Positions 1 through 64,000 of a stretch of 64,000 bases of DNA are shown here, in pieces. This stretch comes from a virus. The notes under the pieces were generated by a model, which searched no databases, was not told the origin of the DNA, and saw only the letters and a list, made by a program, of their open reading frames with translations. The translations under genes were made by a program, and so were the position numbers. How positions within the stretch are numbered: the stretch's first letter is position 1; each line of letters opens with the position of its first letter. Location of the stretch: IMG/VR virus record IMGVR_UViG_3300046542_000248, positions 62,001-126,000 of that record. One strand, given 5' to 3'.

Positions 1-2
1 AT

Positions 3-1646
3 TGGACCTCAATAAATAGCCCTCTTGGTAATAACTGGTCTGCTGTTTGTTATGGTAACGGTGTATTTGTAGCAGTTTCAAATGGTGGTGTAGGTACTAG
101 AGCCATGTCTTCTTTTGACGGGGTTACATGGACTCAACGAACAAGTGCTGCTGATAATAACTGGGCTGCTGTTTGTTACGGTAATGGATTATTTGTAGCT
201 GTTGCAGTTACTGGTACAGGTAACCGTGTTATGACTTCACCTGATGGTGCTACTTGGACAGCAAGAACTACACCTGCTGATAATAACTGGAGTTCAGTTT
301 GTTACGGTGCTGGTATATTTGTAGCTGTAGCAACTACAGGTACGGGTAATAGAGTTATGTCTTCTCCTGATGGAATTACTTGGACACTAAGAACAAGTGT
401 TGCTGATAATAGTTGGTATGATGTTTGTTATGGTAACGGTATATTTGTAGCTGTAGCATATAACGGCACCACAGCTAATCAAATTATGACTTCTCCTGAT
501 GGTATTACGTGGACAGCAAGAACTAGCCCATCAGCCAATGGATGGTATCTAACATGTTTTGGTAATGGTGTATTTGTATCTATTGGGGATACAGGCACTA
601 GTAAAATTATGATTTCTGTAGATGGAGTTAACTGGACCTTAAGAACTGGAACAATTACTGGTAGTTCTTGGATGGGCTTCGTCTATGGCAATGGTATATA
701 TTTAGTAGTCTCAGATAGTAATGGTAAATCAATGGTATCAAATGATGGTATAAAATGGTCGGCACCATATTTTACTGTAGATAATAACTGGAGTTCAGTA
801 TGCTACGGTAATGGATTATTTGTAGCTGTTGGTACATCAGGAACTGGAAATCGCGTTATGACGTCACCTGATGGTCTTACTTGGACTACTAGAACAAGCG
901 CTGCTGATAATAGCTGGACTGCTGTTTGTTATGGTAATGGATTATTTGTAGCGGTGGCGCTTAGTGGTACTGCATCGACTAGAGTTATGACCTCGCCTGA
1001 TGGTATTACTTGGACAACTAGATCAGCCACTACTACCAATTTTTGGAGATCTGTTTGTTATGGTAATGGATTATTTGTAGCCATCGCATCTACCGGTTCA
1101 CCTTCTCAAATTATGACTTCTCCTGATGGTATTACTTGGACCGCAAGAACTACTCCTCTTGATAACAGTTGGCAGTCAGTTTGTTATGGTGCTGGATTAT
1201 TTGTGGCTGTAGGACCCCTCACTGCATCAGTGGATGGAGTTATGACTTCTCCTGATGGAATTACTTGGACTGTTAGGTTAGGAGCTTCTCTTAATTACTG
1301 GTGTTCAGTTTGTTATGGTAATGGTTTATATGTAGCAGTTTCAAACGCTACTGGTACAGGTAATCGTGTAATGACTTCTTCTGATGGTCTTACTTGGACA
1401 TCAAGAACAACTCCTGCTGATAATGGATGGAATTCAGTATGCTACGGTAATGGATTATTTGTAGCTACTGCAATGTCAGGCACTGGTAATAGAGTAATGA
1501 CATCACCTGATGGTATCACTTGGACTTTACGAGCAACCAATGTTGATAATCAATGGGGTTCGGTATGTTATGGTATTGGCACATTTGTATCTGTATCAGT
1601 CGATGGTACAGGTAACAGAGCCATGACTTCATCTCTACAATATTAA
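3..1646 (+). CDS. Repeat-built tail fibre / receptor-binding protein, C-terminal part (5' end outside window)
   Basis: The reading frame is open from the first complete codon at position 3, so the gene begins before the window; the first in-window ATG (105) is internal. The protein is a tandem array of about twelve units of roughly 43 residues. Each unit carries a WxxVCYGNGxFVAV strand pair and an MTSPDGxTWT turn. Regular Trp/Gly repeats of this kind are typical of beta-propeller or beta-solenoid fibres. In a phage next to other structural genes this suggests a tail fibre or adsorption protein; that role is inference. It ends in Gln-Tyr, as does the next gene, and a 14-bp-stem terminator follows. 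The neighbouring gene at 1761 is a paralogue built from the same unit. Confidence 0.75.
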   Translation, partial: WTSINSPLGNNWSAVCYGNGVFVAVSNGGVGTRAMSSFDGVTWTQRTSAADNNWAAVCYGNGLFVAVAVTGTGNRVMTSPDGATWTARTTPADNNWSSVCYGAGIFVAVATTGTGNRVMSSPDGITWTLRTSVADNSWYDVCYGNGIFVAVAYNGTTANQIMTSPDGITWTARTSPSANGWYLTCFGNGVFVSIGDTGTSKIMISVDGVNWTLRTGTITGSSWMGFVYGNGIYLVVSDSNGKSMVSNDGIKWSAPYFTVDNNWSSVCYGNGLFVAVGTSGTGNRVMTSPDGLTWTTRTSAADNSWTAVCYGNGLFVAVALSGTASTRVMTSPDGITWTTRSATTTNFWRSVCYGNGLFVAIASTGSPSQIMTSPDGITWTARTTPLDNSWQSVCYGAGLFVAVGPLTASVDGVMTSPDGITWTVRLGASLNYWCSVCYGNGLYVAVSNATGTGNRVMTSSDGLTWTSRTTPADNGWNSVCYGNGLFVATAMSGTGNRVMTSPDGITWTLRATNVDNQWGSVCYGIGTFVSVSVDGTGNRAMTSSLQY

Positions 1647-1684
1647 AGATAGGAATTGTTAATATTTTCATGGCTAAACAATAA

Positions 1685-1719
1685 AAATAAGGAATGTGTT
1701 CTTTACACATTCCTTATTT
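1685..1719 (+). terminator. Intrinsic terminator after first fibre gene
   Basis: A 14-bp perfect stem (AAATAAGGAATGTG at 1685-1698 with its complement at 1706-1719) closes a 7-base loop, 40 bases after the stop codon. The outer AT pairs provide a short U-rich tail. Confidence 0.75.
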
Positions 1720-1760
1720 AATAAATTTATTAATTAAATTTATAATAGATGGGAGAGAAT

Positions 1761-4700
1761 ATGAACATGATAGAATCATATGTACATGGATTAGGAAGTA
1801 AAAGTAGTACTAGTAGTGATCCAGGTGTTAAATGGACTCCAAGAGTAACTCCTGCCGATAATGATTGGAGAGGCATCTGTTATGGTGCTGGTTTGTTTGT
1901 AGCTGTAGGGGCTTCAGGTACGGGTAATAGAGTAATGACTTCCCCTGATGGTATTAACTGGACTGCAAGAACAACTCCTATTGATAATAACTGGTTTGCG
2001 ATATGTTACGGTAACGGAATATTTGTAGCTGTAGCATCTACCGGTACTGGTAATAGAGTAATGACTTCTCCTGATGGTATTAACTGGACATTAAGAACAA
2101 GTGCTGTTGATAACACTTGGGTTTCAGTTTGCTATGGTAATGGGTTATTTGTAGCAGTTGGAATTAGTGGTAGTTTAGATGGAATTATGACTTCTCCTGA
2201 TGGTATTGCATGGACAGTACGAACTACTCCCGCTAATAATAACTGGTATGGTGTTTGTTATGGCAATGGAATATTTGTAGCTGTGGCAAATACAGGCACA
2301 GGTAATAGGGTTATGACATCTCCTGATGGTATTACTTGGTCAGCAAGGACTAGTGCTGCTGATAATGATTGGTATACTGTTTGCTATGGTAATGGATTAT
2401 TTGTAGCGACATCATGGACTGGTACAGGTAATAGAGTTATGACTTCTCCTGACGGTATCACTTGGACATTAAGAACAAGTGCTGCTGATAATGATTGGAG
2501 ATCAGTTGTTTATGGTAATGGAATATTTGTGGCAGTTGCCCAAACCAGTACAGGAAATCGGGTAATGACATCTAAAGATGGTATTACCTGGGCATTAAAA
2601 ATAAGTGCAGTTGATAATAACTGGAAATCAGTTTGTTATGGTAATGGATTATTTGTAGCAGTTTCAAATACTGGCACGGGTAATAGAGTAATGACTTCAG
2701 GGCTAATAAATGACAGTTCACTCAGTTCTGAATTTGATATGCGTGAAGTTATACCTGGGATTAATTGGACGATTAGAGATAGTATTTTTGACTATGCTTT
2801 AGGTGCTGTATGTTATGGTAATGGGCTATTTGTAGCTACCTCACAGTATGGTGGGGGTGCTAGAATATTAACATCATACGATGGAGTTACTTGGACATCA
2901 AGAACTAGTGCCATTGATAGATCTTGGCTTGGTATTTGTTATGGTAACGGATTATTTATAGCGGTAACCAACAGTAATCTTTCAGCTCATTTAATGACTT
3001 CTCCTGATGGTATTAACTGGACATCACGAACTATTACTGATAATCTTTGGTTTGGTATTTGTTATGGTGCTGGTTTATTCGTGGCTGTCGGGCAATCTAG
3101 TACAGGAAATCGTGTAATGACTTCTCCTGACGGTATTACTTGGACTTTAAGAACGAGTACTGCCGATATTGTGTGGCAGGGATTATGTTATGCTAATGGT
3201 TTATTCGTGGCTGTTGGAACAGGTAGCGGAGGGAATGGAATTATGACATCCCCTGATGGTGTTACCTGGACAGCAAGAACATGTCCTTCTGATAATAGCT
3301 GGGCATCAGTTTGCTATGGTAATGGTTTATTTGTTGCAGTTTCAGATGCTGCCGTAGGTGTTGGTGCAGGTAATAGAGTAATGACATCGCCTGATGGTAT
3401 TACTTGGACTTTAAGAACTGCCGGTGCTGATAACAGCTGGAAATCAGTTGTTTATGGAAATGGAGTATTTGTGGCTGTTTCTAATAATGGTACAGGTAAT
3501 AGAGCAATGACATCTTTAGATGGTATTACATGGACTGCAAGATTAACCACTGATAATAACTGGAGAAGCGTTTGTTATGGTGGTGGGCTATTTGTAGCTG
3601 TTGCAGGTACAGCCACAGGAAATACACACATTATGACATCAGGAACAATTGATACTTCTACACCGGCTGCTAATTTACCGGAGCGTGTATCACGACCAGG
3701 TATTAACTGGTCCTCCCGTTCACCATCTATTGATAGAGTTTGGAATTCAGTGTGTTATGGCAATGGTTTATTTGTAGCTGTTGCAAGCGGTTCAACTGGT
3801 GTTATGACTTCACCAGATGGTATTAACTGGACAGGAAGAACGTCTGCTGCTTCTGCCAATTGGAATTCAGTATGTTATGGTAATGGTTTATTTGTAGCAG
3901 TTGCATATTCAGCAGGAAGTAGTAATGTAATGACTTCCCCTGATGGTATCAATTGGACTGCAAGATCGACTCCAGGTACCAGCTGGTATGCTGTTTGTTA
4001 TGGTGCTGGTTTGTTTGTAGCTGTTACTGATGATAGTGCAATGTATTCTTATGATGGGTTTGGTTGGTCTTTAGGTTCGGGTACCGGTAATAAAACATGG
4101 AGAGCTGTTTGTTATGGTAATGGTGTATTTGTAGGTGTAGGAATTGTAGGCTCAACAGTTGGTGTAATGTCATCAGCTAATGGTATTACTTGGTCTGTAA
4201 GAACAACCCCCAATAGTGCTCAGTGGACTTCAGTTTGTTATGGTAATGGTTTATTTGTAGCAGTTGCAAATAGTTCAAGTCTTGTAATAACATCACCCAA
4301 TGGTACGACTTGGACGTCAAGAACAGCTGCTTCTTCCGCCACTTGGCAGTCTGTTTGTTATGGTAATGGATTATTTGTAGCAGTTGCACAAAATGGCACA
4401 TATAGAGTAATGACTTCGCCAGATGGTATTACTTGGACTTCAAGAACAGCGGCAAATGCTAATACATGGTGGTCAGTATGTTATGGTGCTGGTTTATTTG
4501 TAGCAGTTTCATGGGATGGTTCAGGAAACCGTTCAATGATGTCTCCAGATAGTATTAACTGGTCGACACCGTACTACGCCGTTGATAATCAATGGATGGG
4601 TATTTGTTATGGTAATGGTATATTTGTAGCTGTTGCTGCAACTGGTTCAATAACTAATATGGTTATAACTTCTCCCGATGGTATTAACTGGACTACAAGA

Positions 4701-5435
4701 TCAGCATCTACTGCTTATAGTTGGACTTCAGTTTGCTATGGTGGATTATTTGTAGCTGTTTCTGGAAATGGTACCGGTAATAGAGTAATGACTTCACCTG
4801 ATGGTATTACTTGGACTTCAAGAACAACGCCTGCTGATCTTGTTTGGAATGCTGTATGTTATGGTAATGGAAGATATGTTGCAGTATCAGCCGATGTTTC
4901 GGGTAATAAAGCAATGACATCTTCAGATGGTATTACTTGGACATTAAGAACAATTTCTGCCGATAATAGATGGTATGGAATATGTTATGGTAATGGATTA
5001 TTTGTAGCAGTTTCATATACTGGTACAGGTAATAGAGTAATGACTTCACCTGATGGCATTACTTGGACTTCAAGAACAAGTGCTAGTGACAGTGCATGGT
5101 TTTCAGTTTGTTACGGTAATGGATTATTTGTAGCTGTTGCTGGTGATGGTCCCGTTATGACATCTCCAGATGGTATTACATGGACATCTAGAACACCCGC
5201 AGCGGTTAATTCATGGTATTCAGTTTGCTATGCTAATGGATTTTTTGTAGCTGTTGCTGCAAGTGGTACAGGTAATCGGGTTATGACATCTCCAAATGGT
5301 TTAAATTGGACTAGTAGAAGCACTACTAATGATTATAGTTGGAAAAGTGTATGTTATGGTAATAATTCATTCGTGGCTGTAGCGTGGACTGATGGTGCTG
5401 GAAACCGCACAATGGCATCTATCACACAATATTAA
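1761..5435 (+). CDS. Giant tandem-repeat tail fibre / receptor-binding protein
   Basis: About 1224 residues, almost entirely repeats of the 43-residue unit seen in the upstream gene (WxxVCYGNGxFVAV, then GTGNRVMTSPDGITWT). There are about 28 copies, interrupted by two short non-repeat linkers near residues 325-345 and 640-660, which may separate propeller-like blocks. The first ATG at 1749 lies across the Shine-Dalgarno sequence GGGAG (1751-1755), so 1761, five bases downstream, is the better start. No signal peptide or enzyme motif is visible. A virion fibre that binds a surface glycan is the most likely role, but the ligand is unknown. A terminator follows at 5449. No late-type promoter is visible between the two fibre genes. 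Confidence 0.75.
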   Translation: MNMIESYVHGLGSKSSTSSDPGVKWTPRVTPADNDWRGICYGAGLFVAVGASGTGNRVMTSPDGINWTARTTPIDNNWFAICYGNGIFVAVASTGTGNRVMTSPDGINWTLRTSAVDNTWVSVCYGNGLFVAVGISGSLDGIMTSPDGIAWTVRTTPANNNWYGVCYGNGIFVAVANTGTGNRVMTSPDGITWSARTSAADNDWYTVCYGNGLFVATSWTGTGNRVMTSPDGITWTLRTSAADNDWRSVVYGNGIFVAVAQTSTGNRVMTSKDGITWALKISAVDNNWKSVCYGNGLFVAVSNTGTGNRVMTSGLINDSSLSSEFDMREVIPGINWTIRDSIFDYALGAVCYGNGLFVATSQYGGGARILTSYDGVTWTSRTSAIDRSWLGICYGNGLFIAVTNSNLSAHLMTSPDGINWTSRTITDNLWFGICYGAGLFVAVGQSSTGNRVMTSPDGITWTLRTSTADIVWQGLCYANGLFVAVGTGSGGNGIMTSPDGVTWTARTCPSDNSWASVCYGNGLFVAVSDAAVGVGAGNRVMTSPDGITWTLRTAGADNSWKSVVYGNGVFVAVSNNGTGNRAMTSLDGITWTARLTTDNNWRSVCYGGGLFVAVAGTATGNTHIMTSGTIDTSTPAANLPERVSRPGINWSSRSPSIDRVWNSVCYGNGLFVAVASGSTGVMTSPDGINWTGRTSAASANWNSVCYGNGLFVAVAYSAGSSNVMTSPDGINWTARSTPGTSWYAVCYGAGLFVAVTDDSAMYSYDGFGWSLGSGTGNKTWRAVCYGNGVFVGVGIVGSTVGVMSSANGITWSVRTTPNSAQWTSVCYGNGLFVAVANSSSLVITSPNGTTWTSRTAASSATWQSVCYGNGLFVAVAQNGTYRVMTSPDGITWTSRTAANANTWWSVCYGAGLFVAVSWDGSGNRSMMSPDSINWSTPYYAVDNQWMGICYGNGIFVAVAATGSITNMVITSPDGINWTTRSASTAYSWTSVCYGGLFVAVSGNGTGNRVMTSPDGITWTSRTTPADLVWNAVCYGNGRYVAVSADVSGNKAMTSSDGITWTLRTISADNRWYGICYGNGLFVAVSYTGTGNRVMTSPDGITWTSRTSASDSAWFSVCYGNGLFVAVAGDGPVMTSPDGITWTSRTPAAVNSWYSVCYANGFFVAVAASGTGNRVMTSPNGLNWTSRSTTNDYSWKSVCYGNNSFVAVAWTDGAGNRTMASITQY

Positions 5436-5448
5436 AAAGTTAAAATTT

Positions 5449-5482
5449 CCAGTATCTACAATTATGTAGATACTGGTTTTTA
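5449..5482 (+). terminator. Intrinsic terminator after second fibre gene
   Basis: A 12-bp perfect stem (CCAGTATCTACA with its complement) around an ATTA loop, followed by TTTTTATTG. Confidence 0.85.
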
Positions 5483-5570
5483 TTGTGTCTATCGTTGAAA
5501 CAGATCAATATAGTATAAAATAATATTTTATATATAATTCTATTGATAATAGCTATATGAACTATTAGAA

Positions 5571-5582
5571 AACATTCTATTA
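5571..5582 (+). promoter_or_regulatory. Late-type promoter motif AACA-N6-TA
   Basis: AACATTCTATTA lies 31 bases before the GTG start at 5613. It is a full match to the AACA-N6-TA pattern seen before many structural genes in this window. Confidence 0.6.
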
Positions 5583-5612
5583 AAAACTTATTCTAGAAAG
5601 GGTGTTTTTAAG

Positions 5613-6614
5613 GTGAAACCAAATTCGTCTTTAAAAAAATTTAGTTACAAGTTTAATAGGTTCGTGATATCTGCATCGCTATCGGCTTGTTTAATTATTT
5701 CGTATCAAATTACTGTGTATCTAGCGAACGTGGATCTCAAACAGCAAGAAAAAAAAGAAACGGAAATTAGATTAGATATTACATGGAAGATCGTTGAAAA
5801 CCTTATTAATGAATCAATACTGACTTCTGAGGATAAGCTCAAGAATGATACTATTCCAGATATTCTAGCTGATTTTAACAAAGAATATTCATCTGACAAT
5901 GTCAGATTGGAATCAGACCTCAAGAAAATGTCAGATTTAACATATGAAAACCCTGTAGCAAAAATCATGGCTAATAATATCCGTGATAAATATTTTAATG
6001 GAATTAAAACTGATAGTAACGATATGTTTGTACTGATGAAAGATATTGGGGTAGTCTCCGATTTATCTATTTCAGCAAGTGCTGACAAGCCTAGAACTAT
6101 CGAATATGAAATCTCTCGACATTATAACAAAGATCTTGCACAGCAAGCTTACAACGTAATGATTCAACAAAACTACCAGAAACAATACATATTCTGGCAA
6201 TGGTTTGAACCAGAAAGTACTAGTATCAAAAAGATCTCTTCTATGAAACTAGAAGAATTAAAACAAGTCTTTAAAGATTCCAATGGAGATATTAATTCTC
6301 TACAATCATTTGAATTCTTAGTTCCTGAATATATATTCGTTGATAAGGATATTCTTGGCAATCCACTAGTTAATGACCGTGGTCAGCGTCAAAATATTTA
6401 TCAATTCATCGTAGTACAGGGCTTTAATATAACAGAAATTGTTAAGCATAATGCATTCATCTATAATATATTTGATAATACTATGGTTAAAGCATCGGCT
6501 CAACAATTTGAAACAATTAGAATGGTTTATCAATTTATGATTTTCTTGGGGCTTATCATGCTTATCTACGTTGCTATAACGACGGTAAGACTTCGAGAAA
6601 AGTACGATATATGA
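5613..6614 (+). CDS. Two-pass membrane protein with a large central domain
   Basis: 333 residues, not recognised. It starts at GTG (5613) with GAAAGGG about ten bases upstream. A hydrophobic segment spans about residues 16-38 and a second about 300-322, followed by a short basic tail. The 260-residue region between them is polar, rich in Lys, Asp and Glu, and predicted helical, so it is probably exposed on one side of the membrane. This topology is shared by sensor-like and envelope-modifying proteins, but no catalytic or ligand motif is visible. A late-type promoter precedes it and the next gene is a holin-like membrane protein, so a part in lysis or envelope interaction is possible but unproven. 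Confidence 0.6.
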   Translation: MKPNSSLKKFSYKFNRFVISASLSACLIISYQITVYLANVDLKQQEKKETEIRLDITWKIVENLINESILTSEDKLKNDTIPDILADFNKEYSSDNVRLESDLKKMSDLTYENPVAKIMANNIRDKYFNGIKTDSNDMFVLMKDIGVVSDLSISASADKPRTIEYEISRHYNKDLAQQAYNVMIQQNYQKQYIFWQWFEPESTSIKKISSMKLEELKQVFKDSNGDINSLQSFEFLVPEYIFVDKDILGNPLVNDRGQRQNIYQFIVVQGFNITEIVKHNAFIYNIFDNTMVKASAQQFETIRMVYQFMIFLGLIMLIYVAITTVRLREKYDI

Positions 6615-6683
6615 GAATAATATAAAAAACTATTTTTTTATATAGACATTTAAATATATTATTCGGAGGTGGAGGGGTATAAG

Positions 6684-7061
6684 TTGGGAGAAAATATCTC
6701 ATTTGATATCGACAAATTTATAAATAATGATCCCATACTCCTCATTATATTCTTCTCCTTGTCACTATTTGGGTCAATCATCAAGTTTATCTTCACAGAA
6801 AACACCAAGAGGAAGAATAGTAGTGTAGGCGGTTACGTCATTTTTAAAATGATTCTATTAGCTATAACATCATCGTTAGTGATGTTTTCTGGTTTGGATC
6901 TTATTAGAAAGTATATCAAGGGAAACCTTATTTACTTAGCTGTGTTCTTTCTTGGATTTATATCTGATATGCTTATCAAACAACTTGCTAAATTTAAGAA
7001 TATTACTAGTTTACTCAAGTTTCTTGATGATCTATATACTTTTCTTAAAAATAGAAAGTAA
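6684..7061 (+). CDS. Small multi-pass membrane protein, possible holin
   Basis: About 125 residues from a TTG start at 6684. The GGAGGTGGAGGGG block (6665-6677) is its ribosome binding site, which makes an upstream GTG at 6669 unlikely. Three hydrophobic segments lie at about residues 16-36, 50-72 and 82-104, followed by a basic C-terminal tail (LKNRK). Size, three segments and charged tail fit phage holins, and the gene follows another late-type membrane gene. Holins share little sequence, so the assignment rests on topology alone. No endolysin gene sits beside it; the nearest muralytic domains are inside the tape measure at 38-39.6 kb. Confidence 0.5.
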   Translation: MGENISFDIDKFINNDPILLIIFFSLSLFGSIIKFIFTENTKRKNSSVGGYVIFKMILLAITSSLVMFSGLDLIRKYIKGNLIYLAVFFLGFISDMLIKQLAKFKNITSLLKFLDDLYTFLKNRK

Positions 7062-7100
7062 TATGTAGCAAACTTACTCAGCGATATGCATCTACTACTA

Positions 7101-7140
7101 AAAAAAAAATAACCAGGAGGCAGGGGCGCTTCCTGGTTAT
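7101..7140 (-). terminator. Terminator of the minus-strand early operon
   Basis: The stem ATAACCAGGA/TCCTGGTTAT (7109-7118 and 7131-7140) is followed on the minus strand by a run of nine T. It lies between two convergent genes. Confidence 0.8.
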
Positions 7141-7148
7141 CCCTTTGT

Positions 7149-7397
7149 TTAATACCGATCTCTTTTTGCATTTGCAGCCTTATTTATATTATCATATACT
7201 AATTGATCAGCAATTTTAAAAGGAATATATAGATATGCATATACCCAAATCCATCCTTGAACTTCATCGAATATGAGAAATTGAGTTGATATATCTCTAT
7301 TACTATCTACATTTCTAATAGAATATACATCAATACGGACTGGAATAGATGTAGAATCTGCATCAGGTTTTAATGCTACTTGGAATATGCTACTCAT
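7149..7397 (-). CDS. Hypothetical early protein, 82 aa
   Basis: Not recognised. It is the last gene of a three-gene minus-strand unit (7779 to 7149) and overlaps its upstream neighbour by ATGA, which suggests translational coupling. The protein has a Trp/Tyr-rich hydrophobic centre (WIWVYAYLYIP) and a basic C-terminus (ANAKRDRY). A terminator follows eight bases later. The early-type promoter at 7821-7831 serves the unit, so a host-takeover role is plausible but not shown. Confidence 0.6.
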   Translation of the reverse strand: MSSIFQVALKPDADSTSIPVRIDVYSIRNVDSNRDISTQFLIFDEVQGWIWVYAYLYIPFKIADQLVYDNINKAANAKRDRY

Positions 7398-7687
7398 ACG
7401 AATAACATCTTTTCTTGAATATATTTAAGCTTTCGTACAGATAAAGATTCCATAACAAATTCTGACGGATGATAGTACGTACCGAATAGGAAATGTTTAT
7501 ATTGCTTGAACCATTCTTCAGCCTTTTGAATAGTTTCAAATTTCATGCAGTTATGATCAGACCATCCCCAAACTGGATCTCCGCTACCATAACTACCAGT
7601 ATCCATAGCAGCAAATCGCATAGTTGGCTTTTCTTCACCAGTTACATCTTTGCGACCTTTAATCATGATTACGTATTGATGTTTCAT
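7394..7687 (-). CDS. Hypothetical early protein, 97 aa
   Basis: Not recognised. It starts at 7687 with GGAGCTGAT as ribosome binding site. Aromatic residues are frequent (VWGWSDHN, EEWFKQYKHF, TYYHPSEF), giving a compact mixed alpha/beta look with no catalytic motif. It is the middle gene of the small early operon, overlapping the 82-residue gene by four bases. Confidence 0.6.
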   Translation of the reverse strand: MKHQYVIMIKGRKDVTGEEKPTMRFAAMDTGSYGSGDPVWGWSDHNCMKFETIQKAEEWFKQYKHFLFGTYYHPSEFVMESLSVRKLKYIQEKMLFV

Positions 7688-7713
7688 GTATATCAGCTCC
7701 AGTTATTATATTT

Positions 7714-7779
7714 TTATTTACCTTTACCTGTATCGGATGGTTCGGAACCGCCAGTAGTTACATGATCAAAGTTTAACAT
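7714..7779 (-). CDS. 21-residue peptide, first gene of the early operon
   Basis: An ATG at 7779 with GAGGAGTG about eight bases upstream opens a 21-codon frame that begins MLNFDHVTTGG and ends SDTGKGK. It sits directly downstream of the early-type promoter (7821-7831) and 26 bases before the next gene. A strong ribosome binding site, correct position and its own stop argue for a translated peptide; a leader or attenuator role is the alternative. It is hydrophilic and has no membrane segment. Confidence 0.5.
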   Translation of the reverse strand: MLNFDHVTTGGSEPSDTGKGK

Positions 7780-7811
7780 TAATAAACACTCCTCAAGTTT
7801 TATAATTTCTA

Positions 7812-7831
7812 TTACATGTAAATAATATATA
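7812..7831 (-). promoter_or_regulatory. Early-type promoter with adjacent palindrome
   Basis: On the minus strand TATATATTATT (7821-7831) is followed at once by the 10-bp palindrome TTACATGTAA (7812-7821). The same composite occurs at 10906-10925 and 11969-11988. It drives the 7779-7149 unit. Confidence 0.65.
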
Positions 7832-7849
7832 CCTAGTAAGTTCTGAATA

Positions 7850-7884
7850 TACGGTAAAAGAAGATAGGGAAAATCCCTATCTTC
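7850..7884 (-). terminator. Terminator after ppk
   Basis: An 11-bp perfect stem GAAGATAGGGA/TCCCTATCTTC with an AAA loop lies 18 bases beyond the ppk stop codon. It is followed on the minus strand by TTTTACC. Confidence 0.8.
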
Positions 7885-7901
7885 TCTTCTTCATGAAACT
7901 C

Positions 7902-10049
7902 TTAATCACGTTCTTTAAGATACTCTAAAGTACCTAGTTGCGAATCAACCAAAGTCTGATTTTCTTTACGCTCAACCCTCGTGTAATTACCTTGCCAGTC
8001 CATTTCAAACGCATTAACATTATCACTCAATGCTCTCATTAAGTAATCATTAATTTCTTCCTTGGTATTATCACTAACTTCAAACATTAGCTCAAGGCGT
8101 CTGTCAAGATTTCTTGTCATCATATCAGACGAAGTGATAAAGATTGACTCTTGACTTGGGTCATTATTGCAACCAAATTTCAGAATACGACTGTGTTCAA
8201 GGAATCTTCCTACGATTGATTTCACCGTAATATTTTCAGAATATCCTACAACACCTGGGATCAATGAGCATGCTCCACGGCAGATGATCTCAATTACTAC
8301 ACCTGCATTAGATGCCTCGTATAGTTTATTGACTAGTCCATGATCACTAAGGTTATTTACTTTTATTGCAATATAACCATTATCTCCATTGACAATTTGA
8401 TTATCAATCTTTTGATACAGGAATTGTCTTGTCATTACTGGAGAGATCTTGATGTGATTCAGTTGAATACTTTCAGAAATGAATCCACCTGTAAGCATAT
8501 TGAAGATTGTACTCACATCTTGGCAGATCTTTCTATTGGAAGTGAAGTAACTAAAATCTGTATAGATCTTAGCATTCTTTTCAGAATAGTTTCCAGTTCC
8601 AATGTGTACAAATTGCTGCGGATCACCATCTTTCAATCTAAACACATGCATCATTTTTGCATGCGTCTTAATATGTTCATAACCATATACCACAATGGCA
8701 CCAGCTCGTTTAAGTTTCTCAGCCCATTCAATATTTGTCTCTTCATCAAACCGAGCTTTAATCTCCATTACAACTACTACGTTCTTTCCGTTCTGTGCAG
8801 CGTGTAATAGATATTCAAGAATCTTAGATTCATTACCCGAACGATACAACGTCTGTTTGATAGAGATTACATGTGGATCAAAACATGCTTCCGCCACGAA
8901 TCTTAATACAGTATCGTTAAAGCTTTCATACGGATGATGAACTAGAATGTCTTGCTTACTAATAGCGTTAAGCATAGACTTATTGGATTTGTAAGTCTTA
9001 AACGGTTTAATAGGACTAAAGTCTGGATACTTTAATTCTGGAGCTTTAGTCTCAGAATAGATTTGCATCATATCTGACATTTTCAAACGAGACATTGAAT
9101 GAAACATAAACTTCTTTGAAATATCCAAAGAGTCTTTAAGCATGTTCAGTATTTTCTTTCTTGGATTGCCCCAGATATCTACACGAATTGTTTCATTGTA
9201 TAGAATCCGACTTCTCACATGAGATATCATAGATTCTACATAGTTTGATTCGTGGAATGCGATATTGTTATCAATGCTTGAATCACCATCCCGTAGTATA
9301 CGGAACGCAGTAATATCGTAATAAACGATACCTGGATATAGGTTTTTCAGGTTGTCAATGATAATATCTTCAATGAAATGCCATTGCTTAGTAGCAATAT
9401 CATCAGTCTTATCATTGAATAGAACCATTCGATCCAGATGTGGCGGAATTTCAATTAAACCAATTTTCTCATTATCATCACCAGTATTAAGAATCAGTGC
9501 GATATAGATTGCAAATGGTTTAAGGTGTGGAAGTGGTCTTGTAGTGTCAATAATTAACGGAGTTAACGAAGGGAAGATATTCTTAAAGAAGTACTTCTCT
9601 TTCTTTGCTTCCATTACTGGATCTCTTTCGAGATTCATATTTAAATCACCAGTATCAAGATCTAATACTGGTCCGTGGATATTGATATAATTCATCATTA
9701 ATTTCAGCTTTATGATATCATAAAGTCTGTCGATCTCATTTAACATTGTCTTGCCTGTTTTTAAGATCTCGCTAAGGCTAATATCACCACCATGCTGATC
9801 CGGATTGAAAGCTTCAGTTTCTACAAATGATGCTTCTTGACCTTTAAGTCTTGCAGCAACTCGAATTGTAAAGAACTCATCAAGATTAGAATTTGCAATA
9901 GCTAGAAACTTAACTCTTTCTAATAGCGGAGTATTGTCATCAGAAACTAACTCCATTACTCTCTCATTAAACTTAATCCAAGATAGTTCACGATCCATAT
10001 AAATCAGTTGATCAGTGTTTTCTTTCATCGTAATCATCAAGTCAGTCAT
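7902..10049 (-). CDS. ppk: Polyphosphate kinase 1 (PPK1)
   Basis: 715 residues, the normal length of bacterial PPK1. The family makes inorganic polyphosphate from ATP, reversibly, through a phosphohistidine. The N-terminal block YMDRELSWIKFNERVMEL is the classic PPK1 opening, followed by ANSNLDEFFTIRVA. The catalytic histidine lies in THAKMMHV (about residue 460). The block HIGTGNYSEKNAKIYTDF follows at about 487, and the second conserved histidine is in FLEHSRI (about 615). All four are intact, so the enzyme should be active. The start at 10049 has AGGAGG seven bases upstream, an early-type promoter lies at 10087, and a terminator follows. No exopolyphosphatase is nearby. A phage-borne ppk is unusual; possible roles are phosphate or nucleotide-energy storage, or stress signalling. 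Confidence 0.95.
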   Translation of the reverse strand: MTDLMITMKENTDQLIYMDRELSWIKFNERVMELVSDDNTPLLERVKFLAIANSNLDEFFTIRVAARLKGQEASFVETEAFNPDQHGGDISLSEILKTGKTMLNEIDRLYDIIKLKLMMNYINIHGPVLDLDTGDLNMNLERDPVMEAKKEKYFFKNIFPSLTPLIIDTTRPLPHLKPFAIYIALILNTGDDNEKIGLIEIPPHLDRMVLFNDKTDDIATKQWHFIEDIIIDNLKNLYPGIVYYDITAFRILRDGDSSIDNNIAFHESNYVESMISHVRSRILYNETIRVDIWGNPRKKILNMLKDSLDISKKFMFHSMSRLKMSDMMQIYSETKAPELKYPDFSPIKPFKTYKSNKSMLNAISKQDILVHHPYESFNDTVLRFVAEACFDPHVISIKQTLYRSGNESKILEYLLHAAQNGKNVVVVMEIKARFDEETNIEWAEKLKRAGAIVVYGYEHIKTHAKMMHVFRLKDGDPQQFVHIGTGNYSEKNAKIYTDFSYFTSNRKICQDVSTIFNMLTGGFISESIQLNHIKISPVMTRQFLYQKIDNQIVNGDNGYIAIKVNNLSDHGLVNKLYEASNAGVVIEIICRGACSLIPGVVGYSENITVKSIVGRFLEHSRILKFGCNNDPSQESIFITSSDMMTRNLDRRLELMFEVSDNTKEEINDYLMRALSDNVNAFEMDWQGNYTRVERKENQTLVDSQLGTLEYLKERD

Positions 10050-10086
10050 TGTATTGCCTCCTAAGAGTAGTTTGTATAGTCATTAT

Positions 10087-10097
10087 AATAATATATA
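10087..10097 (-). promoter_or_regulatory. Early-type promoter of ppk
   Basis: TATATATTATT on the minus strand, 38 bases before the ppk start codon. Unlike three neighbours it lacks the TTACATGTAA palindrome. Confidence 0.6.
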
Positions 10098-10124
10098 TTT
10101 GTAACCAAATTGATTATCCTATCA

Positions 10125-10155
10125 TGAAAAAATAAAAGATGAGTTTTACCTCATC
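10125..10155 (-). terminator. Weak terminator overlapping the stop of the 237-aa gene
   Basis: A 6-bp stem GATGAG/CTCATC (10138-10155), followed on the minus strand by a T-rich run opposite AAAAAATAAAA. The stem covers the stop codon. Confidence 0.5.
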
Positions 10156-10864
10156 CATTAAATACAGCACTGCGATCGTTGAATATTGCTGAATAGTTCC
10201 AATCATCACGCATTCTCTTAATGATAAGACAGGCGAATATCATCGGATCAGTAGGTAATGAAAGACCAAATATTCCCATCGGCATATTAACTTTATAATC
10301 AATTTCTTTTATCACAGCTTCAATATCTGCTTCAGGTAATTGTAAGATTTTACCTATACATTTTTTAATTACGTTATCTCTACATTGATTAATAATCTCA
10401 TTAATTCTAGCTTGATCGTCAGCTACATTTGTTACCATGTTTAAACACGCCCCTAAAGTATGATTAGTGATAGACACAGCATTAGCAATAATATCTGCTA
10501 CCCAATATATAGATTGGATGTGATATTCTGGTCTATTAACATTAACTCTATTTACAAAATCATTATAATCTTTGACGGATCTATCAACACCCTTACTCTT
10601 AGTATCAACTAAAAACATTGGCTGTTCAGATACATCGGGAGTAACTACAACAATTTTTTCAACTTCAGCATTATAGCGTATCTCAGAAGGAAAGAATGTA
10701 TCACTTGATTTAAACGCTAGAACTTTTCCAGAGTTGGTTACTGCAAGTATATCTAATTCATGTACCAAATCTCTACCTGGTCTGAAATTGTGGGTATAGA
10801 ATTTACAATCGCCAGTTTTGATTCTTTCAACAATTTCTTCAAAATTGTTAACAGTATCTGTCAT
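10151..10864 (-). CDS. Hypothetical early protein, 237 aa
   Basis: Not recognised with confidence. The N-terminal 60 residues contain HELDILAVTNSGKVLAFKSS, which loosely resembles the Asp-strand-Lys layout of PD-(D/E)XK nucleases (D, then xxK), but the second acidic residue is replaced by Phe, so catalysis is doubtful. The C-terminal half looks helical. The early-type promoter at 10915-10925 with the TTACATGTAA palindrome precedes it. It belongs to the block of minus-strand early genes around ppk. Confidence 0.55.
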   Translation of the reverse strand: MTDTVNNFEEIVERIKTGDCKFYTHNFRPGRDLVHELDILAVTNSGKVLAFKSSDTFFPSEIRYNAEVEKIVVVTPDVSEQPMFLVDTKSKGVDRSVKDYNDFVNRVNVNRPEYHIQSIYWVADIIANAVSITNHTLGACLNMVTNVADDQARINEIINQCRDNVIKKCIGKILQLPEADIEAVIKEIDYKVNMPMGIFGLSLPTDPMIFACLIIKRMRDDWNYSAIFNDRSAVFNG

Positions 10865-10905
10865 CTTTCAACACGCTCCTAAGGGCATAATTAGTAATGG
10901 GTATA

Positions 10906-10925
10906 TTACATGTAAATAATATATA
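10906..10925 (-). promoter_or_regulatory. Early-type promoter with adjacent palindrome
   Basis: TATATATTATT (10915-10925, minus strand) joined to TTACATGTAA (10906-10915), 42 bases before the start at 10864. Confidence 0.65.
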
Positions 10926-11006
10926 TTCAATTACAGTTATACTTACAGTAGAAATTTAAAACAAACTATTGTAAGAAAAATACTCCCTTGAAAGGAATGA
11001 TGTTAA

Positions 11007-11378
11007 ATGTTTGATAACCTGTCTGAATTTTGGATTGCTGTCATTCTAGTACTTGGCGCAATCGTTGCTACTGGACGCTGGATTGTTTCTAAAACTACTG
11101 GTAAGGAACTTGTTTCTGGGGATTCTGATATCCTTGGAAGTCTTCGTTCCAAAATTGTAAAAGGTATTTCCAGTAATACTTATCTTATCGAGCTGGAGAA
11201 AAAAGAAGGTCGTCAAGCTGTACGCGATGAGATTGAAGTGCAAATCAATGAATTCATTGGTTCTGCCACAGCACTTAGTACATTGGAAAAAGATCTTTTA
11301 ATCTCATTGGATAAAGGTCAATTAATTCAGCATATCGAGAATGAACTTGTTAGACTTAAGATTTTGGCTGGAACATAG
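11007..11378 (+). CDS. Membrane-anchored protein with helical tail, 123 aa
   Basis: A single hydrophobic segment at about residues 8-26 is followed by a charged helical region. The AAAGGA site nine to ten bases upstream supports the ATG at 11007. The layout (one N-terminal membrane segment, then about 95 soluble residues) is seen in LLH-type holins and in other small phage membrane proteins, and sequence alone does not decide between them. A near match to the late promoter (AACAAACTATTG, 10960-10971) lies upstream. It is isolated between minus-strand early genes and ends at a bidirectional terminator. Confidence 0.55.
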   Translation: MFDNLSEFWIAVILVLGAIVATGRWIVSKTTGKELVSGDSDILGSLRSKIVKGISSNTYLIELEKKEGRQAVRDEIEVQINEFIGSATALSTLEKDLLISLDKGQLIQHIENELVRLKILAGT

Positions 11379-11420
11379 AAAAAATAAAGGAATGGGAGAA
11401 CAATCTCCCATTCTCTTTTG
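11376..11420. terminator. Bidirectional terminator
   Basis: Stem GAATGGGAG/CTCCCATTC (11390-11398 and 11405-11413), T-rich downstream on both strands, between convergent genes. Confidence 0.8.
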
Positions 11421-11429
11421 TATTGCAAA

Positions 11430-11936
11430 TTACTCAGGGCTGCCTTCTTGTTCCGAATTTTCATTAGGATTAACGACAGGAGCACCTGCTACAACTGCAT
11501 AACCAAGTTTAGCAAGAAGCTTCTTAGCTTTCTTGATTCGTTTAGCTTCCAACTTCGAAGCTTTCTTATCAGCTTTCCTTGCTTGCTTTTCTTCTTTCAC
11601 AGCTTTCTCTTCATTGTATGTACGTTCAGTCAGTTCAATATACGCATCCAATAGTTTATCATTGGAGAATAATTCCAATGCAAATAGAAACTCAGTAAAC
11701 GTGTTGCTATTTACAAATCCATCTTGATATGATTCAGCGATAGTTACAACGATAAAGCCATCTTGATATTCGATACTAACAATCGTATCACAATCTTCAA
11801 TATCGGGATTGATTCTTTTATGCTCTTTAACAAGATAATTAACACGTTGGCTAAAGTTTGAATGTGTTTCAAACATAGCCTGAATTAGTTCTGCTGAAAT
11901 TTCGCTGCCTTTTGATTGCGTTTTAATATTTTCCAT
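11430..11936 (-). CDS. Hypothetical early protein with basic coiled coil, 168 aa
   Basis: Not recognised. Residues 1-105 look like a small alpha/beta domain. Residues about 106-145 form a Lys/Arg/Glu/Ala-rich helix (for example EEKQARKADKKASKLEAK), probably a nucleic-acid-binding or coiled-coil segment. The acidic tail ends EQEGSPE. It is preceded by an early-type promoter with the TTACATGTAA palindrome and has GGGAG as ribosome binding site. An early host-interaction role is inference from promoter class only. Confidence 0.6.
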   Translation of the reverse strand: MENIKTQSKGSEISAELIQAMFETHSNFSQRVNYLVKEHKRINPDIEDCDTIVSIEYQDGFIVVTIAESYQDGFVNSNTFTEFLFALELFSNDKLLDAYIELTERTYNEEKAVKEEKQARKADKKASKLEAKRIKKAKKLLAKLGYAVVAGAPVVNPNENSEQEGSPE

Positions 11937-11968
11937 TTTCGATATCGCTCCCTAATAGTTATTGTATA

Positions 11969-11988
11969 TTACATGTAAATAATATATA
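11969..11988 (-). promoter_or_regulatory. Early-type promoter with adjacent palindrome
   Basis: TATATATTATT (11978-11988, minus strand) joined to TTACATGTAA (11969-11978), before the 168-residue gene. The flanks are nearly identical to the copy at 10906-10925. Confidence 0.65.
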
Positions 11989-11998
11989 TTTGCTACGA

Positions 11999-12322
11999 TT
12001 ATTTACCGCGTTCTTTAGGATTAGTTCTTAAATGTAAATCAACCCATGCTACAAGTAGTGGAGATTTAAATTCAATATAGTTATTTTCGAATTCAACCAA
12101 ATCAGATGGTACATTAAATCGCCCAACAAGACCACCTAACAAATCAGTCAACAACTCTTGACTGATTAGTTTCGTACCAATAGTAGAAACAATATGTCTA
12201 TCAGGTGCTTGATCATATTTACGCTCACCTTTTAAATAAGATAATTCCTCGTTGTAAACATTGATCATTGGATCGGATTCCATCCTACAAAGATCTTCAA
12301 TATAGCTTAAATGCTTATCCAT
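11999..12322 (-). CDS. Hypothetical early protein, 107 aa
   Basis: Not recognised. A small protein, mildly acidic in its first half, with conserved-looking hydrophobic spacing and a C-terminal VDLHLRTNPKERGK. Start at 12322 with AGGAGGA nine bases upstream. The early-type promoter at 12362-12372 precedes it. It is first in a run of four single-gene minus-strand early units. Confidence 0.6.
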   Translation of the reverse strand: MDKHLSYIEDLCRMESDPMINVYNEELSYLKGERKYDQAPDRHIVSTIGTKLISQELLTDLLGGLVGRFNVPSDLVEFENNYIEFKSPLLVAWVDLHLRTNPKERGK

Positions 12323-12361
12323 ATTATTCCTCCTGAGTATATGAGATATTTATCACACTTC

Positions 12362-12372
12362 AATAATATATA
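12362..12372 (-). promoter_or_regulatory. Early-type promoter
   Basis: TATATATTATT on the minus strand, 40 bases before the start at 12322. It is divergent from the GC-rich RNA candidate. Confidence 0.6.
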
Positions 12373-12388
12373 TTTATATACCATGAAC

Positions 12389-12399
12389 TATATATTGAG
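12389..12399 (+). promoter_or_regulatory. Possible early-type promoter for the GC-rich RNA
   Basis: TATATATTGAG matches the first eight bases of the early motif TATATATTATT and lies just before the GC-rich block. The match is partial, so this is tentative. Confidence 0.35.
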
Positions 12400-12404
12400 T
12401 ATTG

Positions 12405-12716
12405 ATTTCCTAGTCTGCTGATTGCGCCGGGCTGCCACATATATTTTATAGGCGGCCAACCGCGGAGTGCGCGTGGCGACAGGATCTGCTCGTGGGCCAT
12501 TTATTTGCGCCGTTATTGCTGCAAGGTGCGCCTATGTTGGGTGGGCGTCTGGACCTTGCGGGCCTTGGCGGGGTTTTCGCCTGAATTACCGGTATGGTAG
12601 CCGACATGCGGCTATCGTAAAAATGCATCGTAATAGCTCTTACCTCCATTAGAGTCTAGTTGCGAACAAACGTTTGAGCGGGGCCTTTCATAAAGATGGG
12701 CACCCGCCTTTCGTTT
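12405..12716 (+). ncRNA. GC-rich candidate structured RNA of about 300 nt
   Basis: This gene-free block is clearly richer in G+C than everything around it. The two short open frames in it have no ribosome binding site and no sensible protein. Complementary pairs seen by eye include GGTAGCCG/CGGCTATC (12596-12617), GCAAGGT/ACCTTGC (about 12519 and 12553), GCCAC/GTGGC (12431-12435 and 12473-12477) and a GGCG/CGCC hairpin near 12570. The block ends in a plus-strand GCGGG...CCCGC hairpin followed by CTTTCGTTTT, with a second strong terminator behind. Localised GC in an AT-rich genome is a known signature of structured ncRNA. I could not match it to RNase P, tmRNA, 6S, group I or group II RNA. Strand and ends are inferred. 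Confidence 0.5.
12677..12715 (+). terminator. Terminator-like hairpin ending the GC-rich block
   Basis: GCGGG pairs with CCCGC, with GCC/GGC and CTTT/AAAG nested inside, followed by CTTTCGTTTT. It points in the plus direction. Confidence 0.55.
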
Positions 12717-12736
12717 TGCAAAATTTCAAATTATGA

Positions 12737-12770
12737 GTAGCATAGGAGAAATCCTATGCTACTTTTTTTG
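12737..12770 (+). terminator. Second plus-strand terminator before the convergent gene
   Basis: An 11-bp perfect stem GTAGCATAGGA/TCCTATGCTAC with a GAAA loop, followed by TTTTTTTG. No plus-strand protein gene precedes it, which supports plus-strand transcription of the GC-rich block. Confidence 0.8.
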
Positions 12771-12772
12771 TT

Positions 12773-13492
12773 TTATCCGTGATTAAAATGTGTGACTAAT
12801 CTATTAATATCAGAGTTTGCCAATTTTGTTATAGATTTTACATGATTGAAAATATCACCAGCAATAGCATTTAAGAATGCCACTTGGTGATTTATTTCAG
12901 CTTTCCGTTCTTCTGAAAGATTATCACTTAATTTAGATTCTATATTAGCATATAGATCTTTGAGTTTATTGTGAATTTTAGTAAAATTATTTATCTCATC
13001 TGTGGTATGGGTTATAATTTGCTTAGCCTTCTCTAAAGTAATATGAAATTCTTTTCTTTCACCAAGAATATCAACTACAGACTTATCTGCTTTAAAGTAT
13101 TTATCTCTAATTGCTCCTGAATCAGCATGAGGATCTTTAATACCCTTAGAAATCTGAGATCTTGCATCTTCAAATGCGTCAAATGCCCAGTCAATATTAA
13201 AAGTATTATTATACAATTTCTCGTACAATGCCGTTTGAATTTCTTTCGTTTTACTATTGATAATTGAGCCGGATTTGTTTTTTAGTTCGTCTTGAGATGA
13301 AGTCATGTTAGTAAAGAAGTTAGAAATCTTATTTAGGATAAACTTAATTAACCTTTTAATTTTGTCAATAAATGATTCACCATCAGCTTCTGTAATTAAA
13401 GTATTAAGACTGATGTTAGAGAATCTAGTAACATTAGAAATATCGTCAATGGAGCTTTCTTTAATCAAAAATAACGAATATTCTGTATTCAT
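12773..13492 (-). CDS. Helical protein of inner-head type
   Basis: 239 residues from the ATG at 13492; the upstream ATG at 13510 lies on the AGGAG site. The N-terminus has short LxE-like elements (FLIKESS, LITEADGES) followed by an amphipathic, Lys-rich helix (FIDKIKRLIKFILNKI) and a long helical body. The 20504 gene shares this order (LINEG, LITESS, LQESTFDTIKDRIKKF). In T4-like and phiKZ-like phages, head-internal proteins carry similar propeptides cut after short Glu motifs. The head role is inferred. A late-type promoter variant (AACG-N6-TA) precedes it. Confidence 0.5.
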   Translation of the reverse strand: MNTEYSLFLIKESSIDDISNVTRFSNISLNTLITEADGESFIDKIKRLIKFILNKISNFFTNMTSSQDELKNKSGSIINSKTKEIQTALYEKLYNNTFNIDWAFDAFEDARSQISKGIKDPHADSGAIRDKYFKADKSVVDILGERKEFHITLEKAKQIITHTTDEINNFTKIHNKLKDLYANIESKLSDNLSEERKAEINHQVAFLNAIAGDIFNHVKSITKLANSDINRLVTHFNHG

Positions 13493-13524
13493 ACCTACTT
13501 CACTCCTCATTCTAATATAGTCAT

Positions 13525-13536
13525 TATATATACGTT
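13525..13536 (-). promoter_or_regulatory. Late-type promoter variant AACG-N6-TA
   Basis: AACGTATATATA on the minus strand, 33 bases before the start at 13492. Divergent to the plus-strand site at 13542. Confidence 0.45.
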
Positions 13537-13541
13537 ATTTA

Positions 13542-13553
13542 AACACATACATA
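13542..13553 (+). promoter_or_regulatory. Late-type promoter AACA-N6-TA
   Basis: AACACATACATA, a full match, 38 bases before the ATG at 13591. Confidence 0.6.
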
Positions 13554-13590
13554 ATGAATTTAATTTTATAAGAAGGGAGAATGATGTAAA

Positions 13591-14304
13591 ATGAGAATAC
13601 CTAAAATAAATGCATCGTCATTTAAGTCTAAAAATTTTGAATCAGTTACGGAAACTATTGACGTTGAGTCTCTGGAGCGAGTGCACTATAATCCGAACAT
13701 TGATCCTGAGGATACGAAAGAATTTCCTAAAGTTATAAAAACAATTAAAACGATGTGTCGTATGGTATTTGAATATAAGCATATGATGCAATTCCTCAAG
13801 GAACACAAAGGATTTTATCAAACTGCGGTAAAAAGAGGTATCGTTAGAACCCCTGACAAGAAGTTCTCAGTGGAGGTTCACCACGCTCCATTTGTAATGG
13901 AGGATATTGTAGTTACAGTCATTATCAAGCGTATGGCTAATGGAGAGTCTATGCAATACCTTGATATCGTTAATGAGATTCTAGAACTTCATTATAGAGG
14001 CTTGGTTGGTCTTGTCCCACTGGATAAAACTACTCATGCTCTCATTCATAGTGAGAATGCTCCAGAAGTTTTCTACCCACTTCAATTTATTGATTTCGGA
14101 GATTATCATCAGTTCTATAAAGAATACAAAAAGTATATTCCAGATAATGTAAAAGCTGCTTATAGTTACTTACAAGATCTTTCTATGAACTATGAAAGAT
14201 TGGAAGATGCTCTTCCTGACTATATGAATGCTAAACAATTATACTGGAAGGGGTTTGTTCGAGCTGATGAATTTGAATCCATTCTAGACGAGCTAAAAAA
14301 ATAA
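13591..14304 (+). CDS. HNH-like fold protein, paralogue of the 54600 gene
   Basis: 237 residues. The central block runs HHAPFVMEDIVVTV, then an EILELHYRGLVGLVPL helix-strand, then KTTHALIHS. This is the order of an HNH/betabeta-alpha-metal nuclease (HH..., then a strand, then ...H...H). The paralogue at 54600 has the same order with a CETCH cysteine pair, while here the cysteines are replaced (DKTTH). A late promoter precedes it and a strong terminator follows at 14380. Function could be DNA processing during packaging, or the fold may have become structural. The family assignment is tentative. Confidence 0.5.
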   Translation: MRIPKINASSFKSKNFESVTETIDVESLERVHYNPNIDPEDTKEFPKVIKTIKTMCRMVFEYKHMMQFLKEHKGFYQTAVKRGIVRTPDKKFSVEVHHAPFVMEDIVVTVIIKRMANGESMQYLDIVNEILELHYRGLVGLVPLDKTTHALIHSENAPEVFYPLQFIDFGDYHQFYKEYKKYIPDNVKAAYSYLQDLSMNYERLEDALPDYMNAKQLYWKGFVRADEFESILDELKK

Positions 14305-14379
14305 ATATTTTGAACACTATATTGAAAATCGTGGTGAGTATGGTCAATTCATCCTTTTTTTCTCTTCCCTCACTCCTCT

Positions 14380-14417
14380 GGTAGACAGCCCCTCGGCGGC
14401 TTGTCTACCACCTTTTT
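14380..14417 (+). terminator. Intrinsic terminator with GC-rich stem
   Basis: Stem GGTAGACA/TGTCTACC with an inner GCC/GGC, then ACCTTTTTATT. It is much more GC-rich than its surroundings. Confidence 0.85.
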
Positions 14418-14433
14418 ATTGTCTCGTATAAAA

Positions 14434-14444
14434 TATATATTATT
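14434..14444 (+). promoter_or_regulatory. Early-type promoter
   Basis: TATATATTATT, 38 bases before the ATG at 14483. Confidence 0.65.
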
Positions 14445-14482
14445 AGTATGGAGAGATAAAATCATTTGGAGGTATACACACC

Positions 14483-14860
14483 ATGGCTACTAAAGAAAAA
14501 GTTGAAGAGCTGGCAAAAGATTCTTCTATATTTAAAAGAAGAGAGTATGGGATATGGAAAGGTTTAATAGAAATATGTCACGATGAAAGCCATCCGAAAT
14601 ATAAACAATATGGTGGTTTAGGTATAGTAGTTTGTCAATTATGGAGAGAGAAAAAAGGTAGCAGAGGATATCTTCATTTTATTGGGGATATGGGATTTGC
14701 TCCTGATACTACTAGTGTAATAAGACGTTCAAATGTTAATGATGATTACAAACCGTCAAACTGCTCCTGGACGGGCAAAGGCTGGGATTATGTAAGAAAT
14801 AGTAGAGGATATATTTCTGTAACTCTATCTAATACTGGGATATTCAATTATAAAAAATAA
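14483..14860 (+). CDS. HNH-type homing endonuclease-like protein, 125 aa
   Basis: The protein matches the common phage HNH layout: YGIWKGLIEICHD, then HPKYKQYGGLGIVVCQLW, then a DxTTSVIRRSN block and YKPSNCSW. These correspond to the Tyr-x-x-Trp, Cys/His, YGGxGI, Asp-x-x-x-x-Asn and NCxW positions of HNH homing nucleases. The usual histidine and DRIDN box are degenerate (VIRRSNVN), so activity is uncertain. It has its own early-type promoter and an AGGAGG-like site. It is followed by a purine-rich, structured-looking 230-base tail, which suggests a selfish insertion between the 13591 and 15171 genes. Confidence 0.65.
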   Translation: MATKEKVEELAKDSSIFKRREYGIWKGLIEICHDESHPKYKQYGGLGIVVCQLWREKKGSRGYLHFIGDMGFAPDTTSVIRRSNVNDDYKPSNCSWTGKGWDYVRNSRGYISVTLSNTGIFNYKK

Positions 14861-14863
14861 AGA

Positions 14864-15092
14864 CCTTAACATTCGATTGAGCCGCGAGGTGCGGGACGCA
14901 TCCGTAACTAAAAGGAAGAAGAAAGAAAAAAGGAAAAAAATGTTAATCTCCCGACAGGGGAAAAGAAAGAAACCTCGTAGAGACAAGGGGAAGCCAGAAG
15001 GAAAGAGAAGAGAAAAAAGAATTTAAAGAAAGAAACAGCGACTGGACAGAGTCCCTGTAAAAATTTCAGATGCAAGTTAAAACCCCTGTGGG
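14864..15092 (+). other. Structured, purine-rich 3' tail behind the HNH gene
   Basis: There is no open frame. Long-range complements are visible: TTAACATT (14867-14874) with AATGTTAA (about 14938-14946), CGAGGT (about 14885) with ACCTCG (about 14972), and ACAGGGG (about 14954) with CCCCTGT (about 15083-15089). Local CCGC/GCGG, TCCC/GGGGA and GGAC/GTCC hairpins are also present. The block ends where the next early promoter begins. The arrangement recalls RNA elements associated with HNH genes (HEARO-like or intron remnants), but I cannot match a known consensus. Confidence 0.4.
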
Positions 15093-15103
15093 TATATATT
15101 ATT
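15093..15103 (+). promoter_or_regulatory. Early-type promoter
   Basis: TATATATTATT, 67 bases before the ATG at 15171. Confidence 0.6.
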
Positions 15104-15170
15104 TATCTGATACAGATATACTAAGAATGTTTAGTATATCAATACTTTATTTTAAGGGAGAGAATAATTA

Positions 15171-16037
15171 ATGGCTAAGAAAGATAGAATCAAAGAAAAA
15201 GAAAAGAAACAAAACCAATTAAGTCTAATTGAATTGGATAAGAAACTAGGTGCAATGCCATACACATCAGATGAGTATATGAAAGTACTAGAGAAAATCC
15301 GTAAGAGAGAAAGAGGTCTTTATAAAGATCAGCATATTCTCTGTATCAATTCACTTGCTTTAACAAAGATGGGGATGAAAACTCTATTAGTAGATTCTGA
15401 TGGATATCAAGTACTATGTGAAGGATTTAAGTTCAATGACTTCTCAGATAATAATACAATCAGTGGATTCTATCCAAGATATATGATTGAACATGATTAC
15501 AGATATAAGCAAGTATTAACATTTGCTTATGTAACTAATAAAGATCGTACTGAATTCTTATTATTAAGAAAGGTTGATAGTAATCGGTTAGGTATGATTG
15601 GAGGACATACTGATTTCAGTATGGAAGCATATTCAACAAAACCTGAAGACTTCCTGATTCAAAATCTTTACAAGGAATTATTTGAAGAAGTTAGAATACA
15701 AGATCTTGAAGGTAATAAGATTACGAAGCAAGAAGAGTTAAAAGCTGAAGTAAGTATTAAGATGATTATCAATGAGAATGACGATCATTATAAACTCAGA
15801 AATATTGGGTTTATATATGAGATTAAACTGGATGTGGATAAGTTTGATAATCATTACAAATTCACATCAGGTGAACCAAGTATACATGATATCGAACAAG
15901 CAACGTTCAAAGATATTCAAGATTCAAATCGTTATCACAGTATGCTTAAGTATATTCCACAGATTTTTGAAGCTCCAGAAAATTTTAAAAGTAATGTACC
16001 AATGTTCAAAAGAATGGTGTCTGAAGAGAAGGGTTAA
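15171..16037 (+). CDS. NUDIX hydrolase-like protein
   Basis: 288 residues. A basic, Lys-rich helix occupies the first 30 residues. The NUDIX signature is visible at about residues 142-178: GGHTDF, a spacer longer than usual (SMEAYSTKPEDFL), then NLYKELFEEVRI, which carries the REUXEE part as KELFEE with the metal-binding glutamates. Strands before and after fit the fold. NUDIX enzymes hydrolyse nucleoside diphosphates linked to another moiety; the substrate cannot be read from the sequence. Early-type promoter upstream. The stop codon lies inside the loop of the terminator at 16024. Confidence 0.7.
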   Translation: MAKKDRIKEKEKKQNQLSLIELDKKLGAMPYTSDEYMKVLEKIRKRERGLYKDQHILCINSLALTKMGMKTLLVDSDGYQVLCEGFKFNDFSDNNTISGFYPRYMIEHDYRYKQVLTFAYVTNKDRTEFLLLRKVDSNRLGMIGGHTDFSMEAYSTKPEDFLIQNLYKELFEEVRIQDLEGNKITKQEELKAEVSIKMIINENDDHYKLRNIGFIYEIKLDVDKFDNHYKFTSGEPSIHDIEQATFKDIQDSNRYHSMLKYIPQIFEAPENFKSNVPMFKRMVSEEKG

Positions 16038-16058
16038 AAACCTTCTCTTTTATTTTTC
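16024..16058 (+). terminator. Terminator overlapping the NUDIX stop codon
   Basis: Stem AAGAGAAGG/CCTTCTCTT (16024-16032 and 16041-16049), then TTTTATTTTT. The last codons of the gene form the left arm. Confidence 0.8.
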
Positions 16059-16083
16059 TAAAAAATATAAGGAGATGTTAACT

Positions 16084-16671
16084 ATGAGAATTACAAAAAC
16101 AGTTCCTAATAATTATATTGATGCTCGGGATGCAGTAAGTACTGCTTGGAAAGCAATTGATCTTAGTATTGAGAAAATTGTTCCATGGATAGAAAATTTA
16201 TCTACGATCCCAAGAATTGCTGTTAAGATGACTTGCCCACATAGTCTTGGTGATGTTAAATACCGAGAGATTGATGGATATTATGTATCCAAATATACAC
16301 CTAAAGAATTTCTTAGTGCTGATAATTCTGGAATGATTGTCATATATGCAGAGAATATATGTAATCGAGTTGGTAATAAAAAAGATCTCTTTATTGAAGA
16401 GGTACTTGTGACCTACATACATGAACTAGTATGCTCTGCATATGAATCTCCTCTTGGTGATAACTTATTTGAAAGATTTGGTGATGTTAGAGATGCTACG
16501 TATGTTCAAGCTTTCGCTGAATCGGCATATCCTGAGGTTTGTAATAGCGTAATTAGGGAATGTAAAAAGGAATTATTTCCGTTCATAATTACTTCTATTA
16601 TCGAAGAACTTGATATGCAGAGGCAGGCACGTGAGAAAATTAATCTCAATAGAACCTCAAATCTTATTTAA
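16084..16671 (+). CDS. Hypothetical protein, 195 aa
   Basis: Not recognised. The frame is open from 15772, but the upstream part overlaps the NUDIX gene; the ATG at 16084, nine bases after AAGGAG, is the real start. The region FIEEVLVTYIHELVCSAYES holds an isolated His-Glu, reminiscent of a metalloprotease helix but without the second histidine. The C-terminus is helical and charged. It reads into the next two genes at short spacing (47 bases to 16719), so 16084-17724 may be one operon. Confidence 0.6.
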   Translation: MRITKTVPNNYIDARDAVSTAWKAIDLSIEKIVPWIENLSTIPRIAVKMTCPHSLGDVKYREIDGYYVSKYTPKEFLSADNSGMIVIYAENICNRVGNKKDLFIEEVLVTYIHELVCSAYESPLGDNLFERFGDVRDATYVQAFAESAYPEVCNSVIRECKKELFPFIITSIIEELDMQRQAREKINLNRTSNLI

Positions 16672-16718
16672 AACTACTGCTAACTAATTAGATACAATCT
16701 AAAGGAGAGATGATATAT

Positions 16719-17516
16719 ATGCTAACTCATATGTGTATTTATAAATGGAGAATTAAACTGGACGAATTTGATTTTAATCCAGAAATTCCGTTGCTTGAAA
16801 AATATGGAATTGAAGTGAATATGGTTAGTAAAACTGCCATCATGCGACTTCTCGTATTATTAGATGATCCGATATCAGCACTGACGCCAGGTGTTCGAAT
16901 TAATATATCTAACTCTTTACGTGCATTGGCGGTAAATATCAATCCAGAATCTCAAATGAAACAAATTTTTGACACGGTTATTAATCATATTCTACATAAT
17001 CCACCATATCAATTAATACACCGGTCAGAGAAACCTATTAAATTCGAACAAGAAATTCAAAACGAATTTATGAACAATGTGAAAACACTCGTTGATAGCT
17101 TATTACAACAAGAAGCAAACCCATCGAAGTCGGATTCTGAAAGACCGACGATAAGAAATCTTAACTATCAAGGAATTACAGATATGCCTATACCTAAATA
17201 TACTCCTTATCCTAATTTTGGTAGTCCTAAACCAAAGCTCGATAATATCAGAGCTGTTGAGAAGTTGGTGACTTACCAAGATACGGAATGGAAAGTTAAC
17301 TATTATGTCGCTATGGGTGCTGATGAAATGTATACTCATAGAATTGATGTATGTGATTATAAAGATTTCGATAACAAATCATCAATCATTATCAAAACTG
17401 ATTCACATTTCATTCAGTCTTTGGATGAAAAGATTAAAGAAGTTATCATAGAATTAAAGAAAAAACTATGGACGATTGATAGGTTCGAGAAATGGAGTGG
17501 AGATCTTGGCAGTTAA
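16719..17516 (+). CDS. Hypothetical protein, 265 aa
   Basis: Not recognised. ATG at 16719 is preferred over 16710, which sits two bases from the AAAGGAG site. The N-terminal 100 residues are helical; a Pro-rich linker near residues 150-170 (PIPKYTPYPNFGSPKP) leads to a C-terminal alpha/beta domain. No catalytic motif is visible. The next gene starts inside its 3' end, with its TTG at 17506, which suggests coupled translation. Confidence 0.6.
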   Translation: MLTHMCIYKWRIKLDEFDFNPEIPLLEKYGIEVNMVSKTAIMRLLVLLDDPISALTPGVRINISNSLRALAVNINPESQMKQIFDTVINHILHNPPYQLIHRSEKPIKFEQEIQNEFMNNVKTLVDSLLQQEANPSKSDSERPTIRNLNYQGITDMPIPKYTPYPNFGSPKPKLDNIRAVEKLVTYQDTEWKVNYYVAMGADEMYTHRIDVCDYKDFDNKSSIIIKTDSHFIQSLDEKIKEVIIELKKKLWTIDRFEKWSGDLGS

Positions 17517-17724
17517 AGACAAAATAATCCCTGGCGGTACTTATAAGTGCACCGAAGATAAACTTTATCTTGCACATTTTATGAGTACTCATGATGTAAC
17601 AAAAGAGCAAGTACTTGTATATGAATCATTAGGCGATCATACAATACATCATTGTCCAGTCGAAAATTTTGCAATACCAGAGAAATTTGTTCTGGTAAAA
17701 CATCCATCTCCTTACGGTGATTAG
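17506..17724 (+). CDS. DUF1653-like small protein, 72 aa
   Basis: The TTG at 17506 follows GGAGTGGAG; the open frame extends to 17476 but without a ribosome binding site. The protein opens PGGTYKCTEDKLYL and continues EQVLVYESLGDHTIHHCPVENF. This resembles the DUF1653 pattern (G-x-Y, then VVYxxLYGD, then RPxxMF), a small beta-barrel family of unknown function common in bacteria and phages. It overlaps the previous gene by 11 bases and ends at a strong terminator. Confidence 0.55.
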   Translation: MAVKDKIIPGGTYKCTEDKLYLAHFMSTHDVTKEQVLVYESLGDHTIHHCPVENFAIPEKFVLVKHPSPYGD

Positions 17725-17740
17725 GATGCAATAAGAAAAC

Positions 17741-17778
17741 GAGAAGTAGCTTTTGGCTACTTCTCATTCTTTTTTTGT
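17741..17778 (+). terminator. Intrinsic terminator
   Basis: A 10-bp perfect stem GAGAAGTAGC/GCTACTTCTC with a TTTTG loop, then ATTCTTTTTTTG. Confidence 0.85.
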
Positions 17779-17783
17779 TAAAT

Positions 17784-17846
17784 TTATTTGCCAGTTAAAA
17801 TTGCTGCTATAAGGAGCAATACTTTCCCTTTACGTGAATTTAGCAT
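17784..17846 (-). CDS. 20-residue hydrophobic peptide
   Basis: The ATG at 17846 on the minus strand has AGGAGGAG eight to ten bases upstream, the best ribosome binding site in the area. The frame encodes 20 residues: a basic start (MLNSRKGK), a hydrophobic core (VLLLIAAIL) and TGK. The charge-then-hydrophobic layout fits a membrane-inserting micropeptide. It lies in an otherwise empty 238-base gap. No clear promoter of either class was found, so expression is uncertain. Confidence 0.45.
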   Translation of the reverse strand: MLNSRKGKVLLLIAAILTGK

Positions 17847-17920
17847 ATTAATCTCCTCCTAATCTATATTGTTTAGGAGTTATTAATATCACTAGTATAG
17901 CTTATTAAAATTATGTATAT

Positions 17921-17956
17921 AAAAAATAAGGACTGTACCCAGAAATGAGTACAGTC
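17921..17956 (-). terminator. Terminator after the Ig-like virion protein gene
   Basis: Stem GACTGTAC/GTACAGTC (17931-17938 and 17949-17956), followed on the minus strand by CTTATTTTTT. Confidence 0.8.
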
Positions 17957-17962
17957 AGTGTA

Positions 17963-18550
17963 TTACGAACTAGCTACAGTGAAATTGATCAGATAAGTGG
18001 TTTTAGTTGTACTATCCTGAGCAGTAACAACAACTTTTCCTTGACCAGTTTTTCCTGGGGATTGTGTAATCACCATTGTTGAGGTGTTATCTGTAACTGA
18101 TGCTGAAATAACCGGAACATTTACTACACCAAATGGAAGAACTACATCATACGTAAGAACATCTTTCTTGAATCCGTATACGTGACCACCATTTACAAAC
18201 AGGTCTTTCAATTCTGCAACGATGCTTTTGTATGCCCATGATGGAGCTATAGGGGCTTTAAATGCAATACGGTCAAGAGCTTCAATCTCAATAAATGTGA
18301 CTGTTTTAGTTCCGTTATCTTCAAGATTGTTTTCAATTGTATGAGGAATAGAATTGTAAAGTTCGATACCAGTGCGGCGATTACCACCACCAAGATCTTT
18401 ATCAACCCAGTTAAGTCCTCTTCCTTTAGTTTCATACCAGTCAAGACGAATTGTATCGGAGTTGGTAGTTACTACATAGTCAATATTACCATAATCTCCT
18501 CCTCCATAAGTTGCAACGAGGTCGATTAGCATTTCTCTACTTAATGCCAT
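17963..18550 (-). CDS. Virion protein with C-terminal Ig/cadherin-like sandwich
   Basis: 195 residues. The first 130 residues are an unrecognised domain with Gly-rich turns (YGGGDYGN, DLGGGNRRTG). The last 60 residues follow the pattern of a BIG/cadherin-like beta-sandwich, with alternating strands and a TTYLINFTVASS closing strand. Such C-terminal domains decorate phage tails and capsids, where they may bind carbohydrate. A full late-promoter match (AACATTCAAATA) lies upstream, divergent from the 18652 structural gene. Confidence 0.6.
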   Translation of the reverse strand: MALSREMLIDLVATYGGGDYGNIDYVVTTNSDTIRLDWYETKGRGLNWVDKDLGGGNRRTGIELYNSIPHTIENNLEDNGTKTVTFIEIEALDRIAFKAPIAPSWAYKSIVAELKDLFVNGGHVYGFKKDVLTYDVVLPFGVVNVPVISASVTDNTSTMVITQSPGKTGQGKVVVTAQDSTTKTTYLINFTVASS

Positions 18551-18580
18551 ATTCTTATCATCCTTTCATTAAAATCAGAT

Positions 18581-18592
18581 TATTTGAATGTT
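18581..18592 (-). promoter_or_regulatory. Late-type promoter AACA-N6-TA
   Basis: AACATTCAAATA on the minus strand, 31 bases before the start at 18550. Confidence 0.6.
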
Positions 18593-18606
18593 TAAGTAAT
18601 AACGAA

Positions 18607-18618
18607 AACAGCTTTATA
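18607..18618 (+). promoter_or_regulatory. Late-type promoter AACA-N6-TA
   Basis: AACAGCTTTATA, 34 bases before the ATG at 18652. It forms a divergent pair with the site at 18581. Confidence 0.6.
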
Positions 18619-18651
18619 ATAGCTATAAAATAAATAAGGTGGTGCAATAAT

Positions 18652-19956
18652 ATGGCGGACGAAATAAATTATGAAGTCTATAATGACGGCGATGACGGTG
18701 CAAATAGACCTAATAGCGAGATTGATCAAACTGCTAAGATATATAAGCTAACTACATCTTTCTCACATCTCTTAGGAAATGTTACTAGTATTATTGAGCA
18801 GTATATTGAAGATATGATGCCCAAAGATTATTTCAAACAAAAACGCGTAACTACTGAAGCAGCATTTAAAGATATTAAAGATTGGAAGAAGAATCTTATT
18901 GCTGCTGAGAAACCATATCTTATTATTGATCCTAAGATTGTAATGGATCAAGAATCAGTTTCTTTACCATGGGCTACTTGGGACAGATTTATTCCACATG
19001 ATCATAACGCTGCACCTATGCTGTATATGATGAATCATGAATTCTTCTATAAAGATGAAGAACATGGATTTGCGTTAGGGTATACTATTGCAAGATATCG
19101 GTTCCAATTCAATATTACAGTCGTTGTAGATACTCAAATGCAGCGATTGAATCTTGAAAACTATCTTAAATCAAACTTCAGATTCCGTCATATGTATCCT
19201 ATTATGAGGTATACTGAAACAATGATTCCTAAACCATATATAGACTATATTGCTGATAAGTTTAGTATGGATGTAAATTCTGAAGATTTCTTAACCGAGT
19301 TAAACAAACGTTGCCCATTTACTATTTTAAGACTTCATAGACCAGGAACTGGGACCACTGAATTCTTTATTCTACAAATGAGCGATATCCAAATCAAACT
19401 TCCTGAATATGCACAGGGTCAACGTAATATGCAAAATCGTGTAGAAATGAATTCTACAGTTACGTTCCCTATGGAAATTGAAACAAACTTGATGAATAAC
19501 TTCTTGCTTATTTCTAAGGATCAAGTTGACACTACTGAATTAATGTCTAACTACATGACACGTATCAATATTTCTTCCAAAGCTCCAACTGTTCCTAGCT
19601 TTATGGATAACTTATCTCTCTACTTAAAAATTGCAGTTCAGCCAGATAACATTCATGAAGTTGTCGATGTTAATCAATTCTTAAGTTATGATACTATACC
19701 ATTGATTAAGTATATCAATGACAATCATTTACTTAATGATTACGTTGCAATTAGAGTATACAAATGGACTGAGCTTATTGATCATGAAAATCCAGATGTT
19801 ATGGAGTTCGATAAGGAAACGTATCAGTTAGATCTAAAAGGTCTTGATTCTGAAGTGGTATATAATATAGCTATCTATTTCGATATGAACTTCTTAGCTA
19901 AGGTTAAAAAGTTTATAACTGGTACAACTAGCGTTGGGACTGACTTCGAGAAATAG
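18652..19956 (+). CDS. Probable virion structural protein, 434 aa
   Basis: Not matched to a named family. It has an acidic N-terminus, then mixed alpha/beta content with many aromatic residues and no enzyme motif. ATG at 18652 has AAGGTGG seven to eight bases upstream. A full late-type promoter precedes it and a terminator follows. Divergent arrangement with the Ig-like virion gene supports a tail or neck role. Residues about 140-330 are the most ordered-looking part. Confidence 0.55.
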   Translation: MADEINYEVYNDGDDGANRPNSEIDQTAKIYKLTTSFSHLLGNVTSIIEQYIEDMMPKDYFKQKRVTTEAAFKDIKDWKKNLIAAEKPYLIIDPKIVMDQESVSLPWATWDRFIPHDHNAAPMLYMMNHEFFYKDEEHGFALGYTIARYRFQFNITVVVDTQMQRLNLENYLKSNFRFRHMYPIMRYTETMIPKPYIDYIADKFSMDVNSEDFLTELNKRCPFTILRLHRPGTGTTEFFILQMSDIQIKLPEYAQGQRNMQNRVEMNSTVTFPMEIETNLMNNFLLISKDQVDTTELMSNYMTRINISSKAPTVPSFMDNLSLYLKIAVQPDNIHEVVDVNQFLSYDTIPLIKYINDNHLLNDYVAIRVYKWTELIDHENPDVMEFDKETYQLDLKGLDSEVVYNIAIYFDMNFLAKVKKFITGTTSVGTDFEK

Positions 19957-19962
19957 AAAATA

Positions 19963-19998
19963 TGGAAGGGTGATTTAAAGCCCTTCCACTATCTTTTT
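19963..19998 (+). terminator. Intrinsic terminator
   Basis: Stem TGGAAGGG/CCCTTCCA with a 10-base loop, then CTATCTTTTTAT. Confidence 0.8.
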
Positions 19999-20013
19999 AT
20001 AAATGGTAGTTAA

Positions 20014-20025
20014 AACAGTAAAGAA
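20014..20025 (+). promoter_or_regulatory. Near match to the late promoter
   Basis: AACAGTAAAGAA matches AACA-N6 but has AA instead of TA. It lies 28 bases before the SpoIIID-like gene. Confidence 0.35.
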
Positions 20026-20053
20026 AGACTTTTATAATAGGAGGCAAGGATAA

Positions 20054-20374
20054 ATGTCCAATAGTCAATTGACTGAGCAGGAATTGCGTACCCGAATTAT
20101 TAATGAGGCTAATCACATTATTGGAACTAAATGTACAATAAGACAAGCTGCTTTAGAATTTGGTGTATGCAAATCCACCATTCATTATGACATGACTACG
20201 AAACTACCACAACTTAGCGAAAACTTACATAATAACGTCATGGCAATCTTCCGATATAACGATTCAATCAAACATCTTCGTGGTGGAGAAACTGTTAGAG
20301 AGCGTTATAGCAAGAAACTACAACGAACTCGACAGACTCAAAGACACTTTGATAATATGCTCAAAAATATATAA
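20054..20374 (+). CDS. SpoIIID-like sporulation transcription factor homologue
   Basis: 106 residues, close to the size of Bacillus SpoIIID (about 93). Residues 28-82 follow SpoIIID nearly position by position: TIRQAALEFGVCKSTIHYD is the helix-turn-helix, then TKLPQLSENLHNNVMAIFRY and SIKHLRGGETVRERY, matching SpoIIID's LPEINPDLANEV and SIRHLRGGEAT blocks. SpoIIID is a mother-cell DNA-binding regulator that activates and represses sporulation genes. A phage copy could bind host SpoIIID sites to redirect sporulation, or regulate phage genes. It has its own ribosome site (AGGAGGCAAGG) and terminator, and sits between structural genes. Confidence 0.85.
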   Translation: MSNSQLTEQELRTRIINEANHIIGTKCTIRQAALEFGVCKSTIHYDMTTKLPQLSENLHNNVMAIFRYNDSIKHLRGGETVRERYSKKLQRTRQTQRHFDNMLKNI

Positions 20375-20377
20375 ATT

Positions 20378-20417
20378 AGTATACGGATGGCTAAATGCTG
20401 TCCGTATACTTTTATTG
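20378..20417 (+). terminator. Intrinsic terminator after the SpoIIID-like gene
   Basis: A 10-bp perfect stem AGTATACGGA/TCCGTATACT, then TTTATTG. Confidence 0.8.
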
Positions 20418-20461
20418 TATTTTTTTATATCACTATATCCATTTAAGGTGACAATATCAAA

Positions 20462-20473
20462 AACAAATTGATA
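20462..20473 (+). promoter_or_regulatory. Late-type promoter AACA-N6-TA
   Basis: AACAAATTGATA, a full match 31 bases before the ATG at 20504. Confidence 0.6.
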
Positions 20474-20503
20474 ACGATGCTAATAAAAGGAGTTGTTATA
20501 GGT

Positions 20504-21562
20504 ATGCTGAGCATAAATGATAAACTAAAGTTAATTAATGAAGGTCATTCGATCTCCGAAATCAACACTCATCCAGATCAATTCACATCTTTGATTACTG
20601 AAAGTTCTTATAATGAAGTAACTGCTATTCTTGAAAGTATTAATTGTGACTTTCAATATATGACTGAAACTAGTATTATCTATTTGCAAGAATCCACCTT
20701 TGATACTATTAAAGATAGAATTAAAAAGTTCATTATCTGGATTCGAGATAAGATACTGAATATCATTAACTGGATTAAAAGCAAGTTTACAAAGAAGACA
20801 GAGCAAGTTAGTGCTGTTGCTGCAAGAGTTGAAACAAAGGTTAAAAGTGGGCAGTTGAAGAAAACTATTGAAGCTATTAAATCAGGTGATGAAGAAGCAT
20901 ATGCTGAAGTTAAGGAGCAACATCCTCCAGAACCTTCACCTGAAGCTGAACCTCCAGTTACTCATCATATTAAATTACCGTCGAAAGAAATTTTAAAAGT
21001 AAAAGTTAGATCTAAAGTTATTGCTGGTCAAATACCTGATATTGGTGATATGATCTCTAAAATTGATGATATTGTTAATAATGCTTTGGGTAGTGTAGAA
21101 GACTTTAAAGCATCACTAATCCGTGGTATTCCTAATGCTAAGATTACTAATAGTGAAGTAGCTATTGATCTTATGGTAGGTCTTCTTACTAATAACAAGG
21201 CAAGTAAGATCGGTGAGTTTGAAAGTTATATGCTTGGTGATATTACTGAATATGAGTTGGATATTAAACATGCTGAACTTGCATCTGTTACTATTGCTAA
21301 GATTAAAGGTGAAGGAAGCGTAATCTCTACTAGCTATAAGAAGATGCAAGACTTATTAAGTAGATGGCAAGATGATACTGGTAAAATCATTGATAAGTAC
21401 AAAGAAAGCGGCGAAGTTAAACCTGTGACTATCACCAATCGAGTCCAGCAAATGTTCCGTATTATCGCTGCTGCAATTCATATTATTAATGCTTTACTAT
21501 TTATTAAATCCGATGGAATGGGTGATTGTGAACGCATTCTTGAAAGATTCGATTCTTTGTAA
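20504..21562 (+). CDS. Inner-head-type protein with LxE motifs
   Basis: 352 residues from ATG 20504; an in-frame ATG at 20477 lies upstream of the AAAGGAG site and is rejected. Short LxE-like elements recur near the N-terminus (LINEG, LITESS, LQEST), followed by an amphipathic helix with repeating basic and aromatic residues (IKKFIIWIRDKILNIINWIK). A Pro/Glu linker near residues 145-155 leads to a helical C-terminal half. The order matches the 12773-13492 protein. Head-internal or DNA-ejected proteins of myophages have this layout and are trimmed by the prohead protease at LxE-type sites; that role is inferred. Full late promoter upstream. Confidence 0.5.
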   Translation: MLSINDKLKLINEGHSISEINTHPDQFTSLITESSYNEVTAILESINCDFQYMTETSIIYLQESTFDTIKDRIKKFIIWIRDKILNIINWIKSKFTKKTEQVSAVAARVETKVKSGQLKKTIEAIKSGDEEAYAEVKEQHPPEPSPEAEPPVTHHIKLPSKEILKVKVRSKVIAGQIPDIGDMISKIDDIVNNALGSVEDFKASLIRGIPNAKITNSEVAIDLMVGLLTNNKASKIGEFESYMLGDITEYELDIKHAELASVTIAKIKGEGSVISTSYKKMQDLLSRWQDDTGKIIDKYKESGEVKPVTITNRVQQMFRIIAAAIHIINALLFIKSDGMGDCERILERFDSL

Positions 21563-21573
21563 CAAAAAAGAAG

Positions 21574-21606
21574 ACGGATAGGGAGAAATTCCCTATCCGT
21601 TTTTTA
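21574..21606. terminator. Bidirectional terminator
   Basis: An 11-bp perfect stem ACGGATAGGGA/TCCCTATCCGT with a 5-base loop between convergent genes; T run on the plus side and a T-rich run opposite CAAAAAAG on the minus side. Confidence 0.85.
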
Positions 21607-22200
21607 TCTGTGTCCTAGACTAAAATCAAGTGCAATACCAATGAAAGCAGCATTTGAAATAGCTGAACTTTCTACATACATAATATCCGTATATCCAGCA
21701 GCAGCAAAGATTACTTTGATGTCAGTGGTCTTATTATAGATATCTTTAATAGATGTAGGTAGAAGATTCTCATCATGACTTTCAATATGATCAGTTAATG
21801 AATAGAAGAACTCTGAACTCATCATACCTTCTCTATTATCACCATATATAACATATTGATCATCACCGTCTTGAGAACCATCAATACGTTTAATAACTGC
21901 TTTAAACGATTGCATAGCAGTGAATATATCATCAATAACTGTATCATGATGAGAAGTGTCTACGTTCCGAAGCCCAAGTTTCAAGGTTTCGTGATCAAAC
22001 ATCTGCTTATCAGTTTCTTCAGTAAAGATCTTCTCCATCAATTCATCATCAGATTCGTCAATATTTTTACCAATAAGACGACCTCTGATAACTTCTTTAC
22101 CTTTGAGAAGAAGAATTGCAGCTTCATTGATATCATCGCTAGATGGACTATCAAAGTTTACATAAACTGCAATCTTTAAATTTCTACTAGACTCGATCAT
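21604..22200 (-). CDS. Hypothetical protein, 198 aa
   Basis: Not recognised. An acidic protein with mixed alpha/beta content; the first 60 residues (KIAVYVNFDSPSSDDINEAA) look like a small alpha/beta unit. The start overlaps the end of the upstream gene by 14 bases and has GGAGGAAAT as ribosome site, so the two are translated from one message. Confidence 0.55.
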   Translation of the reverse strand: MIESSRNLKIAVYVNFDSPSSDDINEAAILLLKGKEVIRGRLIGKNIDESDDELMEKIFTEETDKQMFDHETLKLGLRNVDTSHHDTVIDDIFTAMQSFKAVIKRIDGSQDGDDQYVIYGDNREGMMSSEFFYSLTDHIESHDENLLPTSIKDIYNKTTDIKVIFAAAGYTDIMYVESSAISNAAFIGIALDFSLGHR

Positions 22201-23188
22201 TTATATTTCCTCCTTTTTCATCACCATATAAAGCAAAGCTCATATAAATATTTTTGAATATTAACAGATCACGCAAATGACCAAGTTCTTGATTACCATT
22301 AGCATATCTAACAATATCATCTAAGCTAACAGATATCACAGCGTCGCATATAGTAACAGCAGGCAGAATATCCAATACTTCTGGATTAGAGTCCATATAA
22401 GAATGGCAAGTAACTTGAGTAAATTCATTAATAGCAGCAATTGACGATTTGAATTCAATCTGTACTCCACTATTAGTGTATTTATCATCTTTAGAAATAC
22501 CATTTAAGTTCCGAATAATATTCACTCTAGAAGAACCATGATCAAGGGCAACTGCACTAAAATCATAGAACTTATCTTGATAGAAATTATAATTATTCTG
22601 AATCACAAAAATACTTCTGATCCAGCGTAGTTGTACAATCTCATTAAGAGAAATCAGATATCTGACAGAGATTCTAAATAGTTTATTTAGTTCTTCTCGA
22701 TCAAGATCTGTCTTATTAAGAATATCCATATATGAATTATTCATAGTATAAATATCATCTAGAATATTCATATAATTATGAGAGTAATCTAAGAAGTGAA
22801 TAGATTTCTTAGTCTTTTTAATAAAGTCTTTCTCTAACTCATCCCGATCAAAAATGTTAGGAATAACTTTTTTAATAGTATCCTGTAGGGCTTCTGAGAA
22901 TTCAGATTTAGTTTTATGCTTATAAGCAATATGACAAGCAGTATACATACCCATACTGATATAATAGTACTCTTGAGTCTCCACAATTGTCATTGCAGAT
23001 AAATCATAATTGAATAGAGTACTCATCTGAATCTCATCCTTTTCAAACTGGATGATTATATTAATAACCTCGAAGTATGATGGCAAATGAAGATAAATCT
23101 TTTCATCTGATTCATACTGTTTTAATAACGTTTTAGTGATGTGATTGACGATGAGATGGAAGTCATCAGGAATATATATTATTCTCAT
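22187..23188 (-). CDS. Hypothetical protein, 333 aa
   Basis: Not recognised. Rich in Ile, Tyr and Asp with long predicted helices and no visible catalytic motif. It starts at 23188 with GGAGGG eleven bases upstream and overlaps the 198-residue gene. An early-like AATATATTATT motif at 23247-23257 (minus strand) could be its promoter. Function unknown. Confidence 0.55.
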   Translation of the reverse strand: MRIIYIPDDFHLIVNHITKTLLKQYESDEKIYLHLPSYFEVINIIIQFEKDEIQMSTLFNYDLSAMTIVETQEYYYISMGMYTACHIAYKHKTKSEFSEALQDTIKKVIPNIFDRDELEKDFIKKTKKSIHFLDYSHNYMNILDDIYTMNNSYMDILNKTDLDREELNKLFRISVRYLISLNEIVQLRWIRSIFVIQNNYNFYQDKFYDFSAVALDHGSSRVNIIRNLNGISKDDKYTNSGVQIEFKSSIAAINEFTQVTCHSYMDSNPEVLDILPAVTICDAVISVSLDDIVRYANGNQELGHLRDLLIFKNIYMSFALYGDEKGGNINDRV

Positions 23189-23246
23189 GACAAAAGTATC
23201 CCTCCAGATTTCTTAATTTTAATAAGTCGTTGATTTTAGTTTTATT

Positions 23247-23257
23247 AATAATATATT
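23247..23257 (-). promoter_or_regulatory. Early-like promoter (one mismatch)
   Basis: AATATATTATT on the minus strand differs from TATATATTATT only at the first base. It lies 58 bases before the start at 23188. Confidence 0.4.
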
Positions 23258-23281
23258 CCCGCATTAAAGATATGTAGGAAA

Positions 23282-23292
23282 TATATATTATT
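23282..23292 (+). promoter_or_regulatory. Early-type promoter
   Basis: TATATATTATT, 45 bases before the ATG at 23338. Confidence 0.6.
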
Positions 23293-23337
23293 CTAGTGTA
23301 AGCACTACAAATAATTTATCTTGAAGGGATGATTGTA

Positions 23338-23853
23338 ATGAAAGTAAAAGTAAGTACACAAGGAAATACTGACGCTGCTAAACAAGTGAAAATCAACGAG
23401 TCCACTCGCAAGCATACACCAGAAATCTATGAGAAACTGGTTCTTGCGATTAGAGATTCTTGGGAATTGGATGCTGATATTGAACATGGGCAAAATAACA
23501 TTGCCGATATCTTGTATCAATACAACAAAGATGAAGGTAAGGAAGCAATCAAGATGATTCTTGAAGAAGACATGGAAGTCTTCCAAGATCAAAAGAAATC
23601 CTTCCGGGTTTATGCGCAGACTATTCTTGCGGGTGGCAAGAAACAAGCGAAGCATCGGATTAAAGAAAACGAGGAAGTTGTAGATCGCCTCGTTGCTTAT
23701 TCCGAACAGATGAAAATTGATCTGGCTAAGCCAAAAACAGCGCATCCATTCGGTACTGGTGTTAAACGTATTGAAAATGAAATTCGTCATCGTCCAAGAT
23801 TCTTTATGGAAGACCTTAAGTTCAAGGTTCTTCGCGCTGTTGGTGTTTATTAA
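23338..23853 (+). CDS. Hypothetical early protein, 171 aa
   Basis: Not recognised. ATG at 23338 sits nine bases after GAAGGG; the ATG at 23329 is too close to that site. Highly charged and helical, with a conserved-looking core (ESTRKHTPEIYEKLVLAIRD) and a basic C-terminus. Its codons are visibly richer in G and C at third positions than those of its neighbours, like the 29842 and 45134 genes, which may reflect selection for high expression. Early-type promoter and a clean terminator make it a single-gene unit. Confidence 0.6.
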   Translation: MKVKVSTQGNTDAAKQVKINESTRKHTPEIYEKLVLAIRDSWELDADIEHGQNNIADILYQYNKDEGKEAIKMILEEDMEVFQDQKKSFRVYAQTILAGGKKQAKHRIKENEEVVDRLVAYSEQMKIDLAKPKTAHPFGTGVKRIENEIRHRPRFFMEDLKFKVLRAVGVY

Positions 23854-23870
23854 TCCTCATAACATTTCAT

Positions 23871-23904
23871 AGCGAGTAGGGTAATTCCTACTCGCTTATT
23901 TTTT
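23871..23904 (+). terminator. Intrinsic terminator
   Basis: A 10-bp perfect stem AGCGAGTAGG/CCTACTCGCT with a GTAATT loop, then TATTTTTT. Confidence 0.85.
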
Positions 23905-23934
23905 AACTACTAAATATAAGGGAGCTACTAAACT

Positions 23935-24762
23935 ATGTTTAATCCACTTGCTTACTATCCAGGAAATTCTTTATATAACGCTGATTATGATGGTGATGAA
24001 TTATGCTATATGCCAATACCCGATTCTGAAAAAAGCTTGATTGGGAAAGTCCTTATTTTAACTGCTGGTGATAAAGGTCCTATGTTCCGCAAGAAAGGTT
24101 TACGTATTCTATTTGGTCATAATAAATGTAATCTTAAACCTGGTGCGGTTCTTGTGGAAGACATTATCCTGAAAGAAAAATTTGGATTCATTATCGGTAA
24201 AAATATTGAATTGAAACAAGAATTTACTGAAGAAGATTATATCCACTTCCTAAGTAAAGATTGTGTAGAATTTAGATCGTATGATAATGGTGATTTAAAA
24301 GCTGCAATGGTAGCTCATACTTCGTTATTTTGTTATGGGTTCATAGGCACTGATAATACACCATATGATAGTGATATATTGTATACTGATCTTGATCATA
24401 AATACAAGGAATTTTCAAATAAATACTTCTTATCAAATGCACCTATGGTTATATTTGACATCACATATCCATTCAATATCTTTACTCATGTTTATTTCAG
24501 TTTAACTGAAAGAGTCTTGTGGAATAATGTAAAGGATGATGCACGATTCACGCTCAGTATGTTAGGAGCTAGACAGCTAGGTGGAAAAACTCCTGAAGAA
24601 ATTAAGGAGCTTCTGGAATCTAATAAGGCACGTAATCTTACCAGGTTGGAAGCTATGCCACATCATCTTAGAAATATTACTAAAAATCTGTCTAGTTCAT
24701 CATATGATGTATTAGGTAGAATGGCTGCCATAATTAAACAGTTTCAAGCTGATCACAATTAA
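23935..24762 (+). CDS. Unrecognised protein with an RNAP beta-prime-like NADYDGD motif
   Basis: 275 residues. Near the N-terminus (residues about 2-28) the sequence NPLAYY, then YNADYDGDELCYMPIP closely resembles the invariant catalytic loop of RNA polymerase beta-prime, where three aspartates of NADFDGD bind the active-site magnesium. All three aspartates are present. The flanking residues also fit (beta-prime: HPLV..YNADFDGDQMAVHVPL). The rest of the protein does not resemble beta-prime. It could be a derived fragment, an accessory subunit or a coincidence. ATG follows GGGAG by ten bases. It is convergent with the RNAP beta gene, with a terminator between them. Confidence 0.5.
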   Translation: MFNPLAYYPGNSLYNADYDGDELCYMPIPDSEKSLIGKVLILTAGDKGPMFRKKGLRILFGHNKCNLKPGAVLVEDIILKEKFGFIIGKNIELKQEFTEEDYIHFLSKDCVEFRSYDNGDLKAAMVAHTSLFCYGFIGTDNTPYDSDILYTDLDHKYKEFSNKYFLSNAPMVIFDITYPFNIFTHVYFSLTERVLWNNVKDDARFTLSMLGARQLGGKTPEEIKELLESNKARNLTRLEAMPHHLRNITKNLSSSSYDVLGRMAAIIKQFQADHN

Positions 24763-24767
24763 GAAAG

Positions 24768-24808
24768 GAGAGAGGGTGTAAAATCCCTCTCTCACTTCTT
24801 TTTTTTTT
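24768..24808. terminator. Terminator between convergent genes
   Basis: Stem GAGAGAGGG/CCCTCTCTC (24768-24776 and 24785-24793), then ACTTCTTTTTTTTTTATG on the plus strand. Confidence 0.8.
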
Positions 24809-27800
24809 ATGCTTTTTCACCATAAACTTCTTCATAGAGATTTCTAACGTTATCTTTCATCCCGATAAGAATCGAATTTATAAGTCCAGTTTTAACTGCA
24901 CTAAACGTCATCCGAGCACCAAGACTGATTACTCCCAAATAAGCATCAAGCTTATCATTAGGATTAGATAATAGATATGGTTCTTGACCTTCGTCCCAAG
25001 TATCGCAAGCAATTGCTTTACAAGCAATAAATGCTGCAAGCTTATCTCCGATGGAGAATGTGTCTTTATACTTGATATAGATTTCGATTAAGATACCACC
25101 TTGAGTAACTTTAACACCTTTGACTTTACCACTAAGACCCGGATTGATATAATAAATCTCGGTAAGTGGTACGTCTACATCATTAGGGTTTACATGAGCA
25201 GAAATTTCTTTCATTCTATTCTTATTTTCATTCTCATGATGAGTAATGATATCTTGAATAGATTTATTATATTCTTCTTTAGGAGCAGTATAGTAGATTT
25301 TAATATCTTCCACCACGCCATTGTACTTAGATACAATGGTATTTCTTGCGGCTTCTTCAATATCAAAACCTTCCTCTTCTTCAGCAGTGTTTAAGAATTT
25401 ATTAACAAGGTCATCGTCATGTGATGTATCAAAGATCATGAGAGCCTCATTAACCTCAACCTTATCACCTTTCTTAACCATTTTAGAAATATTAGCATTA
25501 GCTCCAAGTACGATATCTTTCTTAATAACGATATGGGAACTGAGCTTATTAGAGAGTTTAGTAGAAATCATTGTAGAATCCTCAAATGTTTTAGAGGAGT
25601 ATTTTAAGCCAACTCGCGCCATAGGACCATGCATGAATACTGAATCTCCAGACCATTTATCTAGAGCAAAGAATTCAGGGTTATGAGCAATGATTCTACC
25701 AGCTTTAAATACTTCACCCTCTTTTACAAGAGAATCAAGTTTATTGGATACGAAGAATCCAGCACCAGAGTTCTTACCGATTTCTGGTTGAAGACTGATT
25801 ACATCTTTGGTTCCATCACTATATCCTAATACAAGTAGATTATTTTTCTTATCATTCTTCAGAACTTTACCATCTTTCTTAGCTTTGAATACGAATGTAT
25901 CTCCGATAAGATGAGGTAGAGCTTTTTCAAAGCCTGTATATACTAGATTCCGATCAGAACCTACACAAGCAAGAGTATGCCGAGATTGAGCTGATGCCAT
26001 TGCAACACGTTCTGGTTCATCTGAAGTAACCGAGAATGGAAGTGCCGCTTCCGCACCAGATACTAAGTTAGGAGTAGAAAGCTTATTAAGATCTTCTTTC
26101 TTATCAGTTACATCAATATAACCACGGGATGATACAATCTTGGCATCTACTGTAAGAGTACGAGCAATACCAATTGCACCCGAGATTGGAGATGCTTGAG
26201 AAATAACACCAGCCATAGATGGATGGAATGAACGTTTCGACAAGTTAAAGGATCTGTCTTCATTCATACCTGCTGGACCTTTAAAGGTTGTACTTCTCAT
26301 TAAGTCGATAGTATAAAGAGGGTTAAGATCACTATAATCTTTAGTAACTTGGTTTGTAAGAATCTCGATTAGAACAGCATCTTTCTTAGCCGAGAATTTC
26401 TTAACCATAGATTTATCAGCAGATAGACGATAATCTTCATAAGCTTTAGATACTACTTTATACAAGAATGCACTAACCATTTCGTTAGAACGAACACGGT
26501 GCATCCTCATATCACCCTCATCGGTGTAGGAGTTATCTTCAAGCAAAGAGTTTGCATAAAGGAATACATCTACGAAGTTAGTAGGTAAATTGAAATCACG
26601 AAGGATTTCTTCGGTAATAGGATCAATGAACAACTGCTCAAAGTTTTCGAATGCATAACCGATATTACTACGACCAAATAAAGTGTCGAAGATTTCATGG
26701 TATACATCTTTAGCTAAGAATTGTTGGATATCATACATCTTAGTAGGAACTTCCATAAATCCATTCATAAGCAACGTATTGCTTAATGGATATACGTCAT
26801 ATACAAGCCAAGCATCAGAGAACTCAAGTACTTCCTCTGTACCTTTCTTATATTTAGGTGTATATGGAGAATCTTGCTTAGAGATAATTCTGTAATTGAT
26901 TTTAGCACGTTTCATAAGATTCAATAGACCTTCAAGATAAGATAGAAGAAGTACAACTGGCACTTTCCTATTCATAATGAGAGATCTAGAATACATATAC
27001 TTTCTACCTTTAGGGACGGTTTTAAATAGATCTTTAAATGATTCTTCATATACAGAGATTTCCTGAGCAAGATAGTCAATAAGATCTTTGTCAAATGCTG
27101 ATGCTTGCACGATTTTATTAGCAGCAGTATCGAAGTAAATAACTTCTTTATTATTCTTGATAGCAAGAGGAATAATAGAAGAAGTTCTTTCAGGAGGAGC
27201 AATTTTCAATTCTTCCATTTTCTTTCTGATATCAGCTTGAGAGAAATAGATAACTACAGTAGGAAGAGTGATCTTTCTATATTTAGAAGCAAGTTCATCA
27301 TACTCGATAGTGGTCATATAGGATTTATTACCCTTAGCAGAACCAAGTTCGAATTTGACTTTATTATTAGACAGTACAGCGGATTTCTTATAGAACTCAA
27401 TTACTTTAGGGGAAATATTCTGTCCGAATCTAGTGATAAAGGACTTTTTATAGTTAGTAGCAATTTGTACAGTATCAGGACCAGTTTTAGTAATTGGAAG
27501 AGGAATGATTTGGTTAATCATGATCTTCTTATTACCACCGATCTTCATGAACCGCCCATTTGTAAATTTAGGAAGATTAATAGTAAAGTTATGGCGTTTA
27601 CCCTTCTCATCCTCAAAGACGAATGTAAACTCTTCAACTTTATTTAATGGATCACTAGCATCCTTAACTCTAGTTTCGATTAGGTATAATGGTTTATCTT
27701 TATATTGAAGATTCGTCATCATAGTAACGATATCTTTTCTATAATGATTATTCAAATATGCCTCATCAAAGTTAGGGAATGTCATTTTCTTCAATGCTGG

Positions 27801-28961
27801 ATTAATTACATCAATAGGTAGCTCAACAGGTTCAATCTTATTAGAAGCAGCTCTTGCTTGAATATCCTCGATGGTCTTATCATCAATCTTAAGACCCTTC
27901 ATATCTTCGATTAATTTCAGTTCTCTAGCAAGTCTTGGCTTGGACTTAGGCATAGTCGTCTTTAATTCGGTATTAGCCTTTTCAAGTTCAAGCTCCAAGA
28001 AAGTCACAGGAGAATCGGAGATAGTAGGATTTTTGTCTTGCATATGAATACCCATTTTATCTGCAGACTTTTCGATAAGAGTATTCATTCCCTCTTCATC
28101 AAGTTCACCATCAGAGATATGAGTATTGATTTTATCATGAAGTGCTGTACGATTTTTAGCTTCTTGTAATTCATTGGATTCATCTTCACTAGCCACAGAT
28201 TCAACATCTTTTCTAGTGTGATGAAGTTTAGTCCAAAGAGTTTTAAATTCCTTATGAGTATCTACATCAAAGTTTTCAGGGAGTAATAAGAAAACTTGAT
28301 TCTCATAAGTAAAGTAGAATTTCCATCCACTGAAGTTAGATACAAAATAGGTAGGATCATCTTTAAGCTTATTGAAGAATAGAGAAATAAAGTTCCCAGT
28401 TTCTCTCACATTAAAGATAGATAGATCCTTGATATCTCTAACCCAGTTATCAATAGGAATCATAATACACTTATTGTGATAAGCAGCTTGGTCAATTTTA
28501 GAAGTAATAGAATCTTTAAACAATCTAAAGTATTCATTAACTCTAACCATACCCATATGAACATCTTTAAGACCAAAGAATTCAGTATTCAAATAGCTGA
28601 CATCATGGATATAGTTTCTACCCTTCATATTTGCAGAGTTGAGAACTAAACTAATGTCAGGAAAAATAGGTTGAAGCTTTTCATCGAACGTTTTTCGCAG
28701 ATCAGTATCTTGAATACGATATCTGATTACAGTATTGTAGATTTTGTAGTTAAATAGTTTCTCGTGGAAGTAGAATCTAAGATGTCTAATCTCCCACATT
28801 TGATCTTTAAAGAATTTCAGAGTAGCCTCATCATTCTTTACGATCGGAATAAATACAGAGCCTTTATCTTGCTCTTTTACCATTAAAGGCAATCTAAACT
28901 TGGAATCACTTCTATAAAGTAGGTTTGGTTTCACAAACTTCATATCTATCAAAATTATCAT
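24807..28961 (-). CDS. Phage RNA polymerase beta subunit, unsplit
   Basis: 1384 residues. Regions of bacterial RpoB appear in order: RFMKIGGNKKIMINQI (about 468), matching the FIINGxERVIVSQ block; MRMHRVRSNEMV (about 815), matching NRRVRSVGELL; FKGPAGMNEDRSF and HPSMAGVISQASP (about 892-932), the rifampicin-region fork; RVAMASAQSRHTL (about 985), matching RxLMGSNMQRQAV; and GDKLAAFIACK (about 1303), where the two active-site lysines keep their eight-residue spacing. The first 400 residues are phage-specific. The protein is one piece, whereas phiKZ/AR9-type beta is usually split in two. Residues at the E. coli H526 and S531 positions are changed (Leu, Thr by eye), so rifampicin insensitivity is expected. 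A full late promoter precedes it. The ATG at 28961 is close to AAAGGA; a TTG at 28952 is an alternative start. Confidence 0.9.
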   Translation of the reverse strand: MIILIDMKFVKPNLLYRSDSKFRLPLMVKEQDKGSVFIPIVKNDEATLKFFKDQMWEIRHLRFYFHEKLFNYKIYNTVIRYRIQDTDLRKTFDEKLQPIFPDISLVLNSANMKGRNYIHDVSYLNTEFFGLKDVHMGMVRVNEYFRLFKDSITSKIDQAAYHNKCIMIPIDNWVRDIKDLSIFNVRETGNFISLFFNKLKDDPTYFVSNFSGWKFYFTYENQVFLLLPENFDVDTHKEFKTLWTKLHHTRKDVESVASEDESNELQEAKNRTALHDKINTHISDGELDEEGMNTLIEKSADKMGIHMQDKNPTISDSPVTFLELELEKANTELKTTMPKSKPRLARELKLIEDMKGLKIDDKTIEDIQARAASNKIEPVELPIDVINPALKKMTFPNFDEAYLNNHYRKDIVTMMTNLQYKDKPLYLIETRVKDASDPLNKVEEFTFVFEDEKGKRHNFTINLPKFTNGRFMKIGGNKKIMINQIIPLPITKTGPDTVQIATNYKKSFITRFGQNISPKVIEFYKKSAVLSNNKVKFELGSAKGNKSYMTTIEYDELASKYRKITLPTVVIYFSQADIRKKMEELKIAPPERTSSIIPLAIKNNKEVIYFDTAANKIVQASAFDKDLIDYLAQEISVYEESFKDLFKTVPKGRKYMYSRSLIMNRKVPVVLLLSYLEGLLNLMKRAKINYRIISKQDSPYTPKYKKGTEEVLEFSDAWLVYDVYPLSNTLLMNGFMEVPTKMYDIQQFLAKDVYHEIFDTLFGRSNIGYAFENFEQLFIDPITEEILRDFNLPTNFVDVFLYANSLLEDNSYTDEGDMRMHRVRSNEMVSAFLYKVVSKAYEDYRLSADKSMVKKFSAKKDAVLIEILTNQVTKDYSDLNPLYTIDLMRSTTFKGPAGMNEDRSFNLSKRSFHPSMAGVISQASPISGAIGIARTLTVDAKIVSSRGYIDVTDKKEDLNKLSTPNLVSGAEAALPFSVTSDEPERVAMASAQSRHTLACVGSDRNLVYTGFEKALPHLIGDTFVFKAKKDGKVLKNDKKNNLLVLGYSDGTKDVISLQPEIGKNSGAGFFVSNKLDSLVKEGEVFKAGRIIAHNPEFFALDKWSGDSVFMHGPMARVGLKYSSKTFEDSTMISTKLSNKLSSHIVIKKDIVLGANANISKMVKKGDKVEVNEALMIFDTSHDDDLVNKFLNTAEEEEGFDIEEAARNTIVSKYNGVVEDIKIYYTAPKEEYNKSIQDIITHHENENKNRMKEISAHVNPNDVDVPLTEIYYINPGLSGKVKGVKVTQGGILIEIYIKYKDTFSIGDKLAAFIACKAIACDTWDEGQEPYLLSNPNDKLDAYLGVISLGARMTFSAVKTGLINSILIGMKDNVRNLYEEVYGEKA

Positions 28962-28984
28962 TTCCTTTCTGTGTGAAATAAGAT

Positions 28985-28996
28985 TATTCTGGTGTT
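28985..28996 (-). promoter_or_regulatory. Late-type promoter of RNAP beta
   Basis: AACACCAGAATA on the minus strand, a full AACA-N6-TA match 24 bases before the start at 28961. Confidence 0.6.
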
Positions 28997-29052
28997 TTCA
29001 CTATTTAATTTAGCCAGAAACCACTTAGGATATATTTTATTAAAAAGGTCAG

Positions 29053-29064
29053 GACTCAGCATTA
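29053..29064 (+). promoter_or_regulatory. Possible late-type variant GACT-N6-TA
   Basis: GACTCAGCATTA lies 26 bases before the ATG at 29090. It keeps the spacing but differs in the first tetrad; tentative. Confidence 0.3.
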
Positions 29065-29089
29065 ATACAAATAGAAGGGATGAGATACA

Positions 29090-29419
29090 ATGAGTTCAAT
29101 TCAAATTGTTAAGAAAGATAACTATGACCAAATTTTAGAAAATCACAAGAACCACATGGAATCAAACGAAGATTATAAAAGAGCAGTTGAAAGTTTAAGC
29201 TTCATTCCAGGGCGTAAGCTTGAGTTAGTGATCGAGGTAACTGATGAGTATCTGAGTTCAAATATCATGAGTCTTTTACATCAAAAACTTCCAGGTCAAG
29301 AGTTATTAGGATTTAAAGTGAATGAAGTAGTATTATTTCCTGAAGAAAGAATTAATCGGCTTGTTAAGGAAAAACTACAAAGAATGACGAATCAAATAGA
29401 TATGAATCCCCAAACTTAA
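29090..29419 (+). CDS. Hypothetical protein, 109 aa
   Basis: Not recognised. Helical and charged N-terminal half, then a strand-rich segment (KLELVIEVTDEYLS) and a C-terminal helix. AGAAGGG ribosome site upstream. It lies divergent to RNAP beta and upstream of an early-type promoter that starts a new unit, so it is probably a single-gene unit. Confidence 0.55.
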   Translation: MSSIQIVKKDNYDQILENHKNHMESNEDYKRAVESLSFIPGRKLELVIEVTDEYLSSNIMSLLHQKLPGQELLGFKVNEVVLFPEERINRLVKEKLQRMTNQIDMNPQT

Positions 29420-29434
29420 TATAGGGCTTACAAA

Positions 29435-29445
29435 TATATATTATT
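29435..29445 (+). promoter_or_regulatory. Early-type promoter
   Basis: TATATATTATT, 52 bases before the ATG at 29498. Confidence 0.65.
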
Positions 29446-29497
29446 AAATTAGTATGAAAACCTCATATTAATTAAGGTAAAGAAAGAAGGTTGAAAA

Positions 29498-29758
29498 ATG
29501 GCCGTTGCAGTTACCGACGTGAACAAAAGTGTAGTCATGCAAATGCTTCGAACTGATGTATTCGGATTTTCTACCGAAGATATCGAGGCAAAGGCACAAG
29601 AAGTTCATAGTCTTGTGGTCAATGGAGATGAAACTCCGAAATTGAAAATGGTTGGTGGGTACGGTCGGACAGAAACTGGTAATATTGCTGTCTTTTATAA
29701 CGGATTCTTCCATGCTCCAAAGCAAGAGGAGAAGCCCGCAAAAGGAAAGAAAAAATAA
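29498..29758 (+). CDS. Small early protein with basic tail, 86 aa
   Basis: Not recognised. The body looks like a compact alpha/beta domain; the last 14 residues are Lys-rich (KPAKGKKK), suggesting nucleic-acid or membrane-surface binding. GAAAGAAGG site upstream and early-type promoter. No terminator follows, so transcripts may run into the 29842 gene. Confidence 0.55.
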   Translation: MAVAVTDVNKSVVMQMLRTDVFGFSTEDIEAKAQEVHSLVVNGDETPKLKMVGGYGRTETGNIAVFYNGFFHAPKQEEKPAKGKKK

Positions 29759-29792
29759 TGAAGCCTCCAGTGTAATTAAAAATCATCCGATT

Positions 29793-29804
29793 AACCTAGA
29801 ATTA
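29793..29804 (+). promoter_or_regulatory. Late-type promoter variant AACC-N6-TA
   Basis: AACCTAGAATTA, 38 bases before the ATG at 29842. Confidence 0.4.
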
Positions 29805-29841
29805 AATTCATCACATTTCCCAATATGAAGGAGCGAGATCA

Positions 29842-30399
29842 ATGAAAATCCGTGTAGTTAGCGTAAACGAAACGATTGACAAATTGAAAGAGAAAAACCC
29901 ATCGCCGCGTAAGGTGTATAACAAAGCTGAACTGACTCAAATCGTTGAAGCGGTTCTGAGCGACAAAGATTACGTTGCTCAAAATACCAAGATCAAGAAA
30001 GGCGAATTCATCAAAGAAGATCGCCATCTGAGCAAAGAGTTCAAGAAAGCTTTGGCTGAAATCTTGAAACAACTTGGCTTGAACAGCAGCGAAGCTCTTG
30101 CTGCCGTTGAAGAATACAAAGTTCCAAAAAGCCTTGCGGCAGTTATGGTTGATGCAGTTCACCATGCTGACTTCTTGTACATGGACAAAATCGGCAAAGC
30201 CGTTAAATTCCATGGATCAGGCGACGTTGATCAAACATTCTTTATGCGTGACTTTGACGAACGTGTTCGTCGCAGCCATGTACCAAATCAAAAGGATGGC
30301 GAAGGCAAACCGGTTGTTAAGGACGTTAAGTTCAAGAAACACCGTAAAATTGCTACGAAATCCCGTTACAATCCAACGATCAAAGATCTGTTGAATTAA
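29842..30399 (+). CDS. Hypothetical abundant-type protein, 185 aa
   Basis: Not recognised. Basic and helical; the C-terminal third is Lys/Arg-rich (VKFKKHRKIATKSRY), fitting a DNA- or RNA-binding virion component. Third-position G and C are more frequent than in adjacent genes, as in the 23338 and 45134 genes, suggesting high expression. GAAGGAGCGAG site upstream, strong terminator downstream, late-type variant promoter. It directly precedes the tape measure gene. Confidence 0.55.
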   Translation: MKIRVVSVNETIDKLKEKNPSPRKVYNKAELTQIVEAVLSDKDYVAQNTKIKKGEFIKEDRHLSKEFKKALAEILKQLGLNSSEALAAVEEYKVPKSLAAVMVDAVHHADFLYMDKIGKAVKFHGSGDVDQTFFMRDFDERVRRSHVPNQKDGEGKPVVKDVKFKKHRKIATKSRYNPTIKDLLN

Positions 30400-30420
30400 T
30401 ACGCAGCATTGCAGCCGAAT

Positions 30421-30462
30421 CGCAGAGAGGAGAAATCCTTTCTGCGGTTTCTCTTTTTTTTT
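30421..30462 (+). terminator. Intrinsic terminator
   Basis: An 11-bp stem CGCAGAGAGGA/TCCTTTCTGCG with one G-T pair and a GAAA loop, then TTTCTCTTTTTTTTTG. Confidence 0.85.
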
Positions 30463-30484
30463 GTAAATGAATTTTTTACATGGA

Positions 30485-30496
30485 AACACTTTAATA
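30485..30496 (+). promoter_or_regulatory. Late-type promoter of the tape measure gene
   Basis: AACACTTTAATA, a full match 23 bases before the ATG at 30520. Confidence 0.6.
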
Positions 30497-30519
30497 TTAT
30501 AAGGAGGTGCGCATAACAA

Positions 30520-33500
30520 ATGGCGATGAACTCATACATGGCAAATTTAGGGAAATCTTTATACTTTTCAACTAAATCTGCTTTCAGAAATGAAATGCCT
30601 GTAATTACAGGAACCTACGAGAAGAATAAAGAAGAGTTTAAAACTGGAACTGATTATATTAAGAAGTTCGTTACTAAGAAAGGTGCTATTAGCACTCATG
30701 GTGTGAATACTGCTGTGTCACATTTTCTTAAAGACCTTGATGAGCTACGTAAAAATGCATTTGATGATTTACGTACCGGTAAGATTAATAATATGCAAAG
30801 AGATATGGACGCACTGGAGAAGCAATATGGTTTTGGTGGAGATGGTGATGGTGGTTTCGATTTTAACTTTGATAATGAAGATGCATCTGATGCAACGTTC
30901 GAAATCAAAGAAGACAATGATTCTATCTCACTAAGAGCATCTGCAATTGCTGAAGCTGGTGGTACTATTAGAACAAAAGCTGTTATGGAAACTTTAATTG
31001 ATACTTCTGAAAGATCTGCTAATTATATCACTAATAATAGTAGAAAACTTACATCAATGCATATGAGTCTTTCTTCTCAAATGCATACCGAAACAATTAA
31101 AACTATGCATGATACTAATTCATTACTCACTGGTATGATTAATTTCCAAAATAATCAAATGGTTGAGCATATGAATAAGACATTAGTATTCTATGATAGT
31201 GTATTGGAAGAATTACGTGGTATTAAAACTGCTGTTGCTCCTAAACAAGAAGATCACAATAGTCGTAAATCAAATGGCTTTGAGGATATTTTAGGTAGTG
31301 GTGGATTAGATATGAAGGCATACGGTGGTGCTATTAAGAAAAACTTTGGAAACTGGTTTAACGGTACAACTCTTGGTATGGCTGCATCATTTGCTAAACT
31401 TGCAGGTGGTGACGGTGGTATCATGGGTGCTATTAAAGGAAACCCACTAGGGTTCATTTCAGACCTTATTGTTTCTGGATTAATGCCTAAATCAATGAAG
31501 ATGGCAATGGGAAGTCTAGACAAATCCATGTCTGGCTTATTCTCCACTCTTATCTTAGGATTCAATAAAATGAAAGGTGATTTTTCTAGTCCTTTCAAAC
31601 AATTCCTTGGATCTGTTTTTGGTGTTGATATTGGTGGTAAAAGAAATATTGATACTTCCAGATTTCATAAAGGAGTGATGCAATACAATGGTCGTGCTGA
31701 TAAAGCTCTGACTGAAGTCATTCCTACTCTATTAAGTCATATCTTATCCGCTGTAAAAGGTTCAGATAAGGTATCTTTGTATAACTATACTACTGGTAAA
31801 TTCACAGATGGTGCAGGAATGATGTCAGAGCATAAGCAAAGAGTACGTCAATCTACTGCTTATGAAATGCATGACACCCGTACTGCTATGAAAAATAGAC
31901 TTGCTAATGTTCAAGGTGGTTCATCTGCATTTATGACGGATGAGCTGGATACCTTTTTGGATCATTTGGTCACAAGAGGTAAGCACTATAATCCTTATAA
32001 ACACACTACTGCTGCTGATCTTGATGGATTAAACATGAGAGATCCTCGTTCTTATAATCTAATTAGAACTGCATTCATGAGCATGCCTAAAAATATGCAA
32101 AATAGAATTGCACATGAAATTATTAAAGGTCGCATGGGGTCCTCAAGAACTGTTGATACTATTGAGAATGAACTTAAAGACTCTGGTATGGGAGCGGCTT
32201 ACTCTGGTTTGGAACCTCCAAAACTTAAAGGAGGTACTGGAGTTGGTGTTACTAATGGATTGCTTAAAGATATTAAAAACATCTTAACCGATGGAATTAA
32301 AGTAATTCAAATTGGTACTATGCCTGGAAATCCTAATTTGATTAGGAATATTATGGGCAGAAGACAAGATACTAAAGATTATGGCGGTGGTGGAAGTGGC
32401 GGTTCAGGTGGTGGTCCTCCTAGCCCACCGACTCCTAATCCTGTACCTGAAGGTAAAGATAAACTGGAAGCAACTCATCGTTTAACTGAAGAAGAGTTGA
32501 AGCAAAAGATGAGTCAAGGTGTTGATGCTGGTTCAAGTCACACTGGATTCAGAAAGTTCATTGAAGAAATCTCTAAGCAAAGAACTCTTAAAGATAAATA
32601 CAAAGTATTTAGACAGGGTATGAATCCTAAAAATATTATCACTAAAGGTATGAGTAAAGTAGATTCATTCCTACACACAGTTATCTTCGGACAAGGCGGT
32701 AAGCAGTCCGGTGATGGTGGTGCAGATGGCGATGGTGATGGTCCCGATGGCGATGGTAGTGGTCCTGGGAAAAATGGTTTCTTTTCCCGAATGACCCAAA
32801 GAATGTCTCTTGCTATTGATAAATCTTTGAAGTGGGTTGAAAGTAAAGTTCTTACTCCTCTTCATGAGAAGTTTTTTGGAGCGCAAGGTATCTTTACAAA
32901 GTTCCAAGAAAAAATGAATCCATTCCTTGATAAAATGAAAGCATTTGCTAAAGGTAAATGGGATAAATTAAAAGAAACTTTCATGGGTACGCTAAATCAA
33001 GATGGTTTCTATACTGGCGGTATCTTTGCTGATGTTGGTAACTCCTTTAAGGATTATTCCAACCAAATGCGACATTTGTTTACTGGATCGACGTATAAGA
33101 AATCTAATGGGGATGTGGTTACTGAGAATAAGAAGTCCTCAGTATTTGCATACGTTAAGACATATTCTAAAAATATTATGGAAAGTATCAAAACTGGATT
33201 ATTCGGTGCTAAGGAAGAGCATGATGTGATAGATCCTGAAACTGGTGAAGTGAAGAAAGTTACTAAGCGTAAAGGTGATGGACTCCTTTCAGGTGTGATG
33301 GATCAGCTTAATAAAGCCTTCAAAACTTTCGATAGTCTTTTCAAAACTAAAGAAGGTGAATCTGAAGGAGATGTGCAAGGAGCTATTGGTAAATGGAAGA
33401 AAGAGTTTAAAGGATTCCTTCCTAAAGGTCTTGCTGGTGGAGCATTAGGTATGGTTGGTAGTGCATTACTTCCAGGTGGACCACTTGTCTGGGGTATGCT

Positions 33501-36500
33501 CGGAGCAACTGCTGCTTTTGCTGGACATTCTAAAAAGTTTAGAGAGTTCTTATTTGGAAATGATGATGAAGGAAGACCAGGTATTATTCCTCCTCATTAT
33601 AAGAAAATCCTTACAAATATCAAAGCATCATTACCTTCAATATTAGGTGCTGGTGTAATTGGTCTTGGAGCTGGCATGCTTCTACCAGGTATTAGTCCAC
33701 TAGTTGGGTTAACACTCGGTTCTGCTGTTGGTTATGCTGCTAAATCCAAAGGAGTTCAAGAATGGCTATTTGGTAATGGTGATGATAAGAAGGGTGTATT
33801 AGGTGCCGACTTTAAGAATAAATTGAAGAAATTTATTCCTGCTATGGGTGCAGGTGCATTACTTGGTTTAGCCGGAAGTGCATTACTTCCAGGCGGTCCA
33901 TTAATTGCAATGACACTCGGAGCTGGTATTGGATTCGCATCCAAATCTGCTAAAGTTAGTGAAACGTTGTTTGGTAAAACTGATAACCAAGGTAATATCA
34001 TTACCAAAGGTATGTTTTCTCCTGATATGAAAGATAAAATTAAGAAGAATCTCCCTAAAGGTGTAGGTGGAGCATTATTTGGTATGATGACTGGTGTATT
34101 AACTGGTAATCCAATCATTGGTGCAATGATGGGTGCATCTATGTCGATCCTCACATCTTCTGATAAATTTAAAAGCTTCCTCTTTGGTAAAGAAGATGAA
34201 GATACTCATAAAAAAAGAGGCGGTTTACTTGGTAGCGTCCGCGATTTCGTTGCTGATGAATTCTTAGTACCTTTCAAGCATTGGGTAGGTAAGAAGGGTA
34301 TCATCATTAAAGACTGGTTTGAAAACTCTATTAAAACTCCATTTATTCATGTAATGACTCCATTAAAAGATGCATTTGGTATTATCGGTAAGAATATCAA
34401 AGAATCTTGGGGTGAGTTGAAAGACTCCTTTAAGAAAGCATTCGTCGATACATTTAATAACAATATTGGTATTCCTCTAAAAGAATTTGTAACTAAAAAC
34501 ATTACTGATCCTTTGAAGAATATGTTTAATAAATTCTTCAATGTTATTGGTAAAGGTTTGGGTGCTATTTTAACTGCACCTGCTAAGGGTCTTGCACTCT
34601 TTGCAAATTCCATTATCGAAGCTGATAAGAAGAAAGATGATAAGCAATTTAAGAAACTCGGACTTGGTCCTACTAAATACGACCCATATGATATTGATGC
34701 AGGTATGAATCTTGATCCTAAGAATAGTTTAGATCAAGACTACAAAGAAATGATTATGGATGGTCGTAAGAAGAAACTCAAAGAAAAACTTGCTGCTTAT
34801 AATAAAAAGCATGGATTAATTGATCTTGATCCTAATGATCCTCTTGACATGCAATTTAAAGAAGCAATGAGAAATCGTAAAACTGAAACTAGAGTTGTTG
34901 ATACTCCTTTTGATAAACATTTTGATTCTGAAATGGCTAAACATCGTGAAGCTCAACAAAAAGTTCATAATGATATCGTTCAGCCACTTATAAATCAACA
35001 ATCTAATCTTGTTCACCCTAATGATATTAAGAGCAAACATCGTTTACCTCTTGACCTACAAATGTTTGCCTCTGGTGATCCTAATAAATTGAAACTCGAC
35101 TTTGGTGCTAGAGGTAAAGGTGCTGGCGGAGATATCTTAACTCAAATTAAAGGAATTCTTATCTCTTATGGTAAGAAGTTCAAGGATATTGACGACTCTA
35201 CTAAGAGTATTGATACACAACTTAAAGACGGTATTCATGTAAAAGAAAAAGAGCATAAACATGGCGAAGACAAGCGAGGACTTACTCTTGTTGGTGCTTT
35301 CGACTATGATAAGTTTAATGCTCATAATGCTACTATGTTAGGATATGTAAAAGATATCCGTAATGAAGTTAGTGGTCAACTTGATGGTGTTGGTTATAAT
35401 ATTGAAACTATGACCAATATTCTAATGAAAACATATGGACATCCAGGAGTAGATGCTAAAGGTTTACGTGGTATGCGAGGTAATCGTGTAAAACGTGGAA
35501 TCTTCGGTAAGATGTTAAATCTACTTACTAATCCTATTAACTTTATGAAAAATATGACCAAAGTATTAATTATGAAACCTATCACTATGATGATGGGCGG
35601 AATTAAGAAAATCTTTGGCACAATTCCTTCAATACTAGGTAGCGGAATTAAGCTATTTGGTAGAAGTGTGAATAAACTTATATCACTTCCATTCAAAGCT
35701 ATCAGTGGCGTAGCTAGAGCTATCGGTGGTATTGGAAAAGGTATGATTAAATTCTTCAAATCTGATTTCTTTAAATCTATTGGCAAATTTGCCTCTACTC
35801 TAATTGATGGTATACTTGTAAAACCACTTAAGGGATTGTTCACTGTAGTGGGTCAAGTAACCAAAGGTTTATGGACTATTGCTAAAGGTATCGGCGGATT
35901 AGCGAAAGATGCTATGATGGGTATGCTTGGTTTAGCTAAAGATGCAATTCCATATCTGGGCAAAGGTATCAGAGCTGTTGGGACTGGTATGTTTGAATTG
36001 GGTAAAGGAATGTTGAAATTAACTGCAACTGTTGGAAAAGCTATCTGGGGTATGGCTAAATTCGCTGCTGGTATGGTTGGTAGTGCATTTAGAGGAATAG
36101 GTAGAATGATTGGTATTGGCAGTAAAACTAGAGATATCATGGGTTCCACTGGCATGTCAGGTAAGCCTGTGTATGTAGTAGGTGGTACTATTGATAAGGT
36201 TAACACTATTAAAGAAGTAGAAACTATTAAAGAAATTCAACTGGTTAAAGAAGTTGATAAGGTTAAAACTGTAGATGTCCTTACTAAAATTGAGGAAATT
36301 GTTAAGGTTATAATTACTAAAGCTGAGAAAACTGGTGGTGGTCATGCTGCTGGTTCGCATTCAATGGGATTGGGATTAGGATCTCGTAATAATTCTAATA
36401 AACCATTTACTCCTAGACTCAAGTTAGATCTACAACATTTTGCTTCAAATCCTAAGGGTTCTGAACATATGCCTTCTCCTGAACATATGGAAGCAACTGC

Positions 36501-39500
36501 TGAAGGTGGAGAAGAACATAAATCTTCTAAAGGTGCAGGTAAAGCAAGAACCTTTAAAACAAGATCCATATTTGCAAAGGCTGGTTCATTCCTTAGCAGA
36601 ATGGGTTCCGGCAAATGGAATGATTCTGTTCCACGTATTATGGGCATTCAAAATCTTGCTAAAGGTGTAAAATCTGAAGAGGATTACCATAATGCTTCTA
36701 TTGGGTTATTGAATGAGTTGACAGTATCGAATATTCAATTACTCGATGCTACTCATAAAATGGGAACTGATAAAGAAGGTAAGAGTTTATTAGATACTCT
36801 TAAATCTATCGGAACTGTTCTGAAGAATGCATGGCCTTTATTGGCTGGAGCATTAATACCTTTCCTAAGAAATATCACTGATGCTGTTACAGGTGTTGCT
36901 GGTAAACTTGCTGAGAAAATGAAAGGTTGGTTTAAAAATACTCCTGATGTGGATACTCCTGATGTAGATAAACCAAATACCCCTAAAATCCCTACCAAAG
37001 CACTTGTGTCTGAAGGTAGTGATGTTGTTGAAGATGCTGCTTTATTGGCGGCTGGTAAAGGATCAGGAAAAGTTCCTTGGTATAAACGATTAAATCCGTT
37101 TAAAAGAGGTGCTGCTGCTGGTGCTGCTAGTGAAGGTGCTACTGTTGCCAGAACTGGCAAAATAATGTCAGCATTGGGTAAAGGTGGTAAATTACTAAAA
37201 CGTGTTCCAGTACTTGGTACTGTGTTAAGTATTGGTGCTCTTGGATACGGTGCTATGAAGCTGAAAAATGCTCAAGGTGCTGATGAAAAGAATGCTGCTA
37301 AAAGAGGTCTTTGGGGTACTCTTGGTGGAATTGGTGGAGGTATGGCTGCTGGTGCCGGACTTGGAGCTTTAGTCGGTACATTGGGTGGCGGACCTATTGG
37401 AACTGCTATTGGTGGTGTAGTTGGTGGTATCGGTGGTGCTTTCCTTGGAGAAGAGGGAGTTAAACGCCTCTATGATAAGAAAGATGATATCGCTAAATGG
37501 TCCAAAGATAAATATAATAAAGTTAAAAACTTTACAACTGACACTGCTCAAGCATTTTGGCATAGTGCACCAGTAGAAACTGTTAGAAACTTAACAACTG
37601 GTTTTGTTACTATGATTTCCGAAGTTGCCAAAGGTGTTTATGATGCGTCTGTATCTATACTTAAAGCTCTTGGTGGTCTTACTAGTAGACTATGGAAACA
37701 ACTCGGAACTTGGGTTGCTAAAAAATGGGATGAGTGGATTATTAATCCTATTAAATCTGCTGGAGAATGGATTTCTAAGAAATGGACTGAGCTTAAAGAT
37801 TGGACTGCTAAAAAATGGGATAGCTGGGTTGTAGAACCAGTTAAAGCATTTGGTGATTGGATTTCCGGGGCATGGGCTAAAACTAAAGAAGTCGTTAGCG
37901 ATAAATGGAACGACTGGATTGTTGATCCTCTTAAAAACTTCGGTCATGCTGTAGCTGAAAAATGGGGTGATGTTAAAGATTGGTTCGGAAAAGTTTGGGA
38001 AGAATATGTCCCAGAACCGATCAAACAAATGATTACCTTTATGAAAGATAAGTTCATTGCTGTTGGAGATTGGCTCGGAGATAAATGGGAAAGTTGGATC
38101 GTTAATCCAATTCATAGAGCATTAGGAGCTGTTAGAGAAGGTTTCAATGCTGCTGGTGATTGGGTTGGTGAGAAATGGAACGACTGGATTATTGATCCTC
38201 TGAAAAGTTTCGGTACTGGCTTAAAAAATCTTTGGAATAAAACCACTAGCTGGGTTGGAGGCATGTGGGATTCTATCTTCGGAGATCGTGGAGAAAAAGC
38301 TAAAGAAAATATGATTGACGCTGGTAAAAGTGGTGGAGATGATGCCCGTAAAGTTGGTAGTAAGGTTTCCAACTGGTTGAACTCTATTGCCGTTAGCGAT
38401 GAAAAGGGTGGTGGTGACCCTAAATTTGACGATCTATCCTATGCAATAAACGGAAAGATCCCAGGTACAGATGCCACTTCATCCGATTTGTCAATGATTA
38501 AATCTATTTCTGATAAATTCGGTATCAATCCAAATCTTTGGTTGGCATTGGCTGAAACTGAAAGTCATCTTTACTCTAAAGCAGACAACGCAAGTTCCTC
38601 CGCAAGAGGTTGGGGTCAATTGCTTGAAGGTACAGCTAAAGGTGTCTATGAAAATACTCTTAAGCTTGGTAAGTATGATCATAGTATGGCATTTGATAAA
38701 AATACCAATGCTACAATGTCCATTGCGTATCTTCGCCAGATGTTTGATACATTCAACGGTGATGGCACTAAAGCGATCCTTGCTTATAATGTCGGACCTG
38801 GTAATGTTCAAAAGGGTATTGGTGTAAATGATAACGGTGGATATGGTGCTGGTCACGGTAGCGAATATCTACAAAGAGTATTGCAAAACCTAAAAGAAAA
38901 TACAGGCTTAAATCTAAGCGATGTAGTTGACGCTTCTAAAATGAGTCCTGTAGATTATGCAATGCTTGGAGGAACTTCAGGTATTGGTGCTGGAACTGAT
39001 TCTTCTTCTTCTGGTCTTAAAGAATTCACTATGGCTACTACTCTTGGATCTATGGGAGCATTCCTTGGTGGAGATAAGATTAAAGAAGTATATGGATTCG
39101 ATCCTTCTCAATTAACTTCTTCTATTGATACTGAACTTATGAAGAAAGCTGACCCATTCTATGCTGCTGTAACAGGTGGTGGTGGTGCTGGAGCTGGATA
39201 TAATGCTGCTAATATGCAATATTCTGACAGTGATTCTGAAGCTGTTAAAGCTAGAAACTCTTCATTATATTCTCTAATAAGTGGAGATAATGATATTCAT
39301 CCATTCCTCGCTGAACGTTTGAATAATGTATCTAAAGCTTATGGTAAATCTCTATCCATTAACTCTGGATTTAGATCTGATGCTGAACAAATGCAACTGA
39401 TTGCTGACTGGAAAGCTAAACATCCTGGAGCCTCTGAAGAAGAGAGAAGGAAATGGGTAGCTGACCCTGGTAGAAGTAATCATGGTGTAGGTATTGCTGC

Positions 39501-40146
39501 TGATATTAGCGGATGGTTGCAAGACCTTTCTGCAAATGATCTTGCTAAATATGGATTATATCGTCCTATGAGTTGGGAACCATGGCACTTTGAACCTATT
39601 GAAACCAAGCTTTATGGTAGATCTAGGGATGAGTTAATGCCTCTTTATGGTACACCAATGAAACCTAATCCTAATTTGAGCAACTATATTTCGACCGAAT
39701 TTAAAAGTTCAGGTTCGTCGTCTTATTCTAATAATACTGCTGGTATGAATACCCCAGAATGGTTAAATCAAACTGGTGGTGGAGATCCTAAATTTGATTC
39801 ATTCGGACCTCCCGATATTACCCAATATACTCAAAGAGTTCAAGAAGCTTCATCTGCAAATGAATCTAGTTCCAGTAACCTTGCTAAAATGGTTGAACTT
39901 CTGACTGTGATTGCAAATGCTGTTGAGAAACTAGTTGATATTTCAGATGAATCTAGACAAATTCTTAAAACATACTTTGAGAATAATATTAAAGCGGTCA
40001 CACCTAATAAGAGATCAAATACTTCTAGACCTATTGTGAATAACACTGGACCTGCTCCATCTAATCCTTTAGGTGGTGGTTCATCTTCTAAACGTGGAGA
40101 TAAAAGTGCTCTTATCGCACAAATTGCTAAAGGTAGTATGATGTAA
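30520..40146 (+). CDS. Tape measure protein with lytic transglycosylase and M15 peptidase domains
   Basis: 3208 residues, among the longest of its class, consistent with a very long tail. The N-terminal third is helical. Residues about 965-1225 hold four copies of a glycine-rich hydrophobic unit (GALLGLAGSALLPGGPL, then KSxxxxExLFG). Residues about 2400-2590 are Trp-rich helical repeats (KKWDEWIINPIKSAG). An SLT-type lytic transglycosylase follows at about 2664-2772 (LALAETESHLYSKA, GWGQLLEG, ILAYNVGPGNV). A VanY/M15-type peptidase lies at about 2925-3025 (SGFRS, SNHGVGIAADI, WHFEP, the zinc His/Asp/His set). The protein should set tail length and digest peptidoglycan (glycan and stem peptide) during DNA entry. 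Full late promoter, AAGGAGGTG site; the baseplate-like gene follows. Confidence 0.9.
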   Translation: MAMNSYMANLGKSLYFSTKSAFRNEMPVITGTYEKNKEEFKTGTDYIKKFVTKKGAISTHGVNTAVSHFLKDLDELRKNAFDDLRTGKINNMQRDMDALEKQYGFGGDGDGGFDFNFDNEDASDATFEIKEDNDSISLRASAIAEAGGTIRTKAVMETLIDTSERSANYITNNSRKLTSMHMSLSSQMHTETIKTMHDTNSLLTGMINFQNNQMVEHMNKTLVFYDSVLEELRGIKTAVAPKQEDHNSRKSNGFEDILGSGGLDMKAYGGAIKKNFGNWFNGTTLGMAASFAKLAGGDGGIMGAIKGNPLGFISDLIVSGLMPKSMKMAMGSLDKSMSGLFSTLILGFNKMKGDFSSPFKQFLGSVFGVDIGGKRNIDTSRFHKGVMQYNGRADKALTEVIPTLLSHILSAVKGSDKVSLYNYTTGKFTDGAGMMSEHKQRVRQSTAYEMHDTRTAMKNRLANVQGGSSAFMTDELDTFLDHLVTRGKHYNPYKHTTAADLDGLNMRDPRSYNLIRTAFMSMPKNMQNRIAHEIIKGRMGSSRTVDTIENELKDSGMGAAYSGLEPPKLKGGTGVGVTNGLLKDIKNILTDGIKVIQIGTMPGNPNLIRNIMGRRQDTKDYGGGGSGGSGGGPPSPPTPNPVPEGKDKLEATHRLTEEELKQKMSQGVDAGSSHTGFRKFIEEISKQRTLKDKYKVFRQGMNPKNIITKGMSKVDSFLHTVIFGQGGKQSGDGGADGDGDGPDGDGSGPGKNGFFSRMTQRMSLAIDKSLKWVESKVLTPLHEKFFGAQGIFTKFQEKMNPFLDKMKAFAKGKWDKLKETFMGTLNQDGFYTGGIFADVGNSFKDYSNQMRHLFTGSTYKKSNGDVVTENKKSSVFAYVKTYSKNIMESIKTGLFGAKEEHDVIDPETGEVKKVTKRKGDGLLSGVMDQLNKAFKTFDSLFKTKEGESEGDVQGAIGKWKKEFKGFLPKGLAGGALGMVGSALLPGGPLVWGMLGATAAFAGHSKKFREFLFGNDDEGRPGIIPPHYKKILTNIKASLPSILGAGVIGLGAGMLLPGISPLVGLTLGSAVGYAAKSKGVQEWLFGNGDDKKGVLGADFKNKLKKFIPAMGAGALLGLAGSALLPGGPLIAMTLGAGIGFASKSAKVSETLFGKTDNQGNIITKGMFSPDMKDKIKKNLPKGVGGALFGMMTGVLTGNPIIGAMMGASMSILTSSDKFKSFLFGKEDEDTHKKRGGLLGSVRDFVADEFLVPFKHWVGKKGIIIKDWFENSIKTPFIHVMTPLKDAFGIIGKNIKESWGELKDSFKKAFVDTFNNNIGIPLKEFVTKNITDPLKNMFNKFFNVIGKGLGAILTAPAKGLALFANSIIEADKKKDDKQFKKLGLGPTKYDPYDIDAGMNLDPKNSLDQDYKEMIMDGRKKKLKEKLAAYNKKHGLIDLDPNDPLDMQFKEAMRNRKTETRVVDTPFDKHFDSEMAKHREAQQKVHNDIVQPLINQQSNLVHPNDIKSKHRLPLDLQMFASGDPNKLKLDFGARGKGAGGDILTQIKGILISYGKKFKDIDDSTKSIDTQLKDGIHVKEKEHKHGEDKRGLTLVGAFDYDKFNAHNATMLGYVKDIRNEVSGQLDGVGYNIETMTNILMKTYGHPGVDAKGLRGMRGNRVKRGIFGKMLNLLTNPINFMKNMTKVLIMKPITMMMGGIKKIFGTIPSILGSGIKLFGRSVNKLISLPFKAISGVARAIGGIGKGMIKFFKSDFFKSIGKFASTLIDGILVKPLKGLFTVVGQVTKGLWTIAKGIGGLAKDAMMGMLGLAKDAIPYLGKGIRAVGTGMFELGKGMLKLTATVGKAIWGMAKFAAGMVGSAFRGIGRMIGIGSKTRDIMGSTGMSGKPVYVVGGTIDKVNTIKEVETIKEIQLVKEVDKVKTVDVLTKIEEIVKVIITKAEKTGGGHAAGSHSMGLGLGSRNNSNKPFTPRLKLDLQHFASNPKGSEHMPSPEHMEATAEGGEEHKSSKGAGKARTFKTRSIFAKAGSFLSRMGSGKWNDSVPRIMGIQNLAKGVKSEEDYHNASIGLLNELTVSNIQLLDATHKMGTDKEGKSLLDTLKSIGTVLKNAWPLLAGALIPFLRNITDAVTGVAGKLAEKMKGWFKNTPDVDTPDVDKPNTPKIPTKALVSEGSDVVEDAALLAAGKGSGKVPWYKRLNPFKRGAAAGAASEGATVARTGKIMSALGKGGKLLKRVPVLGTVLSIGALGYGAMKLKNAQGADEKNAAKRGLWGTLGGIGGGMAAGAGLGALVGTLGGGPIGTAIGGVVGGIGGAFLGEEGVKRLYDKKDDIAKWSKDKYNKVKNFTTDTAQAFWHSAPVETVRNLTTGFVTMISEVAKGVYDASVSILKALGGLTSRLWKQLGTWVAKKWDEWIINPIKSAGEWISKKWTELKDWTAKKWDSWVVEPVKAFGDWISGAWAKTKEVVSDKWNDWIVDPLKNFGHAVAEKWGDVKDWFGKVWEEYVPEPIKQMITFMKDKFIAVGDWLGDKWESWIVNPIHRALGAVREGFNAAGDWVGEKWNDWIIDPLKSFGTGLKNLWNKTTSWVGGMWDSIFGDRGEKAKENMIDAGKSGGDDARKVGSKVSNWLNSIAVSDEKGGGDPKFDDLSYAINGKIPGTDATSSDLSMIKSISDKFGINPNLWLALAETESHLYSKADNASSSARGWGQLLEGTAKGVYENTLKLGKYDHSMAFDKNTNATMSIAYLRQMFDTFNGDGTKAILAYNVGPGNVQKGIGVNDNGGYGAGHGSEYLQRVLQNLKENTGLNLSDVVDASKMSPVDYAMLGGTSGIGAGTDSSSSGLKEFTMATTLGSMGAFLGGDKIKEVYGFDPSQLTSSIDTELMKKADPFYAAVTGGGGAGAGYNAANMQYSDSDSEAVKARNSSLYSLISGDNDIHPFLAERLNNVSKAYGKSLSINSGFRSDAEQMQLIADWKAKHPGASEEERRKWVADPGRSNHGVGIAADISGWLQDLSANDLAKYGLYRPMSWEPWHFEPIETKLYGRSRDELMPLYGTPMKPNPNLSNYISTEFKSSGSSSYSNNTAGMNTPEWLNQTGGGDPKFDSFGPPDITQYTQRVQEASSANESSSSNLAKMVELLTVIANAVEKLVDISDESRQILKTYFENNIKAVTPNKRSNTSRPIVNNTGPAPSNPLGGGSSSKRGDKSALIAQIAKGSMM
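33400..34190 (+). repeat. Four glycine-rich hydrophobic repeats inside the tape measure
   Basis: Units of about 65-70 codons repeat four times, each with a GAxxGxxxxxLLPGGPL-like core and ending (E/S)xLFGxxD. They could form membrane-inserting segments during DNA ejection. Confidence 0.7.
37720..38290 (+). repeat. Tryptophan-rich repeats inside the tape measure
   Basis: About seven imperfect repeats of roughly 26 codons with the pattern KWxxWIxxPIKxxGxWI, giving an amphipathic helix with regularly placed Trp. Confidence 0.7.
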
Positions 40147-40154
40147 TCTGTATT

Positions 40155-40187
40155 GAGGATGGATAATATTCCATCCTCTTTTTATTT
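40155..40187 (+). terminator. Intrinsic terminator after the tape measure gene
   Basis: A 9-bp perfect stem GAGGATGGA/TCCATCCTC, then TTTTTATTTG. Confidence 0.85.
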
Positions 40188-40191
40188 GTGA

Positions 40192-40203
40192 AACCTCTAA
40201 TTA
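40192..40203 (+). promoter_or_regulatory. Late-type promoter variant AACC-N6-TA
   Basis: AACCTCTAATTA, 28 bases before the ATG at 40231. Confidence 0.4.
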
Positions 40204-40230
40204 ATAATGTCAAAATGAGAAGGTGATCTA

Positions 40231-41943
40231 ATGGCAGAGTATACAGTATTAGCCGACACGTTAAATATTCGTTCTTCACCAAGTTTAGATGGTGCAAAAA
40301 CAGGTAAAGTATTATCCAAGGGTCAGGTTGTTACAGCTCTTGATACACAGAAAGACGATGATGGTCGCACGTGGGTTCAAACTGACAAGGGTTGGGCTTC
40401 CGCAGGAACAAAGATGGAATATATGCAGAAAACATCTGACGATGTTCCACCAAGCCAACCAGCTCAAGCACAAACTATTGAAGAAACTGCTGCAAAACCT
40501 GATGACAATGATAATGCAACGATAAACTTAGATCAGATAAGAAGTATCTATGAAAACTATTCTGAACTATCTGAGTTTAAACTAACTTCATTGCGTTCTA
40601 TTTATGGGTTACCAAGTCAATTCTTATGGACTGCTGATATGCGTCCAACTGGCTCTAACTATGGTAGGATGTTTACCGAGAATATATTGATGGATATGCC
40701 ACTTTGTTATATTATTCCTGGCGGTCCACGATTCCTTTCTGGTAAAGGTGTAGATAAAAATACGCGGGATTCATTAATCTCAGTTATCGAATCTGCTGCT
40801 AAACAATCTGTTGAGGACTTGGGTGCGACTCTTACACAAATTCTTGAAGGTAAAGTTGCAAGATATTACACATTCCAAACTCAACATACTGAGTGGTTAA
40901 AAATTGTTAATGCTCTTAATAGAACATCCGCTATTTATCTTGGTATCAAGAATAAAAGTCTACGTTCCGGTAGTGATAGTTATGATGATATGAACTGGAA
41001 AGTAACAAACGTTGAAGCTGACAAAGGTTCTGGTGTATTGAATTGGATTAAAGATAGTGGTGTTCTTTCACTCTATTATAATAAACAATCTTCTGGTATG
41101 AGTGAATCCGGCTCAAATGGTACTTCAAAATCTATGCTTGATGGTATTTTGAATAAGGCTTCTGGCGCTGCAAGGGAAGCTTCATTCTTAATGGGTGTGG
41201 GTGCTGGTAGACAATTGGATTCTATGAATCCTGAAAACTATGAAACTCAAATTATGAATACCACTCAAATGATGATGGAAAACTTTAACGATAAGGATAA
41301 TCCTAATATTAGTATGATGAAAGGTGTAATGAATAATCTTAACGTTGGATTTAGAACTGTTATCACTGGGGCAAATATGTTGCTCCCTGAGATCTGGTCA
41401 GAATCGGCGTTTAACCGTTCATTCACTTTGGATATCCATCTACATTCTCCATATGGAGATCCAGAGGCATTCTTCCTAAATATCATGGTTCCACTTAATA
41501 TGATCATAGCCCTATCATTCCCTAGACAACTAGGACCTAATGGTTACTACTCTCCTTTCTTGATTCAAGCAAATGCTAAGGGTGTATTTAACTGTGATAT
41601 GGGTATTGTCGATTATATCTCTATTAATAGATTTGGATCTGGTGATTCCATGTCAAGAAATGGGCTTCCACTAGAAGTTCAAGTATCTATTACTATTAGA
41701 AGCTTGTACAACTCTCTATCTGTAAACGATCAGAGTAACTATGCCATGTTTGTAAATAATATCGGTCTACTTGACTTCTTAGCTAACTTTGCAGCAATTA
41801 ACCTTAACGAACCGGATATCTCTCGTAAGTTAAGCTTGTTCCTGACAAGTAAGTTGAACAAGTTTTCTGATATCGTACCAAACGTTATTGGTATCATTGA
41901 AGACCGATTTGTGCAAAGTATTCGTAATGCCTTTAAATATTAA
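40231..41943 (+). CDS. Baseplate/tail protein with N-terminal bacterial SH3 domain
   Basis: 570 residues. Residues 1-65 are a bacterial SH3 (SH3_3) domain (LNIRSSPSLDGAKTGKVL, WVQTDKGWAS), which in phages usually binds cell-wall peptide. A Pro/Gln/Glu linker (about 70-95) leads to a large domain rich in aromatic and Gly residues (TADMRPTGSNYGRMF, FLNIMVPLNMIIALSFP), not matched to a named family. Its place directly after the tape measure and the wall-binding domain suggest a baseplate hub or distal-tail component. GAGAAGGTG site, terminator downstream. Confidence 0.65.
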   Translation: MAEYTVLADTLNIRSSPSLDGAKTGKVLSKGQVVTALDTQKDDDGRTWVQTDKGWASAGTKMEYMQKTSDDVPPSQPAQAQTIEETAAKPDDNDNATINLDQIRSIYENYSELSEFKLTSLRSIYGLPSQFLWTADMRPTGSNYGRMFTENILMDMPLCYIIPGGPRFLSGKGVDKNTRDSLISVIESAAKQSVEDLGATLTQILEGKVARYYTFQTQHTEWLKIVNALNRTSAIYLGIKNKSLRSGSDSYDDMNWKVTNVEADKGSGVLNWIKDSGVLSLYYNKQSSGMSESGSNGTSKSMLDGILNKASGAAREASFLMGVGAGRQLDSMNPENYETQIMNTTQMMMENFNDKDNPNISMMKGVMNNLNVGFRTVITGANMLLPEIWSESAFNRSFTLDIHLHSPYGDPEAFFLNIMVPLNMIIALSFPRQLGPNGYYSPFLIQANAKGVFNCDMGIVDYISINRFGSGDSMSRNGLPLEVQVSITIRSLYNSLSVNDQSNYAMFVNNIGLLDFLANFAAINLNEPDISRKLSLFLTSKLNKFSDIVPNVIGIIEDRFVQSIRNAFKY

Positions 41944-41958
41944 TTTCAAACTAAACAA

Positions 41959-42000
41959 TCTCATATACAGGACAATTCTTGTATATGAGATTCCTTTGAA
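41959..42000 (+). terminator. Probable terminator
   Basis: An 11-bp perfect stem TCTCATATACA/TGTATATGAGA; the following tail (TTCCTTTGAATATTT) is only moderately T-rich. Confidence 0.65.
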
Positions 42001-42013
42001 TATTTCGAAGAAA

Positions 42014-42024
42014 TATATATTATT
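42014..42024 (+). promoter_or_regulatory. Early-type promoter
   Basis: TATATATTATT, 40 bases before the TTG start at 42065. Confidence 0.65.
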
Positions 42025-42064
42025 AATGTGACGAATCTAAAATTATAAGAAAGGACTGGTAGAG

Positions 42065-42766
42065 TTGATACTAGAAATGTTTACTGATGGTTCATCCATT
42101 ATTGCTGATGACTTTAAGTCAAGCGCATCTGCATTCTCCGTTTACATTAAAGACAGAATGATTAAAGATGGTACTGAATTTTATAAAGAAGGAACTAATA
42201 ACCTTGCCGAAGCATCTGCGATGCTACTCGGTTTTAATAGGATTAATAAAATGATTAAGAAAGTAGACAAAAAGTTTATAACTTTACCTGTTGAGGTGCA
42301 TGTGTATTCAGACTCTCTGAACACGGTAGAGTCTTGTCGAAGTTGGATTTATAATTGGATAAAGAAAGCTCGAAAAGGGGTTTGGTATAACTCTTCGGGC
42401 GATATAGTAGCAAATCAAGAAATCCTGAAAGATATTCATAGTAAATACCTTACTAACGATATGTACATATTGAAATTCTTCCATATCAATTCTCATAAGA
42501 TTGACTTGAAAGTCTATTCAGATTATATGGACGAGATTCTATATTATTTTGAAAATCGTCATAAGAAGTCTAAACTGAAACTGGATATCCCAGAGAAGAT
42601 CTGGGAGAATAAAAAGTTTCTCGAAGCAAAAGAAACCTTCTACAAGAAGAATAAAATTAAGATCGAAGACATCGAGTTATTGCGCTTATTAATATATAAT
42701 AAGTATGTAGATGAGTTAGCTGACAAATGTCTTACTGAAAATTTAGAAGAACTCGGACTAGCGTAA
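42065..42766 (+). CDS. RNase H-like protein
   Basis: 233 residues from a TTG at 42065 (AAGGA nine bases upstream). The N-terminus MFTDGSS carries the first catalytic Asp, NLAEASAML the Glu on the helix, and VYSDSLNTVESC the second Asp, in the normal RNase H order. The C-terminal 90 residues are a charged helical extension. RNase H removes RNA from RNA-DNA hybrids, for example primers at replication forks. Early-type promoter; the 42785 gene follows after 18 bases and is probably co-transcribed. Confidence 0.75.
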   Translation: MILEMFTDGSSIIADDFKSSASAFSVYIKDRMIKDGTEFYKEGTNNLAEASAMLLGFNRINKMIKKVDKKFITLPVEVHVYSDSLNTVESCRSWIYNWIKKARKGVWYNSSGDIVANQEILKDIHSKYLTNDMYILKFFHINSHKIDLKVYSDYMDEILYYFENRHKKSKLKLDIPEKIWENKKFLEAKETFYKKNKIKIEDIELLRLLIYNKYVDELADKCLTENLEELGLA

Positions 42767-42784
42767 TAGAGAAAGGACGCGCAT

Positions 42785-43390
42785 ATGGGGAAGAGTAAAA
42801 AGAAAGATAATAAGTTTAAAAAATCCCTGACCAAGAATATTAACAAACTGGAGAAGAATCTCTACAAGACCAATAAGTATGTGACCAGAGAAGAGTTTAC
42901 AATCTCCAAGTTCACAAAACCTATTAAGAATTACTACAATGCATTATCGGAAGAAAGAAAGCAATCTTTCCTTAAGTATGTCTTATCTCAAGAAGATTAT
43001 GACAGAGAGTCAGCTCTTGAGAAGCATTCAACCAAGAAAAAAACCGATGTGATCGAGTACAAGCTCAAGTCCAGTAGAACACTCGCTGGTGCGAGAGATC
43101 AATTAAAGAAACAACGTAAGTTTAGTAAAAAGCGCAAGAAGAAAGTAAAAAATATTCTCAAGGGAAGTAAAGGTTTAATGTATCTATTAAATCCTGAAGC
43201 TTATGACCAAACTCTTTTGGATAAGAAAGATTACAGAAAATATTTGAAGAAGATAGTTGAACAGGAGCAGGAAGATACTCCTATTGAACTTGATTGCACA
43301 TTAAAGAACTTCCATGCGGAACTAATGAAGAATCCGTCTGTTAACCAAGTGGTTATGGATAGCTTCTGGAACAAGCATGGATATGATTGA
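42785..43390 (+). CDS. Very basic hypothetical protein, 201 aa
   Basis: Not recognised. Lys-rich along its length (KSKKKDNKFKKS at the start, KKQRKFSKKRKKKVKN in the middle), strongly positive, mostly helical. Nucleic-acid binding is likely on charge alone. It starts 18 bases after the RNase H gene with AGAAAGGA upstream, so the two form an early operon. Confidence 0.55.
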   Translation: MGKSKKKDNKFKKSLTKNINKLEKNLYKTNKYVTREEFTISKFTKPIKNYYNALSEERKQSFLKYVLSQEDYDRESALEKHSTKKKTDVIEYKLKSSRTLAGARDQLKKQRKFSKKRKKKVKNILKGSKGLMYLLNPEAYDQTLLDKKDYRKYLKKIVEQEQEDTPIELDCTLKNFHAELMKNPSVNQVVMDSFWNKHGYD

Positions 43391-43419
43391 ACCTAATAGT
43401 TATCCAATCTCCAAAGAAG

Positions 43420-43430
43420 TATATATTATT
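43420..43430 (+). promoter_or_regulatory. Early-type promoter
   Basis: TATATATTATT, 52 bases before the ATG at 43483. Confidence 0.65.
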
Positions 43431-43482
43431 ATTATGGAGAATGGAAATATAATCTACTAATGAAGGGAAGAGACAAACTCTT

Positions 43483-45051
43483 ATGGGAAAAATTTTAAGA
43501 GATATATTTGAAGAAGAAGCGTTTGAAAAGATTCTTAAATGGGCTGACTCCTCGATGAACTATCCAGAGAAAGCTGATAAAATTGATAAGCTTATGAAGA
43601 AGTACGGATTGAAGCCGCTTGATTCTGGTACAAACCGTATTGTTTATACACACAAAGATTATCCTAAGGTAGTCTTTAAGATTGGCTTTGATCCGCAAGG
43701 TATCTTGGACAATCTGAATGAATATCACAAAGCAAGTCTGCGTGAGGAATTCGCATCTTCTCCTGAATTGGATGAAGAAGGTCTAATCCTCATTCAAGAA
43801 AAATGTCCAACTATCGACTTCGATCTTTTCCAAAAGAAAGATACGAAGAAGAAAATTCGTAAAATCCTTGAGCAACTGGATGAGGAAGGTTTTATCCTTG
43901 TTGACCTTGGTTTGGATAAGCATAAAAACTACGGTGTTGATAAGAAAGGCAATATCCGAATCATTGATTTTGGATATGTCGAGCTTAAGTCTGTAGGTAA
44001 TTTCAGTTGCCCTCACATTCGTTATAAAGGTGACGGCGATAAGAAGAAATATTGCAAAGGACATTTAGAATACAATAAAGATTTCACTAAGCTAGAATGT
44101 AGCGAATGTGAGAATGTATTCAAAATTGATGTCGTGCTTGAAGGCTATACTGAAACTAAGTATGCCTCTGCTGAAAAACTTCCGAAGTATAAACCTTCGA
44201 AAGAGCTTGATGAGTTCTATAAGAACTTTACTAAACACCGTGATAGAGCGACGTTGAAACAATACGTTGCATTATCTAATAGATCTGATTCTACTAATAT
44301 TAATAATGGGGGAGGAGCACCTGAAGTGGCACATGCTGGTTTGAATAAACTTAAGCAACTGTCTGGAAATTCTGGTAGCGGCGTATCATCTGGGGAAGAA
44401 ACTGTAAAAAAGTCTAGTGTTCCGAGTCAAGAAAGAGACTCGGATTGCGATGAGCCACAAGCACGTTCTTCTCAGAAAGAAGAAATTCTGCCCACTACTG
44501 AAACAACAAAACCTCTGACGGTTTATCATTCAACACAAAGAGGTATTGATGTACTTAAACCTGATGAACAGGTTGACCAAGAAAGAAACCTTCAATCGTT
44601 GAATCAAGCTTTCGAGTTGATCAACACAAATTTATCTGAAGACTCGGATAAACTTATTCGAGATTTATTCTTTGCAAGATTCCCGTCTGTCGCTGAAGCA
44701 ATTCAGGATATCGACAAGGATCTTCGTGAATCAAGTGAAGCAGCTCAGTTATGTCAAGATGCTGGCATTGAAATTTATGCCGGCGCAAATAATAATGACG
44801 AAATTCATTTCGGCATTCAACTTGAGCAACTGAAGAAAGATCCTTGGATTATAATGTCCAAAGGTGAAGTGATTGTACACATTAATCTTAGAGAGCATAT
44901 GGAGAAGATCGTTCAGATTGACACTGATGATGAAACTGAATTGATTGTATCTCGTATGGAAGTTACAGCACTGAAAGAATTTAATGGTGATTATGAGGAA
45001 ACGTACTTCGGTGACGGAAACGAAGAATCAGATCATGAAGATCAAGATTAG
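43483..45051 (+). CDS. Protein kinase-like protein with zinc ribbon
   Basis: 522 residues. The first 170 residues read as a compact kinase fold: glycine-containing loop (LDSGTNRIVYT), the ATP lysine in VVFKIG (about K66), a catalytic-loop equivalent LVDLGLDKHKNYGV (Asp141, Asn149) and IIDFGY (Asp162, the DFG motif). A four-Cys zinc ribbon follows (C176, C191, C206, C209). Residues about 280-350 are a low-complexity Ser/Gly/Glu linker, then a second helical domain with an acidic tail. Such enzymes phosphorylate proteins or small molecules; early phage kinases such as T7 gp0.7 modify host RNAP and translation. The substrate is unknown. Early-type promoter; no terminator before the next late promoter. 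Confidence 0.65.
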   Translation: MGKILRDIFEEEAFEKILKWADSSMNYPEKADKIDKLMKKYGLKPLDSGTNRIVYTHKDYPKVVFKIGFDPQGILDNLNEYHKASLREEFASSPELDEEGLILIQEKCPTIDFDLFQKKDTKKKIRKILEQLDEEGFILVDLGLDKHKNYGVDKKGNIRIIDFGYVELKSVGNFSCPHIRYKGDGDKKKYCKGHLEYNKDFTKLECSECENVFKIDVVLEGYTETKYASAEKLPKYKPSKELDEFYKNFTKHRDRATLKQYVALSNRSDSTNINNGGGAPEVAHAGLNKLKQLSGNSGSGVSSGEETVKKSSVPSQERDSDCDEPQARSSQKEEILPTTETTKPLTVYHSTQRGIDVLKPDEQVDQERNLQSLNQAFELINTNLSEDSDKLIRDLFFARFPSVAEAIQDIDKDLRESSEAAQLCQDAGIEIYAGANNNDEIHFGIQLEQLKKDPWIIMSKGEVIVHINLREHMEKIVQIDTDDETELIVSRMEVTALKEFNGDYEETYFGDGNEESDHEDQD

Positions 45052-45083
45052 AGCTTCCAGCGTATTTTAATTAATACGTTCGA

Positions 45084-45095
45084 AACATACAGGTA
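45084..45095 (+). promoter_or_regulatory. Late-type promoter AACA-N6-TA
   Basis: AACATACAGGTA, a full match 38 bases before the ATG at 45134. Confidence 0.6.
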
Positions 45096-45133
45096 ATTCA
45101 ATCTATTATACATTTTAAAGGAGATGTTCGAAA

Positions 45134-45928
45134 ATGTTGATTATCAACCAATCGAAATTTGACAAGATTCTGGAGAAAGGTGACAAAGCATTAGCTAATG
45201 CTTATGTCTATATCCTTTCCAATAGCATGGAGAACGATGATAACGTCGGCAATGACGGATTCGTATCCTTGTTCCCAACGAAAGAACAAATCGAAGCTGT
45301 AGTGAGCGGCGATGTAAGCAAAAAAGCATTCTTGAAAGCGTACAAAAAATCCTTGAAATCCTACCAAAACCGCTTCCTTCTGTACACAATCGTGCGTTCT
45401 TCCAACGAGAAGAAATTCCTGCCGATCTTTGTTACAACGGATGCTGAGTGGGAACTTGGATTCATGAAAGTTCTTGGCAAGTTCTTGAAGAAAGAATACG
45501 GTATGAAGGCAACTGACGTTAAGTCGTACCTCAAGGCCGTTAAGATCGTTTCCAAAGAAGTTAAAGGCGTGAAGAAATCCAAACGTGAGAAAGCGCTGAT
45601 CAAAGGTCTGCGCGACTTCGTTAAGGATACTTGCCAAATCAACATCAAAGGATTGGAAAAGCTTGAGAAAGCAGATCAAGAATTCGCTATCGACCGTGTA
45701 GCACTTCTGATCAATCAATCCGATAATGTGATGGATGACGTTGAAAAGAAAGCAATCATTAAATCCATTGAAGCGTTCAGCAAATCCAAGAAAGGTGAAA
45801 AGCTCGTTAAGCGTCATGCTAAAGAGCTTGATCTTGGAAAGAAACGCGATCGTTGGTCCAAGAAGGATATGGTCAACCTCGTTCTTGCAATTTATCACGA
45901 TATTCATGATATCGAGGACGAAGATTAA
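45134..45928 (+). CDS. Hypothetical abundant-type protein, 264 aa
   Basis: Not recognised. Highly charged, helical, Lys-rich with an acidic C-terminus (HDIEDED). Codon third positions are visibly richer in G and C than in the flanking genes, as in the 23338 and 29842 genes. That pattern and its own full late promoter and terminator suggest a highly made late protein, perhaps a virion component. AAAGGAGATG site ten bases upstream. Confidence 0.55.
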   Translation: MLIINQSKFDKILEKGDKALANAYVYILSNSMENDDNVGNDGFVSLFPTKEQIEAVVSGDVSKKAFLKAYKKSLKSYQNRFLLYTIVRSSNEKKFLPIFVTTDAEWELGFMKVLGKFLKKEYGMKATDVKSYLKAVKIVSKEVKGVKKSKREKALIKGLRDFVKDTCQINIKGLEKLEKADQEFAIDRVALLINQSDNVMDDVEKKAIIKSIEAFSKSKKGEKLVKRHAKELDLGKKRDRWSKKDMVNLVLAIYHDIHDIEDED

Positions 45929-45945
45929 TATCCGGCAGCAAAACC

Positions 45946-45981
45946 GAGAGAAGGTAGAAATACCTTCTCTCTTTATTTTTT
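45946..45981 (+). terminator. Intrinsic terminator
   Basis: An 11-bp perfect stem GAGAGAAGGTA/TACCTTCTCTC with a GAAA loop, then TTTATTTTTT. Confidence 0.9.
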
Positions 45982-46015
45982 GTAAAATAACTACACCCAT
46001 GGGAGGGGTATGGAA

Positions 46016-46624
46016 ATGTTAAAATCAATTAAAATTATGATATTATTAGTAATAGCAACGGCACTTTTGGCAAGTTGTACGACGTTAGGTCACACGGTTA
46101 ATGGCCTTGAAGCTGCGATTAAAGGTCGGGATCAAAATATCAGGACTTATGATGAAGCTGGTCAAGTGATTGACCAAATTGAAGGTAAGTCTATCAGTAT
46201 TGGTGCTGATAAGAAATTTGAAATACGTGATAGCGAAGGTAAAGTTGTTGAGAAGTCTGCTGTAGTTGCATTGACTATTGGAGGGAAACCAATGGTTCAT
46301 GTGGGCAGCACAATGATTATCCGAGATAAAGAGTTACCCGATGTATTCAGTGAGTTTTCAAAGAAAGTAGATATCAAGAACTTCGATCGTTCTGTCCCAA
46401 TCGTCAATAAGATGATCAATGATATGAAGAACTACACAACTGGTAACAGCATGTTAATTTTAGTGCGTTCCCAATCAGGAGTACCAATTGCAGCCTTCGT
46501 TGGTAATAAAGTTGGATACTTCGCTACAAAGATTGACAAGAGTACAGGACTTATCGTAGATGGTAAATCGTTATTTATCTATCGTGCCGATTATACAATG
46601 TACGACCTATCCCTATTTAAATAG
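46016..46624 (+). CDS. Phage-encoded lipoprotein
   Basis: 202 residues. ATG at 46016 is seven bases after GGAGGGG; the ATG at 46010 touches that site. The N-terminus is a lipoprotein signal: basic MLKSIK, hydrophobic core, then LLASC with Cys21 as the lipidation site. The mature part (RTYDEAGQVIDQIEGK, IYRADYTMYDL) resembles the DUF5052-type lipoproteins of Firmicutes by eye. Surface lipoproteins made by phages can block superinfection (for example T5 Llp), which is one possible role. It is followed eight bases later by the 46633 gene, forming an operon. Confidence 0.7.
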   Translation: MLKSIKIMILLVIATALLASCTTLGHTVNGLEAAIKGRDQNIRTYDEAGQVIDQIEGKSISIGADKKFEIRDSEGKVVEKSAVVALTIGGKPMVHVGSTMIIRDKELPDVFSEFSKKVDIKNFDRSVPIVNKMINDMKNYTTGNSMLILVRSQSGVPIAAFVGNKVGYFATKIDKSTGLIVDGKSLFIYRADYTMYDLSLFK

Positions 46625-46632
46625 GAGTTAAA

Positions 46633-47451
46633 ATGAAGATACGAGTACGCTCGATTGATAAAGATGAAGAATTAGGTTACACTTTATATAAGCGTGACCT
46701 ATGGACTCAGAATATTGACTACATTATTAATGCTAATATCTACGAGTATGATATGAAAGGTGCTGGTCTAAACCTCATTAAATACTATGAGCTATTAGAC
46801 GAGCAAACCATCAAGTATCTTGAAGAGCTTCCTAAGTATATCCAGAATGTAACTATTGGGGATATGCGAAAGGCTGATAAGGAATTGAATAGAAACCTTG
46901 GAGAAGCATTCATTAAGATGAGGAAGAAATTCTTCATTGCCAATGATATCAAGGAGCATCAAATCCTAGCTATTAAGAAAGATGCGATCTTCTTAGTTAA
47001 TAAGGCTTGTGATAAGACTTCATTTAGAAATGTTGAATTCGTTATGAAGCATAAGTACACATCGTTTCATAAGTTTTCTAATATCGAATTCTTCTATAGA
47101 AATAGTGGAAGAGTTTTAGATATTAAAGGAATCAATGATCTAAAGATTCCTCCTCATGATGAATACATGTGTAAATTCCTAAAGGATATATTCAATCTAT
47201 TAGAGACTTCTTCTAATGATAGGATAATATCCAAGCTAAAACAATTCTCTAAATTCTATAAGAATAAGGAATTGGAACATCAGTTCTATAGAGAGCTGAA
47301 CTCTGATTGCTACTATTCTCTATTTACAGGGAAGGAAGATCAGATATTCAAATCTGAAGATTACTTACTAGGATTTGATATTGATATCTCTTATAATTAC
47401 ATCAATTATATCCTTCCCTTGATTCAACGATTCTTTACAATCAAATCTTAA
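46633..47451 (+). CDS. Hypothetical protein, 272 aa
   Basis: Not recognised with confidence. The segments NIYEYDMKGAGLNLIKYY and HQILAIKKDAIFLV recall the Asp-centred strands seen in polymerase- or nuclease-like phage proteins, but no full motif set is visible. Its AGGAG site overlaps the lipoprotein stop codon, so it is co-expressed with it. The C-terminal half is helical and ends at an early-promoter region. Confidence 0.5.
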   Translation: MKIRVRSIDKDEELGYTLYKRDLWTQNIDYIINANIYEYDMKGAGLNLIKYYELLDEQTIKYLEELPKYIQNVTIGDMRKADKELNRNLGEAFIKMRKKFFIANDIKEHQILAIKKDAIFLVNKACDKTSFRNVEFVMKHKYTSFHKFSNIEFFYRNSGRVLDIKGINDLKIPPHDEYMCKFLKDIFNLLETSSNDRIISKLKQFSKFYKNKELEHQFYRELNSDCYYSLFTGKEDQIFKSEDYLLGFDIDISYNYINYILPLIQRFFTIKS

Positions 47452-47480
47452 TTGCAAGCCCTGTCCAAGTGCGATACAAG

Positions 47481-47491
47481 TATATATTATT
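47481..47491 (+). promoter_or_regulatory. Early-type promoter
   Basis: TATATATTATT, 80 bases before the ATG at 47572, the longest leader of this class here. Confidence 0.6.
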
Positions 47492-47571
47492 ATATTGTGT
47501 ATAAACAATAAATTGGTATCCGTTGTATGCACCTATAAACTATATTATAACTCTGAAGGAGAGAATTACTC

Positions 47572-48363
47572 ATGAAAAAGATTAGTAAAGCTCAAGCATC
47601 TGCAAAGAAACCAGTTTCGGTTGCGATCGAAAGTACTGGTGCCGCTGAAAAGACGAAATTCCAAAGACCGGATTTTCGCACGCAATTAAGCGACTACAAG
47701 AATAAAAACTTGAAGCCTGCTGCTCCTAAACCGGAACCAACAACGACAAGTGTTGAAATTAATGTTAAAGAATTCAATTACACGAAACTTAAACCGCTAA
47801 AAGCTGGTGCTTGGCTGATTTGGAAATCGGCACAAGGTCAGTTAATCGTAATGCCAGAAAACCGCGTCAAAGGTCAACGGTTCTATCCGTTTGAATTTGC
47901 TGATGGCTTTGTATTCTTGGTTAACAAACCAAATTCACAATATGCTTATTTCCATGCAACTAAGTTCCAAGAGTTCTTGGAAAAATATGGTATTCACCGT
48001 GTAACTCGTAAAGATCCAAATGGTGAGTATCAAGGCCGTAATGATGTTCAACGTAATACAGTATCTGTATTCAGTTGTGTAACTGATGGTAAATACACTG
48101 AATCCACAGAAACAACGCTGACAGGTAACAAGCAGCCACTCGTTAAAATGAATAATGCGTCTACGTTCATTAAAGTAGAAGATGCATCATTCGTAATTTT
48201 CGAGCAAGTTGCATACCGTACTGATGATGTGGATGTTGAACCATTCCTTCTTCGTCAAATCGTATCGGTTTATGATATCTTTACATTGGAAGCTGAAATT
48301 GCACAAGCTTGTGCGCATCTTGATGGTCCTGCTGATGAAGAAGTTGCAGCAGCGGCTGAATAA
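47572..48363 (+). CDS. Hypothetical early protein with acidic tail, 263 aa
   Basis: Not recognised. A basic, disordered-looking N-terminal 60 residues (Lys, Ala, Pro-rich), a strand-rich core (about 65-235) and an acidic tail (ADEEVAAAAE). Basic head, beta core and acidic tail is the layout of single-stranded DNA-binding proteins such as T4 gp32, but no OB-fold or zinc motif could be assigned. AAGGAGAG site, early-type promoter, terminator downstream. Confidence 0.5.
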   Translation: MKKISKAQASAKKPVSVAIESTGAAEKTKFQRPDFRTQLSDYKNKNLKPAAPKPEPTTTSVEINVKEFNYTKLKPLKAGAWLIWKSAQGQLIVMPENRVKGQRFYPFEFADGFVFLVNKPNSQYAYFHATKFQEFLEKYGIHRVTRKDPNGEYQGRNDVQRNTVSVFSCVTDGKYTESTETTLTGNKQPLVKMNNASTFIKVEDASFVIFEQVAYRTDDVDVEPFLLRQIVSVYDIFTLEAEIAQACAHLDGPADEEVAAAAE

Positions 48364-48381
48364 TACGGTAGTATAAATGAT

Positions 48382-48419
48382 GTCGGAGAGGGATAAATTC
48401 CTTCTCCGGCTTTATTTTT
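48382..48419 (+). terminator. Intrinsic terminator
   Basis: A 12-bp stem from GTCGGAGAGGGA to TCCTTCTCCGGC with two G-T pairs, then TTTATTTTTG. An in-frame ATG just before it (48380) is not a real start. Confidence 0.8.
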
Positions 48420-48457
48420 GTAAAATAAAAATAGAGAGACTATTAGGAGGAAGAGTA

Positions 48458-49153
48458 ATGAGTAATTTCGTAGGTATTAAAAGTATTGACTATAAAAAAC
48501 AAGATGACATCTTAGAAGCTCTTGAGTTTATTAAGAGTAAGTTTTCTAAGAGAGATGTTATACCTGATTTCTTCTTATGGTATGGCAATCTTGTAGCAAC
48601 TGTTCAAGCTCACGATCTATATGAAATTATCGGGCTAACTCCCGAACAACTGGAAGATCAACGATTGTTTATTGAAAAATTCGAAAGCACATTTGCTCAA
48701 CAATTCTTGGATACCTATACTCGTAAAGAGATTTCACATATTAGAAGTATGTTCAAAAGAGGTTGTGTTCTTATAAACGACTACGAACTCTTCTTAGGAC
48801 GAGTAGAAGATGTCGCTAGTATTACTCGTGTCTTTGCAATGTTTAAAGAATATGCCGAGTTCGTTATTAATATCTATCAACCTATCTATTTGAAGCTATT
48901 TGACCATCTTTCAAAAGAAGGTACTGAGCTAACAAACTTTATTGACATTACAAAAATCAAAGGTAAAGTTAAATATGAACCAATGATTGGTGAAGCTAAA
49001 CTTAAGGATATTCCTTTTGTTAAAGAGCTTTTCAAATGTCAAGATGCGTTACTCATAATTGATGAGTGGTTCAGACTGAAACCATTCGATACCAATATTC
49101 CTATTGGTGATCCTGATGAAGAGGAAATTGTTATCGTCACAATTTTGACTTAA
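48458..49153 (+). CDS. Hypothetical protein, 231 aa
   Basis: Not recognised. ATG at 48458 follows AGGAGG by seven bases; the frame stays open upstream but only through the terminator at 48382. Helical, with many Phe, Glu and Lys, and no catalytic motif. The leader contains TTTTTGTAAAATAA, also found before the lipoprotein gene. Confidence 0.55.
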   Translation: MSNFVGIKSIDYKKQDDILEALEFIKSKFSKRDVIPDFFLWYGNLVATVQAHDLYEIIGLTPEQLEDQRLFIEKFESTFAQQFLDTYTRKEISHIRSMFKRGCVLINDYELFLGRVEDVASITRVFAMFKEYAEFVINIYQPIYLKLFDHLSKEGTELTNFIDITKIKGKVKYEPMIGEAKLKDIPFVKELFKCQDALLIIDEWFRLKPFDTNIPIGDPDEEEIVIVTILT

Positions 49154-49165
49154 CAAACAAAAAAG

Positions 49166-49206
49166 GAAGAGAGGCATTAGCCTCTCTTCTCTTCTTATTT
49201 TTTTTG
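49166..49206. terminator. Bidirectional terminator
   Basis: A 10-bp perfect stem GAAGAGAGGC/GCCTCTCTTC with an ATTA loop between convergent genes, T-rich on both outer sides. Confidence 0.85.
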
Positions 49207-49207
49207 T

Positions 49208-49678
49208 TTAATTATCCGTATTGGATGGAATTAATGCTCCACCACCAGCACGCTTCTTAATTAGATTCTCAATAAACTTGACGAATAGATATCTTACCTT
49301 CTCTCGAATTGCAGCAATCATTCTTTCTTCTCCATAGAATTTAGACATATAGTCTTTATAGAAAAGTGGCATTGATGTGATAACTGCTGCTGTCACATAG
49401 TCAATTCCATTTTGTGCAAATCCGGCAGAGATATCCAATTCTTCTTCTTGCTGCATCTCACGACCCATCTTTTCTTCAAGATACCGAGTCATATACATAG
49501 TGATGTTAATTCCCATCCATGTTTCGAATGCTTCAATAGTTTTTGGATTGAATATAAACCTAACAGCATGTCTACGTTCTATTGCGATAATATACCTATT
49601 AACTAGAATCAGTGCTATTACTAAAAAAATAACTGCTGTAAAATACAATGTCTGTACATCTGCATTAGTCCATGTCAT
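49208..49678 (-). CDS. Single-pass membrane protein, 156 aa
   Basis: Not recognised. One hydrophobic segment (about residues 10-32), then a basic turn (IERRHAVRF) and a mostly helical soluble part with a Gly/Ala-rich end. Start at 49678 with AAGGGAGAG upstream; late-type variant promoter AACG-N6-TA. It may be a virion or envelope protein of the late programme. Confidence 0.55.
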   Translation of the reverse strand: MTWTNADVQTLYFTAVIFLVIALILVNRYIIAIERRHAVRFIFNPKTIEAFETWMGINITMYMTRYLEEKMGREMQQEEELDISAGFAQNGIDYVTAAVITSMPLFYKDYMSKFYGEERMIAAIREKVRYLFVKFIENLIKKRAGGGALIPSNTDN

Positions 49679-49706
49679 TTTAATCTCTCCCTTATTAATT
49701 GCTGAT

Positions 49707-49718
49707 TATTTAATCGTT
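49707..49718 (-). promoter_or_regulatory. Late-type promoter variant AACG-N6-TA
   Basis: AACGATTAAATA on the minus strand, 29 bases before the start at 49678. Confidence 0.45.
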
Positions 49719-49730
49719 TCTATCATAATT

Positions 49731-49760
49731 AAAAAAGTGTATAGCCTTTCGACTATACAC
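49731..49760 (-). terminator. Terminator after the beta-prime fragment gene
   Basis: Stem GTGTATAG/CTATACAC (49737-49744 and 49753-49760), followed on the minus strand by ACTTTTTTAATT. Confidence 0.8.
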
Positions 49761-49769
49761 CTCTTCATA

Positions 49770-50969
49770 TTAACCGAATAAATCATCCACACTAATATCA
49801 TACATATAAACCTTCTTAACATGGAAGGCTTTAAGACGTTTCTGCATGAGTGTAGCACCGATCTTAGTTGATGCAAGACCGATCATCTGAATATTCATCT
49901 TATATGGATGAGTACCAAGACATTTGCTACATACTTTAGGTGGTTCATATTTACAATACATTGGACTATATTGCTTGATACGTTTACCAATGTACTTGTC
50001 AATATTTTCAGGAAGTAACGTAATCATTTTACCATTATCATCAATGATATTGCTATATAAGAACTCATTCCTAAAGTAAGGATCAAGTAGGATATCAAGA
50101 TAATCTTTAGTCCCACAATCTGTACCTTCTTTAGCAGCTTCAACGTCTTGAAGTGTTGCAATAAATTTCTTTACTGCATAACCGCCTTGTGCAACTCCTA
50201 ATGCCCGTGAGTATACGCCAGATACAGCACTACCAGCAAATGTTGGATACTCTTCTTTTGAGATACCATCATTATAGTTTGATTTAAGAACTTTCCATGT
50301 ATCTGTAAGGGTATCTAGAATAGGACCCTTCATCAGTAACATAGTTTTCATAGAGTTATCATAATCTAACTTAGCACCACTGGCAAAGTTATCCCACTCC
50401 GAATATTGAGAGAAATGCTTCTTACCAAAGGCAACAAGTTCCTCTTCAATCTTAGCACCGATACTTACATCACCAGCAGCAATTTCTTTCTCATACTTCT
50501 TGAATAATTCTTCACGAAGCTTCTTAAATTCAGGAGGAAGAACGAGTAGTCTAGTAGTGAGTGATGGGTTCAATAACTCTGCTAAGTCTCCACCTCCAAG
50601 CCACTCCAGCATATCAATTAGGAAGAAATATTTGTCCTGATCAATCTTATCATCAAACCGAGCTTGAGAAACATAAGTGTATAATTTACTCAAGTTACTA
50701 TTAGTGATAGGTACATTAATATAACCAGTCACATCGGAAAAATGCTTATCAGTTACAAGCTTATTGAATAGATATAAACCGATATTGGTAAAGCCAGCGA
50801 TATTTTTAGAGCAGGAATTTTCAGGAAGATGGAAATAATCTGTAACCTGAAATCTAACATTTGGATTCTTTAAAGTCCTAGCAAAGAAAGACTTCATCTT
50901 CTTCATAGTAATATCTTCGAATTTTAACGAGAGAAGTTCTTCGACTTCATCCTTGTTTAAAAGTCTCAA
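49770..50969 (-). CDS. Phage RNA polymerase beta-prime fragment (bridge helix, zinc site, trigger-loop N-half)
   Basis: About 399 residues from TTG 50969 (AGAGGTG six bases upstream; GTG at 50978 lies on that site). The segment GISKEEYPTFAGSAVSGVYSR, then ALGVAQGGYAVKKFIATLQD (about 239-280) matches the bridge helix region of RpoC (EYFISTHGARKGLADTAL, SGYLTRRLVDVAQD). It is followed by TDCGT and YSPMYCKYEPPKVCSKCLG, which supply the four cysteines of the second zinc site. The end, TLMQKRLKAFHVKKV, matches the first trigger-loop helix (TQLTMRTFHIGG) with its histidine kept, and the protein stops 15 residues later. So the polypeptide ends inside the trigger loop. The NADFDGD part and the C-terminal part must come from other genes. 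Late-like site AACC-N6-AA at 50999. Confidence 0.85.
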   Translation of the reverse strand: MRLLNKDEVEELLSLKFEDITMKKMKSFFARTLKNPNVRFQVTDYFHLPENSCSKNIAGFTNIGLYLFNKLVTDKHFSDVTGYINVPITNSNLSKLYTYVSQARFDDKIDQDKYFFLIDMLEWLGGGDLAELLNPSLTTRLLVLPPEFKKLREELFKKYEKEIAAGDVSIGAKIEEELVAFGKKHFSQYSEWDNFASGAKLDYDNSMKTMLLMKGPILDTLTDTWKVLKSNYNDGISKEEYPTFAGSAVSGVYSRALGVAQGGYAVKKFIATLQDVEAAKEGTDCGTKDYLDILLDPYFRNEFLYSNIIDDNGKMITLLPENIDKYIGKRIKQYSPMYCKYEPPKVCSKCLGTHPYKMNIQMIGLASTKIGATLMQKRLKAFHVKKVYMYDISVDDLFG

Positions 50970-50998
50970 TTTTTTCACCTCTTACTTAGTATTATGAT

Positions 50999-51010
50999 TT
51001 ATTTAAGGTT
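50999..51010 (-). promoter_or_regulatory. Imperfect late-type promoter
   Basis: AACCTTAAATAA on the minus strand, 30 bases before the start at 50969; AA in place of the final TA. Confidence 0.35.
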
Positions 51011-51011
51011 C

Positions 51012-51052
51012 ATAAAATAAAAGACCAGATGGTAGATTTCTCCACCATCTGG
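51012..51052 (-). terminator. Terminator, copy 1 of a duplicated hairpin
   Basis: Stem CCAGATGGT/ACCATCTGG (51025-51052) with a 10-base loop, T-rich downstream on the minus strand. The whole 28-base hairpin is repeated exactly at 51414-51441. Confidence 0.8.
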
Positions 51053-51058
51053 TATTTG

Positions 51059-51355
51059 TTATTGTTCGTATTGAGCTTCAAGAGCGTCGATAATCTCTAC
51101 TACTTTTTTTACCACAACTCCAACCTGCACTTCAGTGATTATTGCTACAGGATAAAGCATTCCGGTATCTTCAGGTGTGATAGGAAGTTCAACTTTATAT
51201 CCTGACTCCTTATTTACCAATAATACAGATGGTAATGATGGTTGATTAGGATTTCTAAAAGGTTGTTCCACCGTATACTTTTTATATCTAGCACCTTCAA
51301 CTTCTTCTAATCTAATATTAACACAATCTATAAATGATTTTTCACTTTCTAACAT
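51059..51355 (-). CDS. Hypothetical protein, 98 aa
   Basis: Not recognised. Strand-rich with a conserved-looking core (PSLPSVLLVNKESGYKVELP) and a C-terminal helix. AGGAGGAG site upstream and a late-type variant promoter. It has the same hairpin terminator as the gene behind it. Confidence 0.55.
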   Translation of the reverse strand: MLESEKSFIDCVNIRLEEVEGARYKKYTVEQPFRNPNQPSLPSVLLVNKESGYKVELPITPEDTGMLYPVAIITEVQVGVVVKKVVEIIDALEAQYEQ

Positions 51356-51381
51356 ATAAATCTCCTCCTTAGATACAATAC

Positions 51382-51393
51382 TAATAGGAAGTT
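51382..51393 (-). promoter_or_regulatory. Late-type promoter variant AACT-N6-TA
   Basis: AACTTCCTATTA on the minus strand, 27 bases before the start at 51355. Confidence 0.45.
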
Positions 51394-51403
51394 ACTTATA
51401 CGA

Positions 51404-51441
51404 TAAATATAAACCAGATGGTAGATTTCTCCACCATCTGG
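51404..51441 (-). terminator. Terminator, copy 2 of a duplicated hairpin
   Basis: The 28-base hairpin 51414-51441 is identical to that at 51025-51052, including the loop. It follows the 51449 gene stop. Confidence 0.75.
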
Positions 51442-51448
51442 CAATTTA

Positions 51449-52267
51449 TTAGATGCTGTACAGTTTGTAAACCAGGGTATAACTGGACTCGGTATCACGT
51501 AAGAACAAGTTAGGCATGTTTACCTTAGTCACAGTACGAACACCAGCAAAGTCTGAACCATTGACAAATCCTGCAACTAGTCCGATAGAGTTAAAGCGGC
51601 AGTTATCAATTGATCCGAATTGATCCATGAAGTATTCACGAAGATCGGAAGAGGATAATTTTAATACTGCTTCACCAAATACCAATAGACCAAGAGATGT
51701 TTCAGTTTGGTCGATATTAGATGGGATCTCTGTACCATCTGTGAACAAGTGACGGATAACTACATCCGTATCAAATCGTTTCACATAATAGTGATAGTTA
51801 CTACCTACTTGCTTCTTCATAGCATATTTAGCTTGCTCTAAAGGAGTAAGATCGGCAGTAGTAGGTACTACACGGAACGGGATAATCGAAGATACCGATT
51901 TATCCTTAAACTTAACTGCACGTACAAGGTCAGAAGATTCTGCTCCACCAGTACCTACAACGAATCCGAAGACGAACTCATCTTTAAGATTATCTTGAGT
52001 AGGGTTAATAGTAGCATTGACGGATAGATCGGATGATAGTGAAGGCATTGCATAAGTTGAACGTTTGTTAAAGAATTTTTCAAGGATATAAGTAGATCCA
52101 AGAATAATTACATCGTTGAATTTAAAGATTGATTCGCCAGTGATATCATTAATAAGGTTAATCTCACCAATAACTTGACGTCCTACTTTATTAAATCCTG
52201 GAATAATGGGTGTTCCATCCTCCATTGTAAGGTCGTCGGAAATACGAAGTTTGTCTTGTGCATTCAT
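51449..52267 (-). CDS. Tail/baseplate structural protein, 272 aa
   Basis: Not matched to a named family. Strand-rich, with an acidic N-terminus and extended loops (SSDLSVNATINPTQDN), typical of virion beta proteins. Starts 20 bases after the 52288 gene with AAAGGA upstream, so it is the second gene of a late minus-strand operon under the promoter at 54551. Baseplate or tail role is inferred from this context. Confidence 0.55.
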   Translation of the reverse strand: MNAQDKLRISDDLTMEDGTPIIPGFNKVGRQVIGEINLINDITGESIFKFNDVIILGSTYILEKFFNKRSTYAMPSLSSDLSVNATINPTQDNLKDEFVFGFVVGTGGAESSDLVRAVKFKDKSVSSIIPFRVVPTTADLTPLEQAKYAMKKQVGSNYHYYVKRFDTDVVIRHLFTDGTEIPSNIDQTETSLGLLVFGEAVLKLSSSDLREYFMDQFGSIDNCRFNSIGLVAGFVNGSDFAGVRTVTKVNMPNLFLRDTESSYTLVYKLYSI

Positions 52268-52287
52268 TCTAATCTCAAATCCTTTCT

Positions 52288-54510
52288 CTATTGGATTATT
52301 TCAATTTCATCTCTTAATTTTATGTCCGACCTTGCCTTAGTTGAATACGTAAGACCAACTGTATCCACAGTACTGATGTTATTAATAGGATGAGCAGTAC
52401 CATCAAATTTCATAGTATCAAGTACTTTAATAAAGTTATTCCTATCATCAATTGAATAAGTAATAGTCAATGATAAGATATTAATAGTAAATGCTTTGAA
52501 AGTATTGATTACTTTAAGCATATACCGTTTAAGAGAGTTTTCACCAGACAAGGTTGGTACTTTCAAGAAGAGGAAAGTAAACCGATCTGTTCTAAAGTAG
52601 TCTTCAAGACTTGTGAGAAGTCTAAAAGCCATTGTATCAATATCATCAATAGGAAGATTATCAATATACTCAGCAATCGAAGGATTGCTATCAGCAAGAT
52701 AATCTATAAAGGTGGTTGCAATTGTACCGTCCCTCTTCCTATAAACATCAGAAATCAATTTAGATTTAGTAAGATAATCAATAAGCTCTTTAACTACCAA
52801 GTATTCATTTAAGTTTTTAGTCTTATAACGAATCTCAAGTAGTTTTGTATAAATATCCTTATTATCAAAATAAAGTGATATAAGGGAAGCAGGAGTTGGA
52901 ATCTCACCAGGAGGTAGTTTAAGAAGATAATCAAGAGCATTACCTTTATAGTTATACTTCTTGATAATATTCTGAATCTCAGTTAAACTTCGTTCGAAGT
53001 TAAATTTATAGAGATACGCAAGATTAGCAGGATTGGAAACGATATCTCCCTGGAATCCAGCCTTTCTACTAATCATTGCACCAAGCATAGTTAAAGCATA
53101 GAATACATCAATCGTAAACCCGAAGATAGGTTCGATGAATGTAAGTTTCTTAATATAGTCTTTAACTGCTAGAGTAGTTGAGAAGGCATATGACATCTCA
53201 GTTACGATATCAGCAAGGAAATAAGCAGTACCAATAGTCACATAATCGGTGTCGATATAGTTAAAGTCTTCTTTAAGTAATCTGTTTTTAATCTCTGTAT
53301 CGGATTCATAACCACCCCAATACTTATCAGATACTACTACATCGGTATAAGCTATTTTGTTTTCCGGCTTCCTAATTTCAGCATCAATATTATCAGTGGT
53401 AATATCGACAGCAGCGAAGCTGACATCATACATGTGATTATAAACAGGAGTAACTCCATCGGACTCATACTCGAAAACATAGTTACCATCACCGTCTTTT
53501 TTATGTTCTTTAACGAGATAGTATTTCTTAACTACGACGTTATCGAAACCAAATAGTTTAAAGATTTTAAAGATAACCTCATCTGTACCTTTAGATACAA
53601 TAAGAGATTTAATATTATTAGCAACCTCTTTACGATATGATAATGGAATATCATCATAGATATTGAGATCATGAGATTGAAGGATTTGACGAACCATCAA
53701 CTCATTGTAGTACTCTCTATTATTGAAGATTTCAATAGAGTCATTTACAGTCATAATAATAGCATTAGTAGTAATAATGAAGCCGATATAGGAGTCATAG
53801 TATTGCTGATCTAATGACATCCTTTTTTTGTAATAGTTGTTAAGAATATAAGTTCTAGATATCTCGTAATTCAATTCAAAACGAGTTTTAATTGCTGCGC
53901 TATCAAAAGATCCTGAACGAATGATATCAAACTTCTTTGCAGATCTTGCAAAGACTTGATCAATACCTTTACTTCCGAGGAATTTAAGATATGGTTTAGT
54001 AGGATATTGCTTGATAAGCTTATTTATATAACCCATTGAAGTTAAAATAGAAATCTCATCGTTGGTCATATTGTGCAAAGGTATAGTATTATCAACACCA
54101 GCTACTGTATCTGTGATAAATAGTGGAGTGATATCTAGATTTGCAGGAAGACCCATAAGCATTCGATAGTAATCATTTCTTTCTACATAATTAGCAATAA
54201 CTTCAGCTCGTTTAAAAAGCATACAAGCTTGGCGTTTATTTACCGGTACATTCATTTTGTAAACTTTTGCAAGAGTTATTTCTTGAGAAGTAAGACCAGC
54301 TTGCACATAAATTGAATCGCTATAGCTCTCATAACCCTCAAATGTATCCGTTGCAGTTTTTGCAGCGATGTATTCGTCATAGGCTTTAAATGTGGCTAAC
54401 GATTCATATTTATTAGCTAGATCATCCCGTTTTACCACTAGATCTTGAAGATAAGTTATTAATGTCGTGCCAAGTTCGGTCACATAACTTAATTCAACAG
54501 ATGAATCCAT
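52288..54510 (-). CDS. Large tail/baseplate structural protein, 740 aa
   Basis: Not matched to a named family. ATG at 54510 lies five bases after AGAGGTG; the ATG at 54528 is upstream of that site. The protein is rich in Ile, Tyr and Asn with long helices and a beta-rich centre (about 330-420); no enzyme motif. A full late promoter (AACAGCATAATA) precedes it, divergent from the 54600 gene. Size and operon with the 51449 gene fit a baseplate wedge or similar component. Confidence 0.6.
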   Translation of the reverse strand: MDSSVELSYVTELGTTLITYLQDLVVKRDDLANKYESLATFKAYDEYIAAKTATDTFEGYESYSDSIYVQAGLTSQEITLAKVYKMNVPVNKRQACMLFKRAEVIANYVERNDYYRMLMGLPANLDITPLFITDTVAGVDNTIPLHNMTNDEISILTSMGYINKLIKQYPTKPYLKFLGSKGIDQVFARSAKKFDIIRSGSFDSAAIKTRFELNYEISRTYILNNYYKKRMSLDQQYYDSYIGFIITTNAIIMTVNDSIEIFNNREYYNELMVRQILQSHDLNIYDDIPLSYRKEVANNIKSLIVSKGTDEVIFKIFKLFGFDNVVVKKYYLVKEHKKDGDGNYVFEYESDGVTPVYNHMYDVSFAAVDITTDNIDAEIRKPENKIAYTDVVVSDKYWGGYESDTEIKNRLLKEDFNYIDTDYVTIGTAYFLADIVTEMSYAFSTTLAVKDYIKKLTFIEPIFGFTIDVFYALTMLGAMISRKAGFQGDIVSNPANLAYLYKFNFERSLTEIQNIIKKYNYKGNALDYLLKLPPGEIPTPASLISLYFDNKDIYTKLLEIRYKTKNLNEYLVVKELIDYLTKSKLISDVYRKRDGTIATTFIDYLADSNPSIAEYIDNLPIDDIDTMAFRLLTSLEDYFRTDRFTFLFLKVPTLSGENSLKRYMLKVINTFKAFTINILSLTITYSIDDRNNFIKVLDTMKFDGTAHPINNISTVDTVGLTYSTKARSDIKLRDEIEIIQ

Positions 54511-54532
54511 TTCTACACCTCTTTTCATATTA

Positions 54533-54544
54533 AACAGAAAGATA
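54533..54544 (+). promoter_or_regulatory. Late-type promoter AACA-N6-TA
   Basis: AACAGAAAGATA, a full match 56 bases before the ATG at 54600. Confidence 0.6.
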
Positions 54545-54550
54545 ATCAGT

Positions 54551-54562
54551 TATTATGCTGTT
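54551..54562 (-). promoter_or_regulatory. Late-type promoter AACA-N6-TA
   Basis: AACAGCATAATA on the minus strand, 41 bases before the start at 54510. Forms an interlocked divergent pair with 54533. Confidence 0.6.
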
Positions 54563-54599
54563 TCCGTATTAATTCTATATTTAGGAGGAGATGAAATAG

Positions 54600-55232
54600 A
54601 TGGCAGAGGAATTTAAGTTTAAAGGTAAGAATAATCCAAAGATTAAATCTACTCTTGATGGCACAGTTCTTAAATACTATTTAAATAAAGATGACCTTAG
54701 CGATTACGAGCTATCGGTTAATTTTATTAATGGTGTAAAAACAGCGGTGAGGAAAGATCCTCGATATAATAATTATAAGAGTCATCTCTATTCAATAGGT
54801 CTTGACAGATGTCAAGTTCATTCTGGTATTACAGCAGAAATGGCACCTATTGAAGAACATCATGGCCCAATCTTTGACTTATTCACGGTATGCTTGATCG
54901 TAACTGATCACATGCTTAATGAAGGTGAAGAAATTACCACTATGATGGTTGCTAATAAAGTATTAGAAGCTCATGAGAAACACTGGATTCAAGTTGTCAT
55001 GTTATGTGAAACTTGCCACGAAGCTGCTGAAAATGATGCTCACTTCTTACCATTTGAAATGGGCTTCGGTCAAATTGACAAGTTCATTACAAAATTCAAA
55101 CGTGGATTCCAAGATGAGCAATATAATCTCATCAAGGAATATCTGCAAGAATCCAAAAAACATGGATACGTTGATAATGGTATTCATAAGATTATGGATA
55201 AGGTTAAGAAATACGTTAAAGAAAACGATTAA
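54600..55232 (+). CDS. HNH-like protein with CETCH motif
   Basis: 210 residues. The block EEHHGPIFDLFTVCLIV, a helix VANKVLEAHEKHWIQVVML and then CETCHEAAE follows the HNH fold: paired His, strand, then a Cys-x-x-Cys-His knuckle with one further Cys upstream (RCQVHSG). The 13591 protein shares the order HHxP, LHxxxxVxLxPL and TxH but lacks the cysteines. Endonucleases of this fold act in packaging or genome processing in many phages. Full late promoter, AGGAGGAG site, shared terminator at 55241. Confidence 0.6.
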   Translation: MAEEFKFKGKNNPKIKSTLDGTVLKYYLNKDDLSDYELSVNFINGVKTAVRKDPRYNNYKSHLYSIGLDRCQVHSGITAEMAPIEEHHGPIFDLFTVCLIVTDHMLNEGEEITTMMVANKVLEAHEKHWIQVVMLCETCHEAAENDAHFLPFEMGFGQIDKFITKFKRGFQDEQYNLIKEYLQESKKHGYVDNGIHKIMDKVKKYVKEND

Positions 55233-55240
55233 ACAAATGA

Positions 55241-55275
55241 GAGAAGACAGATTTGTTCTGTCTTCTCCTTTTATT
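55241..55275. terminator. Bidirectional terminator
   Basis: A 10-bp perfect stem GAGAAGACAG/CTGTCTTCTC with an ATTTGTT loop between convergent genes, then CTTTTATTTG. Confidence 0.85.
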
Positions 55276-55278
55276 TGA

Positions 55279-55938
55279 TTAAATTACGGCCTTATCTACA
55301 GCTCTACGTTCGAACTCCAACAACCACTCATCGAGATGTTTAATTTGACTGCGAACACGTTTAACCGCTTTCTTATACTTAGCACCATCTTCTTTTTCAA
55401 GATTAGATGCAATTTTATTTAAATATTCACGGTGTTTCTTACCTTCAGCAACGTATTGTGCTGCAACTTCTTTAGGAAAATCTTTATATTTCTTAGCACG
55501 GCTAGAAATAACAAGGAACAATCCAAAGAATGGAATAACTGCCAAAGATACATTAACGGACATGTCATCTTTGATTAATTCATTGACTGCTTTAAGTTCT
55601 TTCAAGCCACCATATGGATCATTTGCCGGTGAATCGAAGAATCTTTTAAGACCCTCTTTAAATTTCTGCCAACGAGTACGTTGCTTAGCAACATCATCCT
55701 TGATTTCCTGCTCAGTTACTTCACGAAGAAGTTGAGCTAAAGTAATACCTTCAAATGAAGATTCGTTCAACCCCGTAGGTAATTCGGCTTCAGCCATGAA
55801 CAAATCGAAAACGCCTTCCAAAAACATTTGATCGTTAATGCCGCCTTCGTCGTTATCATCAGCATACCAATTTTTTTGAGTGCCTGTTACAGTAGCGCCC
55901 TCCATGATAGCCTTAAGCTTTTTGTCAACATCAAACAT
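55279..55938 (-). CDS. Inner-head-type protein with one hydrophobic segment
   Basis: 219 residues, not recognised by family. Short Glu motifs near the N-terminus (AIMEGA, FLEGVF, LNESSFEG) precede a basic amphipathic helix (RWQKFKEGLKRFFD), the order also seen in the 12773 and 20504 proteins. A hydrophobic stretch at about residues 128-146 (NVSLAVIPFFGLFLVI) and a basic helical C-terminus follow. A head-internal or ejected protein is the working guess. Late-type variant promoter upstream. Confidence 0.5.
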   Translation of the reverse strand: MFDVDKKLKAIMEGATVTGTQKNWYADDNDEGGINDQMFLEGVFDLFMAEAELPTGLNESSFEGITLAQLLREVTEQEIKDDVAKQRTRWQKFKEGLKRFFDSPANDPYGGLKELKAVNELIKDDMSVNVSLAVIPFFGLFLVISSRAKKYKDFPKEVAAQYVAEGKKHREYLNKIASNLEKEDGAKYKKAVKRVRSQIKHLDEWLLEFERRAVDKAVI

Positions 55939-55969
55939 ATCGGATCATATCCTTTCTTATTTTGAGATG

Positions 55970-55981
55970 GACTCTTAATTA
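55970..55981 (+). promoter_or_regulatory. Possible late-type variant GACT-N6-TA
   Basis: GACTCTTAATTA, 26 bases before the ATG at 56008; first tetrad differs from AACA. It overlaps the minus-strand site. Confidence 0.3.
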
Positions 55982-55987
55982 ATAGTT
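55976..55987 (-). promoter_or_regulatory. Late-type promoter variant AACT-N6-TA
   Basis: AACTATTAATTA on the minus strand, 38 bases before the start at 55938. Confidence 0.45.
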
Positions 55988-56007
55988 GTCGGGAGGAGAA
56001 ATAATAT

Positions 56008-56712
56008 ATGTCTACAATCCCTGTTTTTAAAGAGATGAAAGATCATCATGTATATAGAAATTCTGATGGTAATGTAGTACCATCGGTTACAACGATACTT
56101 AAGATTATAAATAGAGAAGAATTATTAGGATGGGCAAACTTTCTTGGATTTAAAAGAATAAATGTAAAGCATGAATTAGAATGTCATGCTTATATCGGTA
56201 CAGTTACTCATAATACAATTGATGAGTATTTTAAGACTGGTAAAGTTAAGTTTGAATCTTTCATAGATCCAAAAAGAATTGCTGAGAATCTTTGTGCAAG
56301 AAAAGCATTCTTATCCTTCACTCAATTCTTTATGGAAAATAGAAAAGATTTTAAAATTATTCAAAATGAAAGATCTTTATCAGGTGAGAAGTTTGGTGGT
56401 ACATTAGACTTACTAGCTGAGTATAAAGATTATCTGACCATTTGTGACTTTAAGACAAGTAAGGATTTCTATTTATCTATGTTCCTGCAAATGGCTGCTT
56501 ATGATTTACTTGTAAGAGAAAAGGATGACATTAAAGTTAAAGGATATATGGTGATCTTACTAGATAAGAAAACTGGTAAACCTGCTAGAATTAAATTGGT
56601 TGACGATAAAGATGAAATGAAAGCATACCGTGAATGCTTTATGAAATTGGTAGACTTTTATTATGATTACTATTTACTCAATCAAAAGTATTGGGGTAAG
56701 GAATTAATATAA
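56008..56712 (+). CDS. PD-(D/E)XK (Cas4/RecB-like) nuclease
   Basis: 234 residues. VPSVTTIL near the N-terminus and a His in GTVTHNTIDEYF are typical of the RecB-like family. The catalytic core is GTLDLLAEY (Asp), then LTICDFKTS (Asp-x-Lys), then QMAAYDLL (the Gln/Tyr motif IV helix), at about residues 131-170. No iron-sulphur cysteine cluster of Cas4 is visible. Such exonucleases process DNA ends in recombination and repair. GGGAGGAG site; terminator at 56723. It sits close to the SbcD-like gene, which may work with it. Confidence 0.75.
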   Translation: MSTIPVFKEMKDHHVYRNSDGNVVPSVTTILKIINREELLGWANFLGFKRINVKHELECHAYIGTVTHNTIDEYFKTGKVKFESFIDPKRIAENLCARKAFLSFTQFFMENRKDFKIIQNERSLSGEKFGGTLDLLAEYKDYLTICDFKTSKDFYLSMFLQMAAYDLLVREKDDIKVKGYMVILLDKKTGKPARIKLVDDKDEMKAYRECFMKLVDFYYDYYLLNQKYWGKELI

Positions 56713-56722
56713 AAACAAAAAC

Positions 56723-56761
56723 CATACTAATGAGACTTTCCTCATTAGTATGATTATTTTG
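56723..56761. terminator. Bidirectional terminator
   Basis: A 12-bp perfect stem CATACTAATGAG/CTCATTAGTATG with an ACTTTC loop between convergent genes, T-rich on both sides. Confidence 0.85.
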
Positions 56762-56765
56762 CTAA

Positions 56766-56999
56766 TTAAAAGAATGTATTACTTTTACCGTAGTCTTGCC
56801 TATTATGATATGGTCGGACTACGAGTCCACCACATACTGTATGCCGCCAAATTTGTTCTCCACCCTCAGCTTTTACGAAGTTAAAACCTGAAGGATGATC
56901 ACAGCTGCACCATGTTTCAGTTTTAAGATCCAGCTCAACTTCGTGTCCACCGCTTGTACCTTCAAGCATAAATTGTAATTTTTGTTGAATATTACTCAT
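56766..56999 (-). CDS. Small cysteine-containing protein, 77 aa
   Basis: Not recognised. ATG at 56999 is preferred; an ATG at 57011 touches the GGAAGG site. The N-terminus (QQKLQFMLEGTSGG) contains LEG, and the rest carries CSCD and VCGG, a possible small zinc-binding unit. A GACA-N6-TA site (57034-57045) may be its promoter. Divergent from the SbcD-like gene. Confidence 0.5.
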   Translation of the reverse strand: MSNIQQKLQFMLEGTSGGHEVELDLKTETWCSCDHPSGFNFVKAEGGEQIWRHTVCGGLVVRPYHNRQDYGKSNTFF

Positions 57000-57033
57000 G
57001 AGTAACTTCATCCTTCCTATTAAAAATTATACA

Positions 57034-57045
57034 TATTAAATTGTC
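57034..57045 (-). promoter_or_regulatory. Late-type promoter variant GACA-N6-TA
   Basis: GACAATTTAATA on the minus strand, 35 bases before the start at 56999. Confidence 0.35.
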
Positions 57046-57105
57046 GCAATCATATAGACTATTAATTAGTATATTTTTCAAGTTAAATTAGAAGTTATAA
57101 AAAAA

Positions 57106-57116
57106 TATATATTATT
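57106..57116 (+). promoter_or_regulatory. Early-type promoter
   Basis: TATATATTATT, only 17 bases before the ATG at 57134, so the leader is very short. Confidence 0.55.
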
Positions 57117-57133
57117 TAACTGAGGTGGCAAAC

Positions 57134-58312
57134 ATGAACTATCGTGACAGGTTAAAGGTTGGTGTACATACAAGTGACATACACCTAGGTGTGAGATTGA
57201 TCACCGCTGAAGAGTTTAAGTATCAATTATATGAGCAATTTATTAAACCCGTATCAGAAATGATGATTCTAGATTTTATTACAGTGAATGGAGATGTATC
57301 TGATTTACCTTTACCATTTAATTCAAAACTGGCTGAAGTGTACCTATGGTTTTTCGATTCAATAGTAAAAATTGCTAAAGAAAAGAATGCCGCTATTATA
57401 GTTATTAAAGGGACGTTATCCCATGAGTGTGATCACTTAAATAACGTCAAGTTCTACAAGAATGACAAGGATTTAGAGATTCATTTTGTTGAAGAACCTA
57501 CTGTACTTGAAGTAAAAGGTTTAATGATGTATGGATTACCTGATATTTATATTAAAGATCCAGAGGAGGAAAAGAAATTATATGACTATCCTGATAATTA
57601 TTTTGATTACATTCTTGGACACGGCTCTGTTACCGAGACTCAATTTATAAAGCAGGATACTGAGCATTCTATTTCTAAGAATATTATTTACAATAGTAAG
57701 GAACTGATTAGGATGAGTAAAGGACCAATCTTACTTGGTCACATTCATCAGAATCTCAGATACAGAGGCAGGATTTATTATATCAACTCTTTCACTAGAT
57801 TCTCTCATAGTGAAGAAGAACCAAAGGGTTGGATGGTCACTGCTTATGAAACTGAAACTTCGAAGTTCATAGCTGAACGAATCGAGAATACATTAGCCTT
57901 TAAATTCAATACTTTCTATATGAAACATAGTGAGTTTGAAAAGACTGAGGTTAATGATATCGTAAAAAGAATTGATAAGTACATCTCTAAGAATAATACT
58001 GATAGACTGTGTTTGGATATCCAATATGCGAACACTGCTGTTAACGCTGCAAAGATTCAAATTCTTAGGAATTATTATGGCAATCATAAAGTAGTAAATA
58101 AGCTGAAGTTCAAATCTCTATCTGTTAAGGAAGCAGAGATTATGGTTGAAGCAGAAACTCAAGAAGAGAATAAGAAAGAGTATCTCAGAGATAAGTCTTT
58201 GAAGTTTAGTGAAAAACTGCAACGATTTATAAATGAGGAATACCAAGAGTTTATTCCCCTAGATAAGCTTGAGTTGTTGATTATGAGTGATGAATATCTC
58301 ACTCGGAATTGA
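57134..58312 (+). CDS. SbcD/Mre11-like (T4 gp47-type) nuclease subunit
   Basis: 392 residues from ATG 57134, five bases after AGGTGG (a GTG at 57125 lies on that site). Metallophosphatase motifs occur in order: HTSDIHLG (motif I, Asp-x-His), NGDVSD (II), a KGTLSHECDH segment (III, where GNHD is degenerate), LGHGSV and GHIHQN (the His pair). This is the nuclease partner of SbcC/gp46 ATPases that open and trim DNA ends. The gp46-like partner is not in this window. Early-type promoter; the helicase gene follows 53 bases later. Confidence 0.75.
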   Translation: MNYRDRLKVGVHTSDIHLGVRLITAEEFKYQLYEQFIKPVSEMMILDFITVNGDVSDLPLPFNSKLAEVYLWFFDSIVKIAKEKNAAIIVIKGTLSHECDHLNNVKFYKNDKDLEIHFVEEPTVLEVKGLMMYGLPDIYIKDPEEEKKLYDYPDNYFDYILGHGSVTETQFIKQDTEHSISKNIIYNSKELIRMSKGPILLGHIHQNLRYRGRIYYINSFTRFSHSEEEPKGWMVTAYETETSKFIAERIENTLAFKFNTFYMKHSEFEKTEVNDIVKRIDKYISKNNTDRLCLDIQYANTAVNAAKIQILRNYYGNHKVVNKLKFKSLSVKEAEIMVEAETQEENKKEYLRDKSLKFSEKLQRFINEEYQEFIPLDKLELLIMSDEYLTRN

Positions 58313-58365
58313 TAAATTATATCTTCCAAAACTAGTATATGATTGAGAGAGGAGTTGTGTTATAG

Positions 58366-60312
58366 TTGTTTGCGGCTATGGTAGAAGATACATTACCTCA
58401 TGAATACCCTGAAAATACTGCCGTTTCAATGGGAACAGTGGGCAACGTAAAACCCAATGTGGGTTTAAGATATAAAAAGATTCCGATGAAATTAGACATC
58501 GAAACGTTAGATTTATTACTAGCATATGCTTATGATGTAGACAATCAATATATAACCAGGTCTGCACTTAACAACTTACTAACATGGGTGAGTCTGTGTA
58601 ATGTAAACCTGTATAAAAACAATCAATCCTTGCGTTCAAGGGTTGATTTATTGGCATTGCTACTTGAAGCACGATTACACATGGGTTTCGATAATAGAAA
58701 GATCATGATGAATTATGCTTTAGACAAGTGTGATAACAAGAACCTGATTAGAGAAGAAATCATTCCCGAGTTCAATAAGATTAAGTTGAATACTCGAATG
58801 ACGCAATACTTAAACTCCTATGTGGTAGATAGGCTTATTCATGCTTTCATATTCTCATATAAGGATGAACTCTTCCAAGTCTTTGAAGACTTAGAGTCTC
58901 ATAACTATACCACATTAAGAGATATCACCCAGAAGTTTAAAGAGATTATCACTAATCTCCTCTTCGACATAAGAAATGCTGAGAACTTTGCTGAAGATAC
59001 AATGACCCTTGATTTAAGTGAGGGAAGCTTCGATAGCATTGTTAAGCAAATCGTTAAGAAATTAAAAGATCCGAGCAATAAACTTATCGCTGGGATTCAA
59101 GCATTAAACATCATGCTTAATGGAGGATTTGAACAAGCTCGTTCATACCTATTCTTTGGTATGACAGGTGCTGGTAAATCCGTACTACTAATTAACTTGA
59201 TGATCTTCCTTAAGAAATGTAATAGGTTTAAAACTAAAGATCCTTCGAAACGTCCTGCTGTACTATACATATCTCAAGAGAATACAGTTGCAGAGACAGT
59301 TGAACGGATATTTAATATGGAGGTTACGGGTAATAATATTCGTGACTATACTCCAGCAGAAGTTGTTAAGCTCCTTAGAACTAAAGGGGAACTTACACTT
59401 AATACTGAAGATGATATTGATATTATCATTAAGTACTATGATGATAAAACAATCTCGACGATTGATATTTATTCGATCATTAGTGATATCGAAGATACTG
59501 GTCGTGAAGTTATTGCATTGCTACATGACTATATTGAACGTATTAAATCTTCCAAAAATCATGCAGAGCTTCGCTTTGAACTTGCTGAAGTTGCAAATGA
59601 TTATTCAGTATTGGCTAAACGTCTTAGCATTCCAGTTATTGGAGCAGGGCAATTTAACCGTAAAGCTGCTGATACAATTGAAACAGGCGCTGATGGTAAC
59701 AAGTATGATATCGGTAAATTGTTAGGGAAATCATTCATCTCAGAAGCATTCGCCATTCTCAAGAACATTGACTCTGCTATTGCGATCAATAGAGAGACTG
59801 ATGATGAAGGTAATGATTATATGACCTTCAAAGATATGAAACAACGGTCTAGTAGAGGTAAAAAGCATAAATTTTCTGATTACTTTGCACATCCATTTGA
59901 TCCTCAAAACGGTATTAAACTCGTACAAGATATTCATGAAGAAGAACCTGTATCTAGAACTTCACTTGATGAAGTTAGAGAAGGTAATGAAATTGTGGGT
60001 AGGAATAAACCGAAGAAGCGTGAGATCAAAGAGCTTCCAATCCAGAAAAAGAAATTCGATCAAAATAATGAAGTTATCACTAATGACCAAATCAAAGACT
60101 TTAAGTTCCTCGGAGATATTATCAATGAAAGAAAAGCTATCAAAGAGAAGCTTGATAAGAGAGTCGAGAAGGTTAATGAGGAAGAAAAACTTGATGCTAT
60201 CTTCCGCACATACAATAGTGATGATAAGTATGTAAGAAATGAACGAGGTCTTATCTCTGTCACAATCAATACAGAATTTTTCAGTAAGAAAACGGAATGG
60301 CAGGAGTTCTAA
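58366..60312 (+). CDS. DnaB/gp41-like replicative helicase
   Basis: 648 residues from a TTG at 58366 with GGAG 11 bases upstream. The first 230 residues are helical and phage-specific. The RecA-like core begins with SNKLIAGIQALNIMLNGGF, then Walker A FGMTGAGKSVLL (about 264-275), a VLYISQEN strand, a Walker-B-like strand near YSIISDIED and VIGAGQFNRKA, and IAINRETDDEGNDYMTFKDMKQR. This order matches DnaB-family hexameric helicases that unwind DNA at the fork. The C-terminal 120 residues are charged and probably flexible. The terminator overlaps its stop codon. Confidence 0.75.
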   Translation: MFAAMVEDTLPHEYPENTAVSMGTVGNVKPNVGLRYKKIPMKLDIETLDLLLAYAYDVDNQYITRSALNNLLTWVSLCNVNLYKNNQSLRSRVDLLALLLEARLHMGFDNRKIMMNYALDKCDNKNLIREEIIPEFNKIKLNTRMTQYLNSYVVDRLIHAFIFSYKDELFQVFEDLESHNYTTLRDITQKFKEIITNLLFDIRNAENFAEDTMTLDLSEGSFDSIVKQIVKKLKDPSNKLIAGIQALNIMLNGGFEQARSYLFFGMTGAGKSVLLINLMIFLKKCNRFKTKDPSKRPAVLYISQENTVAETVERIFNMEVTGNNIRDYTPAEVVKLLRTKGELTLNTEDDIDIIIKYYDDKTISTIDIYSIISDIEDTGREVIALLHDYIERIKSSKNHAELRFELAEVANDYSVLAKRLSIPVIGAGQFNRKAADTIETGADGNKYDIGKLLGKSFISEAFAILKNIDSAIAINRETDDEGNDYMTFKDMKQRSSRGKKHKFSDYFAHPFDPQNGIKLVQDIHEEEPVSRTSLDEVREGNEIVGRNKPKKREIKELPIQKKKFDQNNEVITNDQIKDFKFLGDIINERKAIKEKLDKRVEKVNEEEKLDAIFRTYNSDDKYVRNERGLISVTINTEFFSKKTEWQEF

Positions 60313-60334
60313 CTCTGCCATTCCATCTTTTTAA
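60294..60334 (+). terminator. Terminator overlapping the helicase stop codon
   Basis: Stem GGAATGGCA/TGCCATTCC extended by GAGTT/AACTC with one bulge, then ATCTTTTTAAAT. The left arm is coding sequence. Confidence 0.85.
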
Positions 60335-60714
60335 ATATTTTTTAGCTTACGTTCAAGATTTACAATGTCCTCAACTAGTGATCTGTTAGAGGAACTTAAT
60401 ACAACCAGAGTTGACGGTATAAATGTTTCAACCGTCATATTATTGAGTAACAGCAATAAGTAATAGAGATTTTCAGTATCGTATAAGAATTTGGATAGAG
60501 ATTTGGGCTTATACCTAAATCTAGCTACTTCACTATCACTTAAAGTGACAGTCTCTGCCTTCTCCATTAAAATCTCAAGATAAGCTTCGATAGAGATTGA
60601 AGAAAGAAACTCAAATCCATCGAAAGTATCTATCTTACTAACTCTACGAAGATTAAAAAAGTCTTTATTAACCGTAGTGGAATACTGAGTTAACGTTTTA
60701 TTTTTTGAAGCCAT
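60331..60714 (-). CDS. Baseplate wedge protein, gp53-like
   Basis: 127 residues. The central motif RYKPKSLSKFLYDTENLYYLLLLLNNM matches the style of T4 gp53-type baseplate wedge proteins (a YxPxxIS block, then a helix ending LxxxN). This is by eye and moderate. It follows the 60731 gene by 16 bases in the same direction. A short tail protein expressed late is the likely role. Confidence 0.5.
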   Translation of the reverse strand: MASKNKTLTQYSTTVNKDFFNLRRVSKIDTFDGFEFLSSISIEAYLEILMEKAETVTLSDSEVARFRYKPKSLSKFLYDTENLYYLLLLLNNMTVETFIPSTLVVLSSSNRSLVEDIVNLERKLKNI

Positions 60715-60730
60715 TCTTATTCACTCCTTC

Positions 60731-61099
60731 TCATATAAATGGAACTATGACTGCATCGTCTATTTCTTTATTTGGAATAAACACAACCATTCTAGAACCT
60801 TTAGGGAAATGTGGATATGACTGACTATCATATCCTAGAGTTTTAAATGTCGCAGTGAATGCTTTACTCACAGCAATAGAAATAAAATTATTGTTAGACA
60901 CTGAAGTAGAGACATGAATGTTCTCTTTAGACTTGAAAAGACCAGAAGGGATTTGAATATTAGACGAAGAATTTGACGCCAACCTATCCATCATTAATTC
61001 TGGTATATGCAAATTCATTGATCCGACACTGTAGTTATAATCTTGAACCGTATAACCAATCATAAATTCTTTCATCTCTGGCGATCTAAAATCAGCCAT
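60731..61099 (-). CDS. Small tail/baseplate protein, 122 aa
   Basis: Not recognised. ATG at 61099 follows GGTGGTG by six bases; the open frame above it has no ribosome site. Strand-rich (FMIGYTVQDYNYSVGSMNLHIP), ending in VVFIPNKEIDDAVIVPFI, typical of a virion beta domain. Operon with the gp53-like gene. Confidence 0.5.
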   Translation of the reverse strand: MADFRSPEMKEFMIGYTVQDYNYSVGSMNLHIPELMMDRLASNSSSNIQIPSGLFKSKENIHVSTSVSNNNFISIAVSKAFTATFKTLGYDSQSYPHFPKGSRMVVFIPNKEIDDAVIVPFI

Positions 61100-61141
61100 A
61101 GATAACACCACCATTCTATAATATTGAGAGGTATGATTACT

Positions 61142-61639
61142 ATGAAACAGAAAAAATATATTCACATTAAAGAATACAATATTACTAAAATGCTTATTGA
61201 TTATCTGGAACTGGATGTGGATGATGATGATAAGTTATGTTATGGACCAAACCCATTAGAATTTAAATCTAAATTCTTCACATTGGTTCCCTATAAAGAT
61301 ATGAAAGATTTTAGCAGTGAAGATCTAGTTCCGTTCAGACCACTTACTAATATTAATCATTGTCAATACCTTATAAACCTGTTTTCAGAAATAAACGATT
61401 GTGAAAGTTTATTCGAGCATAAGGCAATGAAAGACGATGACAAGCTTCTTGAAGGTGAAATGAAATTAACCTATAAAAAAGATATTAAGAAATTGAAAGT
61501 ATATGGTATGAAAAATCTTAATATTCTAATGGGTGCTATGATTAGTAAAATGATTTTAGCTGATTCATTTAAAGATCTTGTTAGTGATTTCAAAAAGCTT
61601 GACGGTAAAGTATCTGATTCAAAGAAGCCACGTAAATAA
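61142..61639 (+). CDS. Hypothetical protein, 165 aa
   Basis: Not recognised. ATG at 61142 is ten bases after GAGAGG; the upstream TTG and ATG are too close to it. Charged, with Lys and Asp clusters and a C-terminal Lys-rich end. Its stop codon overlaps the start of the helicase gene (TAATG), so the two are translationally coupled and may act together in DNA metabolism. Confidence 0.55.
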   Translation: MKQKKYIHIKEYNITKMLIDYLELDVDDDDKLCYGPNPLEFKSKFFTLVPYKDMKDFSSEDLVPFRPLTNINHCQYLINLFSEINDCESLFEHKAMKDDDKLLEGEMKLTYKKDIKKLKVYGMKNLNILMGAMISKMILADSFKDLVSDFKKLDGKVSDSKKPRK

Positions 61640-62841
61640 TGGCAAATGCATTCAAATGGACCAATGACCAGAAAGAATGTATAAATGAAGGCGCCTACTG
61701 GTATAAAAAACAAACTAAACAAGTGTTTGAATACGCAGGATGGGCTGGAGTTGGTAAGACCACTATCGTTCCTGAAATGATACGAAAGATGGGACTTGAA
61801 CAGCATGAGGTAATGGCAGTTGCTTTTACAGGTAAAGCAGCTTCTAATTTAACTCTTAAAGGCATTCCTGCAACTTCTGCTCATGCGGGATTCATGGAGA
61901 ATATCCAAGTTCCTAAAACTGATAGGGATGGTAATATCCTAAAGAAAGATGGCAGAACTTTAAAGACATTGGCTTTCAAAAGAAGAGACTTTCTTCCTAA
62001 GGAAATTAAAATGCTCTTTATTGATGAAGGTTATTTCTTTCCTGATGAACTCGGCGAATTAGCTGAATCATTCGGATTGCCTATTTGTGTCTCTGGAGAT
62101 CCAGGACAACTTGGGCCACCTTATGGAAGACCAAGATACCTATTAAAACCTGACTTCTTCATCAAAGAGCTTACTCGATTTGGTAAAGACTCTGGTATAG
62201 TAGAACTTGCCACTCTAATCCGTAATGGCGAAGAATTACCTACTAAGAAAACTATATTCAAAAATGATGCGTTTATTATCCCTAAAGCAGAAATCAGTGA
62301 TATCATTCTTATGAACTCTGATATAATTCTCTGTGGGAAGAATAGAACTCGCAATTACTTTAATAAACGTATACGTAATGATATACTAGGTATTAAATCA
62401 AGACTGCCTGTTAAGGGTGACAAAATAATCTGTAGATTTAACTACTGGAATCGGATGCTTGAAAATACACCACTTACTAATGGTACAATTGGTACTGTGG
62501 TGCATGATGTAACTAAAGGATCTATAGATTTAAAATCTAGAACTATTCGATTGGATTTCATGCCTGATTATACTAATAATAATTACTATGTAAATCTTCC
62601 TGTAGATATAGATTATTTCCAAGAAGAATGTGGTATGCATGAAGAAGAGGATTTCTCGTTCAATAGAAGATTCGGAATTAAAATGGAATCAGGTCATGCT
62701 ATTACTACTCATATTTCTCAAGGTTCTGACTTCGACAACGTCCTATATTGGGACGAACAATTCGGAAGTGCTGACATGGTACGGAGAATGAGGTATGTAG
62801 GCGTGACTCGTGCAAAGCAAATAGCAGTACTTGCAATTTAA
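61639..62841 (+). CDS. SF1 helicase, Dda/RecD-like
   Basis: 400 residues. Motif I (Walker A) YAGWAGVGKTT at about 32-43, motif Ia AFTGKAASNL, motif II LFIDEGYFF (Asp-Glu), motif III SGDPGQLGPP, and near the end THISQGSDFDNV and VTRAKQ (motifs V and VI). This is the Dda/RecD2 layout of small SF1B helicases, which remodel replication forks and strip proteins from DNA. The start overlaps the stop of the upstream gene, and a terminator follows. Confidence 0.85.
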   Translation: MANAFKWTNDQKECINEGAYWYKKQTKQVFEYAGWAGVGKTTIVPEMIRKMGLEQHEVMAVAFTGKAASNLTLKGIPATSAHAGFMENIQVPKTDRDGNILKKDGRTLKTLAFKRRDFLPKEIKMLFIDEGYFFPDELGELAESFGLPICVSGDPGQLGPPYGRPRYLLKPDFFIKELTRFGKDSGIVELATLIRNGEELPTKKTIFKNDAFIIPKAEISDIILMNSDIILCGKNRTRNYFNKRIRNDILGIKSRLPVKGDKIICRFNYWNRMLENTPLTNGTIGTVVHDVTKGSIDLKSRTIRLDFMPDYTNNNYYVNLPVDIDYFQEECGMHEEEDFSFNRRFGIKMESGHAITTHISQGSDFDNVLYWDEQFGSADMVRRMRYVGVTRAKQIAVLAI

Positions 62842-62847
62842 ATGGGT

Positions 62848-62887
62848 CGTACCAGATAAAAATTCTGGTACGGCTTCAATATTTTTG
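62848..62887 (+). terminator. Intrinsic terminator
   Basis: A 9-bp perfect stem CGTACCAGA/TCTGGTACG with a TAAAAAT loop, then GCTTCAATATTTTTG. Confidence 0.7.
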
Positions 62888-62891
62888 TGGA

Positions 62892-62902
62892 TATATATTA
62901 TT
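62892..62902 (+). promoter_or_regulatory. Early-type promoter
   Basis: TATATATTATT, 38-47 bases before the metalloprotease start. Confidence 0.6.
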
Positions 62903-62939
62903 ATAATGAGCGTTACAATAAAATAATAAGAAAGGGAGG

Positions 62940-63710
62940 TTGAATAATATAATCTCTATAAATAAATCTACTAGATATGGTAGCTTAGACTACTTTACAT
63001 TGAACTGCGTTGATGAGACTTTACAAATTTTAAAAGATGAGCTGATGGATCGGCTCGCGGTAACTATTTTACCAGTTAAAAAAGCTAGGTTTTTACAACA
63101 TTCTGGTGGAGCTTCCCATGATATAAATATCTTTGATAAAAATTATGATGGAACACGACCACCAAAGCTTAAAGAAGTTATTGCGGAGATAACTCTCTGT
63201 AATGATATTGAATCACTGATAGGAAAGAAGACTTGTACTAACAATTTTGAAAAACGATTCTTTGAGTTCATAGAATCACTAGGGGTTGAGATTAATGTAT
63301 ACTCAATATTCACAATATCCCTTCTTCATGAACTTGGACACTCCAACCTGATAAAACTATTCCTAGACCTCGGTATGGAAAAGGAATATGATAACCTATA
63401 TCATTTGGCTAAAGCCACTGTAATGGCAACTGGCTCTTATAAGCAAAATGAATTATGGGAAAAGACACATAAAATATCTCTAGGACAAACGGCAGACGTT
63501 CAAGAGAATTTTGCAGATGCATATGCTTTAAAGAACTTTCCAAGAGTTTGGAATGTTGTGAAGCATTATATACGCCCAGAATTAAAGAATAAAAGTACCA
63601 CGGCCATAGTTCGATACAACCAGAGATTTAATCTGGAAGATCGAAAGTATGTAAAGGTTGTGGGAGAAGATCGTGGTATGAGCAATCTATTCAAGGAGAT
63701 ATTCGGATGA
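62940..63710 (+). CDS. Zinc metalloprotease-like protein (HELGH), first of a tandem pair
   Basis: About 254-256 residues. The zinc helix LLHELGHSN (HExxH) lies at about residue 128 and a downstream acidic helix ENFADAYAL at about 190 could supply the third ligand, as in gluzincin-type peptidases. The middle is helical. The next gene is a paralogue starting four bases before this stop (ATGA overlap). The start is uncertain: TTG at 62940 touches the GGAGG site, while an ATA at 62949 has nine-base spacing and aligns exactly with the paralogue's first residue. Early-type promoter. A protease acting on host or head proteins is inferred; the substrate is unknown. Confidence 0.65.
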   Translation: MNNIISINKSTRYGSLDYFTLNCVDETLQILKDELMDRLAVTILPVKKARFLQHSGGASHDINIFDKNYDGTRPPKLKEVIAEITLCNDIESLIGKKTCTNNFEKRFFEFIESLGVEINVYSIFTISLLHELGHSNLIKLFLDLGMEKEYDNLYHLAKATVMATGSYKQNELWEKTHKISLGQTADVQENFADAYALKNFPRVWNVVKHYIRPELKNKSTTAIVRYNQRFNLEDRKYVKVVGEDRGMSNLFKEIFG

Positions 63711-64000
63711 TAAGTATAACAACCGAAAATATCAAATCAAGATACCAATTCTTTAGAACTGTTTGTATTGAGGAAACCCTTAAGTATTTAAAGGATAAAC
63801 TTCCTCATGAAACTAATGTTAATATTATCGCAGTATCTGATTACAATCACTTTATGGTAGAATCCACAGGTGGTGCTTTGTGTGATGCAAGATATAACAA
63901 AGATGTGTTAATATGTGACATCTTCATCTCTGATAATATTTATGGCTTTAATCAAATTTTCTACCCTGGAGAAACAGATAGAAGGGAAACCTTCTTAACA
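63707..64000 (+). CDS. Paralogue of the metalloprotease-like gene, N-terminal part (runs off window)
   Basis: 98 codons open to the window edge. The N-terminus (MISITTENIKSRYQFF, then ETLKYLKDKL) follows the upstream protein residue by residue in character (SINKSTRYGS, then ETLQILKDEL), and the ESTGGALCDARY block matches QHSGGASHDINI. The zinc motif, if present, lies beyond the window. Overlap with the upstream stop indicates coupled translation from the same early promoter. Confidence 0.65.
   Translation, partial: MISITTENIKSRYQFFRTVCIEETLKYLKDKLPHETNVNIIAVSDYNHFMVESTGGALCDARYNKDVLICDIFISDNIYGFNQIFYPGETDRRETFLT

Follow-up and report, generated by a model that had tools for sequence, protein, structure and literature searches.

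The virus genome in IMG/VR record IMGVR_UViG_3300046542_000248 (246,901 bp) is likely to be that of a jumbo phage with an AR9-type transcription program, in which two phage RNA polymerases (RNAPs) serve two promoter classes, and its gene content suggests that the DNA most likely contains thymine. The window analyzed here comprises the 64,000 nucleotides from positions 62001 to 126000 of the record, and coordinates refer to the window unless the record is specified. On the whole record, 246 genes were called with a simple codon-score caller; the start codons are therefore approximate. The virion RNAP (vRNAP) beta gene was closest to those of Listeria phage LPJP1, Staphylococcus phages SA1 and S6, phiR1-37, and PBS1 (∼31 to 33% identity), several of which are known uracil-DNA phages. 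Megablast yielded no match in the phage collection for the initial 25 kb of the window, and most window proteins had no match in Pfam.

The 11-mer TATATATTATT, which the original prediction had placed upstream of at least a dozen genes on both strands, was indeed found in 15 exact copies in the window (10 on the plus strand and 5 on the minus strand), upstream of 14 genes, with 14 of the copies in intergenic DNA (1.3 expected; P = 1e-14). In the complete record there were 44 copies, of which 43 were intergenic, mostly located 37 to 80 nt before a start codon, compared to 0.2 expected from shuffled upstream regions. When the flanking sequences were aligned, the core was preceded by AAA and followed by a G at position 16, counted from the core start, so that the sequence upstream of the genes reads AAATATATATTAT-N6-G. 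This is the early promoter recognized by the virion RNAP of AR9, in which the G is the mapped transcription start (PMC5312081).

On the minus strand, the exact 11-mer was present at 7821..7831, upstream of 7394-7687(-); at 10087..10097, upstream of the polyphosphate kinase gene at 7902-10049(-); at 10915..10925, upstream of 10151-10864(-); at 11978..11988, upstream of 11430-11936(-); and at 12362..12372, upstream of 11999-12283(-). Plus-strand cores at 14434..14444 and 15093..15103 preceded 14483-14860(+) and 15171-16037(+), respectively. The gene at 23338-23853(+) had two cores, at 23173..23183 and 23282..23292, and the former was the sole core that overlapped a called gene (the 5' end of 22187-23188(-)). 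The remaining plus-strand cores were at 29435..29445, upstream of 29498-29758(+); 42014..42024, upstream of 42077-42766(+), which is weakly similar to AR9 RNase H; 43420..43430, upstream of 43483-45051(+); 47481..47491, upstream of 47572-48363(+); 57106..57116, upstream of the SbcD-like gene at 57134-58312(+); and 62892..62902, upstream of 62940-63710(+). The polyphosphate kinase gene (PPK1), with its early site, is full length and matched four Pfam domains (E values down to 8e-67). Few phage records carry a PPK1 gene, and others were found in the relatives designated G001, G006, G043, and G009. Outside the window, a macro-domain protein is encoded near the ribonucleotide reductase genes (record 29820-30434(+)).

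The second motif, AACA-N6-TA, had 42 matches in the window, 15 of which were intergenic, compared to 3.6 expected (P = 9e-7). When G was also allowed at the last position (AACA-N6-T[AG]), 20 of the 68 matches were intergenic (5.8 expected). The number of window genes with a putative start 18 to 60 nt before the start codon was 9 for the TA form and 11 for the T[AG] form, with 0 to 3 and 0 to 4 genes, respectively, at control spacings; the earlier estimate of full AACA-N6-TA matches before at least ten genes was about right. In the 178 upstream regions of the record, AACA-Nk-T[AG] occurred 46 times at k = 6, compared to 3 to 20 times at the other values of k from 0 to 15 and ∼14 times in shuffled sequences. 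A motif-free scan ranked AACA at spacing 6 first of all tetramer and spacing pairs in the studied phage, as well as in AR9, phiR1-37, Fusobacterium phage JD-Fnp7 (Fnp7), and the relative G009. Among tetramers at spacing 6, AACA was first in LPJP1, G001, G006, and G043 and second in S6. The late promoter of AR9, recognized by its non-virion RNAP (nvRNAP) with gp226, is AACA-N6-T[A/G] (PMC5312081, PMC9209446), and AR9 served as the positive control for the spacing scan (83 compared to 16).

Late sites in the window were located on the plus strand at 10960..10971 (AACA-N6-TG; upstream of 11007-11378(+)), 13542..13553 (AACA-N6-TA; upstream of 13591-14304(+)), 18607..18618 (18652-19956(+)), 20462..20473 (20504-21562(+)), 30485..30496 (the tape-measure gene, 30520-40146(+)), 45084..45095 (45134-45928(+)), 47504..47515 (AACA-N6-TG; 47572-48363(+), the gene that also has an early site), and 54533..54544 (54600-55232(+)). 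Minus-strand sites were found at 18581..18592, upstream of 17963-18550(-); at 28985..28996, upstream of the virion RNAP beta-N subunit gene (24807..28943, minus strand), a homologue of AR9 g189; and at 54551..54562, upstream of the virion gene at 52288-54528(-). A relaxed site, AACC-N6-TA, was located at 40192..40203 on the plus strand, upstream of the virion gene at 40231-41943(+). The gene for a second vRNAP piece, a homologue of AR9 g264 (49770..50969, minus strand), had no strict late site directly upstream.

The late pattern is short and might simply reflect the composition of AT-rich intergenic DNA, and over the whole window the 68 matches to AACA-N6-T[AG] were in fact below the 109 expected by shuffling. 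However, whole-window shuffling proved misleading for the late motif, because the pattern is avoided inside genes, which masks an excess that is visible only between them. Measured against codon-preserving shuffles, AACA-N6-T[AG] was depleted inside genes of the studied phage on both the sense strand (97 compared to 185) and the antisense strand (48 compared to 120). General avoidance of AACA accounts for part of this depletion, but spacing 6 was the most depleted on both strands. Furthermore, late sites were present at the same distance in 24 of 34 orthologues in G001, 13 of 31 in G006, and 15 of 29 in G043, whereas four control spacings gave no orthologue matches in the two distant relatives, G006 and G043. 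With the upstream enrichment also restricted to spacing 6, a chance origin of the late motif is exceedingly improbable. The avoidance inside genes is a separate line of evidence from the upstream enrichment and suggests that the motif is recognized in vivo. The early motif raises a different question, as TATATATTATT looks like an extended −10 element and might be a sigma-70-like element that serves the host RNAP instead of the virion RNAP. That seems very unlikely, because an invariant 11-mer preceded by AAA and followed by G at a fixed N6 is exactly the AR9 vRNAP promoter, a complete vRNAP gene set is encoded, and the conserved early words vary between phages together with the vRNAP. Both motifs were enriched over shuffled sequence, the early one with 15 copies compared to 0.27 expected in the window and the late one in intergenic and upstream DNA.

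The late consensus of the studied phage appeared to be relaxed at two positions. When sites from the studied phage, G001, and G006 were pooled, positions −10 and −9 were fixed, G was in excess at −11 (19 compared to 6.5), and C or T was in excess at −8 (27 compared to 14.4 and 28 compared to 17.1, respectively). Orthologous late sites exchange letters at −11 and −8. Thus, the AACN and GACN variants noted in the original prediction are real but weaker than AACA. In the studied phage the −8 variants are better supported, because GACA occurs in its genes without depletion; with a weak excess and no avoidance of this kind, GACA cannot be considered a full equivalent of AACA and may be a minor promoter at most. 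No comparable GACA excess was detected in AR9, phiR1-37, or Fnp7. In another relative, G042, GACA-N6-T[AG] leads and is the main late form, with AACA enriched too. The commonest upstream 9-mer in G042 is TATACTATA, a different early-type word.

Split beta/beta' sets were found for both a virion and a non-virion RNAP. The vRNAP pieces are encoded by g016, g084, g099, and g123, the last assigned mainly by a PHROG match, and the nvRNAP pieces by g003, g133, g138, and g159, together with g201 (record 207245-208759), which encodes a gp226-type specificity subunit. The g201 product matched AR9 gp226 (E value, 1e-21) and also matched PDB entry 7s01 by sequence and by fold, and an early site is located 46 nt upstream of its gene. 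In six other genomes (G014, G020, G021, G027, G028, and G033), the gp226 homologue is in two pieces of the same orientation, up to ∼1.7 kb apart, an arrangement suggestive of a split gene or an inserted element, and G039 has two copies.

The genes behind the two motifs differed in function. Among genes that could be named through AR9, a strict late site was upstream of 12 of the 19 virion or vRNAP genes compared to 2 of the 20 replication or nvRNAP genes (P = 8e-4); within this nameable set, the expectation that the late motif precedes mostly virion-type genes holds. Early sites were upstream of none of the former and 5 of the latter (P = 0.047). Genes with late sites included those for the vRNAP beta-N subunit, tape measure, terminase, sheath, and prohead protease, and those with early sites included the genes for the gp226 homologue, one nvRNAP subunit, and DNA ligase. 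Eleven genes had an early site plus a strict or relaxed late site, and such paired sites are also found in the continuously expressed genes of AR9. These patterns suggest a program in which the injected virion RNAP initiates transcription of early genes from AAATATATATTAT-N6-G sites. Among the early genes is that for the gp226 homologue, which would supply the second polymerase with its specificity subunit. The non-virion RNAP would then initiate at AACA-N6-T[A/G] upstream of late genes, mainly those of the virion, presumably reading the template strand as in AR9.

The AR9 late promoter has an obligatory U at −10 that lies against gp226 Val206, and in the V206G mutant of gp226, T and U are equal at this position (PMC9209446). 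The residue of g201 aligned to Val206 is Gly233, in a gap-free alignment of DSGMW with DVVIW, and it begins a predicted helix (residues 232 to 240). Position 206 was Val in all cultured relatives aligned (AR9, BpSp, SA1, Machias, phiR1-37, LPJP1, and S6), Gly in G001 and G006, and Arg in G043. The studied phage thus has Gly in place of the Val by which AR9 excludes thymine, matching the change engineered in the AR9 mutant. In the pocket of the beta-N partner, AR9 K375 is kept and R363 is not, and several further pocket residues differ from those of AR9, which indicates that the pocket was rebuilt rather than simply opened. In AR9, V206G cures discrimination at −10 only, not at −11. Over the wider gp226 family, residue 206 was not associated with the presence of dUTPase or a ThyX-family protein (Fisher P = 0.30; no trend in ∼6 independent pairs), and the argument from Gly therefore relies on the AR9 mutant and not on this correlation.

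Two enzymes, a dCTP deaminase and a dTMP phosphatase, underlie the uracil DNA of PBS1 (PMC12697855). AR9 g221 and g151 fit these descriptions and have homologues in phiR1-37, LPJP1, and S6, but not in the studied phage, G001, G006, or G043. All four of the latter encode a dUTPase, with intact motifs in the studied phage, and three of the four encode a ThyX-family protein. Among 16 genomes searched, 9 had the deaminase and neither dUTPase nor ThyX, 5 had dUTPase and/or ThyX and no deaminase, and 2 had neither; no P value was attached to this pattern because the set consists of related genomes, some of them selected by us, and presence or absence is uncertain where contigs are incomplete. ThyA and UDG families were not detected in the genomes searched. 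The ThyX-family protein of the studied phage (record 177877-179073(+), outside the window; 398 amino acids) conserves the ThyX signature only at RHR (RHRTLHYNVFIPQ). Thymine is still likely, yet another 5-substituted base is possible with so degenerate a signature.

The preferred interpretation, which we consider likely, is an AR9-type program on thymine DNA. A bolder reading, somewhat more probable than not, is that the studied phage belongs to a branch of the AR9 promoter system that naturally uses thymine DNA, in which AACA-N6-T[A/G] is a family-wide motif that is not tied to uracil, a Val-to-Gly change opens the gate as engineered in AR9, dUTPase and ThyX replace the uracil-making genes, and −11 is relaxed. 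The same program might instead operate on uracil DNA, as found in AR9, with the template read as UUGU, the dUTPase and ThyX-family protein serving another purpose, and the uracil-making genes too diverged to detect. In its favor, AR9 has the identical late motif at the identical spacing, and the nearest RNAP relatives include uracil-DNA phages. However, the intact dUTPase motifs and ThyX-family gene, the lack in the studied phage of a dCTP deaminase (Dcd) family match and of homologues of the dTMP phosphatase (Dtm) and Ugi of AR9, and Gly rather than Val at position 206 make this improbable, and the uracil chemistry implied in the original prediction by UUGU on the template is disfavored by the nucleotide genes and Gly alike. 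Somewhat less improbable, though still doubtful, is that the diverged ThyX-family protein makes a different 5-substituted base, which takes the place of thymine in the DNA. The signature is degenerate after RHR in G001 and G043 as well as in the studied phage, and such a base would need an open gate too, but no hypermodification genes were found among the few neighbors scanned. If the thymine-DNA branch is real, an AR9-type motif does not need uracil. The uracil-only promoter of AR9 has been proposed as a means of keeping the phage polymerase off host DNA, and how host DNA is spared would then become a new question.

Comparison with other phages places this program with AR9 rather than phiKZ. 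The earlier description of an AR9/phiKZ-type program with two phage RNAPs stood with regard to the two promoter classes, the two multisubunit RNAPs, and the AR9 motifs and spacings, but its phiKZ half did not. Two multisubunit RNAPs are shared with phiKZ, and the gp226 homologue has distant structural similarity to phiKZ gp68 (8que; E value, 2e-7). However, the phiKZ early word TATATTAC was not enriched upstream of genes (2 observed compared to 2.0 expected), and phiKZ-type early promoters were accordingly rejected. The late promoters of phiKZ, which read TATG (PMC7598289), also differ from AACA-N6-T[A/G]. In Fnp7, the late pattern showed the strongest avoidance inside genes (sense, 13 compared to 124; antisense, 4 compared to 67; 17 compared to ∼191 on both strands) along with strong upstream enrichment, and a one-sequence search revealed no gp226 homologue. 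Spacing-specific avoidance inside genes is a cheap genome signature that could reveal the promoters of uncultured phages. phiR1-37 shares the late motif by the spacing scan (63 AACA-N6-T[AG] sites upstream of genes compared to 19), and differs from the studied phage in having uracil DNA and Val at position 206. RNA-seq of phiR1-37 reported no new conserved sequence or late consensus upstream of new starts (PMC4848604), and the scan provides a concrete late-promoter prediction for that phage. The early promoter matches that of AR9/PBS1 in its core, its AAA flank, the N6 spacing, and the position of the start G, differing in a nearly fixed T after the core and in the number of exact TATATATTATT copies (44 compared to 9 in AR9). 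The late promoter resembles that of AR9 in its tetramer, spacing, T at −1, A/G at +1, gp226-type subunit, and distance to the start codon. It differs in marked avoidance inside genes, which is weak in AR9, and in a consensus that is looser at −11 and −8, and it is accompanied by a thymine-type gene set (dUTPase and ThyX family) in place of the uracil-making genes of AR9.

Follow-up and report, generated by a model that had tools for sequence, protein, structure and literature searches.

The lineage of jumbo phages to which this virus belongs probably acquired polyphosphate kinase 1 (PPK1) once, long ago, and inherited it alongside its core genes, and the enzyme, made early in infection, would build polyphosphate from host ATP. 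We give this joint reading, which is drawn from sequence, a probability of about 0.55. The gene was found in a stretch of 64,000 nucleotides (hereafter the window), which covers positions 62001-126000 of a 246,901-bp IMG/VR virus record. The features of the window that bear on the argument are collected in Table 1.

Table 1. Features of the window, with positions counted from its first nucleotide.
Feature	Position	Strand	Remarks
Membrane-protein-like gene (fam7)	5613..6614	+	In related phages, usually adjoins ppk downstream, on the opposite strand
12-bp hairpin (AGAAGATAGGGA/TCCCTATCTTCT)	7859..7885	.	Directly past the ppk stop
PPK1 (polyphosphate kinase 1), 715 aa	7902..10049	-	Identified by domains, equivalog, fold and catalytic residues
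AR9-type early (virion RNA polymerase) promoter, AAATATATATTAT-N6-G	10081..10100	-	Exact match to the AR9 consensus
Intrinsic-terminator-like hairpin and T run	10137..10156	-	Separates the upstream gene from the ppk promoter
Upstream gene, 237 aa, no known domain	10151..10864	-	Own early promoter at 10928-10909
PHROG_21946 family gene (fam2)	18652..19956	+	Adjoins ppk in most PPK1-bearing relatives
Phage multisubunit RNA polymerase beta-type subunit	24807..28961	-	Served to place the phage
Second phage RNA polymerase subunit piece (phrog_2962)	49770..50978	-	
Divergent DnaB-like helicase	58366..60312	+	Phage replication hallmark

The minus-strand ORF, 715 codons long, spans positions 7902-10049 exactly and has an AGGAGG site 5' of its ATG; the initial annotation named no strand, and a reading of the plus strand was ruled out by its many stops. 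The initial annotation had described a full-length PPK1 with both histidines, and the profile searches bear this out. The four Pfam domains (PP_kinase_N, the middle domain, C_1, and C_2) are all far over their cut-offs, stand in the correct order, and cover the whole length of the protein, which reaches 661.9 bits against the TIGR03705 "polyphosphate kinase 1" equivalog (cut-off 465.85 bits). The phmmer match to the Escherichia coli PPK (1XDO) extends over residues 15-713 (E = 1.2e-99), with about 30% identity. The E. coli residues N45, R375, R405, and H435 correspond to N55, R403, R433, and H463 of the window protein, and Y468, R564, H592, and E623 correspond to Y496, R591, H619, and E653; all are kept. 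His463 is thus the counterpart of the autophosphorylated histidine (H435), and His619 that of the second one (H592). The active-site residues are invariant among 25 related viral PPK1s, with the single exception of one R405K. The AlphaFold2 model, built on an alignment of the window and fetched-locus sequences, has a mean pLDDT of 86 and a pTM of 0.86, and its predicted fold matches those of 1XDO (TM 0.84) and of the ATP-bound PPK1 9UUH (TM 0.81 by query length, 0.91 by target length). The window protein therefore has in common with bacterial PPK1 (E. coli 1XDO/1XDP, TIGR03705, and Porphyromonas gingivalis 2O8R) the four-domain architecture, the complete fold, the two catalytic histidines, and the ATP/polyphosphate residues. 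It differs in its separate viral clade, its phage early promoter, and the lack of an adjoining Ppx-GppA-type ppx gene. PHROGs assigns no family to it, though PPK1 is present in many phages, and BFVD holds no full-length viral PPK1, just a 204-aa fragment.

By its domains, modelled fold, and active site, the gene product is predicted to be a catalytically competent PPK1 and, as an enzyme, an ordinary one with all the sequence and fold features of the family. An inactive enzyme would have spoken against the initial annotation, by its own account, and no inactivation is visible in the sequence. One could still imagine a folded, catalytically dead scaffold or decoy, given that some deep relatives are very divergent (e.g., G066 and L105, which sit on long branches). 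The retention of every active-site residue in the window protein and the low dN/dS in the measurable pairs make this very improbable. These ratios, 0.05-0.17 for viral ppk in unsaturated pairs, reveal purifying selection; between the window and the PPK1-bearing locus L002 synonymous sites are saturated, and dN/dS is not informative.

The initial annotation attributed the gene to a phage, and the record supports this with phage-type RNA polymerase subunits and replication genes, including a divergent DnaB and a Dda-like helicase. Its genome of more than 200 kb, its phage multisubunit RNA polymerases, and its AR9-type early promoter are features of the AR9/PBS1-like group, and from its sequence we classify the virus as a 247-kb phiKZ-related jumbo phage of that group. 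By RNA polymerase, its nearest cultured relatives are Listeria phage LPJP1, Staphylococcus phages SA1/S6, Yersinia phage phiR1-37, and Bacillus phage PBS1, at about 31-33% identity. AR9/PBS1, phiR1-37, SA1/S6, and LPJP1 have the AR9 early promoter type in common with the window phage, and fam2, the usual neighbour of ppk, is present in all five genomes searched for it (PBS1, phiR1-37, SA1, S6, and LPJP1). They differ in that no PPK1 was found: when 50,697 phage records were searched by tblastn with the window PPK1, none was returned from this cultured group, including the sequenced isolates PBS1, SA1, S6, LPJP1, and phiR1-37. The beta-type RNA polymerase gene is split by inserts in five genomes (G006, G008, G010, G016, and G017; loci L130-L134), and likewise in PBS1, where the gap holds a homing-type endonuclease. 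One PPK1-bearing locus encodes an endolysin with Amidase_3 and S-layer-homology domains (L006:15801-16625), possibly hinting at a host whose cell wall is of the SLH type. In the 64-kb window, Rfam and tRNA scans returned nothing.

The early promoter proposed in the initial annotation proved to be a perfect match to the AR9 early consensus. The virion RNA polymerase recognizes this consensus, AAATATATATTAT-(6N)-G (PMC5312081). On the strand of ppk, the window has AAATATATATTAT-TATAAT-G at 10100-10081, which puts the consensus G, the AR9 transcription start, at 10081, 31 nt ahead of the ATG. An identical motif is found in L002. The window contains 12 AR9-type sites when up to one mismatch is allowed; dinucleotide shuffles give an expectation of 0.23. 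By ORF coordinates nearly all of them sit directly 5' of an ORF in the same direction. Among viral ppk genes, the exact core TATATATTAT occurs near the start in 12 out of 25, against 48 of 464 other genes from the same stretches (Fisher p = 6e-6, a value that overstates independence because neighbouring genomes are related). In 11 of these 12 genes the core is 5' of ppk, and the genes that have it span deep lineages; roughly half of the ppk genes of related phages have no exact core near their start. On the minus strand, the hairpin past the ppk stop is followed by TTTT and can be the end of the ppk transcript. With its own early promoter and hairpins at both ends, ppk therefore looks, from its sequence context, like a one-gene early transcription unit.

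Early promoters usually drive host-takeover genes, and that of ppk is perfect in the window and kept in several deep lineages. This would also suit a regulatory or counter-defence role, in which the polyphosphate made, or the ATP drained, alters host proteases, RNA decay, toxin-antitoxin systems, or defences based on nucleotide signalling. There is a link between PPK and the RNA degradosome, and the NCBIfam name for the bacterial family is "RNA degradosome polyphosphate kinase". No defence-linked neighbours were seen at the locus, however, and we hold such a role to be quite unlikely.

The initial annotation took PPK1 to be uncommon in phages. Three scans of IMG/VR with PPK1 queries gave about 30 viral contigs, many of 180-264 kb, and all those of at least 180 kb also have the phage RNA polymerase. 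A search with PPK1 counts just what was sought, and for this reason we made a further count by gathering records with the RNA polymerase alone (n = 67) and looking for PPK1 afterwards. PPK1 is present in 19 of them; among the 35 with a length of 180 kb or more, 17 have it. Rarity can thus no longer be maintained: PPK1 is widespread in related phages, the very outcome that the initial annotation had named as contradicting it. On the RNA polymerase tree, the long genomes that lack PPK1 are concentrated, ten in one clade and others beside the cultured phages, and its presence and absence require five changes.

In the 50,697 phage records, the only credible cultured carriers of PPK1 are the Vibrio phages vB_VcorM_GR7B and GR11A, in whose genomes (195-208 kb) the gene is annotated. 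Their PPK1 is 31% identical to that of the window and groups with Pseudomonadota PPK1, and the genomes, unlike that of the window phage, have no match to the phiKZ-type RNA polymerase. For these two reasons we regard the Vibrio phage gene, on its sequence, as an independent acquisition. In the PPK1-bearing Vibrio phages, a DHH-family phosphoesterase gene lies about 3 kb from ppk (L003:8302-9486 and L004:7897-9087); some DHH enzymes are exopolyphosphatases. Other database matches were set aside. The phage label of the "Acinetobacter phage MD-2021a" ppk contigs (CAKLQH020000010, CAKLQF020000014, and CAKLQF020000010) is misleading: two of the three ppk neighbourhoods were inspected, and both have Acinetobacter-type housekeeping genes. 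Many ppk matches in faecal "Bacteriophage sp." records are short or labelled unverified. A 41-kb contig (L011) was left out as a jumbo phage, as its PPK1 groups with Pseudomonadota.

We compared the viral proteins with bacterial PPK1s from 80 GTDB loci and about 600 genomes of two phyla, a sampling that is large, not exhaustive. All the phiKZ-related viral PPK1s fall on one side of a branch that separates them from bacterial PPK1s (100/100 support), and the split recurs in 100% of the bootstrap trees of the careful tree. In one tree, a 33-kb contig (L112) has a very long branch and, with midpoint rooting, an ambiguous place; the other viral rows of that tree that fall outside or are ambiguous are only L011 and the Vibrio phages. 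No nesting of PPK1 inside the sampled bacterial clades, as for an auxiliary metabolic gene recently derived from a host, was found. The phylogeny against bacterial ppk, suggested as a check in the initial annotation, thus returned a separate viral clade, and the inference of a rare cargo was wrong. Across the 19 genomes with both proteins, the pairwise distances of PPK1 and RNA polymerase are strongly correlated (Mantel r = 0.97, p = 0.0001), and the nearest neighbours for the two proteins are the same in most genomes. These trees and distances indicate that PPK1 is vertically inherited in the phage lineage, tracking the RNA polymerase.

The gene order agrees with the trees. In most viral lineages PPK1 adjoins fam2, the RNA polymerase genes, and fam7; in the window fam2 is 8.6 kb from ppk. 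Most PPK1-negative relatives also retain fam2 (PHROG_21946), with no PPK1 at that spot. In L002, a gene related to the 237-aa upstream gene of the window also precedes ppk. The best bacterial identity of the window PPK1 is 39-41% over its full length, against 72-73% for its nearest phage match. Together with the clade and the synteny, this identifies an old phage property and not a recent host gene. A recent capture from a host, or bacterial DNA misassembled into a viral contig, does occur in databases, as the MD-2021a contigs and the short or unverified faecal matches illustrate. For the phiKZ-related gene this explanation is hardly tenable given the same identities and the recurrence of locus, promoter, and clade in independent records; contamination or a chimaera in the window record itself is refuted by synteny, promoter, and phylogeny.

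The surroundings of ppk hold several further features. Two large repeat proteins with DUF6242/EPTP beta-propeller-like matches occupy window positions 105-5435, and in the relative L002 the ppk neighbourhood contains long arrays of "SFSPDGQYIAVGH...FTLLKRNGDNVELAS" and "SHAEG" repeats. At L002:8739-9045, directly ahead of the intact ppk and amid copies of the upstream gene family, there is a truncated second ppk with the middle domain only, which by its sequence is a decayed tandem duplication. Two PPK1s are extended at the N terminus, by about 370 residues (L005:8906-12028) and by about 120 residues (L006:9629-12022), in both cases with a promoter core directly 5' of the extended ORF. In a 52-kb contig, ppk lies in two overlapping frames (L015:10122-12288), which represents a frameshift or an assembly error.

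The catalysis of PPK1 is reversible, and because of this the direction of the reaction is not given by the sequence. The main rival to polyphosphate synthesis is therefore the regeneration of nucleoside triphosphates, in which PPK1 would mainly run in reverse and turn host polyphosphate and ADP or GDP into ATP or GTP that power the transcription and replication of a 250-kb genome. The intact active site would allow it. So would the gene content: Ppx-GppA (PF02541) and PPK2 (PF03976) are absent from all 19 PPK1-bearing records tested, and without them PPK1 would be needed to tap polyphosphate. DHH-type matches in these records are weak and scattered, and PhoH is over its cut-off in one of the 19. 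The same absence can be read the other way: a phage that brings the enzyme for synthesis, and no known partner for degradation, is more likely to be accumulating a pool than spending one. Moreover, in bacteria PPK1 mostly works towards synthesis, phosphorylation from polyphosphate is usually the task of PPK2 enzymes, and the reverse reaction requires a polyphosphate-rich host. We judge the reverse reaction, on balance, unlikely as the main role.

Under polyphosphate synthesis, the injected virion RNA polymerase would transcribe ppk within the first minutes of infection. PPK1 would then autophosphorylate on His463 using host ATP and lengthen polyphosphate chains in the cytoplasm of the host (ATP + polyP(n) = ADP + polyP(n+1)). 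The net effect would be a polyphosphate pool imposed by the phage, without a phage exopolyphosphatase or PPK2. Such a pool may buffer phosphate and energy and may move the host to a polyphosphate-dependent stress state as its transcription is replaced. The purposes put forward in the initial annotation (a store of phosphate or energy, chelation of metals, mimicry of the stringent response) would look alike in sequence data.

In its accessible text, an earlier report lists ppk1 and ppk2 among viral auxiliary metabolic genes in metagenomes (PMC13188868). The ppk1 of that report is likewise virus-encoded and appears in a per-gene list with speculation on phosphorus cycling; unlike here, that text links it neither to a particular phage lineage, locus, or promoter nor to vertical inheritance. 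The open-access literature, which leaves most subscription papers outside, yielded no report that connects polyphosphate kinase with jumbo phages or with the phage nucleus, and no work on a phage making its own polyphosphate. Lineage-wide inheritance of a phage PPK1 appears to be unreported in the open-access literature searched.

Polyphosphate touches the control of energy, phosphate, stress, and RNA decay in bacteria. The RNA polymerases of the PPK1-bearing jumbo phages have diverged to about 30% identity while the PPK1 locus has stayed the same; this persistence, with the early switch-on, therefore suggests a selective value in infection. It is not visible in the laboratory phages of the group because they lack PPK1. 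More broadly, we see even chances that PPK1 was already an early gene in the ancestor of a large family of AR9-like jumbo phages, most of them uncultured, with phage-made polyphosphate as a general takeover device, and that it was lost in some lineages, among them those that led to the Bacillus, Staphylococcus, Listeria, and Yersinia phages isolated and sequenced so far. Deletion or inactivation of this one gene would be a direct test of the role of polyphosphate in phage takeover. The present case also shows that a ppk1 on a viral contig is not necessarily a recent host-derived cargo.
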